From positions 1,240,001 through 1,304,000 of the forward strand of contig NZ_CP077800.1 of assembly GCF_019112525.1 (NCBI RefSeq): 64,000 bases of DNA. Reading direction: 5' to 3'. Made by a program: the position numbers and the translations under genes. Within the stretch, counting starts at the first letter, position 1, and each line of letters starts with the position of its first letter. The notes under the pieces are model-generated. The model was not told where the DNA came from and did no database searches. It worked only from the letters and a program-made list of their open reading frames with translations. Positions 1-64,000 of the stretch are shown piece after piece. The DNA is from Modestobacter sp. L9-4 (GTDB lineage: Bacteria > Actinomycetota > Actinomycetes > Mycobacteriales > Geodermatophilaceae).

Positions 1-244
1 CGATCGTCTGGGTGCTGAACTCGAAGCTGCGCTGCAGCGAGGGCAGCTGGGCGGCGACCAGCACCCCGGCGGCGACGCCGAGGTACATGGCCACTCCCCC
101 ACCGCGCGGGGTCGGGATCACGTGCACGTCGCGGTCGCGCACCGCCGCCATCACCCGGAACCGGACCGCCGCCACCCGCACCACCGGGGTGGCCAGGAAG
201 GTGACCAGGGCGGCGACCAGGAGGACGACGGCGTACTCGCGCAT
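1..244 (-). CDS. WecA/Rfe-type undecaprenyl-phosphate sugar-1-phosphate transferase, N-terminal part (runs off the window)
   Basis: Only the first 81 codons are in the window; the gene continues past base 1. The protein opens with a membrane helix (MREYAVVLLVAALVTFLATP) followed by PTPRGGGVAMYLG, the conserved cytoplasmic loop of the MraY/WecA family. These enzymes move a sugar-1-phosphate from a UDP-sugar to undecaprenyl or decaprenyl phosphate and so start cell-wall linker or polysaccharide synthesis. The ATG at 244-242 lies 4 nt after the glyA stop, so the two are probably cotranscribed. In related actinobacteria wecA sits between the prfA-prmC-tsaC genes and the atp operon, which fits. 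MraY itself is unlikely because no mur/fts genes are nearby. Confidence 0.8.
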   Translation of the reverse strand, partial: MREYAVVLLVAALVTFLATPVVRVAAVRFRVMAAVRDRDVHVIPTPRGGGVAMYLGVAAGVLVAAQLPSLQRSFEFSTQTI

Positions 245-248
245 CGGC

Positions 249-1556
249 TCAGACGGTCCGGGCGGGCTCGGGGTACGCGGGGTGGGCGCTGACCAGCTTC
301 TCGACGCCCGCGGCGACCTCGGCGGTGCGGGAGCCGTCGGCGTCCCGGATCGCCGTGCCGATGAGGGAGGCGATCTCGGCCATGTCGGCCTCGACCATCC
401 CCTGCGTGGTGACCGAGGGGCTGCCGACCCGGATGCCGGAGGCGATCGAGGCCGGCTGCGGGTCGAAGGGGATCGCGTTCTTGTTCAGCACGATGCCGGC
501 AGCGTCGCAGCGGGCCTCGGCGACCTTGCCGGTGACCAGCTCGCCGGCGGTGTCGGTGACCTCGCGCAGGTCCAGCAGCGCCAGGTGGGTGTCGGTGCCC
601 CCGGCGACCGGACGCAGTCCCTCGGCGGCCAGCCCGGCGGTGAGCGCCTGGGCGTTGGCGACGACCTGGCGGGTGTAGGCCTGGTACTCCGGCTGCAGGC
701 ACTCCTTCAGGTTCACCGCCTTGGCGGCGATCGCGTGCATGAGCGGTCCGCCCTGCATCATCGGGAACGCCGACTTGTCGATGGCCTTGGCGTGCTCGGC
801 CTTGCAGACGATCGCCCCGCCGCGCGGGCCCCGCAGCACCTTGTGCGTGGTGAAGGTGACGACGTCGGCATAGGGCACCGGCGAGGGGATCGCCTTGCCG
901 GCGACCAGGCCGATGAAGTGCGCCGCGTCGACCATGAAGATCGCGCCGACCTCGTCGGCGATCTCGCGGAAGGCGGCGAAGTCGATCAGCCGCGGGATCG
1001 CCGAACCGCCGGCGATGATCAGCTTCGGCCGGTGCTCGCGGGCCAGGTCGCGCACCTGGTCGTAGTCGATGTGCTCCGTCTTCGGGTCGACCCCGTACTG
1101 GACGGCGTTGAACCACTTGCCCGAGAACGAGACCTTGGTGCCGTGGGTCAGGTGGCCGCCGTGCGGCAGCGCCATGCCCAGGATGGTGTCGCCCGGCTGC
1201 AGGAAGGCGCCGTAGGCGGCCAGGTTCGCGCTCGCACCGGAGTGCGGCTGCAGGTTGGCGTGCTCGGCGCCGAAGAGCTCCTTGGCGCGCTCGATGCCCA
1301 GGGTCTCGGCCCGGTCGACGACCTCGCAGCCGCCGTAGTAGCGGCGTCCCGGGTAGCCCTCGGCGTACTTGTTCGACAGCGTGCTCCCCAGCGCGGCGAG
1401 GACCGCCGGGCTGGTGAAGTTCTCGCTGGCGATCAGCTGCAGGCCGCTGCGGAGGCGGTCCAGCTCGTCGACGACGACGCTGGAGATCTCCGGGTCGAAG
1501 GCGGCCAGCGCGTCGAAGTCAGGACCCCAGTAGGGGGTGGTGGCCGGGGTGCTCAT
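249..1556 (-). CDS. glyA: Serine hydroxymethyltransferase
   Basis: A 435-aa PLP enzyme that interconverts serine plus tetrahydrofolate with glycine plus methylene-THF in the cytoplasm. The PLP-binding lysine is K239 in THKVLRGPRGG. Other family blocks are visible: LIASENFTSPAV near residue 40 and YAEGYPGRRYYGG near residue 65. The start at 1556 is chosen over the upstream in-frame codon at 1631 because the protein then begins MSTPATTPYWGPDF and an AGGAG lies about 11 nt upstream. A 301-bp gap separates it from tsaC, so it probably has its own promoter. wecA follows after 4 nt. Confidence 0.96.
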   Translation of the reverse strand: MSTPATTPYWGPDFDALAAFDPEISSVVVDELDRLRSGLQLIASENFTSPAVLAALGSTLSNKYAEGYPGRRYYGGCEVVDRAETLGIERAKELFGAEHANLQPHSGASANLAAYGAFLQPGDTILGMALPHGGHLTHGTKVSFSGKWFNAVQYGVDPKTEHIDYDQVRDLAREHRPKLIIAGGSAIPRLIDFAAFREIADEVGAIFMVDAAHFIGLVAGKAIPSPVPYADVVTFTTHKVLRGPRGGAIVCKAEHAKAIDKSAFPMMQGGPLMHAIAAKAVNLKECLQPEYQAYTRQVVANAQALTAGLAAEGLRPVAGGTDTHLALLDLREVTDTAGELVTGKVAEARCDAAGIVLNKNAIPFDPQPASIASGIRVGSPSVTTQGMVEADMAEIASLIGTAIRDADGSRTAEVAAGVEKLVSAHPAYPEPARTV

Positions 1557-1857
1557 CGCGGGTGCACTCCTGCTGCTCGGTGCCGGTGCCCGCGTGCACC
1601 TGGGGAGAGGGGCGCGCGGCTGTCGCACCACGGTATCGCTCTGCCCTCACGATCCTCCGGACCGCACCGCGGCCAGGTGCCGTCCCCACCGACGCCGGGC
1701 CGCCCGGTCCGAGGACGACGGGACCCTCCCGGCCCGCGCCGCGCTCCCCGCTCGTCCTCCGGACGACGCCGTGGTCACGTCCGGAGGACGCACGTCGCGG
1801 TGCTCCCGTGGTGCGTCCCGGCCCGCTGCAGAGCCCGCCGCGAGCGAGGAGGCCCGC
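1557..1857. other. Intergenic region between tsaC and glyA with a repeat remnant
   Basis: A 301-bp stretch without a convincing gene; the ORFs crossing it are shadows. It must hold the glyA promoter, but I see no clear -35/-10 pair. Bases 1826-1849 (CTGCAGAGCCCGCCGCGAGC and four more) match one arm and the core of the palindromic repeat family found elsewhere in the window, without its partner arm. I read this as a decayed copy. It lies directly 3' of the tsaC stop codon, the same placement as the intact copies. Confidence 0.5.
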
Positions 1858-2499
1858 TCAGTCGGTGATCTCGGGGACGACCTCGCGGAGGCTGTCGAGG
1901 TCGACGGCGCCCAGGCGCAGGACCCGCGGGACCGGTGCGGTGCAGTCGACGATGGTGCTGGCCGCCGAGTTGGTGCGCGGGCCGCCGTCGAGGACCACCG
2001 CGGCCCGCTCCCCCAGCTGGTAGACCGCCTCGGCGGCGGTCGTCGCGGCCGGGCGGCCCGACCGGTTGGCGCTGGAGACCGCGAGCGGGCCGGTGCGCCG
2101 CAGCAGGTCGCGGGTGATGTCGTCGGCGGGCAGCCGGACGGCGACCGTGCCCTCGGAGTCGCCGAGGTCCCAGGCGAGCGTCGGGGCGTGCTCCACGACC
2201 AGGGTCAGACCGCCGGGCCAGAACGCCTCGGCCAGCTTCGTGGCCACCGCGGGGACGTTCGCCACCAGCCCGGCCAGCGTCGAGGACTCGCCGATGAGGA
2301 CCGGCACGGGCATGTTGCGGCCACGGTTCTTCGCCGCCAGCAGCTTGCCCACCGCGGCGGGGGTGAACGCGTCGGCCGCCACCCCGTAGACGGTGTCGGT
2401 CGGGGTGAGCACCAGGTCGCCGCGGGACAGCGCGAGGGCGGCGGCGGTCAGCCCCGTCTCGCGCTGGTCGGGGTCGCTGCAGTCGTAGAGGTCGGCCAC
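1858..2499 (-). CDS. tsaC: L-threonylcarbamoyladenylate synthase (Sua5/YwlC/YrdC family)
   Basis: A 213-aa YrdC-domain protein that makes threonylcarbamoyl-AMP from threonine, bicarbonate and ATP, the first step of t6A37 modification of ANN-decoding tRNAs. Visible family blocks are LTPTDTVYGVAADAF (residues ~30-44), KNRGRNMPVPVLI, FWPGGLTLVV and SSANRSGRPA. The length matches a bare YrdC domain, so the C-terminal Sua5 domain is absent. The GTG at 2499 is preceded by GGGGGAG about 14 nt upstream; longer in-frame extensions run into the divergent lipoprotein gene. It sits in the conserved prfA-prmC-tsaC order, but its upstream neighbour on this strand is separated by the inserted plus-strand lipoprotein gene. 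Confidence 0.93.
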   Translation of the reverse strand: MADLYDCSDPDQRETGLTAAALALSRGDLVLTPTDTVYGVAADAFTPAAVGKLLAAKNRGRNMPVPVLIGESSTLAGLVANVPAVATKLAEAFWPGGLTLVVEHAPTLAWDLGDSEGTVAVRLPADDITRDLLRRTGPLAVSSANRSGRPAATTAAEAVYQLGERAAVVLDGGPRTNSAASTIVDCTAPVPRVLRLGAVDLDSLREVVPEITD

Positions 2500-2532
2500 G
2501 GCTCGGGAGTCTCCCCCACCTACGCTGCGCCC

Positions 2533-3348
2533 GTGCAACAGGTGGGTGTACCCGCGGTGTGCGCCGCCGTCGTCGTCCTGCTGGCCGGCTGCGGCGCGCC
2601 GGACGAGCCGGCGGCCGCACCGCCGTCCGGGCCGGCGGTCGCCGCGCTGACCGGGCTGCCCGCCGGTGCCCGGGTCGACTACCAGCTCGGCGGCCCCTAC
2701 CCACCGGCGGCGGGCGTCGCCGGCGTCGTCCGCGACCGCACCGCTGCCCCGGCCGCCGGGGTGTGGTCGGCCTGCTACGTCAACGCCTTCCAGACCCAGC
2801 CGGGCACCACCGAGTGGCCTGCGGACCTGTTGCTGCACGCGGCCGGCGGCGACCTCGTGGAGGACCCGGACTGGCCCGGTGAGTTCCTGGTGGACGTCTC
2901 CACGCCGGCGCAGCGCGACCGGGCGCTCGACGTCGTCGGCCCGTGGCTCGACGCCTGCGCGGCGGCCGGGTTCACCGCGGTCGAGCCGGACAACCTCGAC
3001 AGCTGGACCCGCTCCGACGGCCTGCTGGACACCGACGACGCCGCGGCGATGGCCCGCGCCCTGACCGACCGCGCGCACGCCGCCGGGCTGGCGATCGGGC
3101 AGAAGAACGCCCCGGAGCTGACCGGTGCCGGTCTCGGCTTCGACTACGCCGTGGCCGAGGACTGCGGCCGCTACGACGAGTGCACCGGCTACACCGCCGC
3201 CTACGGCACCGTGCTGGACGTCGAGTACACCGACGAGGGCTTCTCCGCGGCCTGCGCCGTCCCGGGGCTGAGCGTGCAGCGCCGCGACCTCGACGTCACG
3301 CTGCCCGGCGACCCGGCCTACGTCGCGGCGTGGTGCCCGGAGCGCTGA
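2533..3348 (+). CDS. Lipoprotein, GH114-like (TM1410-type) glycosidase fold
   Basis: A 271-aa secreted lipoprotein. The N-terminus is a short signal peptide ending in the lipobox LLAGC (Cys about residue 18), followed by an Ala/Pro-rich linker. The folded part contains VWSACYVNAFQTQPG, FTAVEPDNLDSW (~residue 150) and AIGQKNAPEL, the pattern of the endo-alpha-1,4-polygalactosaminidase-like GH114/TM1410 family, where the Asp/Glu near EPDN are candidate catalytic acids. The substrate is unknown. The GTG start at 2533 follows a -10-like TACGCT at 2521-2526 with only 6 nt between and no Shine-Dalgarno, so the mRNA is probably leaderless. The gene is alone on the plus strand inside a minus-strand block, and its 3' end overlaps prmC by 31 bp tail to tail. 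Confidence 0.75.
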   Translation: MQQVGVPAVCAAVVVLLAGCGAPDEPAAAPPSGPAVAALTGLPAGARVDYQLGGPYPPAAGVAGVVRDRTAAPAAGVWSACYVNAFQTQPGTTEWPADLLLHAAGGDLVEDPDWPGEFLVDVSTPAQRDRALDVVGPWLDACAAAGFTAVEPDNLDSWTRSDGLLDTDDAAAMARALTDRAHAAGLAIGQKNAPELTGAGLGFDYAVAEDCGRYDECTGYTAAYGTVLDVEYTDEGFSAACAVPGLSVQRRDLDVTLPGDPAYVAAWCPER

Positions 3349-4190
3349 GCGGTCGTGTGGCGCGGCCGGCCGGCCAGGTCGGCGTGGTCGGCGACGTCGG
3401 TCCACCGGCCGTGCGCCCGCACCAGCGCCGGCAGCGAGCTGCCCTGCAGGTCGGCGTGCTCGATGCCCAGCCACCCGCCCGGCCGCAGCAGCCGCGCGGC
3501 GGTGCCCAGCAGCCCGCGGACGACGTCCAGCCCGTCGGGACCGCCCCACAACGCCAGCGGCGGGTCGTGGTCGACGACCTCGCGGGGCAGCCGCGCGTCG
3601 TCGGGGACGTAGGGCGGGTTGGACACCACGACGTCGACGGTGCCGTCGAGCTCGGCGAGCAGGTCCGGGTCGGTCATGTCCCCGGCGAGCACCTCGACCG
3701 GGGTGTCACCGGCCGCGGCACGGGTGGCGGCGTTGTGCCGGGTCCACTCGATCGCGCCGGGGTCGCGCTCGACGGCCAGCACCCGGACGCCGGGGTGCTC
3801 GTTGGCCACGGCCAGGGCGATCGCGCCGGACCCGGTGCCCAGGTCGACGACGGTGGGTGCGGCCAGCCCGGCGATCCGCTCCAGCACCCAGCCGGCCAGC
3901 AGCTCGGTCTCCGGCCGCGGCACGAACACCCCCGGGCCGACGGACAGCTCGAGGTGGCGGAAGGGCGCCGTCCCGGTGAGGTGCTGCAGCGGCACCCGGT
4001 CAGCCCGCTGCTCGACCAGTGCCCCGAACCGGGCGGCGGCGTCCTCGCTGACCTCGCCGGCGGTGAGCAGCGCCGTGCGGGAGACGCCGAGGACGGCGGC
4101 CAGCAGCAGCTCGGCGTCCACGCGCGGGGACTCCACGCCGGCCGCGGCCAGCCGGGCGGCGGCCTCGCGGACGAGCTGCTGGGCGGTCAG
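3318..4190 (-). CDS. prmC: Peptide chain release factor N5-glutamine methyltransferase
   Basis: SAM-dependent methyltransferase that methylates the Gln of the GGQ motif in release factors. SAM-binding motif I is [16 protein letters not shown] and the catalytic motif is [10 protein letters not shown]. The N-terminal helical domain includes [24 protein letters not shown] and VPRPETE. A GTG at 4136 would give 272 aa but removes the usual first helix; reading upstream, [20 protein letters not shown] restores it. The best start is a CTG at 4190 overlapping the prfA stop as CTGA, a rare initiator, giving 290 aa. The true start is therefore uncertain. It is cotranscribed with its substrate gene prfA. 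The 3' end overlaps the opposite-strand lipoprotein gene by 31 bp. Confidence 0.88.
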
Positions 4191-5263
4191 GACTCCCCCG
4201 CCAGCAGCTCCTCGGTGTGGGCGGCGGTGAGCGCGTCCAGCACCGGGTCCAGCTCACCGTCCAGGACGGCGTCGAGGTTGTGCGCCTTGAACCCCACCCG
4301 GTGATCGGAGATGCGGTTCTCCGGGTAGTTGTAGGTGCGCACCCGCTCGCTGCGGTCGACCGTGCGGACCTGACTGCGGCGCTGGTCCGACGCCGTGGCC
4401 TGGGCCTCCTCGCGGGCGGCGGCCAGCAGCCGGGAGCGCAGCACGCGCAGCGCGGACTCGCGGTTCTGCAGCTGGCTCTTCTCGTTCTGCGAGCTGACCA
4501 CGACGCCGGTGGGCAGGTGGGTGATCCGGACGGCGGAGTCGGTGGTGTTCACGCTCTGCCCGCCGGGCCCGGAGGAGCGGAAGACGTCGATGCGCAGGTC
4601 GTTGGGGTCGACCGACACGTCGACGTCCTCGGCCTCGGGCAGCACCAGGACGCCGACCGCGGAGGTGTGGATGCGGCCCTGGGACTCCGTCACCGGCACG
4701 CGCTGCACCCGGTGGACGCCGGCCTCGAACTTCAGCCGGGAGAAGATGCCCTCCTCGGTGCGGGACTTGATGGCCACCGCGACGTCCTTGTAGCCGCCGA
4801 GCTCGGCCGGGACCGCCTCCAGGACCTCGGTCGCCCAGCCCCGCCGCTCGGCGTAGCGCAGGTACATCCGCAGCAGGTCGCCGACGAACAGCGCGGACTC
4901 CGCGCCGCCCTCCCCCGCCTTGACCTCGAGGATGACGTCCTTCTCGTCGTCGGGGTCCTTGGGCAGCAGCAGCTCGGTGAGCTTCCCGCTCAGCTCCCCG
5001 ACGGTGGCCTCGAGCTGCTCGGCCTCGGCGACGAAGGACGGGTCGTCGGCGGCGAACTCACGGGCGGCACCCAGGTCGTCGCGGGCCGCGTCGAGCGCGC
5101 GGGCGGTCTCGACGACCGGGGCCAGCGAGGCGTAGCGGCGGCCCAGCCGGCGGGCTCGGGCGGCGTCGGCGTGCACGGCCGGGTCGGCCAGCTCGGCCTC
5201 CAGCTCGCGGTGCTCGGCGAGCAGGCCGGCGAGCCGGTCGCTGCCGGACTCGGGACTGCTCAC
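4187..5263 (-). CDS. prfA: Peptide chain release factor 1
   Basis: RF1 recognises UAA and UAG stop codons and triggers peptide release. The codon-recognition P-x-T tripeptide is seen in [13 protein letters not shown]. The catalytic GGQ is in [17 protein letters not shown], about residue 235; its Gln is the PrmC target. The length of 358 aa is normal. An in-frame GTG exists at 5269, but AGGAG lies almost directly on top of it, whereas the GTG at 5263 has about 7 nt spacing, so I chose 5263. It is followed by prmC with a 4-nt overlap (or a 51-nt gap if prmC starts at GTG 4136). Confidence 0.95.
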
Positions 5264-5309
5264 GGGCACGCTCCTGGGTCGGGGTTCGGGACGGGGGTCC
5301 GGACATGAC

Positions 5310-5355
5310 GACGGCGCCTGTGCCGCTCTCGGAGGAGAGCGGCACAGGCGCCGTC
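5310..5355 (-). terminator. Perfect 21-bp hairpin terminator after rpmE
   Basis: Arms 5310-5330 and 5335-5355 are perfectly complementary with a 4-nt GGAG loop. It starts 7 nt after the rpmE stop codon on the minus strand and lies before prfA. There is no U-tract, as is common for actinobacterial terminators. It may attenuate rather than fully separate rpmE from prfA, because prfA starts only 47 nt further on. Confidence 0.8.
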
Positions 5356-5362
5356 GGGGGTG

Positions 5363-5599
5363 CTACTTCTCGGCGTCGGTGCTGGCGCCGGCGTTGCGCT
5401 TGCCGAACCGCTTCTCGAAGCGGGCGACGCGGCCACCGGTGTCCAGGATGCGCTGCTTGCCCGTGTAGAACGGGTGGCAGGCCGAGCAGGTCTCGACGGT
5501 CATGGTGCCGCCGGCCGCCGTGCTCTTGGTCTGGAACGTGTTGCCGCAACCGCAGGTCACCGTGGTGACGTGGTAGTCCGGGTGGATGTCGGCCTTCAT
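5363..5599 (-). CDS. rpmE: 50S ribosomal protein bL31 (zinc-binding form)
   Basis: A 78-aa ribosomal protein. Four cysteines in CGCGN (residues 16 and 18) and [10 protein letters not shown] (residues 37 and 40) identify the C+ zinc-holding form, so this is the zinc-replete paralogue. Typical first residues are [10 protein letters not shown]. It starts at ATG 5599. The position between rho and prfA is conserved in actinobacteria. A strong hairpin follows it, and a repeat-type terminator of rho lies upstream, so it probably has its own promoter in the ~115 bp between 5600 and 5715. Confidence 0.97.
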
Positions 5600-5715
5600 G
5601 CCGGTACACCCTCTCTCTGGTCTCGTGGTCGGTGTCTCGCACGCCGCCGGGGTCTGGCCGACCCACGCGACGAAGGCTCGATGGGCCAGTGTACGGCCCC
5701 GGCGAGGTGATGGAA

Positions 5716-5796
5716 CGGCCCCCTTCCAGGGGCCGCCCCCGGCCTCCCTGCAGGGCCCCGCCGCGAGCTCGCTCGTGGCGGGGGGCAGGGAGGTCC
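5716..5796 (-). repeat. Stop-proximal palindromic repeat copy 2, with a second hairpin; likely rho terminator
   Basis: The element begins at the base after the rho TAA stop. Outer arms CCTCCCTGC (5785-5793 on the minus strand) and GCAGGGAGG (5743-5751) pair perfectly and enclose a core with CCGCC, GAGCGAGCTC and GGCGGG. A further hairpin, 5716-5722 with 5729-5735 (CGGCCCC/GGGGCCG), follows. It belongs to the dispersed family described in the findings. Its position and structure suggest a transcription terminator. Confidence 0.75.
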
Positions 5797-8268
5797 TTAT
5801 TCCTTCTCGCCCAGGCCCAGGGTCGTCTTCTGGACCTGCATGAGGAACTCGATGTTGTTGCGGGTCTTGCGCATGCGGTCGAGCAGCAGCTCCAGCGCCT
5901 GCTGGGGCTCCAGCGCCGACAGCACCCGGCGCAGCTTGATCACGATCGCCAGCTCGTCCGGGGACAGGAGGATCTCCTCCTTGCGCGTGCTGGAGGCGTT
6001 CACGTCGACGGCGGGGAAGACCCGCTTGTCGGCCAGCCGGCGGTCGAGCTTGAGCTCGGCGTTCCCGGTGCCCTTGAACTCCTCGAAGATGACCGTGTCC
6101 ATCGTGGAGCCGGTCTCGACCAGCGCCGAGGCGATGATCGTCAGCGAGCCGCCGTTCTCGATGTTGCGGGCGGCACCGAGGAAGCGCTTCGGCGGGTAGA
6201 GCGCCGTGGAGTCGACACCACCGGAGAGGATGCGCCCGCTGGCGGGGGCCGCCAGGTTGTAGGCGCGGCCCAGCCGGGTGATCGAGTCCAGCAGGACGAC
6301 GACGTCGTGGCCCATCTCGACCAGGCGCTTGGCCCGCTCGATGGAGAGCTCGGCGACCGTGGTGTGGTCGGCCGGCGGCCGGTCGAAGGTCGAGGCGATG
6401 ACCTCGCCCTTCACCGAGCGCTGCATGTCGGTGACCTCCTCGGGCCGCTCGTCGACGAGCACGACCATGAGGTGGACCTCGGGGTTGTTCACCGCGATGG
6501 CGTTGGCGATCGACTGCAGCACCATGGTCTTGCCGGCCTTCGGCGGGCTGACGATCAGGGCGCGCTGGCCCTTGCCGATCGGCATGACCAGGTCCATGAC
6601 CCGGGTGGTCATCAGGTGCGACTCGGTCTCCAGCCGCAGACGGTCCTGCGGGTAGAGCGGGGTCAGCTTGGTGAACTCCGGGCGGTCCTTGGCCTGCTCG
6701 GGGTCCAGGCCGTTGACCGACTCGAGCCGGACGAGGGCGTTGTACTTGTCCTTCTTCTCGCCCTCGCGGGGCTGGCGGACCGCACCGGTGATCGCGTCAC
6801 CGCGGCGCAGGCCGTAGCGGCGCACCTGGGCCAGGGAGACGTAGACGTCGTTCGGGCCGGTCAGGTAGCCGGAGGTGCGCACGAAGGCGTAGCTGTCGAG
6901 CACGTCCAGGATGCCGGCGACCGGCAGCAGGACGTCATCGTCGCTGACGGCCGGCTCGCCGGAGTCGAAGCGCTCACGGCCACCGGTGGTGGTGCCACCG
7001 CGCCGGTTGCGGTCGCGGTACCGGCGGCCCCGGCGGCCACGGCCGTCGAAGTCGTCGTCGTCCTCGTCGGGGCGGGCGTCGCGGTCGGCGCGCGGGGCGT
7101 CGGTGCGGGCACCGTCGCGGCTGTCGCGGGCACCGTCCCGGCCGTCGCGGGCACCGTCCCGGCCGTCGCGGGCACCGTCCCGGGCTCCCTCACGGCCGTC
7201 GCGGGCACCGTCGTTGCCGGTGCGGGCGCCGTCGGTGCGGTTGCGGTTGCGGCCGCCGCGCTCCTCGCCGTCCCGGGCGTTCTCCCGGCCGGCGCCGTCG
7301 CGGCCGCCGTCCCGCGCCGCGTCACGGGTGCGGTCCTCGCGGGGGCCACGCTCGTCGCGGTCGCCACTGTCACGGGCCGGACGCTCGCCACCATCGCGGG
7401 CCGGACGCTCGCCACCATCGCGGGCCGGACGCTCGCCACCGTCACGGGCCGGACGCTCGCCACCATCGCGGGCGGGACGCTCGGCACCGTCACGAGCCGG
7501 ACGCTCGCCACCATCGCGGGCGGGACGCTCGCCACCATCACGAGCCGGACGCTCGCCACCGTCACGGGCCGGACGGTCGCCACCGTCACGGGCGGCGCGC
7601 TCGCGGCGGGTCCGCGGCGGGCGCTCACCGTCGGTACGGGTCTCGGCCTGGGCGTCGCGAGCGCCGGCCTGGACCGGGGCCTCGTCGGCGGCGGCCGGCT
7701 CGGCCGGCGTCTCGACGGTGTCGGTGGTGGGGGCGCCGGCCGGGCGGCTGGCACCCCGGCGGCGACGGCCGGTGGGGGCGCCGTCGGAGCTGCTGTCGTT
7801 CGTGGTCTGCTCGGGGGCGCCGGTGACCGGGCCCCCGTTGGCGCCACCGCTGACCGGCGCCTCGAGCGGCGCGGCCGAGGTCGCGACGCCACCCGTGGGC
7901 GCGTTGTCGACGGCGGCGGTGTCGACGGCGGCGCTGTCGGTGGTGGGTGCGCTGCTGGGGGCGCTGTCCGAGCCGGCGTCGGCCGGGGTGCTGTCGGCGC
8001 GCGGCGCGGGGGTGTGCTCAGCGGCGGGGGCGGCGGAGCCGTTGCTGCCGGACTCGCCCACCTGCCGCTCGGAGATGGCGGCGACGAGGTCGCTCTTGCG
8101 CATCTTGCCGGTGCCGGGGATGCCCAGCTCGCCGGCCAGGCGCTGCAGCTCGGGCAGCAGCATCCCGGCCAGGCCGGTGCCGCGGCGGCGGGAGCGGGCG
8201 GCCGCTCCGTTGCCGGCGGCTGCCTCGTCGGACGGTGCGCCGTCGAGGAGGTCGGTGGTCTCGCTCAC
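5797..8268 (-). CDS. rho: Transcription termination factor Rho with long Arg/Gly/Asp-rich insertion
   Basis: An 823-aa hexameric RNA helicase that ends transcription. Order of parts: Rho_N helix domain (residues ~30-75), a low-complexity insertion (~75-440), the RNA-binding cold-shock domain ([20 protein letters not shown] onwards), then the RecA-type ATPase with Walker [15 protein letters not shown] (~580), Walker [16 protein letters not shown] and the [20 protein letters not shown] block. E. coli Rho is about 420 aa; actinobacterial Rho commonly carries such an insertion, known in M. tuberculosis and M. luteus to add RNA binding. Here the insertion has two repeat arrays: ten copies of an ERPARDGG octamer, and RDGARDG-type repeats. 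The start is GTG 8268 with AAGGA 8 nt upstream. Confidence 0.97.
7113..7215. repeat. Imperfect 21-bp tandem repeats inside rho
   Basis: A second in-frame array in the Rho insertion; units are close to gcgggcaccgtcccggccgtc. They encode the (R)[13 protein letters not shown] stretch. Unit length is a multiple of three, so copy-number change keeps the reading frame. Confidence 0.75.
7360..7608. repeat. 24-bp tandem repeat array inside rho (about ten units)
   Basis: In-frame minisatellite with unit close to gccggacgctcgccaccatc plus four bases, encoding ERPARDGG. Ten units can be counted in the protein, including a degenerate first ERAARDGG and a last ERPARDSG. Units differ mainly at synonymous or third positions (caccatcgcgg versus caccgtcacgg), so the array is not perfectly fresh. 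Length variation between strains would be expected. Confidence 0.9.
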
Positions 8269-8459
8269 GTACAGGTCCTTCCCTGCGGTGACCTGCGCCT
8301 ACCAGCGCAGGAGGTGACCCGCTCCCTGAGGCGAGAGCCCTGGTGTGGACGTCCGCGTCGGCGGGGAGTGCACGGGTCTGTGGAGGTGCGAGGAGGTCGG
8401 CGGCGACGGATCGCGGCCCACGCCCCGCTCGAGGCGCGCCCGGAGGCGGCTACGTGGTC

Positions 8460-8489
8460 AGCCTAGACACAGGCCTTCCTCGCCCACAA
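8460..8489 (-). promoter_or_regulatory. Predicted rho promoter and long leader
   Basis: On the minus strand a -35 TTGTGG (8489-8484) and a -10 TAGGCT (8465-8460) are 18 bp apart. Transcription would start near 8453 and leave a leader of about 185 nt before the rho GTG at 8268. The leader contains a 7-bp hairpin, CCTGCGC/GCGCAGG, at 8292-8311. Long leaders are typical of rho genes, which autoregulate by premature termination; that role is inferred here. Confidence 0.55.
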
Positions 8490-8498
8490 CACAGTCCG

Positions 8499-9467
8499 TC
8501 ACCGGTGTGCTCCAGGCAGCTCAGACGATACCGCACCGTGATCAACGCCCAGCGCGGTCACGACCGCGCCGTCGTGGTCGACGCGCAGCGGCAGGGCGGT
8601 CCAGCCGTCGGGGACCGCGGCGGCGAGCTCCCGCACGGCCGCGGCCGAGGCCGGGTCACCCGCGTGCTCGCCGGGGCCGAGCACGGCCAGCGCCAGCACG
8701 CACGGACCGGCGCCGGAGACGACGGCCGCACGACCGTCGGCGCGCAGCCGGGCCACCAGCGCGGCGCTGTCGGGCATCGCCGGCGCCCGCTGCGCCTGGT
8801 GCAGCCGGTCCTCGGTGGCGTCCAGGAGCAAAGACGGGTCGGCGGTAAGGGCGTGCACGAGCAATGCCGACCGGCCCGCGGCGTGCGCGGCGTCGGCGTG
8901 CGGCACGGTGGCCGGGAGCAGCCCGCGGGCCAGGTGGGTCGACAGCGTCGTCGCCGGGACGAAGAGCACCGGGCTGACGTGCGGGTCGACGGCCAGGCGC
9001 GCGGCCCGCGCACCCGTCGGCGTCGTCCACGACAGGGTGGCCCCGCCCAGCAGGCAGGGGGCCACGTTGTCGGGGTGGCCCTCGATCTCGGAGCACAGCC
9101 GCAGGACGGCCGCGTCGTCGACGGTCACGTCGGGGCACAGCGCCCACGCAGCCAGCACCCCGGCGGTGACGGCGGCGGCGGACGACCCCATCCCCCGGCC
9201 CTGCGGGATGCCGTTGTGCGCGGTGATCCGCAGCCCCGGCGGCGTCCAGCCCAGCTCGGCGCACGCCGCGCGGAAGGCCTGCACGACCAGGTGCGACTCG
9301 TCGGTGGGCAGCTCCCCCGCGCCCTCGCCGGTCACCTCGACGGACAGGCCGCCGTCGGTGACCTCGACGTCGAGGGAGTCCCAGCAGCTGAGCGCCAGTC
9401 CCGCGCAGTCGTAGGCCGGCCCGAGGTTGGCGCTGGTGGCCGGGACCCGGATGCGGACGCCGGCCAC
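8499..9467 (-). CDS. thrB: Homoserine kinase
   Basis: A 322-aa GHMP kinase that phosphorylates homoserine before threonine synthase acts. Motifs: VPATSANLGPAYDCAG at the N-terminus and the ATP-binding glycine/serine loop PQGRGMGSSAAAV (~residue 95). The GTG start at 9467 abuts the thrC stop (TGAGTG), so translation is probably coupled. It is the last gene of argS-lysA-hom-thrC-thrB; the rho promoter region follows. Confidence 0.95.
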   Translation of the reverse strand: MAGVRIRVPATSANLGPAYDCAGLALSCWDSLDVEVTDGGLSVEVTGEGAGELPTDESHLVVQAFRAACAELGWTPPGLRITAHNGIPQGRGMGSSAAAVTAGVLAAWALCPDVTVDDAAVLRLCSEIEGHPDNVAPCLLGGATLSWTTPTGARAARLAVDPHVSPVLFVPATTLSTHLARGLLPATVPHADAAHAAGRSALLVHALTADPSLLLDATEDRLHQAQRAPAMPDSAALVARLRADGRAAVVSGAGPCVLALAVLGPGEHAGDPASAAAVRELAAAVPDGWTALPLRVDHDGAVVTALGVDHGAVSSELPGAHR

Positions 9468-10550
9468 TCAGAGACCGAGCTGGGCGGCCGCCGCGGCGGC
9501 GTCGACCGGGATGGTGACCGGCACCGGCGCGCCGGAGATCGCCCACTCGGGGTCCTTGAGCCCGTTGCCGGTGACCGTGCAGACGACCCGCTGGCCCGGC
9601 TCCAGTCCGCCGGCCTCGGCGACCTGCAGCAGCCCGGCCACCGAGGCGGCCGACGCGGGCTCGACGAAGACGGCCTCGCTGCGGGCGAGCAGCCGGTAGG
9701 CGGCCAGGATCGCCCGGTCGGTGACGGCGTCGATCCGGCCACCGGAGTCGTCGCGGGCGGCCAGGGCCTTGGTCCAGGACGCGGGGTTGCCGATCCGGAT
9801 GGCGGTGGCGATCGTCTCGGGGTGCTCGACCACCTTGCCGGTCACGATCGGGGCGGCACCGGCGGCCTGGAAGCCCCACATCCGCGGGGTGTGCGTGGCC
9901 GGTCCGTCGGCGGCGTACTCGCGGTAGCCCTGCCAGTAGGCGGTGATGTTGCCGGCGTTGCCCACGGGGAGGCAGTGGATGTCGGGGGCGTCGCCCAGGA
10001 CGTCGACGATCTCGAACGAGGCGGTCTTCTGGCCCTCGATGCGGTACTGGTTGACGCTGTTGACCAGGCTCACCGGGTAGTCGATGGCGAGCTTGCTCGC
10101 GAGTGCCAGGCAGTCATCGAAGTTGCCCTGGACCTGCAGCAGCTTGGCACCGTGCACCAGCGCCTGGGCCAGCTTGCCGGTGGCGATCTTGCCCTGCGGG
10201 ACCAGGACGGCGCAGGTCAGCCCGGCGCGGGCGGCGTAGGCCGCCGCACTCGCACTGGTGTTGCCGGTGGAGGCGCAGATGACGGCCTTGGCGCCCTCCT
10301 CGAGGGCCTTGGTGATCGCCATCGTCATGCCGCGGTCCTTGAACGACCCGGTCGGGTTGGCGCCCTCGACCTTGAGGAACACCTCGCAGCCGGTGCGCCG
10401 GGACAGCTCGGGTGCGGGCACCAGCGGGGTGGCGCCCTCCTGCAGGGTCACCACCGGAGTCGAGGGGCTCACCGGCAGCCGGTGCCGGTAGGCCTCGATC
10501 AGCCCGGGCCAGAACGGTGAGACAGCTCCGCGCAACGTCGTGCTGGTCAT
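9468..10550 (-). CDS. thrC: Threonine synthase
   Basis: A 360-aa PLP enzyme converting O-phosphohomoserine to threonine. The PLP lysine lies in [11 protein letters not shown] (~residue 70). The phosphate-binding glycine loop is [13 protein letters not shown]. The length fits the shorter actinobacterial class. Its ATG overlaps the hom stop in ATGA (10550-10547), and thrB follows directly after the stop. Confidence 0.96.
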
Positions 10551-11845
10551 GAGAGCCCCTCGACTCGTAGGACGCTGGTGACGCCCCGGACAGCGGGCAT
10601 CTCCCGCAGGTTGTCCACCGTGGTGGCCAGCGCCGCGTCGGGCGCCCGGTGGGTGACGATGACCAGCGTGGCGGCGTCGCCGTGCCCGTCCTGGCGGACG
10701 GTGGCGATGCTGACGCCGTGCGCGGCGAACTCCTGCGCGACCTGGGCCAGCACGCCGGGCACGTCCGCGACGTCCAGGCTCACGTGGTAGCGGGTGGGGG
10801 TGTCGGCCATCGGGCGGACGGTCAGCCCGGCGTAGCCCGTCGTCCCCGGGCCGGCCACGCCGTTGACGCGGTTGCGGGCCACGGCGACCAGGTCGCCGAG
10901 GACGGCGCTGGCGGTCGGTTCACCGCCGGCACCGCGGCCGTAGAACATCAGCTCACCGGCGGCCTCGGCCTCGACGAAGACGGCGTTGAACGCCCCGCCG
11001 ACCGCGGCCAGCGGGTGCGTGGTCGGGATCATCGCCGGGTGCACGCGCACGGCCACCGCGTCGTCGGCGCCCTCGGCCCCGGTCACCCGCTCGCAGATCG
11101 CCAGCAGCTTGACCGTGCAGCCGATCTCGGCGGCCCGGGCGACGTCGGTGGCCGAGACCGCGGAGATGCCCTCGCGGTACACGTCGGCGGCGGTGACCGG
11201 GGAGTGGAAGGCCAGCGAGGCGAGGATCGCGGCCTTCGCGGCGGCGTCGAAGCCGTCGACGTCGGCGGTCGGGTCGGCCTCCGCGTAGCCCAGCTCGGTG
11301 GCCTCGGCCAACGCCTCCCCGAACCCGGCGCCGGTCTCGGCCATCCGGGACAGGATGTAGTTCGTCGTGCCGTTGACGATGCCGACCACGCGGCGCAGCT
11401 GGTCACCGGCCAGGGACTCCCGCAGCGGGCGCAGCAGCGGGATCGCACCGGCGACGGCGGCCTCGTAGTACAGGTCGACCCCGCCGTCGGCGGCCGCGGC
11501 GTGCAGCGCCACCCCGTCGTCGGCCAGCAGCGTCTTGTTGGCGCTGACCACGGACTTGCCCGCGGCCATCGCGGCCAGCAGCAGCGAGCGGGCCGGCTCG
11601 ATGCCGCCGATCACCTCGACCACCAGGTCGACGTCCGGGCGGGTGACCAGCGCCATCGCGTCGGTGGTGAGCAGCTCGGCCGGGACGTCGGGGTGCCGGT
11701 CGGGACGGCGGACGGCGACCCCGGCCACCTCGATCCGGCGGCCCACACGGGCGGCGAGGTCGTCGGACTGCTCCGACAGCAGCCGCAGCACGGCACCGCC
11801 GACGGTGCCGCAGCCCAGCAGCGCGACCTTCAGGGGCTCGCTCAC
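10547..11845 (-). CDS. hom: Homoserine dehydrogenase
   Basis: A 432-aa NAD(P)H enzyme reducing aspartate semialdehyde to homoserine. Domains: Rossmann fold ([13 protein letters not shown] at residue ~7), catalytic and dimer domain ([31 protein letters not shown]), and a C-terminal ACT domain from ~residue 350 ([20 protein letters not shown]) that in this family mediates threonine feedback inhibition. The GTG start at 11845 overlaps the lysA stop as GTGA, and its own stop overlaps thrC as ATGA, so translational coupling across the operon is likely. Confidence 0.96.
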
Positions 11846-13338
11846 GAGGTGGCTCCGACCGGGTGCTCGGGTGCCGGCTGGTCGATCGCCGGACTGGGGG
11901 CGGGGACGCCGGCGAGGACGGCGTCGAGGGCGAACACGTCGGCCAGTGTCTGCCGCCGGACGATCTCGGTGGCCGCGCCGTCCCGCACGGCGACCACCGG
12001 GGGCTTGAGCAGGTAGTTGTAGTTGCTGGCCATCGACCAGCAGTAGGCGCCGGTCGCGGCGACCGCCAGCAGGTCGCCGGGCTGGACGTCGCTGGGCAGC
12101 CACAGGTCGCGGACCAGCACGTCACCGCTCTCGCAGTGCTTGCCCACCACCCGGCACAGCGCCGGCGGTGCGGTGGAGCTGCGGTTGGCCAGCACGCAGG
12201 TGTAGCTGGCGTCGTAGAGGGCGGTGCGGATGTTGTCGCTCATCCCGCCGTCGACGGACACGTAGTTGCGCACCAGCGGGGCACCCGGGGCACCGCCTCC
12301 CCCGCCGAGGCGCACCGGCTTGATGGTGCCGATCTCGTAGAGGGTGACCGTGCCCGGCCCGGCGATGGCCCGGCCCGGCTCCACGGCCAGCCGCGGCACC
12401 GGCAGCCCGAGCGCGGCGCACTCGGACGCGACCACCGAGCGGAGCTTCACGGCGACGTCGGCAGGGCTCACCGGGTCGTCGTCGGACAGGTAGGCGATGC
12501 CGAACCCACCGCCGAGGTTGAGCTCGCCGAGGACCTCCCCGGTGGCCTGGTGCACCTGGCCCATCAGGCCGACGACGCGGTGCGCGGCGGCCTCGAAGCC
12601 GGCGGTGTCGAAGATCTGCGAGCCGATGTGGCTGTGCAGCCCCGACAGGTGCAGCGCCGGCTCCCGGATCACCCGGACCGCGGCGGTGAGCGCGTCACCG
12701 GTGGCGAGGGAGAAGCCGAACTTCTGGTCCTCGTGCGCGGTGGCGATGAACTCGTGGGTGTGCGCCTCGATGCCGACCGTGGAGCGGATCAGCACCGGCA
12801 CCGGCGTGCCGCCAGCAGCCACCCGGGCCGCGGCGATCGGCACCAGGCGCTCGATCTCGTCGAAGGAGTCCAGCACCACGTGGCCGATGCCGGCGTCGGC
12901 GGCCAGCTGCAGCTCCAGCAGCGACTTGTTGTTGCCGTGCAGCGCGATCCGCTCCGCCGGGAACCCGGCGGCCAGCGCGAGGGCCAGCTCGTTGCCGCTG
13001 CAGGCGTCCAGGTGCAGCCCGTCCTCGGCGACCCAGCGGGCGACCTGCCCGCAGAGGAACGCCTTGGACGCGTAGTGCACGTCGGCGCCGGCGAACGCGC
13101 CGGCGAAGTCAGCGGCCCGGCTGCGGAAGTCGGCCTCGTCGAGCACGAACAGCGGGGTGCCGTGCTCGCGGGCCAGGTCGGTCACCGCGCGGCCGGCCAG
13201 GTGCAGCTCGCCGTCGACGCGGGTGGCTGACCGCGGCCAGACCGCGGGGTCGAGCGCGCCGAGGTCCTCGGGCGCCGGCCCCGCGGCCGGCGGCGGCGAG
13301 ATGTTGCCGTGCAGCGGGCCGGCCGGGTGCGCCCTCAC
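11842..13338 (-). CDS. lysA: Diaminopimelate decarboxylase
   Basis: A 498-aa fold-III PLP decarboxylase making lysine from meso-diaminopimelate. The PLP lysine is in VHYASKAFLCG (~residue 87); HGNNKSLLEL, LNLGGGFGIAY, VEPGRAI and VGKHCESGDVL (catalytic Cys, ~residue 395) are all present. The start is the GTG at 13338, which has AGAGGAC about 7 nt upstream; the open frame continues 13 codons further without a supported start. The argS-lysA pair is a known actinobacterial operon. The 58-bp gap after argS contains no obvious terminator. Confidence 0.95.
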   Translation of the reverse strand: MRAHPAGPLHGNISPPPAAGPAPEDLGALDPAVWPRSATRVDGELHLAGRAVTDLAREHGTPLFVLDEADFRSRAADFAGAFAGADVHYASKAFLCGQVARWVAEDGLHLDACSGNELALALAAGFPAERIALHGNNKSLLELQLAADAGIGHVVLDSFDEIERLVPIAAARVAAGGTPVPVLIRSTVGIEAHTHEFIATAHEDQKFGFSLATGDALTAAVRVIREPALHLSGLHSHIGSQIFDTAGFEAAAHRVVGLMGQVHQATGEVLGELNLGGGFGIAYLSDDDPVSPADVAVKLRSVVASECAALGLPVPRLAVEPGRAIAGPGTVTLYEIGTIKPVRLGGGGGAPGAPLVRNYVSVDGGMSDNIRTALYDASYTCVLANRSSTAPPALCRVVGKHCESGDVLVRDLWLPSDVQPGDLLAVAATGAYCWSMASNYNYLLKPPVVAVRDGAATEIVRRQTLADVFALDAVLAGVPAPSPAIDQPAPEHPVGATS

Positions 13339-13396
13339 GGTCGGTCCTCTCGACTGCAGGAGGGCGGGAGTGGCCACTGCCGCCGCTGGTGGGTGC

Positions 13397-15058
13397 TCAC
13401 ATGCGCTCCGGGGCGGAGACGCCGAGCACGGTCAGGCCGTTGCGCAGCACGGTGGCGGTCGCGGCGCACAGCCACAGCCGGGCGGTGGTCAGCGGCGTGG
13501 CCTCCTCGTCACCGCGCGGCAGCACCCGGCAGGAGTCGTAGAACCGGTGGTAGGTGCCGGCCAGCTCCTCCAGGTACCGGGCGACCCGGTGCGGGGCGCG
13601 CAGCTCGGCGGCCGAGGACACCACCTGGGGGAACTCCGCGATCGCCCGCAGCAGGTCGCTCTCCCGCTGGGTCTCCAGCAGCGCGGTGTCGACGTCGCCG
13701 GCCTCGCCCAGCGGCAGGCCGAGATCGGTCGCCCCCCGCAGCAGGGAGGCGATCCGGGCGTGGGCGTACTGGACGTAGAAGACCGGGTTGTCGTTGGTCT
13801 TCCTGGTCCAGGCGTCGAGGTCGAGGTCGATCGTCTGGTCCACCGAGGCCCGGGCCAGCGCGTACCGGGCGGCGTCGGCGCCGATCGCGTCGACGAGGTC
13901 CTCGAGGTTGACGACCGTGCCGGCCCGCTTGCTCATCCGCACCGGCTCGCCGTTGCGGACCAGGTTGACCAGCTGGCCGATCAGGATCTCCAGGTTCGTG
14001 GCCGGGTCGTCGCCCATCGCCGCGACCAGCGCCTTGTACCGGCCCACGTAACCCGTGTGGTCGGCGCCCAGCATGATCACGACCCGGTCGAAGCCCCGCT
14101 CGCGCTTGTCCAGGTAGTAGGCGCAGTCGGCGGCGAAGTAGGTGGGCTCGCCGTCGCTCTTGACCAGCACCCGGTCCTTGTCGTCGGCGAAGTCCGTCGT
14201 CCGCAGCCAGACCGCGCCGTCGGACTCGTAGACGTGCCCCTGCTCCCGCAGCCGCGCCACGGCCTTGTCCAGCGCGCCGCTGTCGTGCAGCGTCTTCTCG
14301 GAGAAGTAGGTGTCGAAGACGACGCCGAAGCCGGCCAGGCTGCGCTTGATCTCGGCGAACATCAGCTCGACGCCGTGCACCCGGAAGCGCTCCTGCTGGG
14401 CGTCCTCGGGCAGCTCGAGCACGCCGGGCTCGGCCGCGACGACCTGGCCGGCGATCTCGCCGATGTAGTCGCCGGCGTAGCCGTCCTCGGGCACCGGCCG
14501 GCCGTTCGCCGCCGCCATCAGGCTGGCGGAGAACCGGTCGATCTGGGAGCCGGCGTCGTTGAAGTAGTACTCGCGGGACACCTCGGCACCGCTGGCGGTG
14601 AGCAGCCGGCCCAGCGCGTCGCCGACGGCTGCCCACCGGGTGCCGCCGATGTGCACGGGACCGGTCGGGTTGGCCGAGACGAACTCCAGGTTGAGCCGCT
14701 GCCCGGCGAGGGTGTCGGTGCGCCCGTAGGCCTCCCCCGCGGTCACCGCGTTCACCGCCACCTGGCCGAGGGCGTCCTTGGCGAGGGTGATGTTGAGGAA
14801 GCCCGGCCCGGCCACGTCGACGGCGGCGATGCCGGTCGCCGCGCGGAGCTCGGCGGCGACGGCCTCGGCGACCTCGCGGGGCGGCCGGCCGGCGGGCTTG
14901 GCCAGCCGCATGGCCACGTTGGTGGCGTAGTCGCCGTGCTCGGGGTTCTTCGGCCGGTCGATCACGACCGCGTCGGGGACGTCGACCGCGAGCGTGCCGC
15001 GCTCCACGGCCGCCGCGACTGCGGACCGGACGACGTCGCTGAGCTGCTCGGGTGTCAC
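13397..15058 (-). CDS. argS: Arginyl-tRNA synthetase
   Basis: A 553-aa class I synthetase charging tRNA-Arg. It has the N-terminal Arg-tRNA-synt domain, the HIGH-type motif in [12 protein letters not shown] (~residue 125), the KMSK-type motif [11 protein letters not shown], and the C-terminal DALR anticodon-binding domain ending [10 protein letters not shown]. The GTG start at 15058 is chosen because the N-terminus then matches the family ([13 protein letters not shown]). It is first in the argS-lysA-hom-thrC-thrB operon; the 211-bp gap upstream, divergent from the DUF3105 gene, must hold the promoter. Confidence 0.97.
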
Positions 15059-15269
15059 CGCTCGATCGTACGGAGCAGGGCATCCCACTTCTGACCAGCC
15101 CGCTCCGCGTCCCACAGGGTGAGCACGCCGACGACCAGCAGTGGGCGGTCCCCCACAGGCCGGCGACCTACACTCGCTGCCGCCGGACGGGACTCCCGCC
15201 CCGGGACGGACGGGGCCCGAGGCCTCACCGGTGAGCAGCGCGTGAGACGCACAGCAGTCAGGAGCGGCA

Positions 15270-16025
15270 GTGGCCAAGGACCCGAAGGCCCGGAACGGTG
15301 GCGCCACCCGTGCCGGCGCGACCGGCGGCAAGGGCCGTACCCGGCCGCCGGTGAACGTCGTCTCCCCCCAGCGTCCCTGGGGCCTGATCGCCGCCGCCGT
15401 GGCCGTGGCCGTCTTCGCCGTCGCCGTCCTGGGCTACGCGGTGATCAGCGTCAACCGGGCCAACGCCGACAAGGTGACCTCGGCCGACCAGATCCCCGGC
15501 ATCGCCACCTTCGACTACGCCGGCGCCCAGCACGTCACGACGCCGGTCACCTACACCGAGTCGCCCCCGGTCGGCGGCCCGCACGACAACGAGTGGGCCG
15601 ACTGCACCGGCACCGTCTACGACGTCGACATCCGGCACGAGAACGCCGTCCACAGCCTCGAGCACGGCGCCGTGTGGATCACCTACAACCCGGACACCAT
15701 CGCCGACGGCGACCTCGACGTGCTCAAGGGCCTGGTCGAGGGCCGCGGCGGGATGCTGATGTCCCCCTACGTGGGCCTCAAGTCCCCGATCAGCCTGCAG
15801 TCCTGGAACCACCAGCTGTTCGTCGACTCCGCCACCGACAAGCGGGTCGAGCAGTACGTCGACTTCATGGTGCTGAACAACGAGTTCACCCCCGAGCCGG
15901 GCGCGACCTGCGAGAACCCGAACTTCATCTCGAACCCGCTGGTGGTCGGCGACCAGACCCGGGTCGGCGGCGGCACCGGCGCGGTGCCCAGCGACGCGCC
16001 GGTCAGCGGGACCCCCGCGCCCTGA
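15270..16025 (+). CDS. DUF3105 membrane-anchored protein
   Basis: A 251-aa protein with a basic N-terminus, one membrane helix (residues ~37-62) and an extracellular DUF3105 domain. Conserved features seen are [30 protein letters not shown] and LQSWNHQLF. The His and Cys positions suggest metal binding or a redox role, but the function is unknown. The GTG at 15270 has AGGAG 6 nt upstream. A TACACT -10-like box lies at 15169-15174. It is followed 55 nt later by a DUF305 gene, a pairing frequent in actinobacteria. Confidence 0.88.
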
Positions 16026-16080
16026 CCACCGCGCACCCGGCGGCGCCCGGCGCGCCGCCGTCCACCGGAGAGGCACCCCG

Positions 16081-16797
16081 ATGACCGAGCCCACCCCGCA
16101 GCCCCCGGCGTCACGACCGCGGGCCCTGACCGCGGTGCTGGTGGCGGTCATCGCCGTCGGCCTGCTGGTGGCCGGCGGCGGGCTGGCCGTGGCCCTCGGC
16201 ATCGGCTCGACCGCCACCCCGACGGCGGACTCGGTGGACGCCGGCTTCTCCCGGGACATGTCCCGCCACCACCTGCAGGCCGTCGAGATGGCCAACCTGG
16301 CGCAGACCAACAGCTCCGACGACGAGGTCAAGCGGCTGGCCTTCGACATCTCCGCCACCCAGACCAACCAGGCCGGCCGGATGCAGGGCTGGCTGGCGCT
16401 GTGGGGCCTGCCGGCGACCAGCGGTGAGGTCATGGGCTGGATGGACGACGGCGCGATGTCCGGTCACGACATGGGCGGCATGAGCGGCATGGGCGGGGCG
16501 CACGGCGTCGACCCGGCCGCGGCCGCCGACGGGGCGGTGATGCCGGGCATGGCCACCGAGACCGAGCTCGCCCAGCTGCGCGGTGCGACCGGGACGGCGT
16601 TCGACGTGCTCTTCCTGCAGCTGATGACCCGGCATCACCAGGGCGGGCTGGAGATGGCGCAGTACGGCGAGGAGCACGCCTCGCTGCCCGCGGTCCGCAG
16701 CCTGGCCCGGTCGATCGCGCAGAGCCAGACCGCGGAGACCACGACGATGGAGCAGATGCTGCGCTCGCGCGGCGGCAGCCCGCTGCCCGCTCCCTGA
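16081..16797 (+). CDS. DUF305 family Met/His-rich membrane-anchored protein
   Basis: A 238-aa protein with one N-terminal membrane helix (residues ~15-40) and an outside DUF305 domain built from two four-helix-like halves: FSRDMSRHHLQAVEMA near residue 55 and LMTRHHQGGLEMA near residue 180. Between them is a Met/Gly/His segment (MSGHDMGGMSGMGGAHG). DUF305 proteins belong to the ferritin-like superfamily and are often linked to copper handling; metal binding here is an inference from the HH and Met pattern. A GGAGAGG lies 8 nt before the ATG. A strong hairpin terminator follows. Confidence 0.87.
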   Translation: MTEPTPQPPASRPRALTAVLVAVIAVGLLVAGGGLAVALGIGSTATPTADSVDAGFSRDMSRHHLQAVEMANLAQTNSSDDEVKRLAFDISATQTNQAGRMQGWLALWGLPATSGEVMGWMDDGAMSGHDMGGMSGMGGAHGVDPAAAADGAVMPGMATETELAQLRGATGTAFDVLFLQLMTRHHQGGLEMAQYGEEHASLPAVRSLARSIAQSQTAETTTMEQMLRSRGGSPLPAP

Positions 16798-16801
16798 CCG
16801 A

Positions 16802-16847
16802 CCAGCCCCCGACCGGAGCCCCCGACCGGGCCCCGGCCGGGGGCTGG
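16802..16847 (+). terminator. Hairpin terminator after the DUF305 gene
   Basis: Arms CCAGCCCCCGaCCGG (16802-16816) and CCGGCCGGGGGCTGG (16833-16847) pair over 15 bp with one mismatch, starting 4 nt after the stop codon. Confidence 0.75.
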
Positions 16848-16909
16848 TAACGTCCCACCGGCGCCGAGCGGGAGCGGAGCGCAGCACCACCGCAGCACCG
16901 CACGTACGA

Positions 16910-16984
16910 GCCCCCGTAGCTCAGGGGATAGAGCACTGCCCTCCGGAGGCAGGGGCGCAGGTTCGAATCCTGCCGGGGGCACCA
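16910..16984 (+). tRNA. tRNA-Arg (anticodon CCG)
   Basis: Cloverleaf: acceptor GCCCCCG/CGGGGGC, D arm GCTC-AGGGGATA-GAGC, anticodon stem CTGCC/GGCAG with loop CTCCGGA (anticodon CCG, reads CGG), T arm with TTCGAATC. The discriminator is A and the terminal CCA is encoded (16982-16984). No integrase or duplicated 3' end is nearby, so it is not serving as an attachment site. Confidence 0.95.
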
Positions 16985-17106
16985 CCAGCCCCGCGCTCGT
17001 ACCGCGACTCCCCGCCCGCCCGGCCACCAGGCCGAGCGGGCGGAGCTGTCTCCGGCGGGTCGTGCCCGCCGGTTCGTGCCCGGCAGGACACCTCAGCCGG
17101 GTCGCC

Positions 17107-18744
17107 TCAGGACTCCGTCACCCGCCCGTCGGCGACGGCGAACCGCCGGGTGGTGTGCACCGCCTCCAGCATCCGCCGGTCGTGGGTGACCAGCAGCAGC
17201 GTGCCCGGGTAGTCGGCCAGCGCCTGCTCCAGCTGCTCGATCGCGGCCAGGTCCAGGTGGTTGGTCGGCTCGTCGAGCACCAGCACGTTCACCCCGCGGG
17301 CCTGCAGCAGCGCCAGCGCCGCCCGGGTCCGCTCCCCCGGCGACAGGGTGCCGGCCGGGCGCATCACGTGGTCGGCGCGCAGCCCGAACTTGGCCAGCAG
17401 CGTGCGCACCTCGGCGTCGGGCAGGTCGGGCACCTCCGCGCCGAACGCCGTCGCCAGCGGCTCGTCGCCGAGGAACAGCCCGCGCACCTGGTCCACCTCG
17501 CCCAGCCGCACGCCCGAGCCCAGCGACGCCGTCCCCTCGGCCAGCGGGACCCGGCCGAGCAGCGCACCGAGGAGGGTCGACTTGCCCGAGCCGTTGGCGC
17601 CGGTGATGGCCACCCGGTCACCCCAGGCGACCTGCAGGTCCAGCGGGCCGAGGGTGAACGCCCCGCGCCGGACGACGGCACCGTTCAGGGTGGCCACGAC
17701 GGTCCCCGAGCGGGGAGCGGGCGCGATCTCCATCCGCAGCTCCCACTCCTTGCGCGGCTCCTCGACCACCTCCAGCCGCTCGATCCGCCGCTCGGTCTGC
17801 TTGGCCTTCGCCGCCTGCTTCTCCGAGCTCGCCCGGGCGGCGGCCTTGATGTGCTTGTCGCCGTCCTTGGACTTCTTGATCGAGTCGCGCACGCCCTTGG
17901 CCATCCAGTTGCGCTGCATCTGCCCGCGGGCCTCCAGCGAGGCCTTGGTGTCGGCGAACTCCTCGAAGTCCTCGCGGGCGTGCCGGCGGGCGACCTCCCG
18001 CTCGACCAGGTAGGCCTCGTAGCCGCCGTCGTGCACCCGCACCAGCTGCTGGGCCAGGTCCAGCTCGACCACCCGGGTGACCGTGCGGGCCAGGAACTCG
18101 CGGTCGTGGCTGACCAGCACGACCCCGGTGCGCAGCCGGGTGACGAACCGCTCGAGCTGGTCCAGCCCGGCCAGGTCCAGGTCGTTGGTGGGCTCGTCGA
18201 GCAGCAGGACGTCGTAGCGCGACAGCAGCAGCGAGGCCAGCCCCACCCGCGCGGCCTGCCCGCCGGACAGCCCGGTCATCGGTGCGTCCAGGGCCACCCC
18301 CGGCGCGACCTCGGCGACCACCTCGCCCGACCGCTCGGCCAGGTCGGCACCGCCCAGGGCCAGCCAGCGCTCCAGGGCGTCGGCGTAGGCGTCGTCGGCG
18401 CCGTGCTCCCCAGCGGTGAGCGCCTCGAGCGCGCCGTCCATCACGCGCTGGGCGTCGGCGACCCCGGTGCGCCGGGCGAGGGCGTCGAGCACGGTCTCCC
18501 CCGGCAGCCGCTCGTGCTCCTGCGGCAGGTAGCCGACCGTCGCCGACGGCGGGCTGAGCACGACCTCCCCGGCCTCGGCGGGCAGCACCCCGGCCAGGGT
18601 CCGCAGCAGCGTCGACTTGCCGGCGCCGTTGACCCCCACCAGGCCGACGACGTCGCCGGGGGCGACCACGAGGTCGAGGTCGGCGAACAGGACCCGGGCG
18701 CCGTGACCGGCGGCGAGGGAGCGGGCGAGCAGCGTGGCGGACAC
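17107..18744 (-). CDS. ABC-F family ATP-binding protein
   Basis: A 545-aa soluble protein with two ABC ATPase domains and no membrane part. Domain 1: Walker A GVNGAGKST, signature LSGGQAARV, Walker B LLLDEPTNDLDL. Domain 2: Walker A GANGSGKST, signature LSPGERTRA, Walker B LVLDEPTNHLDL. The charged linker (residues ~245-330, rich in Lys/Arg/Glu) is the P-site tRNA interaction motif of ABC-F factors. These act on the ribosome as translation or antibiotic-protection factors; the subgroup cannot be told here. The start is GTG 18742-18744. It sits 49 nt downstream of the cyclase gene and could be cotranscribed with it. Confidence 0.93.
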   Translation of the reverse strand: MSATLLARSLAAGHGARVLFADLDLVVAPGDVVGLVGVNGAGKSTLLRTLAGVLPAEAGEVVLSPPSATVGYLPQEHERLPGETVLDALARRTGVADAQRVMDGALEALTAGEHGADDAYADALERWLALGGADLAERSGEVVAEVAPGVALDAPMTGLSGGQAARVGLASLLLSRYDVLLLDEPTNDLDLAGLDQLERFVTRLRTGVVLVSHDREFLARTVTRVVELDLAQQLVRVHDGGYEAYLVEREVARRHAREDFEEFADTKASLEARGQMQRNWMAKGVRDSIKKSKDGDKHIKAAARASSEKQAAKAKQTERRIERLEVVEEPRKEWELRMEIAPAPRSGTVVATLNGAVVRRGAFTLGPLDLQVAWGDRVAITGANGSGKSTLLGALLGRVPLAEGTASLGSGVRLGEVDQVRGLFLGDEPLATAFGAEVPDLPDAEVRTLLAKFGLRADHVMRPAGTLSPGERTRAALALLQARGVNVLVLDEPTNHLDLAAIEQLEQALADYPGTLLLVTHDRRMLEAVHTTRRFAVADGRVTES

Positions 18745-18793
18745 GGCTACATGGTGCCGACCGCCGCCCCCGCGGTGCGAACGGGTTGCCGGC

Positions 18794-19873
18794 TCAGTCC
18801 GGGCCGCCGCCGCCGTCGAGCACGTCGTCGGCGATCTCGTCGAGCCAGGACTCGAACGCGGCCACGCCGGGGTCGTGGTCCTCCGCGGTGCGACGGCGGA
18901 CCAGCCAGGGCTGCAGCTGGTCGTAGCCGCGCACCGAGACCCGGCGCAGCGGGCGCACCCGGTACCCGGGGACGCCGCGCAGCCGGCGGGCCAGCTCCTC
19001 GTCGACCAGCACGGTGGCCGGCCGGGCGATCGAGGTCAGTCGGCTGGCCAGGTTGACCACCGGTGAGTAGACGTCGCCGAGCCGGGTGAGCACCGGACCG
19101 AACGCCAGCCCGACCCGCAGCGGCGGCCGGTCGGGGGCGGCCCACTCGTCGGGCAGCCGCAGCGCGATCTCCACGGCGTCCACCGGGTCGGTGCAGGTGA
19201 ACAGCACCGCGTCGCCGACGGTCTTGACCACCCGGCCGCGGTTGCGGGCGACGACGTCGGCGGCCAGGCCCTCGAAGTCCTCGACCATGGCGCCCAGCTC
19301 GCGTCCGCCCATGCCGCGGGAGCGGGAGGTGTAGCCCACCAGGTCGGCGAACCCGACCGCCAGCTCGGGCCGGTCGACCGCACCGGGACCGGTGGCGAAC
19401 AGCCGGCCGGCGTTGGCGGCCAGGTGCCGGCGCCACACGTAGTCCTGCAGCTCGGCCATCAGCGGCAGGAGGTCCTCGGTCGCCGCGACGACGTCGGCGC
19501 CCACGTCGGCCCCGTCGGCGGCGGCCAGCTGCGCGGCCAGCATGTCGGTCTGCCAGTCGGCCAGCCGGGCCAGGGCCTGGCCCATGGCGCGGGCGATCGA
19601 GGCCTCCGCGGCCGGCCCGACGAAGCCGGAGTCGATCAACGCCGACAGCCGGGCCAGCGCGCTCACGTCGGCGTCGGTGAACGCCGGGTCGTCGTCGGGG
19701 ACGTCGGCGAAGCCCAGCGCCCGCCACAGCCGCTGCGTCCGCTCCGGCGGCGTCCCGGTCAGCGCGGAGACCTCACCGCGGGTGTACCTGCGGGGCCCAC
19801 CGAGCAGCAGCTGCTCCAGGGCCTCCCGCGGGTCGGTGCCCCCGTGCGACGGCCCGGACCCGGGCTCGGTCAG
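18794..19873 (-). CDS. Class III adenylate/guanylate cyclase with N-terminal regulatory domain
   Basis: About 359 aa. The N-terminal ~150 residues (RYTRGEVSALTGTPPERTQR) resemble the adenylate-cyclase regulatory domain of mycobacterial Rv1264/Rv2212-type enzymes. The C-terminal catalytic domain shows the metal-binding Asp in VGFADLVGYTSRS, the Lys plus second Asp in VVKTVGDAVLF, and the transition-state Asn/Arg in VVNLASRLTS, so it looks active and specific for ATP. The start is uncertain: no ATG is available; I use a CTG at 19873 that overlaps the stop of a short upstream frame. A TTG at 19918 is in frame but lies upstream of the likely -10 box TAGGTT (19913-19908). Confidence 0.85.
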   Translation of the reverse strand: MTEPGSGPSHGGTDPREALEQLLLGGPRRYTRGEVSALTGTPPERTQRLWRALGFADVPDDDPAFTDADVSALARLSALIDSGFVGPAAEASIARAMGQALARLADWQTDMLAAQLAAADGADVGADVVAATEDLLPLMAELQDYVWRRHLAANAGRLFATGPGAVDRPELAVGFADLVGYTSRSRGMGGRELGAMVEDFEGLAADVVARNRGRVVKTVGDAVLFTCTDPVDAVEIALRLPDEWAAPDRPPLRVGLAFGPVLTRLGDVYSPVVNLASRLTSIARPATVLVDEELARRLRGVPGYRVRPLRRVSVRGYDQLQPWLVRRRTAEDHDPGVAAFESWLDEIADDVLDGGGGPD

Positions 19874-19899
19874 CGGTCGGTCCGCGGTTCGGCGTCCAC
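19870..19899 (-). other. Possible leaderless 9-codon upstream ORF before the cyclase
   Basis: GTG at 19899 lies 8 nt after a TAGGTT -10 box and encodes VDAEPRTDR, ending in a TGA (19872-19870) that overlaps the proposed CTG start of the cyclase. It may be a leader peptide coupled to cyclase translation, or an artefact of a misjudged start. No homology evidence is available. Confidence 0.25.
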
Positions 19900-20006
19900 G
19901 GCGGTCGAACCTACCCAACGCAGGAGACCCGCGTCGCCGGACGACATCGGACGGATCTGCGACGCGGTGGTCCAGGACGCCCACCAGGGGACCCGGCTCC
20001 GCCAGG

Positions 20007-21026
20007 ATGGCCGCGTCGCCGGGCAGGCCGGTGCGAGGCGAGGAGGACGAGATCAGCAGCGCCCGACAGGCCGTGGTCGACCCCGTCCGGGTCGACGTGC
20101 ACGGCCTCACCAAGACCTTCGGCCAGGTGCGCGCCGTCGACGACCTGAGCTTCACCGTCGAGCCCGGGCAGGTGACCGGCTTCCTGGGCCCGAACGGCGC
20201 GGGCAAGACCACGACCCTGCGCATGGCGCTCGGCCTGATCAACCCCGACCGCGGGAGCACGACCTTCAACGGCGTCCCCTACGCCGCCCTCCCCGAGCCG
20301 ATGCGGGCGGTCGGCGCGGTGCTGGAGACCGCGTTCCACCCGGCCCGCAGCGGCCGGGACCACCTGCGCGTCTACGCCCGCGCCGCGGGGCTGCCCGCCG
20401 GCCGGGCCGACGAGGTGCTCGCCCAGGTGGGGCTCGGCCCGGCCGGCCGGCGCAAGGCCGGCGGCTACTCCCTGGGCATGCGCCAGCGGCTGGGCCTGGC
20501 CACCGCGCTGCTGGGCGACCCGTCGGTGCTGGTGCTCGACGAGCCCGCCAACGGCCTGGACCCCGAGGGCATCCAGTGGCTGCGCGGCTTCCTGCGGCAC
20601 CTCTCGCACGAGCAGGGGCGCACCGTGCTGGTGTCCAGCCACCTGCTGAGCGAGGTCGAGCAGACCGTCGACCGGGTGGTCATCGTCGGCGCCGGCAGGC
20701 TGGTGCGGCAGGGCTCGATGGCCGAGCTGCGCGCCGGGGCCGGCAGCGGTGACGTGCGGGTCCGCAGTCCGCAGGCCGCGCAGCTGGCCGACCTGCTGCG
20801 CGCCGCGGGTGCGACGGTCGTCCCGACCGACGGCGTCCCCGACGGGCTGACCGTCAGCGGGCCGACCACCGACGAGATCGGTGCGCGTGCGTTCACCGGC
20901 GGCATCGAGCTGCACGAGCTGCACGCCCACACCAGCGGTCTGGAAGAGGTCTACTTCCGGCTCACCGCCGGTTCCGAGCAGTACTCCGCCGGCACCGCCG
21001 GCCCGACCGGGGAGGCAGCAGCCTGA
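20007..21026 (+). CDS. ABC transporter ATP-binding protein
   Basis: About 339 aa. Walker A GPNGAGKTTTLRMALG, Q-loop region, signature YSLGMRQRLGLA, Walker B LVLDEPANGLDPEG and H-loop VLVSSHLLSE are all present in the first 230 residues; a ~90-aa C-terminal extension follows. It is the DrrA/CcmA-like type that drives a small export permease. The start is uncertain: ATG 20007 and GTG 20031 are in frame, and the best Shine-Dalgarno (GAGGAGG at 20039) lies just after both, close to the first conserved residues. The permease gene overlaps its stop. Confidence 0.9.
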   Translation: MAASPGRPVRGEEDEISSARQAVVDPVRVDVHGLTKTFGQVRAVDDLSFTVEPGQVTGFLGPNGAGKTTTLRMALGLINPDRGSTTFNGVPYAALPEPMRAVGAVLETAFHPARSGRDHLRVYARAAGLPAGRADEVLAQVGLGPAGRRKAGGYSLGMRQRLGLATALLGDPSVLVLDEPANGLDPEGIQWLRGFLRHLSHEQGRTVLVSSHLLSEVEQTVDRVVIVGAGRLVRQGSMAELRAGAGSGDVRVRSPQAAQLADLLRAAGATVVPTDGVPDGLTVSGPTTDEIGARAFTGGIELHELHAHTSGLEEVYFRLTAGSEQYSAGTAGPTGEAAA

Positions 21027-21778
21027 TGGGCCGTCTGGTGCAGGCCGAGTGGACCAAGCTGCTGACGACGAGGGTGTGGATCGGGCTGCTGCTGGGCGCC
21101 TGCGTGCTGGTCGGCGGGTTCGTCGCCCTGATCACCGGCCTGGCCGGCACCGAGGGCGGGCCCTCGCCCGTCGGCACGCCCGGCTACGACCAGCTGGTGC
21201 TGTCGCTGGCGGCCAACGGCAGCATCCTCACCCTGGTGCTGGGCATCATCGGGACGACCCAGGAGTACCGGCACCGCACCGCGACGCCGACCTTCCTCGC
21301 CAGCCCCCGCCGGGGTCGGGTGATCGTGGCCAAGCTGCTCGCCTACCTGGTGGCCGGCATCGCCTTCGCGGTGGTGATCTGCGCGGTCGACGTCCTCGTC
21401 GCCTCGGTCTACGGCGGGGCCCGGGGCGGGGCACCCGAGCTGGCCGGGGACAACCTGCAGGTCCTGGGCGGCGCCGCCCTCTCCCTGGCGCTCTACACGG
21501 TCATCGGCATCGGGGTCGGGGCGCTGTTCCGCAACCAGGTGGGCGCGATCGTCGGCTCGCTGGTCTACCTCTTCGTGATCGAGAACATCATCGCCAGCAT
21601 CTCGGCGATCTCCGGCGTCTACAAGTGGCTGCCCGGTGGCGCGTCGGCGGCGCTCACCGCCACCACCGAGGGGCCCGACCTGCTCGACCAGTGGGAGGGC
21701 GGCGTGCTGCTGCTGGCCTACGCCCTGGTGTTCTCCGTGGTCGGGACCCTGCTCGCCGTGCGCCGGGACGTCGTCTGA
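21026..21778 (+). CDS. ABC-2 type transporter permease
   Basis: A 250-aa membrane protein with about six helices: residues ~17-38, ~60-75, ~105-130, ~150-170, ~175-200 and ~225-245. It begins MGRLVQAEWTKLLTTR, typical of ABC-2 permeases partnered with DrrA-like ATPases. TGATG overlap with the ATPase gene indicates coupled synthesis of one transporter. The substrate is unknown. A hairpin terminator follows 17 nt after the stop. Confidence 0.9.
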   Translation: MGRLVQAEWTKLLTTRVWIGLLLGACVLVGGFVALITGLAGTEGGPSPVGTPGYDQLVLSLAANGSILTLVLGIIGTTQEYRHRTATPTFLASPRRGRVIVAKLLAYLVAGIAFAVVICAVDVLVASVYGGARGGAPELAGDNLQVLGGAALSLALYTVIGIGVGALFRNQVGAIVGSLVYLFVIENIIASISAISGVYKWLPGGASAALTATTEGPDLLDQWEGGVLLLAYALVFSVVGTLLAVRRDVV

Positions 21779-21794
21779 GGACGCCGGGAGCGCA

Positions 21795-21827
21795 CCGCCG
21801 GCCCCTGCACACGGCAGGGACCGGCGG
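21795..21827 (+). terminator. Hairpin terminator after the ABC transporter operon
   Basis: CCGCCGGcCCCTGC (21795-21808) pairs with GCAGGGaCCGGCGG (21814-21827), one mismatch, 5-nt loop. Confidence 0.7.
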
Positions 21828-21899
21828 CGCGCCGGGGGCGGTGTCCTGCGCCACGTGCGCCACGTCACGCATGATCACCCCGGGTCGAGGGGCGAGGCG

Positions 21900-21905
21900 T
21901 AAAGT
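21900..21905 (+). promoter_or_regulatory. Candidate -10 box of kgd
   Basis: TAAAGT lies 48 nt before the kgd GTG start in an otherwise GC-rich gap. I see no good -35, so the call is weak. A GAAGAAGG Shine-Dalgarno-like stretch lies at 21935-21942. Confidence 0.35.
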
Positions 21906-21953
21906 CGGCACCCGGTCCAACGACGTCCCTCGACGAAGAAGGCACTCGACCCT

Positions 21954-25802
<3,849 letters not shown>

Positions 25803-25809
25803 GGTCCCC

Positions 25810-25995
25810 GTGTACTTCACTGATCGCGGCATCGAGGAGCTGGCCGGCCGGCGGGGCGAGGAGGAGGTCTCCCTCGCCTGGCTGGCCGACCAGCTGCAGG
25901 CCTTCGTCGACCAGCACCCCGACTTCGAGGTGCCGGTCGAGCGCTTCGCCACCTGGCTGGCCCGCGGCGGCACGGACGACGACATCGAGGACTGA
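25810..25995 (+). CDS. Small acidic protein, DUF6104-like
   Basis: A 61-aa protein (MYFTDRGIEELAGRRGEEEV at its start) rich in Asp and Glu and predicted helical. It lies 7 nt after kgd and uses a GTG start. Similar small genes follow kgd in other actinobacteria, which suggests a link to 2-oxoglutarate dehydrogenase, but the role is unknown. Its stop overlaps the ATG of the following oxidase ORF (TGATG), and that ATG is supplied by a repeat element. Confidence 0.8.
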   Translation: MYFTDRGIEELAGRRGEEEVSLAWLADQLQAFVDQHPDFEVPVERFATWLARGGTDDDIED

Positions 25996-28865
25996 TGGCC
26001 TCGCTGCAGGGTCCCGCCGCGAGCTCGCGAGCGGTGGGGGGCAGCGAGGTCCTTCCACTGATCGAGGCTCTGCGCCGGGCCGGGGTGGCCGACGTCGACG
26101 GTTCGGGCCTCGCCCGCGCCCTGTACTCCACCGACGCCTCGCTCTACCGGGTGCTGCCCCGGGTCGTCGTCCGCCCGCGCCACCCTGACGAGATCGTGGC
26201 GACGCTGGCGGTGTGCCGTGAGCTCGGCGTCCCGCTGACCGCCCGCGGCGCGGGGACCTCGATCGCCGGCAACGCCGTCGGCCCCGGCGTCGTGTTCGAC
26301 ACCAGCCGGCACCTCACCCGCGTGCACCGCGTCGACCCCGGGGCCCGGACGGCGGTGGTCGACCCCGGCGTCGTCCAGTCGTCGCTGCAGGCCGCGGCCC
26401 GAGCGCACGGGCTGCGGTTCGGGCCGGACCCGAGCACGCACGACCGCTGCACGATCGGCGGGATGATCGGCAACAACGCCTGCGGCTCCCGGGCGCTGGG
26501 CTACGGCCGGACGTCGGACAACGTCGTGGGCCTGGACGTCGTCACCGGCGGCGGCGAGCGGCTCACGCTGGCCGGCGGTCTGCCCACGGGTGGGCTCGGC
26601 GACCGGCTGCGCGACCTCACCGACGCGCACCTGGAGCTGCTGCGCACCGAGCTGGGCCGCTTCGGCCGGCAGGTCTCCGGCTACGGGCTCGAGCACCTGC
26701 TGCCCGAGCACGGCCGTGACCTGGCCCGCGCGCTCGTGGGCAGCGAGGGCACGCTCGCCCTCACGCTGGGCGCCACCGTGCGGCTGGTGCCCGAGCCCAC
26801 CGCCCGGGTGCTGGTGGTGCTGGGCTACCCGTCGATGCCCGAGGCGGCCGACGCTACGCCCGCGCTGCTGCCGCACTCCCCCACCGCGATCGAGGGGCTG
26901 GACTCCCGGATCGTGCAGCGGCTGCACGACGTCCCCGCCGCCGTCGTCCCCGACCTGCCCCGCGGGGAGGGCTGGCTGATCGTGGAGATCACCGGTGACG
27001 ACCCGGCCGAGGTCGCCGCGCGGGGCGCGCGGATCGCCGCCGACGCCGGCGCCGTCGACACGATGGTGGTCACCGACGCGGCCCACGCCGCGGCCATCTG
27101 GCGGATCCGCGAGGACGGCGCCGGGCTCGCCGCCCGCACCTCCGACGGCCGGCCTGCGCACGCCGGCTGGGAGGACGCCGCCGTCCCGGTGGCCCAGCTG
27201 GGCTCCTACCTCCGCCGGTTCGAGGCGCTGCTGCTCGACCACGGGCTGCAGGGGCTGCCCTACGGCCACTTCGGCGACGGCTGCGTGCACGTGCGCATCG
27301 ACTTCCCGTTCGGCCCCGGCTCCCCCGAGCCCGACCGGGGCCGCGGCCGGTACCGGGCCTTCATCGGCGACGCCGCCGCGCTGGTCGCCGAATACGGCGG
27401 GTCGGTGTCCGGGGAGCACGGTGACGGCCGCGCGCGCAGCGAGCTGCTGCCGGTCATGTACTCCCCCGCCGTGCTCGACCTGTTCGGCCGGGTGAAGGGC
27501 CTGCTCGACCCCGACGACGTGCTCAACCCCGGCGTGCTGGTGCGGCCGGCGCCGTTCGACGCCGACCTGCGGATGGCCGCCGCACCGGCCCACCGCACCC
27601 GGCTGGCGCTGGCGTACCGGCACGACGGCGGCGACCTGTCCACGGCGGTCCACCGGTGCACGGGGGTGGGCAAGTGCCGGGCCGACCTCACCGACGCCGG
27701 TGCTGTGATGTGCCCGTCGTTCCAGGCGACCCGGGAGGAGAAGGACAGCACCCGCGGCCGGGCCCGGGTGCTGCAGGAGATGCTCGCCCCCGGCGGCCCG
27801 GTGCACGACTGGCGCTCACCCGAGGTGCACGAGGCCCTCGACCTCTGCCTGTCCTGCAAGGGGTGCGCCCGCGACTGCCCGACCGGTGTCGACATGTCGA
27901 CCTACAAGGCCGAGGCGCTGCACCAGTCGTACCGCCGCCGCCGCCGGCTGCGGCCGCGGGCGCACTACGCGCTCGGGCAGCTGCCCCGCTGGGCCGACCT
28001 GGCCGCCCGCGCGCCCGGGCCGGTCAACCGGTTCCTGGGCAGCCGGCTGGGCGGCGCGCTGGCCCGGTGGGGAGCCGGGGTCGACCAGCGCCGGGACCTG
28101 CCGGCCTTCGCGCCGCGCACCTTCCGCGCCGGCTGGACGCCGCTGCCCGACGACGGGCGGCCCGTGGTCGCGCTGTGGGTCGACTCGTTCACCGACCACT
28201 TCTCCCCGCACGTCGCCGACGCCGCCGTCCGGGTGCTGGACGCCGCCGGCTACCGGGTGGAGGTGCCCCCGGCCGACACCTGCTGTGCGCTGACCTGGAT
28301 CACCACCGGCCAGCTGGACGCCGCCCGCCGCATCCTGACCCGCACGGTGGCCCGACTGGCCCCCTGGGCCGACGCCGGGGTGCCGATCGTGGGCCTGGAG
28401 CCCTCCTGCACCGCGGTGCTGCGCGGCGAGGTCGTCGAGCTGGTCGACGACCCGGCCGCGGCGCGGGTGCAGGCCGCGACCCGGACGCTGGCCGAGCTGC
28501 TCACCGCCACCCCCGGCTGGACGCCCCCGGACCTGGACGGCGTCGAGCTGGTCGCCCAGCCGCACTGCCACCACCACGCGACGATGGGCTGGACGACCGA
28601 CGAGCGGCTGCTGCGCGGCGCCGGGGCCGAGCTCACCCGGGTCGGTGGCTGCTGCGGCCTGGCCGGCAACTGGGGCGTCGAGCGCGGGCACCACGACGTG
28701 TCGGTGCAGATCGCCGAGCACGACCTGCTGCCCGCCGTCCGGGCGGCCGGGCCCGGGGCCGTCGTCCTGGCCGACGGCTTCTCCTGCCGCACGCAGCTCG
28801 ACCACCTCGCCGACACCGGTGGGCGGCACCTCGCCGAGCTGCTGGCCGACCGGCTGCCGCACTGA
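25995..28865 (+). CDS. FAD-binding and Fe-S-binding oxidoreductase (GlcD/YdiJ-like)
   Basis: A 956-aa 2-hydroxy-acid dehydrogenase type. Residues ~50-270 are the FAD PCMH domain (GAGTSIAGNAVGPGVV; GGMIGNNACGSRALGYGRTS), ~270-530 the FAD-oxidase C-terminal domain (YGHFGDGCVHVRID; SGEHGDGRARSELL), ~555-640 two 4Fe-4S clusters (CTGVGKC...CP; CLSCKGCARDCPTGVD), and the end has CCG-type motifs (ADTCCALTW; VGGCCGLAGNWG). The substrate is probably D-lactate, D-2-hydroxyglutarate or similar. The first ~20 codons ([11 protein letters not shown]...) are a palindromic repeat read as protein; homology begins around LIEALRRAGVADV. A GTG at 26033 inside the repeat is an alternative start. Confidence 0.9.
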   Translation: MASLQGPAASSRAVGGSEVLPLIEALRRAGVADVDGSGLARALYSTDASLYRVLPRVVVRPRHPDEIVATLAVCRELGVPLTARGAGTSIAGNAVGPGVVFDTSRHLTRVHRVDPGARTAVVDPGVVQSSLQAAARAHGLRFGPDPSTHDRCTIGGMIGNNACGSRALGYGRTSDNVVGLDVVTGGGERLTLAGGLPTGGLGDRLRDLTDAHLELLRTELGRFGRQVSGYGLEHLLPEHGRDLARALVGSEGTLALTLGATVRLVPEPTARVLVVLGYPSMPEAADATPALLPHSPTAIEGLDSRIVQRLHDVPAAVVPDLPRGEGWLIVEITGDDPAEVAARGARIAADAGAVDTMVVTDAAHAAAIWRIREDGAGLAARTSDGRPAHAGWEDAAVPVAQLGSYLRRFEALLLDHGLQGLPYGHFGDGCVHVRIDFPFGPGSPEPDRGRGRYRAFIGDAAALVAEYGGSVSGEHGDGRARSELLPVMYSPAVLDLFGRVKGLLDPDDVLNPGVLVRPAPFDADLRMAAAPAHRTRLALAYRHDGGDLSTAVHRCTGVGKCRADLTDAGAVMCPSFQATREEKDSTRGRARVLQEMLAPGGPVHDWRSPEVHEALDLCLSCKGCARDCPTGVDMSTYKAEALHQSYRRRRRLRPRAHYALGQLPRWADLAARAPGPVNRFLGSRLGGALARWGAGVDQRRDLPAFAPRTFRAGWTPLPDDGRPVVALWVDSFTDHFSPHVADAAVRVLDAAGYRVEVPPADTCCALTWITTGQLDAARRILTRTVARLAPWADAGVPIVGLEPSCTAVLRGEVVELVDDPAAARVQAATRTLAELLTATPGWTPPDLDGVELVAQPHCHHHATMGWTTDERLLRGAGAELTRVGGCCGLAGNWGVERGHHDVSVQIAEHDLLPAVRAAGPGAVVLADGFSCRTQLDHLADTGGRHLAELLADRLPH
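25997..26054 (-). repeat. Palindromic repeat copy 3, in reverse orientation and inside coding sequence
   Basis: Read on the minus strand it has the family layout GGACC, CCTCGCTGC, core with CACCGCTCGCGAGCTCGCGG, GCAGCGAGG, CC. The outer arms 25999-26007 and 26041-26049 pair perfectly, using a C-G pair swapped relative to copy 2. On the plus strand it supplies the ATG and the first residues of the FAD/Fe-S oxidase. Confidence 0.85.
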
Positions 28866-28867
28866 GC

Positions 28868-28898
28868 GCGGTGCGCCTCCCGGGGAGGGGCGCACCGC
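28868..28898 (+). terminator. Hairpin terminator after the FAD/Fe-S oxidase
   Basis: Arms GCGGTGCGCC (28868-28877) and GGCGCACCGC (28889-28898) pair perfectly, extended by TCCC/GGGG inside. It begins 3 nt after the stop codon. Confidence 0.8.
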
Positions 28899-28915
28899 CG
28901 GGTGACCCTGGGTCC

Positions 28916-29623
28916 GTGCTCGGTCACTCCCACGCCCTCTCCGGCCTCGCCGTCGGTGCCGCCACCCTGCCCTGGGCGCCGGTGGACGGCACGGTCGCCC
29001 AGGTCGCCTGGGTCTCCGCGGTCGGCGGCCTGGCGATGCTCCCCGACCTCGACCAGCAGGGCTCGACCATCTCCCGGATGTGGGGCCCGCTCACCGACGT
29101 CCCCTCCGGGCTGGTGAACACGGTCGCCCGCGGCCACCGGTGGGGCACCCACGACGCCGTCCTGGCGCCGCTGGTGTTCGGCCTGCTCGCCCACGCCGCC
29201 GCCTGGAACCGGTGGTCGAGCCTGGTGGTGCTCGCCCTGGCCATCGGGCTGGCGCTGCGCGCGCTGCACGTGGTCATCCCCGGCCGGGCCGAGAACACGG
29301 TGATCGGCAACCTGGTGCTCTCGTTCGGCGGCGCCTGGCTGCTGCTGGCACACAGCCCGGCCCCGGCGTGGCTGCCGTGGGCCGTCGCGGTGGGCGTGCT
29401 CACCCACATCGCCGGTGACTGGCTGACCCGCGAGGGCGTGCCGGTGCCGGTGGTCTGGCTGGTGCACCGCAGCCGGCTGGCACCGGTGCACCTGCGCACC
29501 GGTGCGACGGTGGAGAAGGCGGTGCTCGTGCCGCTGTTCGTCGTCGCGACCGTGGCGTTCCTCTACCTCAACACCGGGGCCTCGGACCTCGTCGACCCGC
29601 TCCTCGCCCGCCTGGGCGGCTGA
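28916..29623 (+). CDS. YdjM/DUF457-like membrane-bound metal-dependent hydrolase
   Basis: A 235-aa membrane protein with about five helices. It starts with LGHSHALSGLAVGAA; the conserved His and the later LPDLDQQGSTISR and ARGHRWGTHDAV are the putative metal ligands of the YdjM/DUF457 family, and THIAGDWLTREG follows near residue 165. The biochemical role is unknown for the family. GTG 28916 is used because the protein then begins at the conserved His motif; no Shine-Dalgarno is evident. Confidence 0.82.
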   Translation: MLGHSHALSGLAVGAATLPWAPVDGTVAQVAWVSAVGGLAMLPDLDQQGSTISRMWGPLTDVPSGLVNTVARGHRWGTHDAVLAPLVFGLLAHAAAWNRWSSLVVLALAIGLALRALHVVIPGRAENTVIGNLVLSFGGAWLLLAHSPAPAWLPWAVAVGVLTHIAGDWLTREGVPVPVVWLVHRSRLAPVHLRTGATVEKAVLVPLFVVATVAFLYLNTGASDLVDPLLARLGG

Positions 29624-29714
29624 CCGCCGCCGACGTCACCCCGTCGTCGACCAGGCGCCGAACGGGGTCCGTGAGCCCTCCCGACCCCGCTGCGCACACC
29701 CGCCGCCGTCCGGC

Positions 29715-30092
29715 TCAGGACGCGGCGGGCGGGCGCGGCAACCGGCCGGGGCGGGGGCGCAGCCGGGCGACCACCCGGCCGACGACGACCGCGGTGCCGA
29801 AGGCGCGGGAGTCGTCGGTGACCAGCGGGTTGTCGCCCTCGACCCAGTGCCCGCCGGGGACGGCGCGGCGCACGCGCTTGACCACGAGCAGGTCCGGGCG
29901 GGCCGGGAACCGGGCCAGCACCACCGTGCCGGGCCGGACGGCGGCACCCGGGCGCAGGCGGTGCACCAGCAGGCGGTCGCCGTGGCGCACGGTGGGCGAC
30001 ATCGACGGCCCGGTGACGCGGGCGAGCACCCACCGGGTGGCCAGCCCGGGCACGGTGCCACCGGGACCGCTCGCTCCGTCCGGCGTGATCAC
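29715..30092 (-). CDS. sodX: Nickel-type superoxide dismutase maturation protease (S26 signal-peptidase-like)
   Basis: A 125-aa soluble S26/S24-fold protease. The catalytic Ser is in GPSMSPTVRHGDRLLV (~residue 30) and the Lys in LLVVKRVRR (~residue 70), followed by GGHWVEGDNPLVTDDSR. It has no membrane anchor. It is divergent from sodN with a 50-bp gap. The Ni-SOD precursor must lose its N-terminal propeptide to expose His1 for nickel, and this protease type is the known partner. The start is GTG 30092. Confidence 0.92.
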   Translation of the reverse strand: MITPDGASGPGGTVPGLATRWVLARVTGPSMSPTVRHGDRLLVHRLRPGAAVRPGTVVLARFPARPDLLVVKRVRRAVPGGHWVEGDNPLVTDDSRAFGTAVVVGRVVARLRPRPGRLPRPPAAS

Positions 30093-30142
30093 CGCGAGTA
30101 GGGTCCCAGACGAACGTCCCCCCAGAGACCGGAGGCACCCCC

Positions 30143-30547
30143 ATGCGTCTGTTCAGCATGTTCTCCGCAGTCGAGGCCACCGCGCACTGCGACCTCCCCT
30201 GCGGCGTCTACGACCCCGCCCAGGCCCGCATCGAGGCCGAGTCGGTCAAGGCCCTCCAGGAGAAGTACCAGGCCAACGAGGACCCGGTCTTCCGCACCCG
30301 CGCCATCCTGATCAAGGAGCAGCGGGCCGACCTGGTCAAGCACCACCTGTGGGTGCTGTGGACCGACTACTTCAAGCCCCCGCACTTCGAGAAGTACCCG
30401 GAGCTGCACGAGCTGTTCAACAAGGCCACCAAGCAGGCCGGCGCCGCGGGCGCCAAGGGCAGCATGGACCCGGCCGAGGGCCAGAAGCTGCTGGACTACA
30501 TCGCCCGGATCGACACGATCTTCTGGGAGACCAAGGCAGCTGCCTGA
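30143..30547 (+). CDS. sodN: Nickel superoxide dismutase precursor
   Basis: A 134-aa cytoplasmic enzyme that dismutates superoxide. The first 14 residues (MRLFSMFSAVEATA) are a propeptide; cleavage exposes the nickel hook HCDLPCGVYDPAQ, where the new N-terminal His, Cys2 and Cys6 bind Ni. The rest is the four-helix bundle. GGAGG lies 7 nt before the ATG at 30143. A TAGGGT -10-like box is at 30098-30103, shared with the divergent sodX. In Streptomyces this gene type is nickel-regulated; I see no defined operator here. Three stem-loops follow the stop. Confidence 0.97.
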   Translation: MRLFSMFSAVEATAHCDLPCGVYDPAQARIEAESVKALQEKYQANEDPVFRTRAILIKEQRADLVKHHLWVLWTDYFKPPHFEKYPELHELFNKATKQAGAAGAKGSMDPAEGQKLLDYIARIDTIFWETKAAA

Positions 30548-30550
30548 GAC

Positions 30551-30607
30551 GGCACCCCGCTGCCCCCACCACGAGCGAGCTCGCGGCGGGACCCTGCAGC
30601 GGGGCCG
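30551..30607 (+). repeat. Palindromic repeat copy 4 after sodN
   Basis: The outer arms CCCCGCTGC (30555-30563) and GCAGCGGGG (30596-30604) pair perfectly around the conserved core with GAGCGAGCTCGCGGCGGG. It starts 3 nt after the sodN stop codon. It is the first of three stacked hairpins. Confidence 0.85.
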
Positions 30608-30631
30608 GTCCCACCGCCTCGCGGTGGGACC
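30607..30631 (+). terminator. Second hairpin after sodN
   Basis: GGTCCCACCGC and GCGGTGGGACC pair perfectly (11 bp) around a CTC loop. Confidence 0.7.
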
Positions 30632-30642
30632 TGCACGACCCC

Positions 30643-30678
30643 CACTGCCGGACCGCTCCTGCGAGCGGTCCGGCAGTG
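30643..30678 (+). terminator. Third hairpin after sodN
   Basis: CACTGCCGGACCGCTC (30643-30658) and GAGCGGTCCGGCAGTG (30663-30678) pair perfectly over 16 bp around CTGC. With the two preceding hairpins this gives an unusually heavy termination or mRNA-end region between sodN and psd. Confidence 0.75.
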
Positions 30679-30769
30679 GCGTGTCCGGACCTGCACCGAG
30701 GTCGTCGTCGCGGTGCCCACGCGGCCGCCGGCAGGGCACCGTCAGCCCGCCCCGTAGCCTCGGTCTGCC

Positions 30770-31435
30770 ATGCGCATCGACCGGGCCGGCTGGCCCTTCC
30801 TCGCCGTCCCCCTGGGCTCCGCGGCGGCCACCGCCGCCCTCGGCCAGGGTGCCGGCGTCCGCTGGGTCCGGCTGCTCGCCTGGCCGTCCCTGGCGCTGTC
30901 GGCCTACATGGCCCTCTTCTTCCGCGACCCGCAGCGGCAGGCGGACTCCGTCGCACCGGCCCGGGACGACGTGGTCTCCCCCGCCGACGGCGTGGTCATG
31001 GTCGCCGGCGAGCCGCAGCCCGGCGTGGCCCCCGAGGGCGACTGGCAGCAGGTCAGCGTCTTCCTCTCCGTCGTCGACGTGCACGTGAACCGGGCGCCCT
31101 ACGGCGGCCAGGTCACCCGCTCCACCTACGCCCCCGGCAGCTTCCTGGCCGCCTACCGGGCCGAGAGCGCGCACCGCAACGAGCGCAGCGAGCTGTGGGT
31201 GGTCGACGGCGAGCGCACGGTGGTCTTCCGCCAGATCGTCGGCGTGCTCGCCCGCCGGATCGTCACCCGCGTCGTCCCGGGCCAGCAGGTGGCCACCGGC
31301 GAGCGGATCGGGCTGATGAAGTTCGGCTCCCGGATGGACGTCTTCGTGCCGCCGGAGTGCACCGTCCTGGTCACGAAGGGGCAGCGGGTGCGAGGCGGCG
31401 AGACCGTCATCGCCCGCTGGTCCCCGCCCAGCTGA
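30770..31435 (+). CDS. psd: Phosphatidylserine decarboxylase
   Basis: A 221-aa membrane-associated pyruvoyl enzyme making phosphatidylethanolamine. The self-cleavage motif is LMKFGSRMDVF (~residue 182): cleavage before Ser yields the pyruvoyl group. VVSPADGVV and VFLSVVDVHVNRAP are conserved. The length fits the short PSD-A class that works with pssA, which follows 12 nt later. The ATG at 30770 is preceded by TAGCCT (30755-30760) 9 nt upstream and lacks a Shine-Dalgarno, so translation may be leaderless. Confidence 0.95.
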   Translation: MRIDRAGWPFLAVPLGSAAATAALGQGAGVRWVRLLAWPSLALSAYMALFFRDPQRQADSVAPARDDVVSPADGVVMVAGEPQPGVAPEGDWQQVSVFLSVVDVHVNRAPYGGQVTRSTYAPGSFLAAYRAESAHRNERSELWVVDGERTVVFRQIVGVLARRIVTRVVPGQQVATGERIGLMKFGSRMDVFVPPECTVLVTKGQRVRGGETVIARWSPPS

Positions 31436-31447
31436 GGGGCGGAGGAG

Positions 31448-32245
31448 ATGCCGGGCAGGCGCACCAACACGGTCGAGTTCGTCCGTGGGTCGGTGCGCGG
31501 CGGGCGACGGCGGGCACGCTCGTGGCTGCCCAGCATGTTCACCCTCGCCAACATGATGTGCGGGTTCGGCGCGATCCTGGTCGCCTTCCGCGGCGAGTAC
31601 CGGCTGGCCTGCGCGCTCATCGCGCTGTCGGTCGTGTTCGACATCGCCGACGGCGCGGTGGCCCGGCTGGTGGGGGCGGTCTCCCCGTTCGGGCTGCAGT
31701 TCGACTCCCTGGCCGACCTGGTCTCCTTCGGGCTGGCGCCGGCGCTGCTGGTGTTCGCACTGTTCTCCGACGGCCGCGACTCCCTCGACGCGCTGGGCTG
31801 GATCGCCTGCTTCATCTGGGTGGCCTGCGCGGCGATCCGGCTGGCCCGGTTCAACACCACCATCGACCCGACCGCCGACAAGCGGTACTTCACCGGCCTG
31901 CCCTCCCCCGGCGCCGCCGGCGTCGTGCTGGCCAGCGTGTTCGCCTTCGCCGACCTGATGGAGGGCCGCGACCGGCTGTGGGTCCTGCTGGTCGTCCTGC
32001 TGCCGGCGCTGCTGATGATCAGCAACGTCCGCTACCGGTCGTTCCGGTCGCTGGTCAGCCCGAAGAGCGGGCGCCCCTACGGCCTGGCCCTCACCGTGCT
32101 GGTCGTCGTCGTCGGCCTGGTCGTCGTCCCCACCGTCGCCTGCTGCGTGGTCGCCTACAGCTATCTGCTCTCCCCGCTGTTCATCCCCCTGCTGAGCCCG
32201 CTGACCCGGCTGGTCCCGGCCCGCGTGAAGGAGCTGCTGTCGTGA
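31448..32245 (+). CDS. pssA: CDP-diacylglycerol-serine O-phosphatidyltransferase
   Basis: A 265-aa integral membrane enzyme making phosphatidylserine. The CDP-alcohol phosphotransferase signature is complete: DIADGAVARLVGAVSPFG then LQFDSLADLVSFG (pattern DGxxAR-x8-Gx3Dx3D). About seven membrane helices are visible. GGAGGAG precedes the ATG. Operon psd-pssA-GNAT; its stop overlaps the next gene as GTGA. Confidence 0.95.
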   Translation: MPGRRTNTVEFVRGSVRGGRRRARSWLPSMFTLANMMCGFGAILVAFRGEYRLACALIALSVVFDIADGAVARLVGAVSPFGLQFDSLADLVSFGLAPALLVFALFSDGRDSLDALGWIACFIWVACAAIRLARFNTTIDPTADKRYFTGLPSPGAAGVVLASVFAFADLMEGRDRLWVLLVVLLPALLMISNVRYRSFRSLVSPKSGRPYGLALTVLVVVVGLVVVPTVACCVVAYSYLLSPLFIPLLSPLTRLVPARVKELLS

Positions 32246-32724
32246 GCGTCCGCCCGGTCCGGCCCGACGACGTCCCGGCGGTGTGCCGGCTGGTGCGCGA
32301 GCTGGCCGCCTACGAGCGGGCCGAGCACGAGGCGCTGATGACCGACGAGCAGCTGCACACCGCGCTGTTCGGCGACGCGCCGGCCCTGTTCGGGCACGTC
32401 GCGGAGACCCCGGACGGCGAGGTCGCCGGCTTCGCGCTGTGGTTCCTCACCTTCTCCACCTGGCGTGGCACCCACGGCATCCACCTCGAGGACCTGTTCG
32501 TCTCCCCCGGCCACCGGGGCACGGGCCTCGGCCGGGAGCTGCTGCGCACGCTGGCCCAGGAGTGCGTCGACCGCGGGTACGCCCGGCTGGAGTGGTCGGT
32601 GCTGGACTGGAACACCCCGTCGATCGAGTTCTACAGAGCAGCAGGCGCGCTGCCGATGGACGGGTGGTCGGTCTTCCGGCTGACCGATGACGCACTGACC
32701 CGGTTCGCCGCCGACCGACGGTGA
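32242..32724 (+). CDS. GNAT N-acetyltransferase, diamine-acetyltransferase-like
   Basis: A 160-aa GNAT. The acetyl-CoA loop is VSPGHRGTGLGRELL; LEDLFVSP, WSVLDWNTPSIEFYRAAGA and the early RELAAYERAEHE match the spermidine/thialysine acetyltransferase (SSAT-like) branch. The substrate is inferred to be an amine only by resemblance. The GTG start overlaps the pssA stop, so it is translationally coupled, although a link to lipid synthesis is not obvious. Confidence 0.85.
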   Translation: MSVRPVRPDDVPAVCRLVRELAAYERAEHEALMTDEQLHTALFGDAPALFGHVAETPDGEVAGFALWFLTFSTWRGTHGIHLEDLFVSPGHRGTGLGRELLRTLAQECVDRGYARLEWSVLDWNTPSIEFYRAAGALPMDGWSVFRLTDDALTRFAADRR

Positions 32725-32749
32725 CCCACCCCACGATGAGGAGAACGGC

Positions 32750-33532
32750 GTGAGCACCGAGCGCGGCGAGTCCCAGTGCTGGCTCAGCGACATGGACGGC
32801 GTCCTCGTGCACGAGGGCAACGCGCTCCCCGGCGCCGCGGAGTTCCTCGCCCGGCTGGTCGAGCGCAACCGCCGCTTCCTGGTGCTGACCAACAACTCGA
32901 TCTTCACCCCGCGCGACCTCTCCGCCCGACTGGCCCGCAGCGGCCTGGACGTGCCGGAGGAGTCGATCTGGACCTCCGCGCTGGCGACGGCGGACTTCCT
33001 GGCCTCCCAGCTGCCCGGCGGCTCGGCCTACGTCATCGGCGAGGCCGGGCTGACCACGGCGCTGCACGAGGCCGGGTACACCCTCACCGACACCGCGCCG
33101 GACTACGTGGTGCTCGGGGAGACCCGCACGTACTCCTTCGAGGCCATCACCCAGGCCATCCGGCTGGTCGGTGCCGGCGCCCGCTTCATCGCCACCAACC
33201 CCGACGTCACCGGTCCCTCACCGGAGGGCCCGCTGCCGGCCACCGGGTCGGTCGCGGCGATGATCACCAAGGCCACGGGCGCGGAGCCTTACTTCGTCGG
33301 CAAGCCCAACCCGATGATGTTCCGCAGCGCCATGAACCGGATCGAGGCGCACTCGGAGTCGACCACCATGGTCGGCGACCGGATGGACACCGACGTGGTG
33401 GCCGGCATCGAGGCCGGGCTGGAGACCGTCCTGGTGCTCACCGGCTCCACCAAGGCCGAGGACGTCAGCCGCTTCCCGTTCCGCCCCAGCCGGATCCTGC
33501 CCTCGATCGCCGAGGTCATCGACCTGGTGTGA
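32750..33532 (+). CDS. HAD-IIA family sugar/phosphoglycolate phosphatase (NagD-like)
   Basis: A 260-aa HAD phosphatase. Motif I WLSDMDGVLVHEG (nucleophile Asp), motif II VLTNNS, and motif III/IV YFVGKPNPMMF and MVGDRMDTDVVAG are present, with a C2-type cap between. NagD or 2-phosphoglycolate phosphatase-like activity is likely; the substrate is not fixed. GTG 32750 has AGGAGAA upstream. It lies 25 nt after the GNAT gene. Repeat copy 5 starts right after its TGA. Confidence 0.9.
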   Translation: MSTERGESQCWLSDMDGVLVHEGNALPGAAEFLARLVERNRRFLVLTNNSIFTPRDLSARLARSGLDVPEESIWTSALATADFLASQLPGGSAYVIGEAGLTTALHEAGYTLTDTAPDYVVLGETRTYSFEAITQAIRLVGAGARFIATNPDVTGPSPEGPLPATGSVAAMITKATGAEPYFVGKPNPMMFRSAMNRIEAHSESTTMVGDRMDTDVVAGIEAGLETVLVLTGSTKAEDVSRFPFRPSRILPSIAEVIDLV

Positions 33533-33589
33533 GGACCCCCTTGCCCCCCACCACTCGCACGCTCGCGACGGGCTCCGGCACGGGGGCCT
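33533..33589 (+). repeat. Palindromic repeat copy 5, shared by convergent genes
   Basis: It follows the HAD TGA directly and runs into the TAG of the opposite membrane-protein gene. The arms CCCCCTTGC (33536-33544) and GCACGGGGG (33578-33586) pair with one mismatch. It probably terminates transcription from both sides. Confidence 0.8.
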
Positions 33590-34070
33590 AGAGGTCGCTG
33601 TAGGCGAGCCGGGCCTCGGGGGTGGCGAGCAGGTAGAGCACCAGGCCGACCAGCGCCAGGACCGGGACGCCGATCAGCGGGCGGTCGGCCTGGAAAGCCG
33701 CGGTGTAGCCGAGGATGCCCAGGAAGATCTGCAGCGCGACGACCGGGCCGCGGGCCCACGACGACAGCCGCCACAGCCCCCGGGCGGCGGCGGCGAGCAC
33801 CGCAGCGGAGAGACCGACGAAGACCACCTCGGCCAGCGCCCGGCCCAGGCTCTCCGGCGAGCCCGTCACCGACAACACGAGCAGCACGACGGCGAGACCG
33901 CCCAGCGCAACGGCCTCGAGTCCCACCACGAGCGCGGCGCGGCGCACCGAGCCCGGCACCCCCGTCGCCGGTCGCGGCGCACGCGGGGCGGAGGGTGCGG
34001 CCGCGCCCCCGAGGAGACCCTCGGCGCGGGACCGCCGGCGTTCGGGGACGTCGGGCGTCTGACCTGGCAC
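33588..34070 (-). CDS. Four-helix integral membrane protein of unknown function
   Basis: A 160-aa protein with a basic, Pro/Ala-rich N-terminus (PGQTPDVPERRRSRAEGLLG) and four hydrophobic helices (from ~residue 53, 83, 112 and 133), ending LATPEARLAYSDL. I recognise no family. GTG 34070 is 7 nt after a TAACCT box (34083-34078 on the minus strand) without a Shine-Dalgarno: probably leaderless. It is divergent from the diacylglycerol kinase-like gene. Confidence 0.7.
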   Translation of the reverse strand: MPGQTPDVPERRRSRAEGLLGGAAAPSAPRAPRPATGVPGSVRRAALVVGLEAVALGGLAVVLLVLSVTGSPESLGRALAEVVFVGLSAAVLAAAARGLWRLSSWARGPVVALQIFLGILGYTAAFQADRPLIGVPVLALVGLVLYLLATPEARLAYSDL

Positions 34071-34077
34071 GCTGCCG

Positions 34078-34153
34078 AGGTTACGCCGGGGAGCCCCGGT
34101 GCCCGGCCCGTCCGGGAGGCGCTGCCGGCACCGACCCGGGCGCTGGATAGGTT
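34078..34153. promoter_or_regulatory. Divergent pair of leaderless-type -10 boxes
   Basis: Minus strand TAACCT (34083-34078) precedes the GTG at 34070; plus strand TAGGTT (34148-34153) precedes the ATG at 34160. Each leaves only 6-7 nt to the start codon, so transcription should begin at or next to the start codon in both directions. Confidence 0.6.
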
Positions 34154-34159
34154 GGCGGC

Positions 34160-35128
34160 ATGCGTGCGCTGCTGGTGGCGAACCCGGCGGCGACGACCAC
34201 CACCCGCAAGGTGCGCGACGTGCTGGTGCGGGCGCTGTCCAGCGAGCTGCAGGTCGACGTCGCGGAGACCGGGCACCGGGGCCACGCCCGTGACCTGGCC
34301 GCACAGGCAGCCACCGACGGCGTCGACGTCGTGGTGACCCTGGGCGGTGACGGCACCGTCAACGAGGCGGCCAACGGCCTGCTCGCGGCGGGTCCGGGGC
34401 CGCGGGTCCCGATGCTGGCCGTCGTCCCCGGCGGGTCGACCAACGTCTTCTCCCGGGCGCTGGGCCGCTCACGGGACCCGGTGGAGGCGACCGGGGAGAT
34501 CCTCGACTCGCTCCGCGCAGGCCGCACCCGGCTGGTGTCCCTGGGCACCGCCTCCGCGCGCACCGCCTCCGCGCGCACCGACGACGCCGGCTGGACGGAG
34601 CCGCGGTGGTTCGTCTTCGCCGCCGGCCTGGGCTTCGACGCCGACGTGATCTCCCGGGTCGAGTCCCAGCGCGCCCGCGGACGGCGCTCCACCGGGGCGC
34701 TCTACGTCCGGTCGGGGGTCGACGCCTTCCTCCTCGGCCGCGACCGCCGCCGTCCGCCGGTGACGCTCGAGCTGCCCGGCCGCGCCCCGGTCGACGGGCT
34801 CTTCCTGGCACTGGTGTCCAACGTCAGCCCGTGGACCTACCTGGGCGAACGGCCGATCGTGCCCAGCCCCGAGGCCTCCTTCGACAGCGGCCTGGACGTC
34901 TTCGCCATGGGCCGGGTCGGCGTGGTGCGGATGCTGCACCACCTGCGGCAGACCATGGCCGCCCGGCCCGATGCCCGCGGGCGCGGCGTGCACCGCTGGC
35001 ACGACCTCGCCGAGCTGACGCTGACGGCGTCCCGGCCGCAGGGCTGGCAGCTCGACGGCGACCACCTGGGCACCACCACGGGCCTGCGCGTGCGGTCGGT
35101 CCCGGAGGCACTGCGCGTCGTCGTGTAG
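34160..35128 (+). CDS. Diacylglycerol/lipid kinase family protein
   Basis: A 322-aa DAGK catalytic-domain protein. The nucleotide loop is VVTLGGDGTVNEAANG (~residue 58), with VVPGGSTNVFSRALG about 30 residues later, and YLGERPIVPSPEASFDSGLD in the second half. It phosphorylates a lipid such as diacylglycerol, or sphingosine in relatives. A 15-bp tandem duplication (34546-34575) encodes TASARTASAR in a surface loop. Its position beside whiB1 matches the mycobacterial order. Start probably leaderless (TAGGTT box). Confidence 0.9.
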   Translation: MRALLVANPAATTTTRKVRDVLVRALSSELQVDVAETGHRGHARDLAAQAATDGVDVVVTLGGDGTVNEAANGLLAAGPGPRVPMLAVVPGGSTNVFSRALGRSRDPVEATGEILDSLRAGRTRLVSLGTASARTASARTDDAGWTEPRWFVFAAGLGFDADVISRVESQRARGRRSTGALYVRSGVDAFLLGRDRRRPPVTLELPGRAPVDGLFLALVSNVSPWTYLGERPIVPSPEASFDSGLDVFAMGRVGVVRMLHHLRQTMAARPDARGRGVHRWHDLAELTLTASRPQGWQLDGDHLGTTTGLRVRSVPEALRVVV

Positions 35129-35132
35129 CGGG

Positions 35133-35215
35133 AGGACCCCGCTCACCCCTGCCCTGTCCCGAGCCTGCGAGCGACGGGGTCCGCACCGCCGCGGCAGGCC
35201 CTGGAGCGGGGCCGT
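35133..35215 (+). repeat. Palindromic repeat copy 6 (enlarged, diverged core)
   Basis: It starts 5 nt after the DAGK stop with GGACCCC. The outer arms CCCCGCTC (35137-35144) and GAGCGGGG (35204-35211) pair perfectly, but the core is longer and altered: CTGTCCCGAGCCTGCGAGCG is still recognisable. Confidence 0.65.
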
Positions 35216-35258
35216 AGGCGGCGTCACAGCCGACGAGTGGCGAGCGACGCAGCGGCGT

Positions 35259-35328
35259 GGTGAGCTTCCTCACGAGCTCGACCGATCGTGGCGAACTGCT
35301 TGACAGTGCGTCGTCTCGTGAAAGCATC
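35259..35328 (+). promoter_or_regulatory. whiB1 control region: CRP-like palindrome and -35 box
   Basis: GGTGAgcttccTCACG at 35259-35274 fits the CRP/Cmr half-sites GTGA-N6-TCAC. A perfect -35 TTGACA lies at 35300-35305; the matching -10 17-18 bp on is poor (around 35323-35328), which fits an activator-dependent promoter. A second, 5-nt-spaced GTGA/TCAC pair overlaps that -10 (35319-35331). In M. tuberculosis whiB1 is controlled by the cAMP receptor Rv3676. The leader to the ATG would be ~120 nt. Confidence 0.5.
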
Positions 35329-35459
35329 ACAAGCAAGCAACCTGCCCGTAACGAGGCGGGCGGTCGCCGTTCAACGTACCGGGACACCGGTGCGCTGACC
35401 TGCGGGGGCGGTCTGGGGACCGGCGACCGACACCCGACGATACCGAGGAGTACACCGCC

Positions 35460-35711
35460 ATGGACTGGCGCCACCGCGCGCTCTGCCGGGACGAAGACCC
35501 GGAGCTCTTCTTCCCGATCGGGACGACGGGCCCTGCGGTCGTTCAGATCGAGCAGGCCAAGGCGGTGTGCCGTCGCTGCCCGGTCGTGGAGTCGTGCCTC
35601 GAGTGGGCACTGACCTCCGGACAGGACTCCGGCGTCTGGGGCGGCCTCTCCGAGGACGAGCGCCGCGCCCTCAAGCGCCGCACCGCCCGCACCCGGGTCC
35701 GCACCGCCTGA
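35460..35711 (+). CDS. whiB1: Fe-S transcription regulator WhiB1
   Basis: An 83-aa Wbl protein that binds a 4Fe-4S cluster through Cys9, Cys37, Cys40 and Cys46 (CRRCPVVESC). The conserved GVWGGLSEDERRAL turn and a basic C-terminal RRTARTRVRT tail for DNA binding follow. The start MDWRHRALCRDEDPELFFP matches mycobacterial WhiB1 closely; WhiB1 is NO-sensitive and partners the primary sigma factor. It sits next to pdtaS as in mycobacteria. A GAGGAG lies 13 nt before the ATG. Confidence 0.96.
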   Translation: MDWRHRALCRDEDPELFFPIGTTGPAVVQIEQAKAVCRRCPVVESCLEWALTSGQDSGVWGGLSEDERRALKRRTARTRVRTA

Positions 35712-35715
35712 TCAA

Positions 35716-35772
35716 GGACCCCCTCCCTCCCCACCACGCGCTCCGCGCGCGGCGGGTCCCGGGAAGGGGCCG
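35716..35772 (+). repeat. Palindromic repeat copy 7 after whiB1
   Basis: GGACCCCCTCCC at the left and GGGAAGGGGCCG at the right form the outer stem with one mismatch. The core CACCACGCGCTCCGCGCGCGG is a variant of the family core. It begins 4 nt after the whiB1 stop. Confidence 0.75.
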
Positions 35773-35774
35773 AA

Positions 35775-35809
35775 CAGCAGGGCCGCACCCCTCGGGTGCG
35801 GCCCTGCTG
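35775..35809. terminator. Perfect bidirectional terminator between whiB1 and pdtaS
   Basis: CAGCAGGGCCGCACCC (35775-35790) and GGGTGCGGCCCTGCTG (35794-35809) pair over 16 bp around CTC. It lies 4 bp from the pdtaS stop codon on the other strand. Confidence 0.85.
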
Positions 35810-35812
35810 TCG

Positions 35813-37291
35813 TCAGTGGCGGGGGCGGCCGGCGCCGGGGAGGGTGAGGACGGCCTCGGTGCCCGGGCCGCTGGCCGGCGGACCCATCTCGAGCCCGCCG
35901 TGCAGCTCGCTGGTCACCAGCGTGCGCACGATCTGCAGCCCCAGGCCGGTGCTGGCCGCCGGGTCGAAGCCCTCGGGCAGCCCACGCCCGTCGTCGCGCA
36001 CCCGCACGACCAGGTCGTCGCCGTCCCGCTCCGCGCCGAGCAGGATGGTGCCCGGCTCACCGTCGGGGAAGGCGTGCAGGGCGGCGTTCTGCAGCAGCTC
36101 GGTCACCGCCATCACCAGCGGGGTCGCCACCGCCGCGGACAGCTCGCCGAACGCGCCGCTGCGGGTGAACCGGGCCGGGCGCCCGACCGCGGTGACGTCG
36201 CCCAGCATGGGCAGCACCTGGTCCAGCACGTCGTCGACGTCCACCACGTCCTCGCGGCTGCCGGCCAGGGTCTCGTGCACGACCGCGATCGAGGCCACCC
36301 GGCGCACCGACTCCTCCAGCGCGGCGCGGGCCGCGGGCTCGGTCATCCGGCGGGCCTGCAGCCGCAGCAGCGCCGCGACCGTCTGCAGGTTGTTCTTCAC
36401 CCGGTGGTGGATCTCCCGGATGGTGGCGTCCTTGGTCATCAGCGCCCGGTCGCGCCGGCGGACGTCGGTCACGTCGCGCACCAGCACCAGCGCACCGGCC
36501 TCACCGCCGGGTGCCTGCAGCGGCAGCGCGCGGACCAGCATCGTGGCGGCCTCGTTGTCGACGTCCATCGGGTCGGGGAAGCGCCCGGCGACCGCGGCGC
36601 CGATGCTCGCCGCCACCGCCTCCCCCGCGACCTGGTCGGCCGACACCGTCCGGGTCACCTCGCCGAGGTCGGAGCCCACGACGTCGCCGGTCACGCCCAT
36701 CCGGCGGTAGGCCGACAGGGCGTTGGGGCTGGCGTAGACGACCGCGCCGGTGCCGTCGAGCCGCACCAGCCCGTCGCCCACCCGGGGGCTCATCTCGGCG
36801 TCGTCGAGCATCCGCGGCGGGAACGTGCCGGCGGCGACCATCAGCGACAGCTCGGCGGCGATGTCGAGGTAGGTGAGCTCGAGCGCCGACGGGGACCGGG
36901 TCGCGGCCAGGTTGGTGTCCTTGGCCAGCACCGCGACCACCGCGCCGTCGTGCCGCACCGGGATGACCTCGCGCCGCCGCGGGAACGCCCCCGACCAGTC
37001 CGGGTCCCCCTCGGTGATCGGCCGGCCCTCGCGCTGGGCCAGCACCAGCGGCTCGGCGGCCGGCCCGGTCACCTCGCTGCCGATGAGGTCCTCGGGCTGG
37101 CTGGTGGGGGCGGTGAGCGGGCGCACCTGGGCCACGCACCACCAGGCCCCGCTGGCCAGCGGCACCCACAGCGTGAGGTCGGCGAACGCCAGGTCGGCCA
37201 GCAGCTGCCAGTCGGCCACCAGCCGGCGGGCGTGGTCGACCTGGGACGGGCTCGCCGACCCGCGGGTGAGACGTTCCGACAGGCTGCTCAT
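35813..37291 (-). CDS. pdtaS: Sensor histidine kinase PdtaS
   Basis: A 492-aa soluble kinase. Residues ~20-160 form a GAF domain, ~170-285 a PAS domain (VRLDGTGAVVYASPNAL), then HisKA_2/HWE phosphoacceptor helices with REIHHRVKNNLQTVAALLRL (His ~299) and a HATPase domain with N-box ELLQNAALHAF and G-boxes VRDDGRGLPEGF and STGLGLQIVRTL. In mycobacteria PdtaS phosphorylates the ANTAR antiterminator PdtaR and senses Cu/NO or c-di-GMP. No pdtaR is adjacent; a GAF-ANTAR gene lies at 51588-52289. ATG start at 37291. Confidence 0.95.
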   Translation of the reverse strand: MSSLSERLTRGSASPSQVDHARRLVADWQLLADLAFADLTLWVPLASGAWWCVAQVRPLTAPTSQPEDLIGSEVTGPAAEPLVLAQREGRPITEGDPDWSGAFPRRREVIPVRHDGAVVAVLAKDTNLAATRSPSALELTYLDIAAELSLMVAAGTFPPRMLDDAEMSPRVGDGLVRLDGTGAVVYASPNALSAYRRMGVTGDVVGSDLGEVTRTVSADQVAGEAVAASIGAAVAGRFPDPMDVDNEAATMLVRALPLQAPGGEAGALVLVRDVTDVRRRDRALMTKDATIREIHHRVKNNLQTVAALLRLQARRMTEPAARAALEESVRRVASIAVVHETLAGSREDVVDVDDVLDQVLPMLGDVTAVGRPARFTRSGAFGELSAAVATPLVMAVTELLQNAALHAFPDGEPGTILLGAERDGDDLVVRVRDDGRGLPEGFDPAASTGLGLQIVRTLVTSELHGGLEMGPPASGPGTEAVLTLPGAGRPRH

Positions 37292-37377
37292 GGTGCCGCC
37301 GAGCCTACGACCCGCGCCCGGACGCCCACCCGAGCGTGCTCGGGTGCGGGACGGGGAGGGTTCACTACCCTGCGCTG

Positions 37378-37863
37378 GTGCTGACGATCGACCGCGCCGT
37401 CCCGGCGGACTTCCCGCGCATCGCCGAGCTCACCGTCGGCGTCTACGAGGGCGAGGGGCTCGTCTCCCCCGAGTACGTGCCGACCCTCGCCGACGTGGCC
37501 GGCCGCGCCGACCGGGCGGACCTGCTGGTCGCCCGGGACGGCGACGGGCGGATCGTCGGCAGCGTGGCGCTCGTGCTGGCCGGCGACTTCGGCGAGGTCA
37601 CCCGGTCACCGGACGAGGCGGCGTTCCGGATGCTGGCCGTGGACGCCGGCGCCCGCGGGCAGGGGGTCGGCGAGGCGCTGGTGCGCACCTGCCTGGACCG
37701 GGCACGCGCCGCCGGGCGGGCACGCATGGTGCTGTCGACCGGGGAGCTGATGACGGCCGCGCACCGGCTGTACGAGCGGCTGGGCTTCCAGCGGCTGCCG
37801 GAGCGGGACTGGGCACCGCGGCCCGGCATCGACCTGCGGGTCTACGTCCTCGACCTCGGCTGA
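37378..37863 (+). CDS. GNAT N-acetyltransferase
   Basis: A 161-aa GNAT with acetyl-CoA loop DAGARGQGVGEALV (~residue 92) and C-terminal AAHRLYERLGFQRLPERDW, of the RimI-like type. The substrate is unknown. GTG 37378 lies 6 nt after TACCCT (37366-37371) with no Shine-Dalgarno: probable leaderless mRNA. It is divergent from pdtaS. Confidence 0.87.
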   Translation: MLTIDRAVPADFPRIAELTVGVYEGEGLVSPEYVPTLADVAGRADRADLLVARDGDGRIVGSVALVLAGDFGEVTRSPDEAAFRMLAVDAGARGQGVGEALVRTCLDRARAAGRARMVLSTGELMTAAHRLYERLGFQRLPERDWAPRPGIDLRVYVLDLG

Positions 37864-37932
37864 CGACCCACCCGGCAGTCAGGCCCCGCCCACGGGCCCA
37901 CCCCGGGATCGCGAGAGGACCGGGGTCCTCCG

Positions 37933-38154
37933 TCAAGACTGGACGGTGGCGATGAGGTCGCCCTCCTGGAGGACCTCGCCCTCGGTCACGTGCAGCTCCG
38001 CGACGGTGCCGGCCCGCTCGGTGAGCACCGGGATCTCCATCTTCATCGACTCGAGGACCACCAGCGTGTCGCCCGCGGCGACCTCGGTGCCGGGAGCCAC
38101 GAGCACCGTCACCACGCTGGAGACCATCTCGGCGTGGATCTCCTCGACCGCCAC
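37933..38154 (-). CDS. Single-domain biotin/lipoyl carrier protein (TB7.3 type)
   Basis: A 73-aa biotinyl domain. The biotinylated Lys lies in VLESMKMEIPVLTERAGTV. It is closely similar in layout to mycobacterial TB7.3 (Rv3221c), a free-standing biotin carrier also found between pdtaS and the sigH-rshA locus. Start GTG 38154 with GAGGAGG 6-8 nt upstream. Its acyl-CoA carboxylase partner is unclear; the adjacent gene encodes a defective biotin-carboxylase-like protein. Confidence 0.92.
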   Translation of the reverse strand: MAVEEIHAEMVSSVVTVLVAPGTEVAAGDTLVVLESMKMEIPVLTERAGTVAELHVTEGEVLQEGDLIATVQS

Positions 38155-38252
38155 CGGTGCCTCCTCCTCGCCCCGCCCGCCGGAGCCGGCGGACAGCACA
38201 TGAAAGCACGGCCGCACCCGGGCCGGTCCGCCCCTCTGCTGGGCAGGCGCCC

Positions 38253-39299
38253 TCAGCAGTCGGGGACGAGGACCCCGGCGATGCGCTGCAGCACGCCGCA
38301 GACCGCGGCCCCGTCGTGCGGGACCCCGGTCTCCGGCAGGCCGGTCAGGACGTCGGTCGCCGCACTCGCCGCCCGGGCCGGGCTGGGCCCACCGGCACTG
38401 ACGGTCGTCAGCAGCGCGTCGTACCAGCCGTCGAGCCGGTCGCCGGGCTCGTAGCCGCTGTCGGCGACGACCTCGGGGCCCAGCAGCGGACGGCGCCCGG
38501 AGCGGGGCGCGATGTCCGGCAGCCGCCCGGTGACCCGGCCCGCCGTCCCGGGCGGGAGCGTGGACCGCAGCTGCACGGCGACCGCGGCCCGCGGCGTGCC
38601 CGGCACGGGTGCGGCGTCGGCGGGCAGCCCGGCGGCGCTGCGCAGCGCCAGCTCGACCGCGTCGACACCGTGCGCCCGCTCCAGCACGGCCATGTCCAGG
38701 GAGAAGCCGGCGGCGACCTCGGCGAGCTCGCCGTCGGGGTCGATGCCCACGCTGACCAGCCCGCGCCAGCCGACCTCGGGCAGGCGGCGCGCAGCCGCCG
38801 GCAGCGGCCCCAGCCCCTCGCTGGGCGTCCAGGACACCCGCGGGGTGCCACCGGCCCGGTCGCGCAGCACCGGGGTGACGTGGTGCAGCCCCTCCGCGGT
38901 CACCCAGGCCAGGAACCCGCGCTCGCTGGCCGGCTCGACGCCGTCGCCCCCCAGCCGCTCGAGGACGTCGGCGGGCGGGCCCACCCAGATCAGGCCGGCG
39001 TCGGCCACCGCGGCGGCCAGCCGGGCGCTGCCGGCCAGCGCGGGCGGGACGGGCAGCACGGCGTCGACCCGGGTACGGCGGGCGGCCTCGACCAGCCGGC
39101 GCACGTCGAGGTAGGACTGGTCGGCGGGCGCGGGACCCAGCAGGACCGACTCGTCGGCCAGCCGCACGTGCCGGGCGTCGCGCTCCGGCTCGGAGTAGAC
39201 GGCCACGGCCTTCACGCCCAGGCGGCCACAGGCACGGACCACCGCACAGGCCATCGGCCCCCGGCCGGCCACCAGCACGCTCTCGACTGCCTGGACCAC
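38253..39299 (-). CDS. Biotin-carboxylase-like protein lacking an ATP-grasp core (probable pseudoenzyme)
   Basis: A 348-aa protein. Residues 1-110 match the biotin carboxylase N-terminal fold (VLVAGRGPMACAVVRACGRL, AVAVYSEPERDARHVRLADE, LIWVGPPADVLERLGGDG). Normal enzymes have ~450 aa and a glycine-rich ATP-grasp domain with catalytic Lys/Glu/Arg; here that region is much shortened, and I cannot find the Gly-rich loop or ECSIQRR-type motif. The usual HPGYGFLSEN is replaced by LPVPPALAGS. A weak C-terminal carboxylase domain remains. The frame is fully open, so it is retained, perhaps as a structural partner of the carrier 98 nt downstream. GTG start at 39299. Confidence 0.7.
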   Translation of the reverse strand: MVQAVESVLVAGRGPMACAVVRACGRLGVKAVAVYSEPERDARHVRLADESVLLGPAPADQSYLDVRRLVEAARRTRVDAVLPVPPALAGSARLAAAVADAGLIWVGPPADVLERLGGDGVEPASERGFLAWVTAEGLHHVTPVLRDRAGGTPRVSWTPSEGLGPLPAAARRLPEVGWRGLVSVGIDPDGELAEVAAGFSLDMAVLERAHGVDAVELALRSAAGLPADAAPVPGTPRAAVAVQLRSTLPPGTAGRVTGRLPDIAPRSGRRPLLGPEVVADSGYEPGDRLDGWYDALLTTVSAGGPSPARAASAATDVLTGLPETGVPHDGAAVCGVLQRIAGVLVPDC

Positions 39300-39536
39300 G
39301 TCGTCCCCCCGTTCCCCACTGACCCGCCCATCCTCCCTCAGGCCCGCACGGGTGGGCACGGCGGCACGACCCGGCCGGGGTGCCGGCCCGGCCACCGCCG
39401 CCGGGCGGTCGACCCCGGACGTGAGACCCTGGGCAGGTCACCAGGGCCGGGGCCGGGGTGCGCGAGCACCCCTCCCGGCCGTCGATCAGCTCCTGGGCCG
39501 GAGGGCCCGGTGGCGACTGAGGAGAGGAGGGCAGCG

Positions 39537-39611
39537 ATGTCCAAGCGTGGACGCAAGCGGCGCGCCCGCAAGAAGAGCGGCGCCAACCACGGCAAGCGCC
39601 CCAACGCCTGA
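39537..39611 (+). CDS. Ribosomal protein bL37, 24 aa
   Basis: MSKRGRKRRARKKSGANHGK then RPNA and a stop. This very basic 24-residue peptide matches the actinobacterial bL37 seen in mycobacterial 50S structures, including the NHGKRPNA end. It is often missed by gene callers. A strong GGAGAGGAGGG Shine-Dalgarno ends 5 nt before the ATG. It lies alone on the plus strand between the biotin-carboxylase-like gene and rsrA, followed by a terminator. The 237-bp upstream gap (39300-39536) holds no other gene; I see no clear promoter there. Confidence 0.85.
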   Translation: MSKRGRKRRARKKSGANHGKRPNA

Positions 39612-39619
39612 ACGCACGA

Positions 39620-39662
39620 GCCCCCCTGGACCGCCGCTCATCGCGGGACGGTGCAGGGGGGC
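39620..39662. terminator. Bidirectional terminator between bL37 and rsrA
   Basis: GCCCCCCTG (39620-39628) pairs with CAGGGGGGC (39654-39662), with an inner ACCG/CGGT pair in the loop. It lies 8 nt after the bL37 stop and 26 nt from the rsrA stop on the other strand. Confidence 0.75.
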
Positions 39663-39688
39663 CTGTGGTGCGTCCAGGGGGCGGCCGC

Positions 39689-40039
39689 CTACGCGGTCGG
39701 TCGCTCCGCGGGGACGCTGAACGTCTCGACGCTGGCCTGCTCGACCCGCACCTGGGTGCCGTCGTCGTCGAAGGAGACCGTGGTCAGCTGGACCTTGATC
39801 CGGTCGCGCAGGCCCACCGGCGTCGGGTCACCGCCGCACCGACGGCGGATGAGCGCCTTGAACTCCTGCTCGATGCCGAACTGCCGCAGGCACGGCGAGC
39901 AGTCCTCGAGGTGCTCGGCGATGACCGCGCGCCGCTCGGGCCCGGTCTCGTTGTCCAGGAACTCGAAGACGTGCGACAGGACGTCGTCGCACGAGGTGAT
40001 CTCGTCGTCGCCGTGCAGCTCGTGAGCGTCGTTGCTCAT
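39689..40039 (-). CDS. rsrA: Mycothiol-system zinc anti-sigma factor (RsrA/RshA)
   Basis: A 116-aa ZAS-family anti-sigma factor. The zinc and redox switch is the HLEDCSPC motif (His-x3-Cys-x2-Cys) near residue 43, with an upstream Cys at residue 17 (EITSCDDVLSHV). Under thiol oxidation a disulfide forms, zinc leaves and SigR is released. The ATG at 40039 overlaps the sigR stop as TGATG, as in Streptomyces and mycobacteria. Confidence 0.95.
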   Translation of the reverse strand: MSNDAHELHGDDEITSCDDVLSHVFEFLDNETGPERRAVIAEHLEDCSPCLRQFGIEQEFKALIRRRCGGDPTPVGLRDRIKVQLTTVSFDDDGTQVRVEQASVETFSVPAERPTA

Positions 40040-40740
40040 CAGTGCGTCGCCTCTTCCGCTGCCCCGGCACGGACGAAGCCGCGCTCCCGGGCGTAGTCGG
40101 CCAACAGCTTCTGCAGACCGCGACGGCCGCGGTGCAGGCGGGACATCACCGTGCCGATGGGCGTGCCCATGATCTCGGCGATCTCCTTGTAGGCGAACCC
40201 CTCGACGTCGGCGAGGTAGACCGCCATCCGGAAGTCCTCCGGCAGCTGCTGCAGCGCCTCCTTGATGTCGGAGTCGGGCAGGTGGTCCAGCGCCTCGATC
40301 TCCGCGGAGCGCAGCCCGCTGGAGGTGTGCTCCTCAGCGGCGTACAGCTGCCAGTCCTGCACCTGCTCGGTGGGGTACTGCTGCGGCTGGCGCTGCTTCT
40401 TGCGGTAGCTGTTGATGTAGGTGTTCGTCAGGATCCGGTACAGCCACGCCTTGAGGTTGGTGCCCTCGGCGAACTGGTGGAAGGCGGAGTACGCCTTGAC
40501 GAACGTCTCCTGCACCAGGTCCTCGGCGTCGGAGGGGTTGCGGGTCATCCGCAGCGCCGCCGGGTAGAGCTGGTCCAGGTAGGGCAGGGCGTCGCGCTCG
40601 AACCGGGCGTCGCGCTGGGCGCGGGTCTCGGCGAGCTCGCTGCGGCTGCCGTCCGCGCGCGCCTCCGGCGTCGGCTCGGGGGTCTGCTCGGCCAGCGCCG
40701 CCGTCGTGGCGGGGCTGTCGACTGCGGGCTCGTCAGGCAC
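40039..40740 (-). CDS. sigR: RNA polymerase sigma factor SigR/SigH (thiol-oxidative stress)
   Basis: A 233-aa ECF sigma factor. Region 2: [34 protein letters not shown] and [20 protein letters not shown]. Region 4: [17 protein letters not shown] then [20 protein letters not shown]. It directs RNA polymerase to oxidative, heat and thiol-stress genes. GTG 40740 has AGAGGAC ~8 nt upstream. The frame stays open to a GTG at 40884, which would add 48 residues; the autoregulatory promoter lies immediately before that start, so a longer isoform is likely under stress. Confidence 0.96.
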
Positions 40741-40893
40741 CGACCGTCCTCTCTGCGGCGCCCGGGAACGGACGACCACGTCGGTCGATCCTAGCCGGGA
40801 GCGGCCGGGTCGGCCGGGGGGACGGCGGACGGGTGCCGACCCGCGCGCTGTGCGCGCCGGTGCGCCCGGGACTGTGCTGCTCACGGTCGGTGC

Positions 40894-40920
40894 AACGGCA
40901 CGTGCCCGGGGTCGATTCCC
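40894..40920 (-). promoter_or_regulatory. SigR-dependent promoter of sigR
   Basis: On the minus strand -35 GGGAAT (40920-40915) and -10 GTT (40896-40894) are separated by exactly 18 nt, an exact match to the SigR/SigH consensus GGGAAT-N18-GTT. Initiation would fall about 40885-40887, next to the GTG at 40884, which opens the extended sigma frame. Confidence 0.85.
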
Positions 40921-40986
40921 CGATCGCGCGCCTTCCTCGCCGGGGCCGTTCCACAGGCACGGGCGCGGGTCCTAGGCTGCTGCGCC

Positions 40987-41466
40987 GTGGCGGCGACACC
41001 GGCGGTGCGGGCACTGGAGCGGGCCGGGGTGGTGTGCTCGCTGCACGAGTACGACCCGGCCGACGGGGCGGAGGGGCACGGCTACGGGGAGGTTGCCGCG
41101 GCGGCCCTGGGCGTCGACCCGTCGCGGTTGTTCAAGACCCTGGTCACCCGGGTGGACGGCGCGCTCACCGTGGCCGTCGTCCCGGTCAGCGGGTCACTCG
41201 ACCTCAAGGCGCTGGCCGCGGCGGCCGGCGGGCGGAAGGCCGCGATGGCCGAGCCCGCCGACGCCGAGCGGGCCACCGGCTACGTGCGCGGCGGGATCAG
41301 CCCGCTGGGCCAGCGCAAGGCGCTGCCCACCGTGGTCGACGAGAGCGCCCTGGCCCTGGAGACGGTCCTGGTCAGCGCCGGGCGCCGCGGCCTGCAGGTC
41401 GAGCTGGCCCCGGCCGACCTGGTGCGGCTCACCCGCGCCCGCACCGCCCCGATCGCCCGGGGGTGA
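40987..41466 (+). CDS. ybaK: Cys-tRNA(Pro)/tRNA deacylase, YbaK/EbsC family
   Basis: A 159-aa trans-editing protein that hydrolyses mischarged Cys-tRNA(Pro). Conserved blocks: LFKTLVTRVDG with the key Lys (~residue 50) and GYVRGGISPLGQRKALPTVV. GTG 40987 lies 8 nt after TAGGCT (40973-40978): probable leaderless mRNA. It is divergent from sigR; there is no functional link beyond possible thiol/cysteine relevance. Confidence 0.93.
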   Translation: MAATPAVRALERAGVVCSLHEYDPADGAEGHGYGEVAAAALGVDPSRLFKTLVTRVDGALTVAVVPVSGSLDLKALAAAAGGRKAAMAEPADAERATGYVRGGISPLGQRKALPTVVDESALALETVLVSAGRRGLQVELAPADLVRLTRARTAPIARG

Positions 41467-41467
41467 C

Positions 41468-41488
41468 CCCCGGGCCGCGGGCCCGGGG
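41468..41488. terminator. Hairpin terminator between ybaK and the spermidine-synthase-like gene
   Basis: CCCCGGGCC/GGCCCGGGG, 9 bp, GCG loop, starting 1 nt after the ybaK stop; convergent genes. Confidence 0.7.
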
Positions 41489-41499
41489 CGGCCCCTGCG

Positions 41500-43029
41500 T
41501 CAGCCGTAGGGGGTGAGCAGCTGGTCGACGGGGGCGAAGTCGTCGGTGAGGACGTCGGCGTCCCCGATGAAGGAGGTGAGCTGCTCCCCCGCGGCGACCT
41601 GCCAGGCCAGTCCGCGGTCGGCCATCGCGGCGGCGATCGCCTCGGCGGGCAGCGGGCGCCGGGACGCCACGGCCACGACGTTGCCGCCGTCCTCGCCGGC
41701 CAGCACCGGCGCCCGGGCCAGCAGCACCACCTCGGGGAAGACCGACCGCAGGGTGGCCAGCTCGGCCCGGACGAAGTCCAGCGGCGGGTGGTCGATCAGG
41801 TTGACCGCGTAGACGCCGTCCTCGGCGAGCGCGGCGTCGACCATGTGCAGCGCCTCGGCCGTGGTCAGCTGCCAGGGCACCGAGAGGCCACCGAAGGCGT
41901 CGCCCACCACGAGGTCGCGTGCGCCGTCGGGCTCGGACTGCAGCGCCACCCGGGCGTCGCCGACCTGAACCTCGAGCTCGGGCGAGGTGCGCAGCCCGAG
42001 CTGCTGCTCGTCGACGTCGACCACCCCGGGGTCGACCTCCAGCACCCGGCTGACCGTGCCCGGCCGCACCTCCGCGAGGTAGCGCGGCAGCGTCGCGCCG
42101 CCGCCCCCGACGTGCAGCGCGGACAGCGGGGCGCCCGCCGGGGCCATCGCGTCGGTGACCGAGGCGATGGCCTGGACGTACTCGAACTCCAGGTGCGTGG
42201 GGTCGGCGAGGTCGACGTAGGAGTGCCGCAGCGTGTCCAGCACCAGCACCCGCCCGGTGCTGCGCTCGGGGTCGGCCTCCACCCGGGCGCAGTGGTAGGA
42301 CGTCTCGGTCTCGCACGGGGTGGGGGCGACCGCGGCGAGCACCGGCGCGGCCACGGCCAGCACCAGCAGGCCGGCGGGCAGCCGCGCGGTGACCCCGGGG
42401 CTGCTCCGGCGCAGCAGCAGCGCCAGGACCAGCCCGACCACCACCACCAGCAGCCCGGTGCCCACGAGGATGACGCTGCTGGGCAGCAGCGCCACCAGCA
42501 CGAAGCCGGTGGCGAACGTGGCCACGATCCCCCCGAGCGTGCCGATGCCCGACAGCCGACCGACCACCGACCCGGTCTCGGCCAGGCTGCCCAGCTGCAG
42601 CGCGACCACCATCGGCGGCACCGCCGACAGCAGCGCGGCCGGCACGATGACCGCCACCGCGGCCAGCACCAGCACGTTCCCGGCCGCCGCGCCGGTGAGC
42701 AGCTCGCCGGCGAAGCGCACCAGCGGCAGCACGGCGACCACGAGCGCCCCGCCGGCGACCAGCAGCGGGGCGATCAGCCGCCGCGGGTCGGTGCGGTCGG
42801 CGGCGGCGCCACCGGCCCAGGCGCCGATCGCGATCGCCGCCAGCGCGAAGCCGATGACCGCCGTGTTGGTCTGCAGGGTGATGCCCACGTAGGGCGCGAT
42901 GAGCCGCAGGCCCACGACCTCGAGCACCAGCACCGAGCCCGAGGCCAGGAAGGTGACCCCGGCGGCGATCCAGTCCGGCAGCGCCCGGGACCCGGCCGGC
43001 GGCGGTCCGGCAGCGGTCGTGCCCGCCAC
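41500..43029 (-). CDS. Membrane protein with C-terminal spermidine-synthase-like methyltransferase fold
   Basis: A 509-aa fused protein. Residues ~20-245 hold about seven membrane helices (VTFLASGSVLVLEVVGLRLI, the major-facilitator-like part of this family). Residues ~270-509 are a Rossmann domain with LHVGGGGATLPRYLAEV (nucleotide loop) and VGDAFGGLSVPWQLTTAE (the synthase active-site area). Relatives are annotated as fused MFS/spermidine synthase, but the polyamine activity is unproven. GTG 43029 is 1 nt after the SRAP stop, so the pair is an operon. Confidence 0.88.
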   Translation of the reverse strand: MAGTTAAGPPPAGSRALPDWIAAGVTFLASGSVLVLEVVGLRLIAPYVGITLQTNTAVIGFALAAIAIGAWAGGAAADRTDPRRLIAPLLVAGGALVVAVLPLVRFAGELLTGAAAGNVLVLAAVAVIVPAALLSAVPPMVVALQLGSLAETGSVVGRLSGIGTLGGIVATFATGFVLVALLPSSVILVGTGLLVVVVGLVLALLLRRSSPGVTARLPAGLLVLAVAAPVLAAVAPTPCETETSYHCARVEADPERSTGRVLVLDTLRHSYVDLADPTHLEFEYVQAIASVTDAMAPAGAPLSALHVGGGGATLPRYLAEVRPGTVSRVLEVDPGVVDVDEQQLGLRTSPELEVQVGDARVALQSEPDGARDLVVGDAFGGLSVPWQLTTAEALHMVDAALAEDGVYAVNLIDHPPLDFVRAELATLRSVFPEVVLLARAPVLAGEDGGNVVAVASRRPLPAEAIAAAMADRGLAWQVAAGEQLTSFIGDADVLTDDFAPVDQLLTPYG

Positions 43030-43030
43030 G

Positions 43031-43777
43031 TCAGAAGAGGGCCGGCTGGTCGGCCGGCTCGCTGACCTGCTCCTGGCGGGCGGTGAGCTGCGGCCCGTTG
43101 TTCGCCACGTTGCCCACGGCCGCACCGACCGGCCGGATCTCCAGCCGCTCGACGTACTCCGGCGGGGTCGGCGCGGCGACCGCCGTGACGTCCTGCTGGG
43201 CGGGGTCCAGCCAGTCGGCCCAGCGCTCGCGCGGCAGCACCAGCGGCATCCGCGGGTGCACCTCGGCCAGCGCGCCGACGGCGGGGGCGGTGACCACGGT
43301 GCACGTGTAGAGCCGGTCCTCGCCGCGGCCCCACACCTCCCAGAGGCCGGCGAACGCCAGCCCCGAGCCGTCCTCGGGGGTCACGTAGTACGGCTGCTTG
43401 CCCGGGGCGTCGTGCCGCGGCGCCCACTCGTACCAGCCGTCGGCGGGCACCAGGCAGCGGCGGCCGGCGGCGGCGGTGCGGAAGGCGGGCTTCTCGGTCA
43501 GCGACTCGACCCGGGCGTTGAGCATCCGGTTGCCGATCGAGACGTCCTTGGCCCAGGAGGGCACCAGGCCCCAGCGCACGACCCGCAGCTCGCGGTGCCC
43601 ACCACCGGTGAGCGCGCCCTCGGCGTCCCGCTCCCTGGCGTGCCGCACCACGTACACGTCCTTGGTGGGCGCCACGTTGTGGTCGGCCGGCAGCGGCGCC
43701 TGGCCCTCGGCGACGACGGCCTCGAACTCGACCACCAGGTCCTCCGGACGGCGGCTGGCGGCGTACCGACCACACAT
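43031..43777 (-). CDS. SOS response-associated peptidase (SRAP/YedK/HMCES)
   Basis: A 248-aa SRAP protein. The catalytic Cys2 (MCGRYA) forms a thiazolidine link to abasic sites in single-stranded DNA and so protects stalled forks. The active-site Asn/Pro in HNVAPT, Glu in GWYEWAPR and His in EVHPRMPLVL are present. ATG 43777. Mycobacterial synteny (Rv3226c beside aroA and rsgA) supports the call. Confidence 0.94.
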   Translation of the reverse strand: MCGRYAASRRPEDLVVEFEAVVAEGQAPLPADHNVAPTKDVYVVRHARERDAEGALTGGGHRELRVVRWGLVPSWAKDVSIGNRMLNARVESLTEKPAFRTAAAGRRCLVPADGWYEWAPRHDAPGKQPYYVTPEDGSGLAFAGLWEVWGRGEDRLYTCTVVTAPAVGALAEVHPRMPLVLPRERWADWLDPAQQDVTAVAAPTPPEYVERLEIRPVGAAVGNVANNGPQLTARQEQVSEPADQPALF

Positions 43778-43942
43778 GACGGCTCCTCCCCGGGCCTCCC
43801 CTGTGCAGGCGGCCCGCCTGCGAGCGTAGGGGCGACCACCGACGACCGGAGGGTCCGCGCCCTGCCGTCCTGCCCCGTCCCGGTGTCCTCCGGCACGGCC
43901 GACGTGGTCGTCGCGTCCGCAGACCGCGGCCGGCAGGGCAGG

Positions 43943-45235
43943 ATGGCCACCATGGTCGAGGTCTGGGCACCCCCGTCGCGGCACACCCCGGTGGACGCGG
44001 TGGTCACCCTGCCCGGCTCCAAGTCGCTCACCGCCCGTGCCCTGGTGCTGGCCGCGCTCGCCGCCGGCCCGAGCCGCCTGGTGCGCCCGCTGCGGGCCCG
44101 CGACACCGACCTGATGGCCGCCGGGCTCCGGGCGCTCGGCGTCGCGGTCGCCGAGGACGGCGCCGACTGGCTGGTCACCCCCGGCGAGCTGCGCGGCCCG
44201 GCCGAGGTCGACGCCGGGCTGGCCGGCACGGTCCTGCGCTTCCTGCCCCCGGTGGCGGCGCTGGCCACCGGCCCGGTCCGGCTGGACGGCGACCCGCGGC
44301 TGCGCGACCGGCCGAACGCGGGGCTGATCACCGGCCTGCGCGACCTCGGGGTCCGCATCGACGACGACGGCCGCGGGCGGGCGCCGTTCACCGTGCACGG
44401 CACCGGCGCCGTCCGGGGCGGAGCGGTCACCGTCGACGCCAGCGAGTCCAGCCAGGTGGTGTCGGGCCTGCTCCTGGCCGCGGCGCGCTACGACGAGGGC
44501 ATCACGCTCACGGTGGCCGGCAGCCTGCCCTCGCTCCCCCACGTGGAGATGACGGTGCGCACGCTGACCGAGCACGGCGTGCGGGTCACCGCCGTCGACG
44601 GCGGCTGGTCGGTGGCGCCCGGCCCCGTCGCGCCGCTGGACCGGGTGGTCGAGCCCGACCTGTCCAACGCCGCCCCGTTCCTGGCCGCGGCGCTGGTCAC
44701 CGGCGGCCGGGTCACCGTGCGCGACTGGCCCGCCGACACCACCCAGCCCGGCGCGCAGCTCGACCGGCTGCTCACCGCGATGGGCGCCGACGTCGTCCGC
44801 ACCGAGGTGGGCCTGCAGGTCACCGGGGGCGACCGAGTCGCCCCCCTGGACGCCGACCTCGGCGAGGTCGGCGAGCTGACCCCGGTGCTGGCCGCGCTGT
44901 GCGCCCTGGCCGACGGGCCGTCGCGGCTGACCGGCATCGCCCACCTGCGCGGCCACGAGACCGACCGGCTGCAGGCCCTCGACGAGGTGCTCACCGCCGT
45001 CGGCGCCTCGGTCGAGCAGCTGCCCGACGGGCTGGTGGTCACGCCGGGGACGTTGCGCCCGGCGCGGCTGGACTCCTACGCCGACCACCGCATGGTGCAC
45101 GCCGCGGCGCTGCTCGGGCTGGCGGTCGACGGAGTCGAGGTCACCGACCCGGGCGCGGTGGCCAAGACGCTGCCCGACTTCACCGACCGCTGGGCCGCCC
45201 TCGTGGGAGCCGGGCTGCCGGAGGTCGTGGCGTGA
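43943..45235 (+). CDS. aroA: 3-phosphoshikimate 1-carboxyvinyltransferase (EPSP synthase)
   Basis: A 430-aa shikimate-pathway enzyme. Substrate-binding PGSKSLTARALVLAALA (~residue 27), GTVLRFLPPVAAL (~residue 98), LRDRPNAGLI, EPDLSNAAPFLAAAL, GHETDRLQAL and SYADHRMVHAAALLGL are in order. ATG 43943 and ATG 43952 are both possible; neither has an ideal Shine-Dalgarno. rsgA overlaps its stop as GTGA. It is divergent from SRAP. Confidence 0.95.
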   Translation: MATMVEVWAPPSRHTPVDAVVTLPGSKSLTARALVLAALAAGPSRLVRPLRARDTDLMAAGLRALGVAVAEDGADWLVTPGELRGPAEVDAGLAGTVLRFLPPVAALATGPVRLDGDPRLRDRPNAGLITGLRDLGVRIDDDGRGRAPFTVHGTGAVRGGAVTVDASESSQVVSGLLLAAARYDEGITLTVAGSLPSLPHVEMTVRTLTEHGVRVTAVDGGWSVAPGPVAPLDRVVEPDLSNAAPFLAAALVTGGRVTVRDWPADTTQPGAQLDRLLTAMGADVVRTEVGLQVTGGDRVAPLDADLGEVGELTPVLAALCALADGPSRLTGIAHLRGHETDRLQALDEVLTAVGASVEQLPDGLVVTPGTLRPARLDSYADHRMVHAAALLGLAVDGVEVTDPGAVAKTLPDFTDRWAALVGAGLPEVVA

Positions 45236-46251
45236 GCGGGCGGCGGATGGACAGCCGGTCCGACGAGGACGACGTCCGCGTCCGGGCGTCCCGGCACGGC
45301 TCACGGCCGCGCACCCGCACCCGGCCGGCCCACGAGGAGGCCGTGCCCGGGCTGGTGGTCGCAGTCGACCGCGGCCGGATGACGGTGCGCGTGCAGGGGC
45401 CGGAGGGCACGCCCGTCGAGGTGACCGCGATGCGCGCCCGGGAGCTGGGCAAGCACGGCGTGGTCGTGGGTGACCGGGTCCGGGTGGTGGGCGACACCTC
45501 CGGGCGCACCGACAGCCTGGCCCGCATCGTCACCATCGCCGAGCGGGTCACCTCGCTGCGCCGCACCGCCGACGACACCGACCCCACCGAACGGATCGTG
45601 GTGGCCAACGCCGACCAGCTGGTGGTGGTCACCTCGATCGCCGACCCCGAGCCGGCGCTGGGCTTCCTCGACCGCTGCCTGGTCGCCGCCTACGCCGGCG
45701 GGCTCACCCCGCTGCTGGTGCTCACGAAGAACGACCTGGCCAGCGCCCAGCCGCTGCTGGACCGCTACGCCGGCCTGGACGTCGACGCGGTGCCGATGTC
45801 GCCCGAGGCACCGCTGGAGGACCTGGTGACCCGGCTGCGCGACAAGACGAGCGTGCTGGTCGGGCAGTCCGGCGTGGGCAAGTCCACGCTGTTCAACCGG
45901 CTGGTGCCCGGCGCCTTCCGGGCCACCGGCGACGTCAGCAAGATCGGCAAGGGGCGGCACACGTCGTCCTCGGCGGTGCTGCTGGACCTGCCCGGTGGCG
46001 GCACGCTCATCGACACCCCCGGGATCCGCTCCTTCGGCCTGGCGCACGTCACCGCCGGCGACGTCCTCGCCGCCTTCGACGACCTGGCCGAGGCCTCGGT
46101 CGACTGCCCGCCGATGTGCGGGCACACCACCGAGGACCCCGGCTGCGCCCTCGACCCCTGGGCCGCCGCCGGCCCACCGGCCCGTGCCGAACGCCTGGCC
46201 AGCTTCCGCCGCCTGCTCGCCGCCGTCGGCCAGCTCACCCCCGGCCACTGA
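45232..46251 (+). CDS. rsgA: Small ribosomal subunit biogenesis GTPase RsgA
   Basis: A 339-aa circularly permuted GTPase. After an OB domain, the G motifs come in the order G4 LTKND, G1 VGQSGVGKSTLFN, G3 LIDTPGIRSFG, diagnostic of RsgA/YjeQ. The zinc knuckle CPPMCGHTTEDPGCAL is near the C-terminus. It acts in late 30S assembly. GTG 45232 overlaps the aroA stop; an internal ATG at 45247 is an alternative. Repeat copy 8 starts 4 nt after its stop. Confidence 0.95.
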   Translation: MSGRRMDSRSDEDDVRVRASRHGSRPRTRTRPAHEEAVPGLVVAVDRGRMTVRVQGPEGTPVEVTAMRARELGKHGVVVGDRVRVVGDTSGRTDSLARIVTIAERVTSLRRTADDTDPTERIVVANADQLVVVTSIADPEPALGFLDRCLVAAYAGGLTPLLVLTKNDLASAQPLLDRYAGLDVDAVPMSPEAPLEDLVTRLRDKTSVLVGQSGVGKSTLFNRLVPGAFRATGDVSKIGKGRHTSSSAVLLDLPGGGTLIDTPGIRSFGLAHVTAGDVLAAFDDLAEASVDCPPMCGHTTEDPGCALDPWAAAGPPARAERLASFRRLLAAVGQLTPGH

Positions 46252-46255
46252 ACAA

Positions 46256-46350
46256 GAACCCCCTCTCCCGCCACTTCGCAGGCTCACGGCGGGGCCCTGA
46301 GAGGGGGCCGAGGGACCGCGGCGAGTTCGCGAGTCGTGGAGAGAGGGCGC
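46256..46350. repeat. Head-to-head palindromic repeats between rsgA and peptidase E (copies 8a and 8b)
   Basis: 8a (46256-46310) has arms CCCCCTCTC (46259-46267) and GAGAGGGGG (46299-46307), perfectly paired, in rsgA orientation. 8b (46311-46350) read on the minus strand starts at the peptidase E stop with CCCTCTCTCCACGACTCGCG and the AACTCGCCGCGG core. The two share the central GAGAGGGGGCCG. Together they can terminate both convergent genes. Confidence 0.75.
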
Positions 46351-47082
46351 CTAGAGCTGGCGGGCCATGAGGGGGCGCTCGAGGAAGCCGCCGGTGGTGT
46401 CGGGCTCGACGCGCCAGGCGCGGGCGCCGCGTCGGGCCGTGACCACCTCGGCCAGCGCGGTGCCGAGGTAGTGCAGGCCGACGCCGTCCTCGGTCGCGTA
46501 CCCGCCCGGCAGCTCACCGTCGGCGACCATCTGCCGGTAGGCCGCACGGCGCGGCAGGTCGGTGAGGTCGTCGTGCACCGCGTTGCTGTGCGGGAGCAGC
46601 CCCAGCCCGTCGGTGAAGGGCTCGAGCCGGTCCGACCAGGCGTCGGTCGGGCCGCCCACGTGCCAGCACAGGCTCCCCGCGCTCGGCCCGGCGAGCACGA
46701 CGCCGGCCTCCCAGCACTCGCGCAGCAGGTCGGTGAGCCCGTGCGCCCGCCACACGGCGATCAGGTTCACCACGCTGCCGCCCTCGACGAGGACGACGTC
46801 CTGGGTCAGCAGGTGGGCGCGCAGGTCGGGCACGCTCGGCCGCGGGAACAGCCGCAGCACGCTGAGGACGACGTCGTCCCGGCCGCCCAGGACCCGCTCG
46901 TAGGCCGAGACCGCTGCCGGGTCGTCGCCGACCGCGGTGGGCAGGTAGCACAGCCGCACCGGGCCGGGCTCCTGCCGGCGGGCCGCGCCGAGGGCCAGCA
47001 GGTGGTCGATGAGCGGGCGGTTGCCCCGCTCCCCCGGCCGGGGCTCGAGCACGCCGGAGAACGCGAACACCTGACGCCGCAT
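46351..47082 (-). CDS. Peptidase E-like serine peptidase (family S51)
   Basis: A 243-aa protein. The nucleophile Ser is in LAGPSAGSLCWHVGG (~residue 134), with the upstream VLVEGGSVVNLIAVW and FSGVLEPRPGERGN at the start; this is the dipeptidase E/cyanophycinase superfamily. It probably cleaves Asp-X dipeptides. GTG 47085 and ATG 47082 are both overlapped by the upstream regulator's stop (GTGATG); I use the ATG. Confidence 0.88.
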   Translation of the reverse strand: MRRQVFAFSGVLEPRPGERGNRPLIDHLLALGAARRQEPGPVRLCYLPTAVGDDPAAVSAYERVLGGRDDVVLSVLRLFPRPSVPDLRAHLLTQDVVLVEGGSVVNLIAVWRAHGLTDLLRECWEAGVVLAGPSAGSLCWHVGGPTDAWSDRLEPFTDGLGLLPHSNAVHDDLTDLPRRAAYRQMVADGELPGGYATEDGVGLHYLGTALAEVVTARRGARAWRVEPDTTGGFLERPLMARQL

Positions 47083-47618
47083 CACACCTCCACGTACCCG
47101 CCGCTGCGCCAGTAGACGCCGGCGTCCCGGGTCAGCAGTGCCTCGTCGACCAGGTACCGGCGGAGTGCGGCCACGTCGGGGTGCCAGGCCGCGAGCAGGG
47201 CGTTGACCTCACGCTCGGGGTAGCGCACGCCGGGCTCGAACACGTGCACCAGGTGCTCGAGCACGACCAGCCGCTTGGCCCGCTGCGCCGGGATCGACAC
47301 CAGCCGGCCGTCGCGGAGGAAGGCGCGCAGCACGGCGTCCTGGCCGGGGTCCTCCGACAGCGGCTCGGGCGCGGGCGCGCTGGCCGCCGCGGCCCGGGCG
47401 GCCTCGCCGAAGCGCTCGGTGTGCAGCAGCAGCGTGTGCCCGTCCCGGTGCACCAGCCCCGCGCGCGCCAGCCGGCGGGCGGCGAGCGCGACGTCCTTCA
47501 GCGACAGGTCCGCGGTCCGGGCGACGTCCTCGATCGTGGTCGCGCCCAACGCCAGGGCGGCCACCACCCGCAGCCGCACCGGATCGGCCAGCAGCCCGAC
47601 GATCGTCCCGGCCTCCAT
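47082..47618 (-). CDS. Winged-helix regulator with DUF2087 domain
   Basis: A 178-aa protein. Residues ~1-70 are an ArsR-like winged helix (GLLADPVRLRVVAALALGA); residues ~95-178 are DUF2087 (FLRDGRLVSIPAQRAKRLVV; FEPGVRYPEREVNALL). The ligand and targets are unknown. ATG 47618 is 7 nt after TACCGT (47631-47626 on the minus strand), so probably leaderless. It overlaps the peptidase E gene, so they form one operon. Confidence 0.85.
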   Translation of the reverse strand: MEAGTIVGLLADPVRLRVVAALALGATTIEDVARTADLSLKDVALAARRLARAGLVHRDGHTLLLHTERFGEAARAAAASAPAPEPLSEDPGQDAVLRAFLRDGRLVSIPAQRAKRLVVLEHLVHVFEPGVRYPEREVNALLAAWHPDVAALRRYLVDEALLTRDAGVYWRSGGYVEV

Positions 47619-47682
47619 GGCCACGACGGTATCCGCCGCACCGCGGCGAGTCGGCACGCCCGCGCCGGGGTAGGCACCCGTC

Positions 47683-47868
47683 ATGGTGAGCCCGATCGAC
47701 ATCCAGAAGGCCCTGTCCGGCATCGACTACCCGGCGAAGAAGGACGACGTCGTGAAGCACGCGGAGTCCCACGGCGGCGGCGACGACGTGCTCGAGGCGC
47801 TCAAGGGCATCGACGACCAGGAGTACGACACCCCGGCGGCGGTCAGCAAGGCCGTCTTCAAGGACTGA
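47683..47868 (+). CDS. DUF2795 family small protein
   Basis: A 61-aa protein, VSPIDIQKALSGIDYPAKKD near its start and EYDTPAAVSKAVFKD at its end: the DUF2795 pattern of two short helices. The function is unknown; relatives are common and often multicopy in actinobacteria. ATG 47683 with TAGGCA 12 nt upstream and no clear Shine-Dalgarno. Repeat copy 9 follows 4 nt after the stop. Confidence 0.85.
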   Translation: MVSPIDIQKALSGIDYPAKKDDVVKHAESHGGGDDVLEALKGIDDQEYDTPAAVSKAVFKD

Positions 47869-47872
47869 GGAA

Positions 47873-47928
47873 GGACCCCGTCTCCCCCCACCTCTCGCGA
47901 GCTCGGGGCGGGACCTGAGAGGGGGCCG
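47873..47928 (+). repeat. Palindromic repeat copy 9 after the DUF2795 gene
   Basis: GGACCCCGTCTC at the left and GAGAGGGGGCCG at the right give the outer stem with one mismatch. The core CCACCTCTCGCGAGCTCGGG is conserved. Confidence 0.8.
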
Positions 47929-48021
47929 CTCCAGCACGTCACCACGCTCGGAGCGGGCTAGGGGACGGGGCCACAGCTCGGCGGGCGGGGCCGTCGCGGT
48001 CCCGCCCGCTAGGTTCTGGCC

Positions 48022-48825
48022 ATGACGGCTGGCGCGCGCGGGTACAACGAGGACATGCGCCTGGCGCACGTGCTGGCCGACCAGGCCGACGCGATCAGCC
48101 TGGACAGGTTCCGCGCGCAGGACCTCAAGGTCGACACCAAGCCGGACCTGACGCCGGTCACCGACGCCGACCACCGGGTCGAGGAACAGCTGCGCATCAC
48201 CCTGGCCCGCGCCCGGACCCGGGACGCCGTCCTCGGCGAGGAGTTCGGCAGCACCGGCCGCGGCGACCGGCGCTGGGTCATCGACCCGATCGACGGCACG
48301 AAGAACTTCGTCCGCGGCGTGCCGGTGTGGGCCACGCTGATCGCCCTGCTCGACGGTGACGTGCCCGTCGTCGGGCTGGTGTCCGCGCCGGCGCTCAACC
48401 GCCGCTGGTGGGCCGCGGCGGGCACCGGCGCCTGGACCGGCCGCCGGCTGGAGAACGCCACCCGCTGCACCGTGTCCGAGGTGGGCCGGCTGGCCGACGC
48501 GAGCCTGTCCTACTCGTCGCTGTCCGGCTGGGAGGAGCGCGACCTGCTGCAGCCGTTCCTCGACCTGACCCGGCAGGTCTGGCGCACCCGCGCCTACGGC
48601 GACTTCTGGAGCTACATGATGGTGGCCGAGGGCGCGGTCGACGTGGCCTGCGAGCCCGAGGTCTCGCTGTGGGACCTCGCCGCGCTCGACGTCATCGTGC
48701 GCGAGGCGGGCGGGGCGTTCACCGACCTGTCCGGCGCGGCGGGCCCGGCCGGCGGCAGCGCGGTGGCCAGCAACGGCGTCCTGCACCCCGACGTGCTGAC
48801 GGCGCTCGCCCCCCGGGAGGGGTGA
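48022..48825 (+). CDS. hisN: Histidinol-phosphatase, inositol monophosphatase family
   Basis: A 267-aa Mg-dependent phosphatase. Motifs: [26 protein letters not shown] and [16 protein letters not shown]. It is the HisN type (as Rv3137) that completes histidine synthesis in actinobacteria lacking HisB phosphatase; inositol monophosphatase activity cannot be excluded. ATG 48022 is 6 nt after TAGGTT (48010-48015): probable leaderless mRNA. Confidence 0.9.
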
Positions 48826-48850
48826 GCGCCGTCGGGCCGGTGCAGCGGGG

Positions 48851-49033
48851 TCAGCGGACCGGGCCGGACCCGTTCCCGCGGCCGCCCTGGATGCGCCGGC
48901 GGACGTCCTCGATCTTGGCCCGGTTCTTCGGGTCCTTGGCGAACGTCTGGGCCTTGTCCGTCGCCTGACGGATGACCTGCTTGCCCTTCGGGCTGTTCGC
49001 GAACTGGATGACCTTGTTCAACAGCGACGCCAC
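48851..49033 (-). CDS. Small basic protein of unknown function
   Basis: A 60-aa protein starting ASLLNKVIQFANSPKGKQVI after the initiator and ending RRRIQGGRGNGSGPVR. It is basic, helical at the start, with a Gly/Arg tail; no family is recognised. GTG 49033 has a GAGGGGG stretch upstream. It lies between hisN (convergent) and xylB (same strand, 95 nt upstream), where no terminator is evident. Confidence 0.6.
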   Translation of the reverse strand: MASLLNKVIQFANSPKGKQVIRQATDKAQTFAKDPKNRAKIEDVRRRIQGGRGNGSGPVR

Positions 49034-49128
49034 GACGCGTCCACCCCCTCGTGCTCCGGGGAGCCCCGTACGGGCCCCGCTCGTCTGTGTCAACGGTGCC
49101 AGCCGCGCAGTCGTTCCGCGCGGCGAGC

Positions 49129-50520
49129 TCAGCCCGCCGCGGCCCACCGCTCGCGGACGGCGGCCGCCTCGGCCGCCCGCCGCGGCGCGACCACCGGGTC
49201 CCCGACCCGCTGCGGCACGAGCGCCCCGCCCACCCCGCGGGCGGCGAGCACCGCGGCCCCGGCGGCGGAGGCACTGCGCACCTGCACGTGCTGCACCGGC
49301 CGGCCCAGGACGTCGGCCAGCAGCTGCTGCACCACCGGATCGCGGGCACCGCCGCCGGTGAGCACGACCAGCTCGTCGTCCGCCGGACCGAGCAGGTCCA
49401 GCCCCGCCGCCACCGCGCAGGCCACGCCCTCCAGCGCCGCCCGGGCGAGGTCGGCGCGGGTGGTGTCGGCCGACAGCCCGGTCCAGCTCCCCCGCGTGCC
49501 CGGCCCGGCGACGCCACCGCGCTCGCCGGTGAGGAAGGGCGCGAAGGACACCCCGCCGGCGCCCAGCGGTGAGCTCGACAGGCTGCCGGCGAACCCTGCC
49601 CAGTCCAGGCCCAGCACGGTGCGCACCCAGTCCCAGGCGGTGCCGGCGTTCTGCAGCGCGGCCATGGCGTACCAGCCGTCCTCGGCGTCGGCGTAGCAGT
49701 GGACGACGGGGTCGTCGGCCGGGGCGGGCGCCACCCCCGGCCGCAGCAGCTGGGCACCGGACCCGAGGTTGACCTGGACGCCGCTGCCGGTGCCGGCGGC
49801 CAGCAGTGCCAGCGGGGTGTCGGCGCCGCCCACCACGACCGGCACCTCCCCGCCGAACAGGCCGGTCGTGCCGACGACCTCGTGTCCCGGGCGGACGGCG
49901 GGCAGCAGACCCTCGTCGACCCCGGCGGCCGTGGTGGCCGCAGCGGACCAGCGGTCGGCGGGGACGTCCCACAGCAGCGTGGCCGAGGCGTCGCTGCGGT
50001 CGGTCACGGCCGGGTCGGCGCCGGGCACCAGGGCGGCGCGGACGGCGTCCTTGGGCAGCAGCACCGTGGCCGCGGCGGCCACCAGCCCGGGCTCGTGCGC
50101 GACCAGCCAGGCCAGCAGCGGGCCGGTCATGCCGGCGGCCAGCGGGTTGGCCAGCGCGGCCCGGTCGGCGGTGGGCAGCGCGCGCCAGCGCTCGAGCTCC
50201 CCGGTGGCCCGCTGGTCGGGCCACAGCAGCGCGGGCGCCAGCGCCGTCCCGGAGGCGTCGACCAGCACCGCGCCGTGCATCTGCCCCGACAGCCCCAGGG
50301 CCGCGACCGGGCGGCCGGCCAGCTGGTGGCGCAGCCCGGCCGCGGCGTCGTCGAGGGCCCGCAGCCAGACCGCGACGTCGGTCTGCGCCCAGCCCGCGCG
50401 CGGCCGGTCCACGTCGTAGGCGGCCTCGGCCTCGGCGACGACCACCCCGGCGTCGTCCAGGGCGGCGAGCTTGAGTCCGCTGGTGCCCAGGTCGGCACCC
50501 ACCACCACGGCGTCGGGCAC
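49129..50520 (-). CDS. xylB: Xylulokinase (FGGY family)
   Basis: A 463-aa carbohydrate kinase. N-terminal ATPase core VVVGADLGTSGLKLAAL, the xylulokinase-type GLSGQMHGAVLVD (~residue 75), LWPDQRATGE, VVVGGADTPLALLAAG and LVVLTGGGARDPVVQQLL. It phosphorylates D-xylulose. Xylose isomerase is not in the window. It lies 7 nt after an aldo/keto reductase gene, so they are probably an operon. Confidence 0.87.
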   Translation of the reverse strand: MPDAVVVGADLGTSGLKLAALDDAGVVVAEAEAAYDVDRPRAGWAQTDVAVWLRALDDAAAGLRHQLAGRPVAALGLSGQMHGAVLVDASGTALAPALLWPDQRATGELERWRALPTADRAALANPLAAGMTGPLLAWLVAHEPGLVAAAATVLLPKDAVRAALVPGADPAVTDRSDASATLLWDVPADRWSAAATTAAGVDEGLLPAVRPGHEVVGTTGLFGGEVPVVVGGADTPLALLAAGTGSGVQVNLGSGAQLLRPGVAPAPADDPVVHCYADAEDGWYAMAALQNAGTAWDWVRTVLGLDWAGFAGSLSSSPLGAGGVSFAPFLTGERGGVAGPGTRGSWTGLSADTTRADLARAALEGVACAVAAGLDLLGPADDELVVLTGGGARDPVVQQLLADVLGRPVQHVQVRSASAAGAAVLAARGVGGALVPQRVGDPVVAPRRAAEAAAVRERWAAAG

Positions 50521-50527
50521 GACGGCG

Positions 50528-51538
50528 TCAGCCCTTCTCGGGGCTGTCCCCGTAGGTGTACCCGGCGTCGACGTACCGGCCGCCCTCGGCCACCCCGGGC
50601 GGGGCGATCTCCCCGAGCCGGGTCAGGTCCTCGGGCGTGAGCTCGACGCCGGCGGCGCCGACGTTCTCCTCCAGGTAGCTGCGCCGCTTGGTGCCCGGGA
50701 TCGGGACGACGTCCTGCCCCTGCGCGAGCACCCACGCCAGCGCGAGCTGACCGGGGGCCACGCCCTTCTCCTCCGCCAGGGCCCGCACCGCCTCGACCAG
50801 CCGGAGGTTGGCGGTGAACGCCTCGCCGGTGAAGCGGGGGTGGCCGCGCCGCCAGTCGTCGTCGCCGAAGTCGGCGGGGCTGGTGATCGCGCCGGTGAGG
50901 AACCCGCGGCCCAGCGGGCTGAACGGCACGATGCCGATGCCGTGCTCGCGGGCGACGCCGAGGACCTCGGACTCGAGGTCGCGGGTCCACAGCGACCACT
51001 CGCTCTGCAGCGCCGCGATCGGGTGCACGGCGGCGGCCCGGCGCACCGACGCCGCACTCGCCTCCGACAGGCCCAGGTACCGCACCTTGCCCTGCTCGAC
51101 GAGCTCGGCCATCGCGCCGACGGTGTCCTCGATCGGCACCACCGGGTCGACCCGGTGCTGGTAGTACAGGTCGATCACGTCGACGCCCAGCCGGCGCAGG
51201 CTCGCCTCGACGCTGGCGTGCACGTTCTCCGGCCGCGCGTCGATGTCCAGGCCGCCGCGGTCGTTGCGGGACAGCGAGAACTTGGTGGCCAGCTGCACGT
51301 CGTCCCGCCGACCGGCGATCGCCTCGCCGACGAGCTCCTCGTTGTGGCCGCTGCCGTAGACGTCGGAGGTGTCCAGGAACGTGACGCCGAGGTCGAGCGC
51401 ACGGCGGACCGTGGCCAGCGACTCGACCCGGTCGGCCGTGCCGTACATCTGGCTCATCCCCATGCAGCCCAGGCCGAGCGCGGAGACCTCCAGGCCGCCG
51501 AGGGTGCGCCGGGGAACGGGCGGGAGCGTGGTGGTCAT
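50528..51538 (-). CDS. Aldo/keto reductase
   Basis: A 336-aa NADPH-dependent reductase. Catalytic tetrad: Asp and Tyr in [15 protein letters not shown], Lys in LATKFSL, His in YYQHRVDP. The C-terminal [13 protein letters not shown] is the NADP phosphate-binding segment. It resembles the AKR13-type alcohol or aldehyde reductases; the substrate is unknown. ATG 51538. Confidence 0.92.
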
Positions 51539-51587
51539 GCGCTGATCCTGGCCCCGGCGGCGCGCCGCCCGCCAGGCGGGCGGACGG

Positions 51588-52289
51588 TCAGCTGCCGTGG
51601 AGCACGCCGGTGGTCGTCAGCTCCTCGGCGACGTCGCGCAGCTTGACGTTGGCGCGCTGCGAGGCGTGGGTGAGCAGCGTGAACGCCTGCTCGGCGGTGA
51701 TCTTGTACCGCTCCATCAGGATGCCCTTCGCCTGCTCGATGACCCCACGGGAGGCCATCGCCCGGCGCATGTTCAGCACGTCGTCGCTGGCCCGCGCGGC
51801 GGCCTCGGCGTTGCCGACCGCGATCGCCACGAAGGCCGCGACCTCCTCGCCCAGGGCGATGTCGGCCGCACCGAAGGCGTGCGGCCGGACGGAGTAGTTG
51901 TTCAGCGCGCCGATCGTGGCGCCCTGGAAGGGCAGCGGCACCGACAGCGAGCTGCCCACGCCCCGTTCGGTGGCGTGCACCGCGTAGTCGGGCCAGCGCT
52001 CCTCGGCCGCCATGTCGGCGACCACGAAGAGCTCACCGGCGCGGCCGGCGTCCAGGCAGGGACCGTGGCCGCGCTCGTACTGCAGCTCGTCGGCGTCCAG
52101 TGAGATCTGCCCGTCGAAGGCGGCGGTGAAGGCACGCTCGTCACGGATCAGCGTGATGGAGGTGGCGTCGGCGCCGGGCATCACACTGCGCGAGATCTGC
52201 ACGATCTCGGTGAGCACCTCCGGCAGCTCGCGGCCGACGAGTACGACACCGGCGAGGCGCTCGTGGAGCGCACCGAGGGCGGCGGTCAT
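51588..52289 (-). CDS. GAF and ANTAR domain RNA-binding antiterminator
   Basis: A 233-aa regulator: GAF domain ~residues 15-155 ([29 protein letters not shown]) and C-terminal ANTAR domain ~165-228 ([37 protein letters not shown]). ANTAR proteins bind tandem RNA hairpins and prevent termination. No receiver domain is present, so it would be controlled by a ligand or partner rather than direct phosphorylation. ATG 52289. The 251-bp gap to the next gene (52290-52540) shows no other gene. Confidence 0.92.
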
Positions 52290-52540
52290 GGCAGTGCGTC
52301 TCTCTTCCGACCTGGGAGGGCACGCCGTGTCTTCGACGTCCCACCTGCCCGTGCACGTGTCGGGCGTCCCGAGGGTAACCGGCGCCCACGCCGGGATCAC
52401 CGTGCCGCGGGACACGATCGGCCACAACCGGTCTCGTGACGGGGTCGGCCCGAGCGGCAGGACCCCTCCTGCTCCCGTCTGGTGGGATGGTCGGACACGG
52501 GCAGCGGCAACCGGCCGCGCCCGGTGTCGAGGAGGCCCGC

Positions 52541-53938
52541 GTGCAGTACGCCGAGTCCGTCATCGAGCTCATCGGTGACACCCCCCTGGTGCGGCTGCGG
52601 TCGGTCACCGCCCACCTGGGGCCGGATGCGCCCCTGGTGCTGGCCAAGGTGGAGTACCTCAACCCCGGCGGCTCGGTGAAGGACCGCATCGCCGTGCGCA
52701 TGGTCGAGGCCGCCGAGGCCTCCGGTGCGCTCCAGCCGGGCGGCACGATCATCGAGCCGACCAGCGGCAACACCGGCATCGGCCTGGCGCTGGTCGCACA
52801 GACCCGCGGCTACAAGTGCGTCTTCGTGTGCCCGGACAAGGTGGGCGCGGAGAAGATCAACGTGTTGCGGGCCTACGGCGCCGAGGTGCACGTCTGCCCC
52901 ACCGCCGTCGACCCGGCCGACCCGCGCTCCTACTACTCCGTCTCCGACCGGCTGGCCCGGGAGACCCCCGGCGGCTGGAAGGCCGACCAGTACGCCAACC
53001 CGGCCAACCCGCAGTCGCACTACGAGACCACCGGGCCGGAGATCTGGGCGCAGACCGAGGGCCGGGTCACGCACTTCGTCACCGGTGCGGGCACCGGCGG
53101 CACCATCTCCGGCGTCGGCCGCTACCTCAAGGAGGCCAGCGGCGGCCGCGTGCACGTCACCGGCGCCGACCCCGAGGGCTCGGTCTACTCCGGCGGCACC
53201 GGGCGGCCCTACCTGGTCGAGGGCGTCGGCGAGGACTTCTGGCCCGAGGCCTACGACAAGTCGATCGCCGACGAGATCATCGCGGTCTCCGACGGCGACT
53301 CCTTCGCCATGACCCGGCGGCTGGCCCGCGAGGAGGGGCTGCTGGTCGGCGGCTCCTGCGGCATGGCGGTGGTCGCGGCCCTGCGCGTCGCCGAGCGGCT
53401 CACCAAGGACGACGTCCTGGTCGTGCTGCTGCCCGACGGCGGCCGCGGCTACCTGAACAAGATCTTCAACGACGAGTGGATGGCCGACTACGGCTTCCTG
53501 ACGGCGTCGGGCGGGGAGACCGTCGGCGAGCTGCTGGACGCCAAGTCCGGCGCCACCCCGACGCTGGTGCACACCCACCCGACCGAGACGGTCCGCGACG
53601 CGATCGACATCCTGCGCGAGTACGGCGTCAGCCAGCTGCCCGTGGTCAAGGCCGAGCCGCCGGTCACCGCCGGTGAGGTGGTCGGCTCGGTGGCGGAGAA
53701 GGCGCTGCTGGACGCCCTGTTCACCGGTGCCGCCACGCTGTCGGACCCGGTCGAGCGGCACATGTCGCCGCCGCTGCCGATCATCGGCTCCGGCGAGCCG
53801 GTGACCGCCGCGGTGAGCGCGCTGGGCGACGCCGACGCGCTGCTGGTGCACGTCGACGGCAAGCCCGCCGGCGTGGTCACCCGGCAGGACGTGCTCGGTC
53901 ACCTGGTCGGTCTGCCGGCGCCTACGGTCGTGTCATGA
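52541..53938 (+). CDS. cbs: Cystathionine beta-synthase
   Basis: A 465-aa PLP enzyme joining serine and homocysteine. The PLP Lys is in NPGGSVKDRIAVRM (~residue 45), the substrate loop is PTSGNTGIGLAL, and GAGTGGTISGVGRYL binds the PLP phosphate. Residues ~335-460 are two CBS domains (VRDAIDILREYGVSQLPVV), as in the mycobacterial enzyme. Cysteine synthase is less likely because of the CBS domains and partner gene. GTG 52541 with GAGGAGG 5 nt upstream. It overlaps metB as ATGA. Confidence 0.93.
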   Translation: MQYAESVIELIGDTPLVRLRSVTAHLGPDAPLVLAKVEYLNPGGSVKDRIAVRMVEAAEASGALQPGGTIIEPTSGNTGIGLALVAQTRGYKCVFVCPDKVGAEKINVLRAYGAEVHVCPTAVDPADPRSYYSVSDRLARETPGGWKADQYANPANPQSHYETTGPEIWAQTEGRVTHFVTGAGTGGTISGVGRYLKEASGGRVHVTGADPEGSVYSGGTGRPYLVEGVGEDFWPEAYDKSIADEIIAVSDGDSFAMTRRLAREEGLLVGGSCGMAVVAALRVAERLTKDDVLVVLLPDGGRGYLNKIFNDEWMADYGFLTASGGETVGELLDAKSGATPTLVHTHPTETVRDAIDILREYGVSQLPVVKAEPPVTAGEVVGSVAEKALLDALFTGAATLSDPVERHMSPPLPIIGSGEPVTAAVSALGDADALLVHVDGKPAGVVTRQDVLGHLVGLPAPTVVS

Positions 53939-55074
53939 GCGGCTTCAACACACGCGCGATCCACGCCGGCCAGGAGCCCGACCCGGCCACCGGCGCGGTC
54001 ATCCCGCCGATGCACCTGACCACCACCTACAAGCAGGACGGCGTGGGCGGGCTGCGCGGCGGCTACGAGTACAGCCGCAGCGCCAACCCCACCCGCGACA
54101 CCCTGCAGACGGCGTTGGCCAGCCTGGAGCAGGGCACCCGCGCGATGACGTTCGCCTCCGGCCTGGCCGCCGAGGACGTCCTGCTGCGCACCGTCTGCCG
54201 GCCCGGCGACCGGATCGTGCTGGGCGGGGACGCCTACGGCGGCACCTACCGGCTGATCTCCAAGGTGCAGGAGCCCTGGGGCGTCGGGCACGTCCCCGTC
54301 GACCTCAACGACCTGGACGCCGTCCGGGAGGCGGTCGCGCCGGAGACGACCCGGGTGCTGTGGTGCGAGACGCCCAGCAACCCGCTGCTCAACATCGCCG
54401 ACATCGCCACGCTCGCGGAGATCGCGCACGCCGCGGGCACGCTGCTGGTCGTCGACAACACCTTCGCCAGCCCCTACCTGCAGCAGCCGCTGACGCTGGG
54501 CGCCGACGTGGTCGTGCACTCCACGACGAAGTACCTGGGCGGGCACTCCGACGTCGTCGGTGGTGCGCTGGTCGTCTCCGACGCCGAGCTCGGCGAGCGG
54601 CTGGCGTACCTGCAGAACGCTGCGGGCGCGGTCAACGGCCCGTTCGACGCCTGGCTGGTGCTGCGCAGCCTCAAGACCCTCGGTGTGCGCATGGACCGGC
54701 ACAGCGCCAACGCCGGCCGCATCGCCGAGTGGCTGCTGGAGCACTCCGCGGTCTCCGCCGTCCTGTACCCGGGGCTGCCGGAGCACCGCAACCACGAGGT
54801 CGCGGCCAGGCAGATGTCCCAGTTCGGCGGGATGCTGTCGTTCCGGCTCAAGGCCGGCGAGGAGGCCGCGCTGCGGGTCTGCGAGCGCACGCGGGTGTTC
54901 ACCCTGGCCGAGTCCCTCGGCGGCGTCGAGTCGCTCATCGAGCACCCGCACCGGATGACCCACGCCAGCGCCGCCGGCTCCCCGCTGGAGGTGCCCGCCG
55001 ACCTGGTGCGCCTGTCGGTCGGCATCGAGGACGTCGACGACCTGCTCGCCGACCTCGACCAGGCCCTGGGCTGA
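53935..55074 (+). CDS. metB: Cystathionine gamma-synthase/lyase family
   Basis: A 379-aa Cys/Met-metabolism PLP enzyme. The PLP Lys is in VVHSTTKYLGGHSDVVGG (~residue 200), with AMTFASGLAAE and LPEHRNHEVAARQMSQFGGM conserved. It could act as gamma-synthase or gamma-lyase; paired with cbs a transsulfuration role is certain, the direction is not. The ATG overlaps the cbs stop. Confidence 0.92.
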   Translation: MSGFNTRAIHAGQEPDPATGAVIPPMHLTTTYKQDGVGGLRGGYEYSRSANPTRDTLQTALASLEQGTRAMTFASGLAAEDVLLRTVCRPGDRIVLGGDAYGGTYRLISKVQEPWGVGHVPVDLNDLDAVREAVAPETTRVLWCETPSNPLLNIADIATLAEIAHAAGTLLVVDNTFASPYLQQPLTLGADVVVHSTTKYLGGHSDVVGGALVVSDAELGERLAYLQNAAGAVNGPFDAWLVLRSLKTLGVRMDRHSANAGRIAEWLLEHSAVSAVLYPGLPEHRNHEVAARQMSQFGGMLSFRLKAGEEAALRVCERTRVFTLAESLGGVESLIEHPHRMTHASAAGSPLEVPADLVRLSVGIEDVDDLLADLDQALG

Positions 55075-55078
55075 GGAA

Positions 55079-55112
55079 GGACCCCTGCGCCCCTCACCCT
55101 GCACGGGGGCCG
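55079..55112 (+). repeat. Truncated palindromic repeat copy 10 after metB
   Basis: GGACCCC then a shortened core CCCTCACCCTGCACGGGGGC and CGG; the usual GAGCTCGCGG part is missing. It begins 4 nt after the stop codon. Confidence 0.55.
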
Positions 55113-55132
55113 GCTGCGCCCGTCGTTGTGCG

Positions 55133-55169
55133 CTGACTGCTGCCTCCCGGCCTCGGAGGCAGCCGTCAG
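55133..55169. terminator. Bidirectional terminator between metB and map
   Basis: CTGACtGCTGCCTCC (55133-55147) pairs with GGAGGCAGCcGTCAG (55155-55169), one mismatch, 7-nt loop. It lies 18 bp from the map stop codon on the other strand. Confidence 0.75.
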
Positions 55170-55187
55170 TGCACGACGGCGGGCACG

Positions 55188-55958
55188 TCAGGGCAGGAGC
55201 GTGAGGATGCGGGGGCCGTCGTCGGTGACGGCGACGGTGTGCTCGACGTGGGCGGCGCGGCTGCCGTCGGCACTGCGCAGCGTCCAGCCGTCGGCGTCCA
55301 CGCGGTAGTCGTCGGACCCGCCGGCCAGGAACCACGGCTCGATGGCGATGACCAGCCCGGCGCGCAGCTTCAGGCCCCGCCCGGCGCGACCCTCGTTGGG
55401 CACGCTCGGCGCCTCGTGCATGCTGCGGCCGATCCCGTGGCCGCCCTGGTCGGTGTTGATCCCGCAGCCACCGGCCCGGCCCACCTCGCCGATGGCCGCC
55501 GACACGTCGCCGAGCCGGCCACCGACGACGGCCGCCGCGATCCCGGCCTCCAGTGCCCGGGTCGTGGTGTCGACCAGCCGCACGTCCTCCTCCCGCGGCG
55601 TCCCCACCGAGAAGGTGACGGCGCCGTCGCCGACCCAGCCGTCGAGGGTCGCGCCCGCGTCGACGCTGAGCAGGTCGCCGTCCTCGAGCTCCTGGGAGGT
55701 CGGGACGCCGTGCAGCGCCACGTCGTTGACCGACAGGCAGACCACCCCCGGGAACGGCGGGGTGCTGCGCAGCGGGGCGTAGCCCAGGAACGGCGAGGTG
55801 GCCCCGGCGTCGGCCAGCACCTGCCGCGCGGCCTGGTCCAGCTGGGTCAGCCGGACGCCGGGGGCGGCGAGGGCCCGCACCGCTGTGTGCATCTGGGCGA
55901 CCACGGCGCCGGCGGCCCGCATGGCCTCGATCTCGCCGGGGGTGCGCAGTTCGATCAC
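55188..55958 (-). CDS. map: Methionine aminopeptidase
   Basis: A 256-aa type I metalloprotease removing N-terminal Met. Metal ligands: two Asp in LSVDAGATLDGWVGDGAVTF, His in GHGIGRSMHEAPSVPN, Glu in AIEPWFL and the final Glu in HVEHTVAVT. GTG 55958 has AGGAGG 9 nt upstream. It is not in a ribosomal operon and is probably a second, dispensable copy. It is divergent from the XRE gene across an AT-rich 52-bp gap. Confidence 0.95.
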   Translation of the reverse strand: MIELRTPGEIEAMRAAGAVVAQMHTAVRALAAPGVRLTQLDQAARQVLADAGATSPFLGYAPLRSTPPFPGVVCLSVNDVALHGVPTSQELEDGDLLSVDAGATLDGWVGDGAVTFSVGTPREEDVRLVDTTTRALEAGIAAAVVGGRLGDVSAAIGEVGRAGGCGINTDQGGHGIGRSMHEAPSVPNEGRAGRGLKLRAGLVIAIEPWFLAGGSDDYRVDADGWTLRSADGSRAAHVEHTVAVTDDGPRILTLLP

Positions 55959-55976
55959 GTCGTCGTCCTCCTGGTT

Positions 55977-56003
55977 CCGGTATTGGTATCCCGGTATTAC
56001 TAT
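55977..56003. promoter_or_regulatory. AT-rich divergent control region with repeated CCGGTATT
   Basis: CCGGTATT occurs at 55977-55984 and 55991-55998, 14 bp apart, with a GGTAT between. TACTAT at 55998-56003 is a good -10 box, 7 nt before the XRE ATG. The direct repeats overlap the promoter, so they are candidate operators for the XRE protein controlling itself and map. Confidence 0.45.
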
Positions 56004-56010
56004 CACGGCC

Positions 56011-56280
56011 ATGGTGCGACCGCCGTTGAGCCCGGAAGAGCGCGAGCGCGGCCGTCGGCTGGGCGCCCTGCTGCGCGAGGCGCGCGGCGCCCGCACCCCG
56101 GGCGAGGTGGCCCTCGCCTCCGGGGTGAGCCTGGAGGCGCTGCGCAAGATCGAGTCCGGCCGGGTCCCGACGCCGGCGTTCTTCACCGTCGCCGCCCTCG
56201 CCCGGGCGGTCGACCTGCCGCTCGACCGGCTCGCCGTCGCCCTCGATGACACCGGGACGGGCACCGCCCTCTCCGCCTGA
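56011..56280 (+). CDS. Small XRE-family helix-turn-helix regulator
   Basis: An 89-aa DNA-binding protein: RRLGALLREARGARTPGEVA, SGVSLEALRKIESGRVPTPA and FFTVAALARAVDLPLDRLA form the five-helix HTH. There is no sensor domain. ATG 56011 follows TACTAT by 7 nt, so probably leaderless. Its targets may include the divergent map gene. Confidence 0.85.
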   Translation: MVRPPLSPEERERGRRLGALLREARGARTPGEVALASGVSLEALRKIESGRVPTPAFFTVAALARAVDLPLDRLAVALDDTGTGTALSA

Positions 56281-56304
56281 GCGCCCGCCGGGTAGAACTC
56301 CCTG

Positions 56305-57204
56305 GTGCCCAGCGAGCCCGCCGTCACCGTCGTCATCGCGACCCGCGACCGGCGGGAGTCGCTGCTGCGTTCCCTCGCCCGGCTGGACGACGGCGTGCAC
56401 CCGGTGGTCGTGGTCGACAACGCCTCCGCCGACGGCAGCGCGGCCGCCGTCCGGGAGCGGCACCCGCGGGTCGACCTCCTGGAGCTGCCCGCCAACGCCG
56501 GGGCGGTCGCCCGCAACGACGGCGTCCGGCGCGCGACCACCCGGTACGTGGCGTTCGCCGACGACGACTCCTGGTGGGAGCCGGGCTCGCTGGAGGCCGC
56601 CGCCGCGCTGCTGGACGCCCACCCCCGGGTCGCCGTCGTGGTCGGCCGGGTGCGGATGGCCTCGGACGGCAGCGAGGACGCCGTGACGCGCAAGCACCGG
56701 CTGGCGCTGCTGGGCCGCTCCCCCGCCGGGCCCGACGTGCTCAGCTTCCCGGCGTTCGCCGCCGTGGTCCGCCGTGACGCCCACCTCGGCGCCGGCGGCT
56801 TCTCCCGGCTGCTGTTCTTCGGCGGCGAGGAGCACCTGCTCGCCCTCGACCTGGCCGCCGCCGGGTGGCAGCTGGTGTTCAGCGAGGACGTCGTCGCCTG
56901 GCACGACCCGGCGGGCCCGGACCGCCCGAGCGCGGCCCGGTGGTCGCTGCAGACCCGCAACGACGTCCTCGTCGATTGGCTGCGTCGTCCGCTCCCGGTG
57001 GCGCTGGCCGCCACCGCGCGGCTGGCCCGCCGGGCGCGCACCGAGCCGGCCGCCCGGACGGCGCTGGCCGGGGTGCTGCGCAACCTCCCGGCCGCGCTGC
57101 GTCAGCGACGGCCGGTGCCCGCCGAGGTGGAGCACCGGTTCGCCACCGCCCAGCGGCCGGCCGCGGACGTGCTGCGCGAGCTCAGCCCTGCAGCTGGCGG
57201 CTGA
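56305..57204 (+). CDS. Family 2 glycosyltransferase
   Basis: A 299-aa GT-A enzyme: VTVVIATRDRRESLLRSL at the N-terminus, VVVDNASADGSAA, the metal-binding DDD in AFADDDSWWEPGS (~residue 93) and FFGGEEHLLALDLAAAGW as the acceptor/base region. The acceptor is unknown; cell-surface polysaccharide or glycolipid synthesis is likely. GTG 56305 with TAGAAC 6 nt upstream. Its 3' end overlaps the convergent pyruvyl-transferase-like gene by 23 bp. Confidence 0.85.
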   Translation: MPSEPAVTVVIATRDRRESLLRSLARLDDGVHPVVVVDNASADGSAAAVRERHPRVDLLELPANAGAVARNDGVRRATTRYVAFADDDSWWEPGSLEAAAALLDAHPRVAVVVGRVRMASDGSEDAVTRKHRLALLGRSPAGPDVLSFPAFAAVVRRDAHLGAGGFSRLLFFGGEEHLLALDLAAAGWQLVFSEDVVAWHDPAGPDRPSAARWSLQTRNDVLVDWLRRPLPVALAATARLARRARTEPAARTALAGVLRNLPAALRQRRPVPAEVEHRFATAQRPAADVLRELSPAAGG

Positions 57205-58051
57205 GCCACTCCCGGGCCTGGGCGTTGGCGGCCGCACCGCGCTGCTGGGCGCCGGCGATCGCGTCGGTGAGCGTGCCCGACAGCGCGTGCTCGAGGGCGG
57301 CGTCCAGGGTGTGGGCGTCGACCTGGTCACCCGGCACCACCAGCGGCCAGCCCAGTGCACCGGCCTGCGCGGTGACCTTGGCCCCGCCGACGATCGCGTC
57401 GCAGGCGATGACCGGCTTGCCGTGCGCCAGACCGAGCACCAGCGCGTGCAGCCGCATGCTCACCACCGCGTCGGCCCGGCGGATGAGCGCCTCGACCTGC
57501 AGCGGGAAGCGCTCGTGGGGCTTCTCGAAGGAGTCCATGGTCAGCTCGAACCACGGGATCGCCCGGGCACCGAGCCAGCCCTCGATCGCCGCGCGCACCT
57601 CGACGGCGCGGCTGCGGTCGCCGTACTCCTCCTGCGGCGGGGCGAACGCGACCGCCAGCACCGGCACGTCGGGCGTCGTGGTGGCCATCGCCAGGTCCGG
57701 GCGGGCCACGCCCGGGGCGTCGCGCTCCCACACCTGGTGGAACAGCGCTCGGCCGGCGTCGGAGACGACCGAGACGTTCACCGCCCAGCGGGTGGCACCG
57801 GCGAAGGCATCGGTCAGCTCGCGCAGCAGCGGGGTGTCCGAGATCGGGCCGCTGACGAACACCAGGTGGGTGAAGTCGGCCGGGTCGAGCTCGCGCCAGT
57901 TCGGGCCGCGCATCAGGAACGGCGCCCACGCGACCGTGTGGTCGACGTCCAGCTCACGCAGCCAGCCCGACACCACCTCGGCGCCCAGGTCGTCGCCGAC
58001 GGTGGCGATCACCTCGTCGAAGCTGAACCAACCGGTGACCAGGACGCGCAT
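57182..58051 (-). CDS. Polysaccharide pyruvyl transferase family protein
   Basis: A 289-aa protein with the GT-B-like pattern of the pyruvyl transferase superfamily: RRADAVVSMRLHALVLGLAH then GKPVIACD (~residue 195-220). The N-terminus is LVTGWFSFDEVIATVGDDLG. The family adds pyruvate ketals to sugars, but some members differ. Its job beside a GT2 suggests surface glycan modification (inferred). ATG 58051. Confidence 0.78.
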   Translation of the reverse strand: MRVLVTGWFSFDEVIATVGDDLGAEVVSGWLRELDVDHTVAWAPFLMRGPNWRELDPADFTHLVFVSGPISDTPLLRELTDAFAGATRWAVNVSVVSDAGRALFHQVWERDAPGVARPDLAMATTTPDVPVLAVAFAPPQEEYGDRSRAVEVRAAIEGWLGARAIPWFELTMDSFEKPHERFPLQVEALIRRADAVVSMRLHALVLGLAHGKPVIACDAIVGGAKVTAQAGALGWPLVVPGDQVDAHTLDAALEHALSGTLTDAIAGAQQRGAAANAQAREWLSRQLQG

Positions 58052-58084
58052 GGCCTCAGCTTCGCAGGCGCACCACCGGGCCGG

Positions 58085-58366
58085 TCAGGAAGGGTCGGCC
58101 ACCAGGTCGCGGTACTCGGGGTGCCGCTCGATCCAGCCGCGCACGAAGGAGCACTGCGGGACGACGGAGCCGCCCTGGCTGCGGACGTCGTCCAGCGCTG
58201 CCCGCACCAGGGTGCTGCCCAGCCCGGAACCCTCGCTCTCGACCTCGGTGTGGGTGAAGACCACCTGCGGGCCGTTGCGGAGGTAGGCGGCGATGCCGAG
58301 CAGGCGGTCGCCGTCCCGGATCTCGTAGCGGCTGTCCTGCGGGGCGTCGGAGACCGTCGGTGTCAT
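58085..58366 (-). CDS. Small GNAT-fold acetyltransferase (YidJ-like)
   Basis: A 93-aa protein, SRYEIRDGDRLLGIAAYLRN, EGSGLGSTLVRAALDDVRSQ and VPQCSFVRGWIERHPEYRDL: the short YjdJ/YidJ type, with the CSF-x-R-xW-IxxHPEY end. Substrate unknown. ATG 58366; it lies just beyond the galK terminator on the same strand. Confidence 0.88.
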   Translation of the reverse strand: MTPTVSDAPQDSRYEIRDGDRLLGIAAYLRNGPQVVFTHTEVESEGSGLGSTLVRAALDDVRSQGGSVVPQCSFVRGWIERHPEYRDLVADPS

Positions 58367-58382
58367 GCCCCTGCCGAACGGC

Positions 58383-58413
58383 CCTCCCGGGCGGGGTGTT
58401 CCCGCCCGGGAGG
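58383..58413 (-). terminator. Hairpin terminator after galK
   Basis: CCTCCCGGGCGGG (58383-58395) and CCCGCCCGGGAGG (58401-58413) pair perfectly over 13 bp with a 5-nt loop, 2 bp after the galK stop. Confidence 0.85.
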
Positions 58414-58415
58414 CC

Positions 58416-59576
58416 TCAGGACAGCCGGCGGGCGGCCGGGCCGGAGGTGACGGTGAGCGTGCCGGGCTCGGTCAGGCCGCGCTCCCGGCAGGCGGCGGCG
58501 ACGGCCTCGCCGACCGCGGCCTCGTCGGCCGGGCGGATCAGCGCGATCGCCGAGCCGCCGAACCCGCCGCCGACCATCCGGGCGCCCAGCGCACCGGCCG
58601 ACCGGGCCGCCTCGACCACGACGTCCAGCTCGACGGCGGACACCTCGTAGTCGTCGCGCAGCGAGGCGTGCGAGGCGTCCAGCAGCGGGCCGATCTCGTC
58701 CACCCGGCCGGCGCGCACCAGCTCCACGACGCGGTCGACGCGCTGGTTCTCGCTGACCACGTGCCGGGCCCGGGCCTGCAGCCGCGGGTCGGTCAGCTTC
58801 TCGACGTCGTCGGCGGTGGCGTCGGAGAGCCACTCCAGGCCCAGCTGGCGGGCGGCCTCGTCGCAGTCGGCGCGGCGCTTGGCGTACTGGCCGTCGGCGA
58901 GGGTGTGCTTGACCCGGGTGTCGATGACCATCAGCTCCAGCCCGGCCTCGGCCAGGCCCAGCTGCACCGGCTCGGTGCGGAAGTCGCGGGTGTGGATGAG
59001 CAGGGCAGAGCCCTCCTCGGCCAGCAGCGCGACCGTCTGGTCCATGCCGCCGGTGCCGGCGCCCACGACCTCGTTCTCGGCACGGATCGCCGCCTGCACC
59101 AGCACGTGCCGCAGCTCGACGGAGTCACCGCGACCGGCCAGCTCCGCGGCGGCGACGGCCACCGCGGCCTCCAGCGACGCCGAGCTGGACAGCCCGGCGC
59201 CCAGGGGGACGTCGCTGCTCACCGACAGGTCCATGCCGGGGACGTCGATGCCCGCCTGCTGCAGCGCCCACAGCGTGCCCGCGGCGTAACCGGCCCAGCC
59301 CGTCGCCGAGCCCGGGCCCAGGTCGCCCAGCCGGCCCTCGAACGGCGCGGCGTCGGGATCGGTGCTGGACAGCCGCACCACGTCGTCGTCCCGGCGGCGC
59401 ACGGCGGCGGCGGTGATCCGGGTCAGCGCGAACGGCAGGCAGCGCCCGCCGCTGTAGTCGACGTGCTCACCGATCAGGTTGACACGGCCGGGGGCGGTCC
59501 AGACGCCGTCCGGCTCGACCCCCCAGGTCGCGCGCAGCTCGGCAGAGGCCAGGTCGGCCTGCTCCTGGGCGGTCAT
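58416..59576 (-). CDS. galK: Galactokinase
   Basis: A 386-aa GHMP kinase phosphorylating galactose. Signature APGRVNLIGEHVDYSGG (~residue 28), ATP loop LGAGLSSSASLEAAVAV (~residue 125), the catalytic Asp in GAGTGGMDQTVAL, and ARMVGGGFGGSAIALI near the end. The ATG at 59576 overlaps the galT stop as ATGA. galE is not in the window. Confidence 0.96.
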   Translation of the reverse strand: MTAQEQADLASAELRATWGVEPDGVWTAPGRVNLIGEHVDYSGGRCLPFALTRITAAAVRRRDDDVVRLSSTDPDAAPFEGRLGDLGPGSATGWAGYAAGTLWALQQAGIDVPGMDLSVSSDVPLGAGLSSSASLEAAVAVAAAELAGRGDSVELRHVLVQAAIRAENEVVGAGTGGMDQTVALLAEEGSALLIHTRDFRTEPVQLGLAEAGLELMVIDTRVKHTLADGQYAKRRADCDEAARQLGLEWLSDATADDVEKLTDPRLQARARHVVSENQRVDRVVELVRAGRVDEIGPLLDASHASLRDDYEVSAVELDVVVEAARSAGALGARMVGGGFGGSAIALIRPADEAAVGEAVAAACRERGLTEPGTLTVTSGPAARRLS

Positions 59577-60730
59577 GACGCCACCTCCCGCAGCCGGTCG
59601 GCGATCCGCTCCGGCGTCGTGTCGTTGATCCATGCGCCCATGCCGGACTCCGAGCCGGCCAGGTACTTCAGCTTGCCCGGGGCCCGCAGCAGCGAGAACA
59701 GCTGCAGGTGCAGCCGGCCCAGCGCGCGGTCCTCGCCGGTCGGCGCCTGGTGCCAGCCGGAGATGTAGGGCACCCGGTCCACGCCGGGGTGGAAGCGGGA
59801 CACCCGGCGCAGCAGCTCCTGGTAGACCACCGCGAGCTCGGCCTTCTCCGCGTCGTGCAGCGCGGCCAGGTCGGGGACGTCGCGGTGCGGGGCCAGGTGG
59901 ACCTCGACGGGCCAGCGGGCCGCGCGGGGCACGTAGGCGGTGAAGTGCTCGCCGGTGAGCACGACCCGGGTGCCCTCGGCCTGCTCGGCGGCCAGCACGT
60001 CGGCCAGCAGGCTGCCGCCGGTGGTGTCGCGGTGCCGGCGGGCCTGCTCGATCAGCTGCGCCGAGCGCGGCGGCACGGTCGGGTAGGCGTAGACCTGCCC
60101 GTGCGGGTGGGTCAGCGTCACCCCGATCTCCTGGCCGCTGTTCTCGAACACGAACACCTCGGCCACCTGCGGGTCCGCCGAGTGGGCGGCGGTGCGCTGC
60201 GCCCACGCCTCGACGATCGTGCGCATCCGGGCCGGCGGCAGGTCGACGACGGCGGCCTCGTGGTCGCTGGAGAACACCACGACGTCGCAGTGCCCGTTCG
60301 CCGGGCGGTCGGCCGGGCCGAAGGGCGGCGGCGGGGCGTCCGCGGCCGGGCCGACGGTCAGCGGGGCGAAGCTGGGGAACCGGTTGGCGAAGACGGCGAC
60401 GTCGTAGCTGCTGTCGGGGACCTCGGTGGGTCGCGCCGGGTCCGTCGTCGGGTCCAGGGGGCAGTCGGCCGCGCTGGGCAGGAAGGTGCGGTTCATCCGG
60501 TGCCCGGCGATGGTCACCCACTCACCGGTCAGGACGTCGAAGCGGATCTCACCGGCGTGCGGCGGCTCCGGCAGCGGGCGCACGTCGGCCACCTCGTGCA
60601 CGGGGCCGGTGCTGGTCAGGTCGTCGAAGTAGAGGACCGGACGGCCGTCGGCCAGCACACGCTCGGTCACCTGCCCCGGCCACTGGTCCGCTCCGTCGGC
60701 GGGGTCTCCCACCGTGGGTCCGGCGTCCAT
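59573..60730 (-). CDS. galT: Galactose-1-phosphate uridylyltransferase
   Basis: A 385-aa HIT-superfamily enzyme of the Leloir pathway. The active-site His-Pro-His is in TLTHPHGQVYAYP (~residue 207). FANRFPSF, VVFSSDH and WPVEVHLAPHR are conserved, and YLAGSESGMGAWIND closes the fold. GGAGG lies 9 nt before ATG 60730. Operon galT-galK. Confidence 0.96.
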   Translation of the reverse strand: MDAGPTVGDPADGADQWPGQVTERVLADGRPVLYFDDLTSTGPVHEVADVRPLPEPPHAGEIRFDVLTGEWVTIAGHRMNRTFLPSAADCPLDPTTDPARPTEVPDSSYDVAVFANRFPSFAPLTVGPAADAPPPPFGPADRPANGHCDVVVFSSDHEAAVVDLPPARMRTIVEAWAQRTAAHSADPQVAEVFVFENSGQEIGVTLTHPHGQVYAYPTVPPRSAQLIEQARRHRDTTGGSLLADVLAAEQAEGTRVVLTGEHFTAYVPRAARWPVEVHLAPHRDVPDLAALHDAEKAELAVVYQELLRRVSRFHPGVDRVPYISGWHQAPTGEDRALGRLHLQLFSLLRAPGKLKYLAGSESGMGAWINDTTPERIADRLREVAS

Positions 60731-60803
60731 GCGTGTCGTCCTCCTGTCGAGCCGTGTTCCCCCGAACGGGCTGAGTCTGCACGGGTGCGCACGGCAGACA
60801 GAC

Positions 60804-60841
60804 GGAGGGCCCGGTCACCGTGTTCGGTGACCGGGCCCTCC
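60804..60841 (-). terminator. Perfect 17-bp hairpin after initiator tRNA copy 1
   Basis: GGAGGGCCCGGTCACCG (60804-60820) and CGGTGACCGGGCCCTCC (60825-60841) with a TGTT loop, 3 bp beyond the tRNA 3' end. It is near-identical to the hairpin after the second initiator tRNA. Confidence 0.85.
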
Positions 60842-60844
60842 GGT

Positions 60845-60921
60845 TGGTAGCGGGGACAGGATTTGAACCTGTGACCTCTGGGTTATGAGCCCAGCGAGCT
60901 ACCGAGCTGCTCCACCCCGCG
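60845..60921 (-). tRNA. Initiator tRNA-fMet (CAT), copy 1
   Basis: A 77-nt cloverleaf on the minus strand beginning CGCGGGGTGGAGCAGCTCGG. C1 cannot pair with U72, and the anticodon stem CTGGG-CTCATAA-CCCAG has three G-C pairs: both are initiator hallmarks. T arm GGTTCAAATCC. CCA is encoded. Confidence 0.95.
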
Positions 60922-61104
60922 TCGCAGAGACGACAGTACCCCACGCCCCCGACGGTGCGCCCGTGGGTCCTCCCGGCCGTCACCCGACCGGGCGCTCCCC
61001 CACCCCGAAGGGGGTCGCCGCGTTCCGCGACCGCCCTGGAGCGACCGATGATCGTCGACGGTGGCCGGGACCCCGGTCGCCGTCGGGTCGAGGAGAGGCT
61101 GGTC

Positions 61105-61650
61105 GTGACCGAGGAGCGCACGCGCAGGGCCGGTGCGGGTGGCGGTCGCGGCGTCCGGCGCACCCTCGTCCGCACCGGGGTCGCCGGCCTGGTCACCGCG
61201 ACGGCCGTCGTGGCCGCTCCCGGCACGGCCCTCGCGGCGGGCACCATCGCGCCGCTGCTGGACTGCTGGTCGGTCAGCGGCACGACCACCACGCTGGTCC
61301 TCGGGTACTCGAACACCAAGAGCAAGGCCGCCACCTACGACGTGGGCGGCAGCAGCAACCACTGGACGCCGGCGCGGTACGACGGGCCGCAGCCCGACAC
61401 CTTCGAGGTCGGCACCTTCCACGGCGTCTTCCGGGTGGTCATGGCCTCGGCCGACGTCCCCACCGCGACCTGGACGTTGGGCAGCACCACGCTGGACGTC
61501 GGCGACGCGAAGGCCGCCACCGCCGGCTGCCCGACCGGCACCCCGCTGCCCGCGAGCGGCAACGGCACGGGCGCCGCGGTGGCCCTGCTGGCCGCCGGCG
61601 GCATCGGTGCCCTGTTGGTGCGCCGGGCGCGACGCCGGGTGACCGCCTAG
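61105..61650 (+). CDS. Secreted protein with LPASG-like sorting signal
   Basis: A 181-aa exported protein. Signal peptide ~residues 18-47 (VRTGVAGLVTATAVVAAPGT, then ALAAG cleavage region), a small extracellular domain of ~95 residues with two Cys, then LPASG, a hydrophobic helix (AAVALLAAGGIGALLV) and RRARRR. This is the layout of a sortase-anchored surface protein. No family is recognised for the middle. GTG 61105 has GAGGAGAGG ~9 nt upstream. Its TAG overlaps the opposite gene's TAG in CTAG. Confidence 0.7.
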   Translation: MTEERTRRAGAGGGRGVRRTLVRTGVAGLVTATAVVAAPGTALAAGTIAPLLDCWSVSGTTTTLVLGYSNTKSKAATYDVGGSSNHWTPARYDGPQPDTFEVGTFHGVFRVVMASADVPTATWTLGSTTLDVGDAKAATAGCPTGTPLPASGNGTGAAVALLAAGGIGALLVRRARRRVTA

Positions 61651-62198
61651 TCCCGTGCGGGAGGCGTCCACGCGCCGGGCTCGACCGGGTCGGCCGGGGG
61701 CTCGCGCAGCGGGAGCTGCCACCAGCCGACGTCGTGCCAGCGCCCGGCCTTGAACCCCGCGGCGCGGTAGACGCCCACCGGGGTGAAGCCCAGCGCGGTG
61801 TGCAGTCCGACGCTCGCCGCGTTGGGCAGGGCGATCCCGGCGAAGGCGGTCACGTGGCCCAGCGGCCGCAGCTCGGCGAACAGCCGCTCGTACAGCGCGC
61901 GGCCGGTGCCCGCACCCCGCTCGCCGGCGGCCAGGTACACCGAGCAGCTCACCGACCAGCGGTAGGCCGCCCGGGCGTGGTGCGCAGCCGCGTAGGCGTA
62001 CCCGACCACGGCGCCGTCCCGCTCGGCGGCCACCCACGGCAGCCGGGGTGCGGCGAGCATCCGGACGGCCATCTCGGCCGCGTCCGGGGGCACGGACTCG
62101 AAGGAGGCGACCGAGTCGGTGACGTACGGCCGGTAGACCGCGGCGATCCCGGCGGCGTCCGCGACGTCGGCGGCCCGGACCAGGGCGGGGCTGCGCAC
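61647..62198 (-). CDS. GNAT acetyltransferase, phosphinothricin-acetyltransferase-like
   Basis: A 183-aa GNAT: YVTDSVASFESVPP (the PAT substrate segment), SVYLAAGERGAGTGRALYER (acetyl-CoA loop) and LHTALGFTPVGVYRAAGFKA. Resembles the PAT/MNAT family that acetylates methionine sulfoximine or phosphinothricin; the physiological substrate is unproven. GTG 62198 lies 7 nt after TACGCT (62211-62206): probable leaderless mRNA. Confidence 0.87.
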   Translation of the reverse strand: MRSPALVRAADVADAAGIAAVYRPYVTDSVASFESVPPDAAEMAVRMLAAPRLPWVAAERDGAVVGYAYAAAHHARAAYRWSVSCSVYLAAGERGAGTGRALYERLFAELRPLGHVTAFAGIALPNAASVGLHTALGFTPVGVYRAAGFKAGRWHDVGWWQLPLREPPADPVEPGAWTPPARD

Positions 62199-62252
62199 GG
62201 CCCGCAGCGTAGCCAGCGCGCGGCCCGGCAGGGACGACGTCCCGCACATGAC

Positions 62253-62287
62253 GGAGGCCCGGTCACCAGGACGGTGACCGGGCCTCC
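62253..62287 (-). terminator. 15-bp hairpin after initiator tRNA copy 2
   Basis: GGAGGCCCGGTCACC (62253-62267) and GGTGACCGGGCCTCC (62273-62287), 5-nt loop, just beyond the tRNA 3' end. Confidence 0.85.
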
Positions 62288-62292
62288 GGCGT

Positions 62293-62369
62293 TGGTAGCG
62301 GGGGCAGGATTTGAACCTGCGACCTCTGGGTTATGAGCCCAGCGAGCTACCGAGCTGCTCCACCCCGCG
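62293..62369 (-). tRNA. Initiator tRNA-fMet (CAT), copy 2
   Basis: A 77-nt minus-strand cloverleaf nearly identical to the copy at 60845-60921, with the same C1/U72 mismatch and three G-C anticodon-stem pairs. It differs in the T stem and next to the acceptor (GCAGG/CCTGC versus ACAGG/CCTGT), and the changes keep pairing. CCA is encoded. Confidence 0.95.
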
Positions 62370-62457
62370 TCGCTGGTACGACCATACCCCACCCCGGGGA
62401 GGTCGCCGCACGGGGGCCGGTCCCCGGGGTCGTCTCACCCCGGGGACCGCCCTCGGC

Positions 62458-64000
62458 TCAGCCGGTCGGCGTGGGCGAGGCGGACGGCGCTGCCGACGAC
62501 CCCGACGCCGGTGCCGACGACGGGGCCGCGGACGACGGGGCTGCCGACGACGAGGCCGCCGTCTGCCCGTTGGCCGCCTGGTACGCCTGGACCGCCTCCT
62601 GCAGGTCCGCCTGCGCCTGACCGATCCGGGCGAAGTCCCCGGCCCGGGTCGCGTCGCCGAGCTCGGTGATCGCGTCGTTGAGCCGGTTCACCGCCTGGTC
62701 GCGGGCTGCCTCGTCGACCGGCCCGGCACTCGGCGCCGGGGTGGCGCCGTCGGTCGGGGTGGTCGGCGACGGGCTGGGGGTCGTGGGCGTCCCGCCGTCG
62801 GCGGCCACCTCACCCACCCCCTGACCGAAGACCTGGTCCAGCGCCTCGGCCAGGGTGTCGGCGTACCCGATCCGGTCGGCGTAGTTGACCAGCACCTTCT
62901 GCAGCAGCGGGAAGGAGTTCTCCCCCGTGCCCTGCACGTACAGCGGTTCGACGTACAGCAGGCCGGCGTCCCCGATGGGCAGGGTCAGCAGGTTGCCGTA
63001 GACCGCCCGGGAGCTCTCGCTGTTGAACAGCGTGATGTCCGGCCGGACGAGGTTGTTGGACAGGAACGAGTTCTGCACCTGGCGCGGCCCCCGGTAGGGG
63101 GTGTTACCCGGCAGCCGCAGCACCTGGATCTGCCCGTACGTGCCCGGGTCGGAGGAGGCGGAGACGAAGGCCGAGAGGTTGTCCCGCTCGAACGCGTTCA
63201 GCGCGCTGGTGAGCTGGAAGCTCGCCCGCTGGTCACCGGGCCGCTGGGCCAGGATGTAGTACGGCGGCTGGTCGTCGGTCGTCGTGCCCTGCTGCTGCTG
63301 CTGCGTCGGGTCCGGCGAGACCTGCCACCGGTCGTTCTGGTTGTAGAACGCGATCGGGTCCGACACGTGGTAGCGGGTCAGCACGTCCCGCTGCAGCTTG
63401 AACAGGTCCTCGGGGTAGCGGACGTGGCTGACCAGGTCCTCGCTCATCTCGCTGCGCGGCTTCACCGTGCCCGGGAAGGCCTTCATGTAGGTCTGCAGCA
63501 CCGGGTCCTCGTCGTCCCAGGCGTACAGGTTCACCGAGCCGTCGTAGGCGTCGACCGTGGCCTTGACCGAGTTGCGGATGTAGTTGAACTGCTGGTCGGG
63601 CAGCGCGGTCGTGCCGGTGCCGGTCAGCGCGTCCGCAGCCCCCTCACCCAGCGACATCTGCTCGGCGTAGGGGTAGGCGTCCGACGTCGTGTAGCCGTCG
63701 AGCAGCCAGACGATCTTGCCGTCCACGACCGCCGGGTAGGGGTCGCCGTCCACGGTGAGGAACGGGGCGGCCTTCTCCACGCGGTCGCGGGGGTCGCGCA
63801 CGTAGAGCACCTTCGACTGGTCGTTGACCGCGCCGGAGAGCAGGAAGTTCCGCTCCCGGTAGTAGATGGCGTAGGTCAGCCGGCGGAAGAAGCTGCCGAT
63901 CGCCACGCCACCGGCGCCGTCGTAGGTGGAGTTGATCTGGCCCTCGCCGGACCCGCCCTCGGGCTGGTCGAACTCCCGCGGCGTGGGGCCACCGACGACG
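62458..64000 (-). CDS. UPF0182 family membrane protein, C-terminal 514 codons (5' end outside the window)
   Basis: The frame is open to base 64000 and continues beyond. The visible part is the large extracellular domain: GGVAIGSFFRRLTYAIYYRE, FLTVDGDPYPAVVDGKIVWL, SDAYPYAEQ, VNLYAWDDEDPVLQTYMKAF and LPIGDAGLLYVEPLYVQG match UPF0182, a large actinobacterial membrane-protein family of unknown function. The C-terminal ~110 residues are Ala/Ser/Pro/Thr-rich and disordered. The first ~300 residues with the membrane helices must lie outside the window. Confidence 0.9.
   Translation of the reverse strand, partial: VVGGPTPREFDQPEGGSGEGQINSTYDGAGGVAIGSFFRRLTYAIYYRERNFLLSGAVNDQSKVLYVRDPRDRVEKAAPFLTVDGDPYPAVVDGKIVWLLDGYTTSDAYPYAEQMSLGEGAADALTGTGTTALPDQQFNYIRNSVKATVDAYDGSVNLYAWDDEDPVLQTYMKAFPGTVKPRSEMSEDLVSHVRYPEDLFKLQRDVLTRYHVSDPIAFYNQNDRWQVSPDPTQQQQQGTTTDDQPPYYILAQRPGDQRASFQLTSALNAFERDNLSAFVSASSDPGTYGQIQVLRLPGNTPYRGPRQVQNSFLSNNLVRPDITLFNSESSRAVYGNLLTLPIGDAGLLYVEPLYVQGTGENSFPLLQKVLVNYADRIGYADTLAEALDQVFGQGVGEVAADGGTPTTPSPSPTTPTDGATPAPSAGPVDEAARDQAVNRLNDAITELGDATRAGDFARIGQAQADLQEAVQAYQAANGQTAASSSAAPSSAAPSSAPASGSSAAPSASPTPTG

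Follow-up and report, generated by a model that had tools for sequence, protein, structure and literature searches.

The window analysed here comprises 64,000 nt of Modestobacter sp. L9-4 (GCF_019112525.1, NZ_CP077800.1, positions 1,240,001-1,304,000, forward strand), a soil actinobacterium of the family Geodermatophilaceae. It contains a dispersed palindromic repeat family that an original prediction had proposed and that proved to be real: seven copies were significant, each of them recovered with a leave-one-out seed (E 7.6e-11 to 3.1e-4; 17.2-38.4 bits), and 20 third-order Markov surrogates of the window yielded no score above 9.5 bits. The GGACC end of one copy (5740..5796, minus strand; 76.8 bits, leave-one-out E 5.5e-10) lies directly behind the TAA stop of the rho gene (5797-8268, minus strand; NCBIfam TIGR00767). 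Another (30551..30607, plus strand; 64.7 bits, leave-one-out E 1.5e-9) stands behind the stop of a nickel superoxide dismutase gene (30143-30547, Sod_Ni domain match) and is followed by an independent GC hairpin, which the empty orthologous site of the relative G010 retains. The copy at 33533..33589 (plus strand; 70.8 bits, leave-one-out E 1.5e-8) fills the spacer between convergent genes, whose stops are at 33530-33532 and 33588-33590; relatives have other copies in this spacer, oriented one way or the other. Three plus-strand copies begin 4 nt past a CTGA stop: 35716..35772 (63.1 bits, leave-one-out E 7.9e-5) behind a whiB ORF ending at 35711 (PF02467, E 6e-28), 46256..46310 (62.3 bits, leave-one-out E 3.1e-4) behind an RsgA-like GTPase gene (45247-46251, RsgA_GTPase) that is convergent with the gene at 46351, and 47873..47928 (70.1 bits, leave-one-out E 1.7e-9) behind a small conserved gene (47683-47868). 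The seventh (25996..26054, minus strand; 80.1 bits, leave-one-out E 7.6e-11) is inverted between two plus-strand genes, with its GGCC end adjoining the TGA at 25993-25995 and its GGACC end facing away from the gene, and the same inverted copy is present in the relative G013. All seven are close to stops as predicted, with the qualifications that the copy at 25996-26054 is inverted and that the one at 35716 first seemed geneless, since the gene caller had missed the whiB ORF.

At least nine intact or near-intact copies and two decayed ones had been predicted in this window. The two of the listed nine that did not join the seven were both weak: an enlarged copy at 35134..35214 (plus strand, 5 nt past a TAG stop; 19.6 bits, E 0.14) and a possible decayed second copy at 46311..46350 (minus strand) in the convergent spacer of 46256-46310, where the match at 46316-46339 reached 18 bits (E 0.36) and was not significant alone. 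Of the decayed pair, the copy at 55079..55112 (plus strand; 28.2 bits, E 0.001) was supported; it lies 4 nt past a CTGA stop, downstream of a Cys/Met-metabolism PLP enzyme gene (53935-55074), and has lost the core and kept the CTGA-GGAA-GGACC flank. The other, at 1826-1849, was not significant alone (6.6 bits, E 0.62). Rfam models at gathering score matched three tRNAs only in the window, leaving the repeat without any Rfam family match.

The repeat, an imperfect palindrome of 57 bp, has an outer stem that covaries freely and a conserved inner stem in which some G.U positions are fixed. Its internal loop is almost invariant (AGGG/GG on the strand that folds better), and its tip is variable. 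The shared layout and co-varying outer arms were as described beforehand, and hold for 52 copies. Both strands form a stable hairpin, and the choice of strand needed correction: in seven of seven window copies the complement folds more stably than the strand first described, because of a few fixed G.U positions. Covariation in the outer stem was pronounced, with 108 double-changed cells in the 52 copies compared with 28 in shuffles, and none of 500 shuffles scored as high. Outside three fixed columns, half-compensated states were divided about equally between G.U (16) and A.C (11; 6 vs 9 in tandem copies), indicating no preference for one folded strand, and strand-specific folding was rejected on these counts as proof of an RNA or single-strand function. 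Copies at unrelated places are nearly identical, the nearest neighbor differing at 3-13 of 65 columns (median 6).

The enrichment at gene ends was sharper than originally claimed. Among 54 strong copies, 47 start 0-5 nt behind a same-strand stop when reliable genes are considered (49 with all called genes, 50 with the copy at 35716 behind whiB), an interval in which random intergenic placement would put 1.6%, and one of the 54 reaches more than 5 nt into a called gene. The commonest arrangement is CTGA-NGAA-GGACC with a 4-nt spacer. At this offset the stop was TGA in 43 of 43 cases (from a set of 92 hits), and for copies of at least 28 bits it was CTGA in 39 of 40, compared with a preceding C at 201 of 298 repeat-free TGA ends (Fisher 1e-5). 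Within tolerant spacers about 40 of 176 CTGA stops were occupied at the 4-nt offset vs 0 of 96 other CTGA words, where the two numerators, 40 and 0, were assigned manually and not every one of the 40 need belong to the 176. Repeat-free orthologues mostly end at the same codon, so the stop is the host's, and NGAA is part of the repeat; a stop codon supplied by the repeat itself is thus not supported, the exceptions being the 41005 end, one codon longer in G013, and shifts at the short gene 25810. Nor was NGAA supported as a pre-existing target or ribosome-binding site, given that GAAGG occurs within 14 nt of the stop at 23 of 58 repeat-bearing ends vs 2 of 329 repeat-free ends. Repeats were found in 22 of 66 convergent spacers, and in 43 of 176 tandem spacers with a residual gap above 20 nt vs 1 of 84 with a gap of 20 nt or less. 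A replication-strand bias obtained by cutting at the chromosome middle (95/139 vs 253/423 genes, p 0.02) was discarded; with dnaA (2,228,139) as origin, 98 of 139 copies followed leading-strand genes vs 275 of 423 (p 0.10), and we therefore claim no such bias.

Across the genome, 145 matches at E<=1 corresponded to at least 143 distinct places, a lower bound derived from 150 scored candidates, and 133 distinct places remained at E<=1e-5. The family is lineage-specific, as had been proposed: 28 of 38 Geodermatophilaceae genomes carried 5-147 matches at E<=1e-5, with copy number spanning 0 to 147 per genome inside one genus, and of 172 genomes sampled elsewhere in the order, outside this family, three matched (G073, G083 and G169), which may reflect contamination or transfer. 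A single copy used as query gave no match in plasmid or phage records. The genome thus holds many copies, enriched at gene ends and covarying in the outer stem, the reverse of the three outcomes named in advance as contrary to the original prediction. Clustering that bears on a comparison with BIMEs, which are pairs or arrays in alternating orientation, was encountered in single cases: direct tandem arrays, such as one of six units (L032:3680-3992), and a convergent spacer in G010 with copies in mixed orientations.

Turnover was followed at 61 gene ends in six Modestobacter genomes. Copies were present in at least one of the six at 15 ends (12 spacers), and 11 of these 12 spacers had no detectable copy in at least one of the genomes. 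Clean one-genome gains were seen at the 56026 end and in the 41005/41500 spacer, both in G013. Loss accounts for part of the polymorphism, because several sites scored as absent are decayed copies (G013 and G015 at 32750/33588, L9-4 itself at 37933, G216 at 30143 and G010 at 28916). No target duplication, as a MITE of an IS family would leave, was evident at the clean 56026 site, a single site read by eye, and no other direct mark of transposition was seen.

We interpret the repeat as a mobile but non-autonomous REP-like palindrome, which settles behind stop codons where transcription units end, a reading to which we give a probability of roughly two in three. Copies would arise by a copy-and-insert process requiring a folded single strand, and this process would target stop codons at transcription-unit ends, or else copies would survive only there. 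A placed hairpin starting 4 nt from the stop would lie within the footprint of the terminating ribosome and would be the structure with which the 3' end of the mRNA begins, so that, as a side effect, it would probably change how translation of the upstream gene terminates or how stable the 3' end of that gene is. The REP-associated tyrosine transposase put forward as helper was not found: in a search of one family, Y1_Tnp (RAYT/IS200), the PF01797 profile matched neither this genome (0/1) nor any of 96 family genomes, with 5 of 14 controls positive, and the repeat was accordingly not classed as a RAYT-mobilized REP or REPIN. The agent would not be a Y1 HUH transposase that these genomes encode at present, and may be lost or unrecognized. 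This missing enzyme counts against mobility, as do the lack of direct transposition marks, the lack of the replication-strand bias that single-strand transposons can show, the share of the polymorphism due to loss, and about 13 of 75 hits of at least 28 bits that do not start behind a stop, some of which are second tandem copies. We make no claim of recent activity, because no two of the 52 copies are identical. It is a more tentative suggestion, and one we would not favor, that stops guide the mobile hairpin in the sense that CTGA stops or translation termination are recognized rather than the mere CTGA word, by an agent other than a known REP transposase.

The original inference that compensated change means selection on folded RNA was too strong, as DNA template switching also keeps arms matched (PMC8794818), and the covariation may come from this process as well as from RNA selection. 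A wholly mutational origin, with the polymerase copying arm onto arm and no selection on folded RNA or DNA, is conceivable but rather doubtful. Template switching between inverted-repeat arms can both create and maintain hairpins, according to the same paper; half-changed states are few, with 20 of 412 outer-helix cells not Watson-Crick (8 G.U, 6 A.C, 6 other) and G.U and A.C about equal, and between this genome and G010 the copies at rho are distinguished by two pairs, both fully compensated. However, arm copying would erase wobble positions that in fact stay fixed, such as alignment column 23 (G.U in 42 of 52 copies), and single-sided changes occur too (52 vs 64 double changes in the outer helix of 102 pairs of close copies).

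Selection might instead act on the copies as functional terminators or mRNA 3' ends, with likeness among them due to gene conversion and their position due to function rather than targeted insertion. The avoidance of operon-like junctions, the stable hairpin in both strands and the outer-stem covariation would be consistent with this, but the terminator action originally suggested was not borne out. A scan for GC hairpins with a U-tract in 25000-44999, which covers that type and leaves U-less terminators outside its pattern, flagged none of four copies and two sites elsewhere (1.4 in shuffles), and the nickel superoxide dismutase and 58416 ends possess another GC hairpin in repeat-free relatives that remains beside the repeat where it is present. 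Moreover, copies are often missing in related species, repeat-free orthologues already fold well (z<-2 in 29% vs 17% of average gene ends, in a set that includes decayed copies), the mRNA of the upstream gene carries the less stable strand, and a terminator has no need of a fixed 4-nt spacing; we consider this explanation unlikely. Domesticated translation-termination elements, whose hairpin would collide with the terminating ribosome and lower the output of the upstream gene, a role already put forward for E. coli REPs less than 15 nt from a stop, would fit the 0-5 nt spacing and would be compatible with mobility, but the copies follow unrelated genes (rho, nickel superoxide dismutase, RsgA-like, whiB and PLP enzyme) and vary from one species to the next, which gives no sign of a common regulation, and the probability of such a role seems lower still. 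Gene-end palindromes with a conserved core also recall uptake sequences, known from Neisseria, concentrated there by biased transformation; the repeat is unlike a fixed short word in that it occurs as entire 57-bp units, has clean empty sites, follows a rule of orientation towards stops and varies freely in its arms, and this explanation is by far the most improbable of all.

REPs have become known mainly from Proteobacteria, and RAYT transposases are the explanation given for them. Among actinobacterial short repeats, the mycobacterial interspersed repetitive unit (MIRU) reportedly inserts at TGA sites where genes end; MIRUs are direct repeats that contain small ORFs and lie between coupled genes, and they are not palindromes. 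The two elements would thus share gene-end TGA sites, and only the present one is palindromic. Integron attC sites have GTTRRRY/RYYYAAC boxes at their palindrome ends, which by eye are not in our consensus, and here the gene stays when the repeat is absent, so that attC was rejected. With more than 100 copies, an imperfect palindrome and extragenic location, the repeat is a REP in the broad sense. RAYT-associated REPs, as described in PMC2817692, likewise are extragenic imperfect palindromes with a short unpaired 5' extension and more than 100 copies, but their extension is GTAG/GTGG whereas ours is NGAA, and no Y1_Tnp was found in the 96 family genomes.

GTAG- and CGTC-tagged REPs are, according to the text of PMC3733652, imperfect palindromes of high copy number that lie between genes, convergent as well as unidirectional, near the upstream gene 3' end; some of their ends supply stop codons, and CGTC REPs have no dedicated transposase. 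The present family resembles them in copy number, palindromic form and closeness to upstream 3' ends, and differs in length (57 bp vs 20-40 bp), in its conserved internal loop and most frequent position exactly 4 nt behind CTGA stops, and in its host, an actinomycetotal lineage where that text has no mention of "Actinobacteria". The GTAG/CGTC tag is not conserved in our 40 copies with a 4-nt spacer, where CTGA is followed by [GC]G[AG]A; the sequence GTAG-AA-GGACC does occur at a few TAG-stop copies of relatives, with G not favored. In E. coli a hairpin may likewise stand close behind the stop codon: of 4,072 REPs predicted there, 446 are no more than 15 nt from a stop (PMC12306157), compared with 47 of 54 strong copies within 5 nt in the present family. 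No published description of this repeat was found in the literature searched, which included the accessible part of PMC9686282 and had subscription papers mostly outside its reach.

The family is a REP-like repeat that spans a family of Actinomycetota without RAYT, at a near-fixed offset to host stops. It makes two questions testable: how palindromic repeats spread without RAYT, and whether a hairpin at so short a distance from the stop influences translation termination. The repeat could also aid annotation by marking true gene 3' ends, as the copy at 35716 revealed the whiB gene that the caller had missed.

The repeat, an imperfect palindrome of about 57 bp, was noted to lie close behind stop codons, and this placement held across 462 kb of the Modestobacter sp. 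L9-4 genome, comprising the window and 20 stretches picked for copy richness, in which 92 non-overlapping hits were set against genes from a codon-usage caller. Among the strong copies, 47/54 begin 0-5 nt behind a same-strand stop (49/54 when every called gene counts, with one more behind whiB), and random intergenic placement would give 1.6%. The distance is exactly 4 nt in 43 of the 92 hits, all 43 with a TGA stop, and among hits of ≥28 bits CTGA forms 39 of the 40 stops at 4 nt; stops at other distances are mixed (n = 21: 10 TGA, 7 TAG, 4 TAA). No stop was placed within 5 nt of 14 of the 75 hits of ≥28 bits; one of the 14 is the copy behind whiB, and several are the second unit in a tandem pair. 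CTGA stops in tolerant spacers number 176, and other CTGA 96. The same flank was seen again in relatives. Of 60 hits in other genera and species, 44 have a stop 1-5 nt before their start and another three lie at -1 to -3, TAG-AA-GGACC being a second common form. The whiB reading frame itself (PF02467; window 35460-35711) was missed by the caller and was exposed by the repeat behind its stop.

Seven of the originally predicted copies were significant, each refound by a profile made from the remaining six. When the single 4.22 Mb contig (window at 1,240,001-1,304,000) was searched with a covariance model from these seven, 145 matches reached E ≤ 1; since two matches are one place on both strands, at least 143 distinct places are occupied, a lower bound because scoring covered 150 of 10,057 candidates. 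Some copies at unrelated places are nearly identical, with 3 differences in 65 columns, which shows that the repeat has multiplied; the lack of identical pairs among 52 copies means that no recent burst is seen. Read on the strand that folds better, the consensus is CGGCCCC(N)n-AGGG-N-CCCGCC...GGTGGG-GG-(N)n GGGGTCC. The 52 copies, in an alignment fitted to the model structure and thus somewhat favouring it, have standard pairs in 94.9% of 983 pair cells and bear out the proposed covariation of the outer stem, with double changes at 12 of 19 pairs and in 108 cells vs 28.2 in shuffles (0/500 as high); shifting the partner by 1-3 columns lowers these cells to 2-15. The internal loop is almost invariant (A 45/52, then G 52/52, 49/52 and 49/52), and a wobble pair is fixed at column 23/47 in 42/52 copies. 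Together, variable stem, invariant loop and wobble would suit something read as a folded strand.

REPs, as described in published accounts, adjoin gene ends and supply stops (PMC3733652), lie within 15 nt of stops in E. coli (PMC12306157), and include a kind linked to REP-associated tyrosine transposases (RAYTs; PMC2817692) and a CGTC class with no dedicated transposase (PMC3733652). In architecture and placement the repeat fits the REP kind, but it stands apart from described members in its tag, size, taxon, lack of a RAYT in the family genomes searched, and 4-nt CTGA offset.

The repeat was matched in all 17 Modestobacter genomes searched (9 to 156 each at E ≤ 0.01; the two lowest counts come from genomes about 70% complete) and in 28 of 38 sampled from Geodermatophilaceae, the family to which Modestobacter belongs (5-147 at E ≤ 1e-5). 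The ten without matches at that threshold comprise nine from genera g63, g65 and g66 and one, G199, from g18, whose sisters hold 70-147; these genomes with no detectable copies offer a natural contrast for tracing a putative helper. Among 200 genomes sampled from the order, 27/28 listed family members and 3/172 others had matches, a split that assumes the non-matching genomes to be ranked by kinship. Around rsgA-like genes, 60 hits fell in 43 of 80 named loci, and none in the 8 loci from other actinobacteria. The three outside genomes have one or two matches each, and either contamination or transfer would account for them: G083 (C6) and G169 (C132 and C165) carry strong matches in assemblies rated 4% contaminated, and G073 has two within 2.6 kb (C17:104-160 and 2604-2657) where a contig of 89 kb ends.

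Turnover was followed across six Modestobacter genomes, in which 61 orthologous gene ends gave 331 end-by-genome cases. A copy occurs in at least one genome at 15 ends (12 spacers), and the rho spacer alone is occupied in every genome. The cleanest presence/absence cases are the 56026 end, where L9-4 has TGA then GCGCCCGCCGGG and G013 has TGA, the repeat and TGCCCGCCGGG, and the 41005/41500 spacer, where a copy in G013 only fills the gap between two convergent stops. Several of the other apparent absences turn out to be decayed copies, and loss is therefore also common. The 32750/33588 and 45247/46351 spacers carry different subtypes in different genomes, in both orientations, which suggests repeated occupation of one spot, or replacement.

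Copies occur in 1/84 tandem spacers of ≤20 nt vs 43/176 longer ones, and in 22/66 convergent spacers. Operon-like junctions are thus avoided, a distribution that selection against harm, or in favour of an end-of-unit role, would produce. The nickel superoxide dismutase and 58416 ends each have an independent hairpin whether or not the repeat is present, so the repeat is not required there as sole terminator. Mean folding z-scores are -1.58 at repeat-bearing ends (n = 36), -1.30 at orthologues without it (n = 49, decayed copies among them), -0.54 at other gene ends (n = 80) and -0.10 in coding sequence (n = 80).

Six units stand head-to-tail at L032:3680-3992, an extracted stretch, recurring roughly every 52 bp, and the first of them has the usual stop-codon spacing. 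Directly behind copies, a CTCCAGCACGTCACC stretch recurs (window 47929-47960; L107:4693-4790) and may be what remains of one arm of a damaged second unit.
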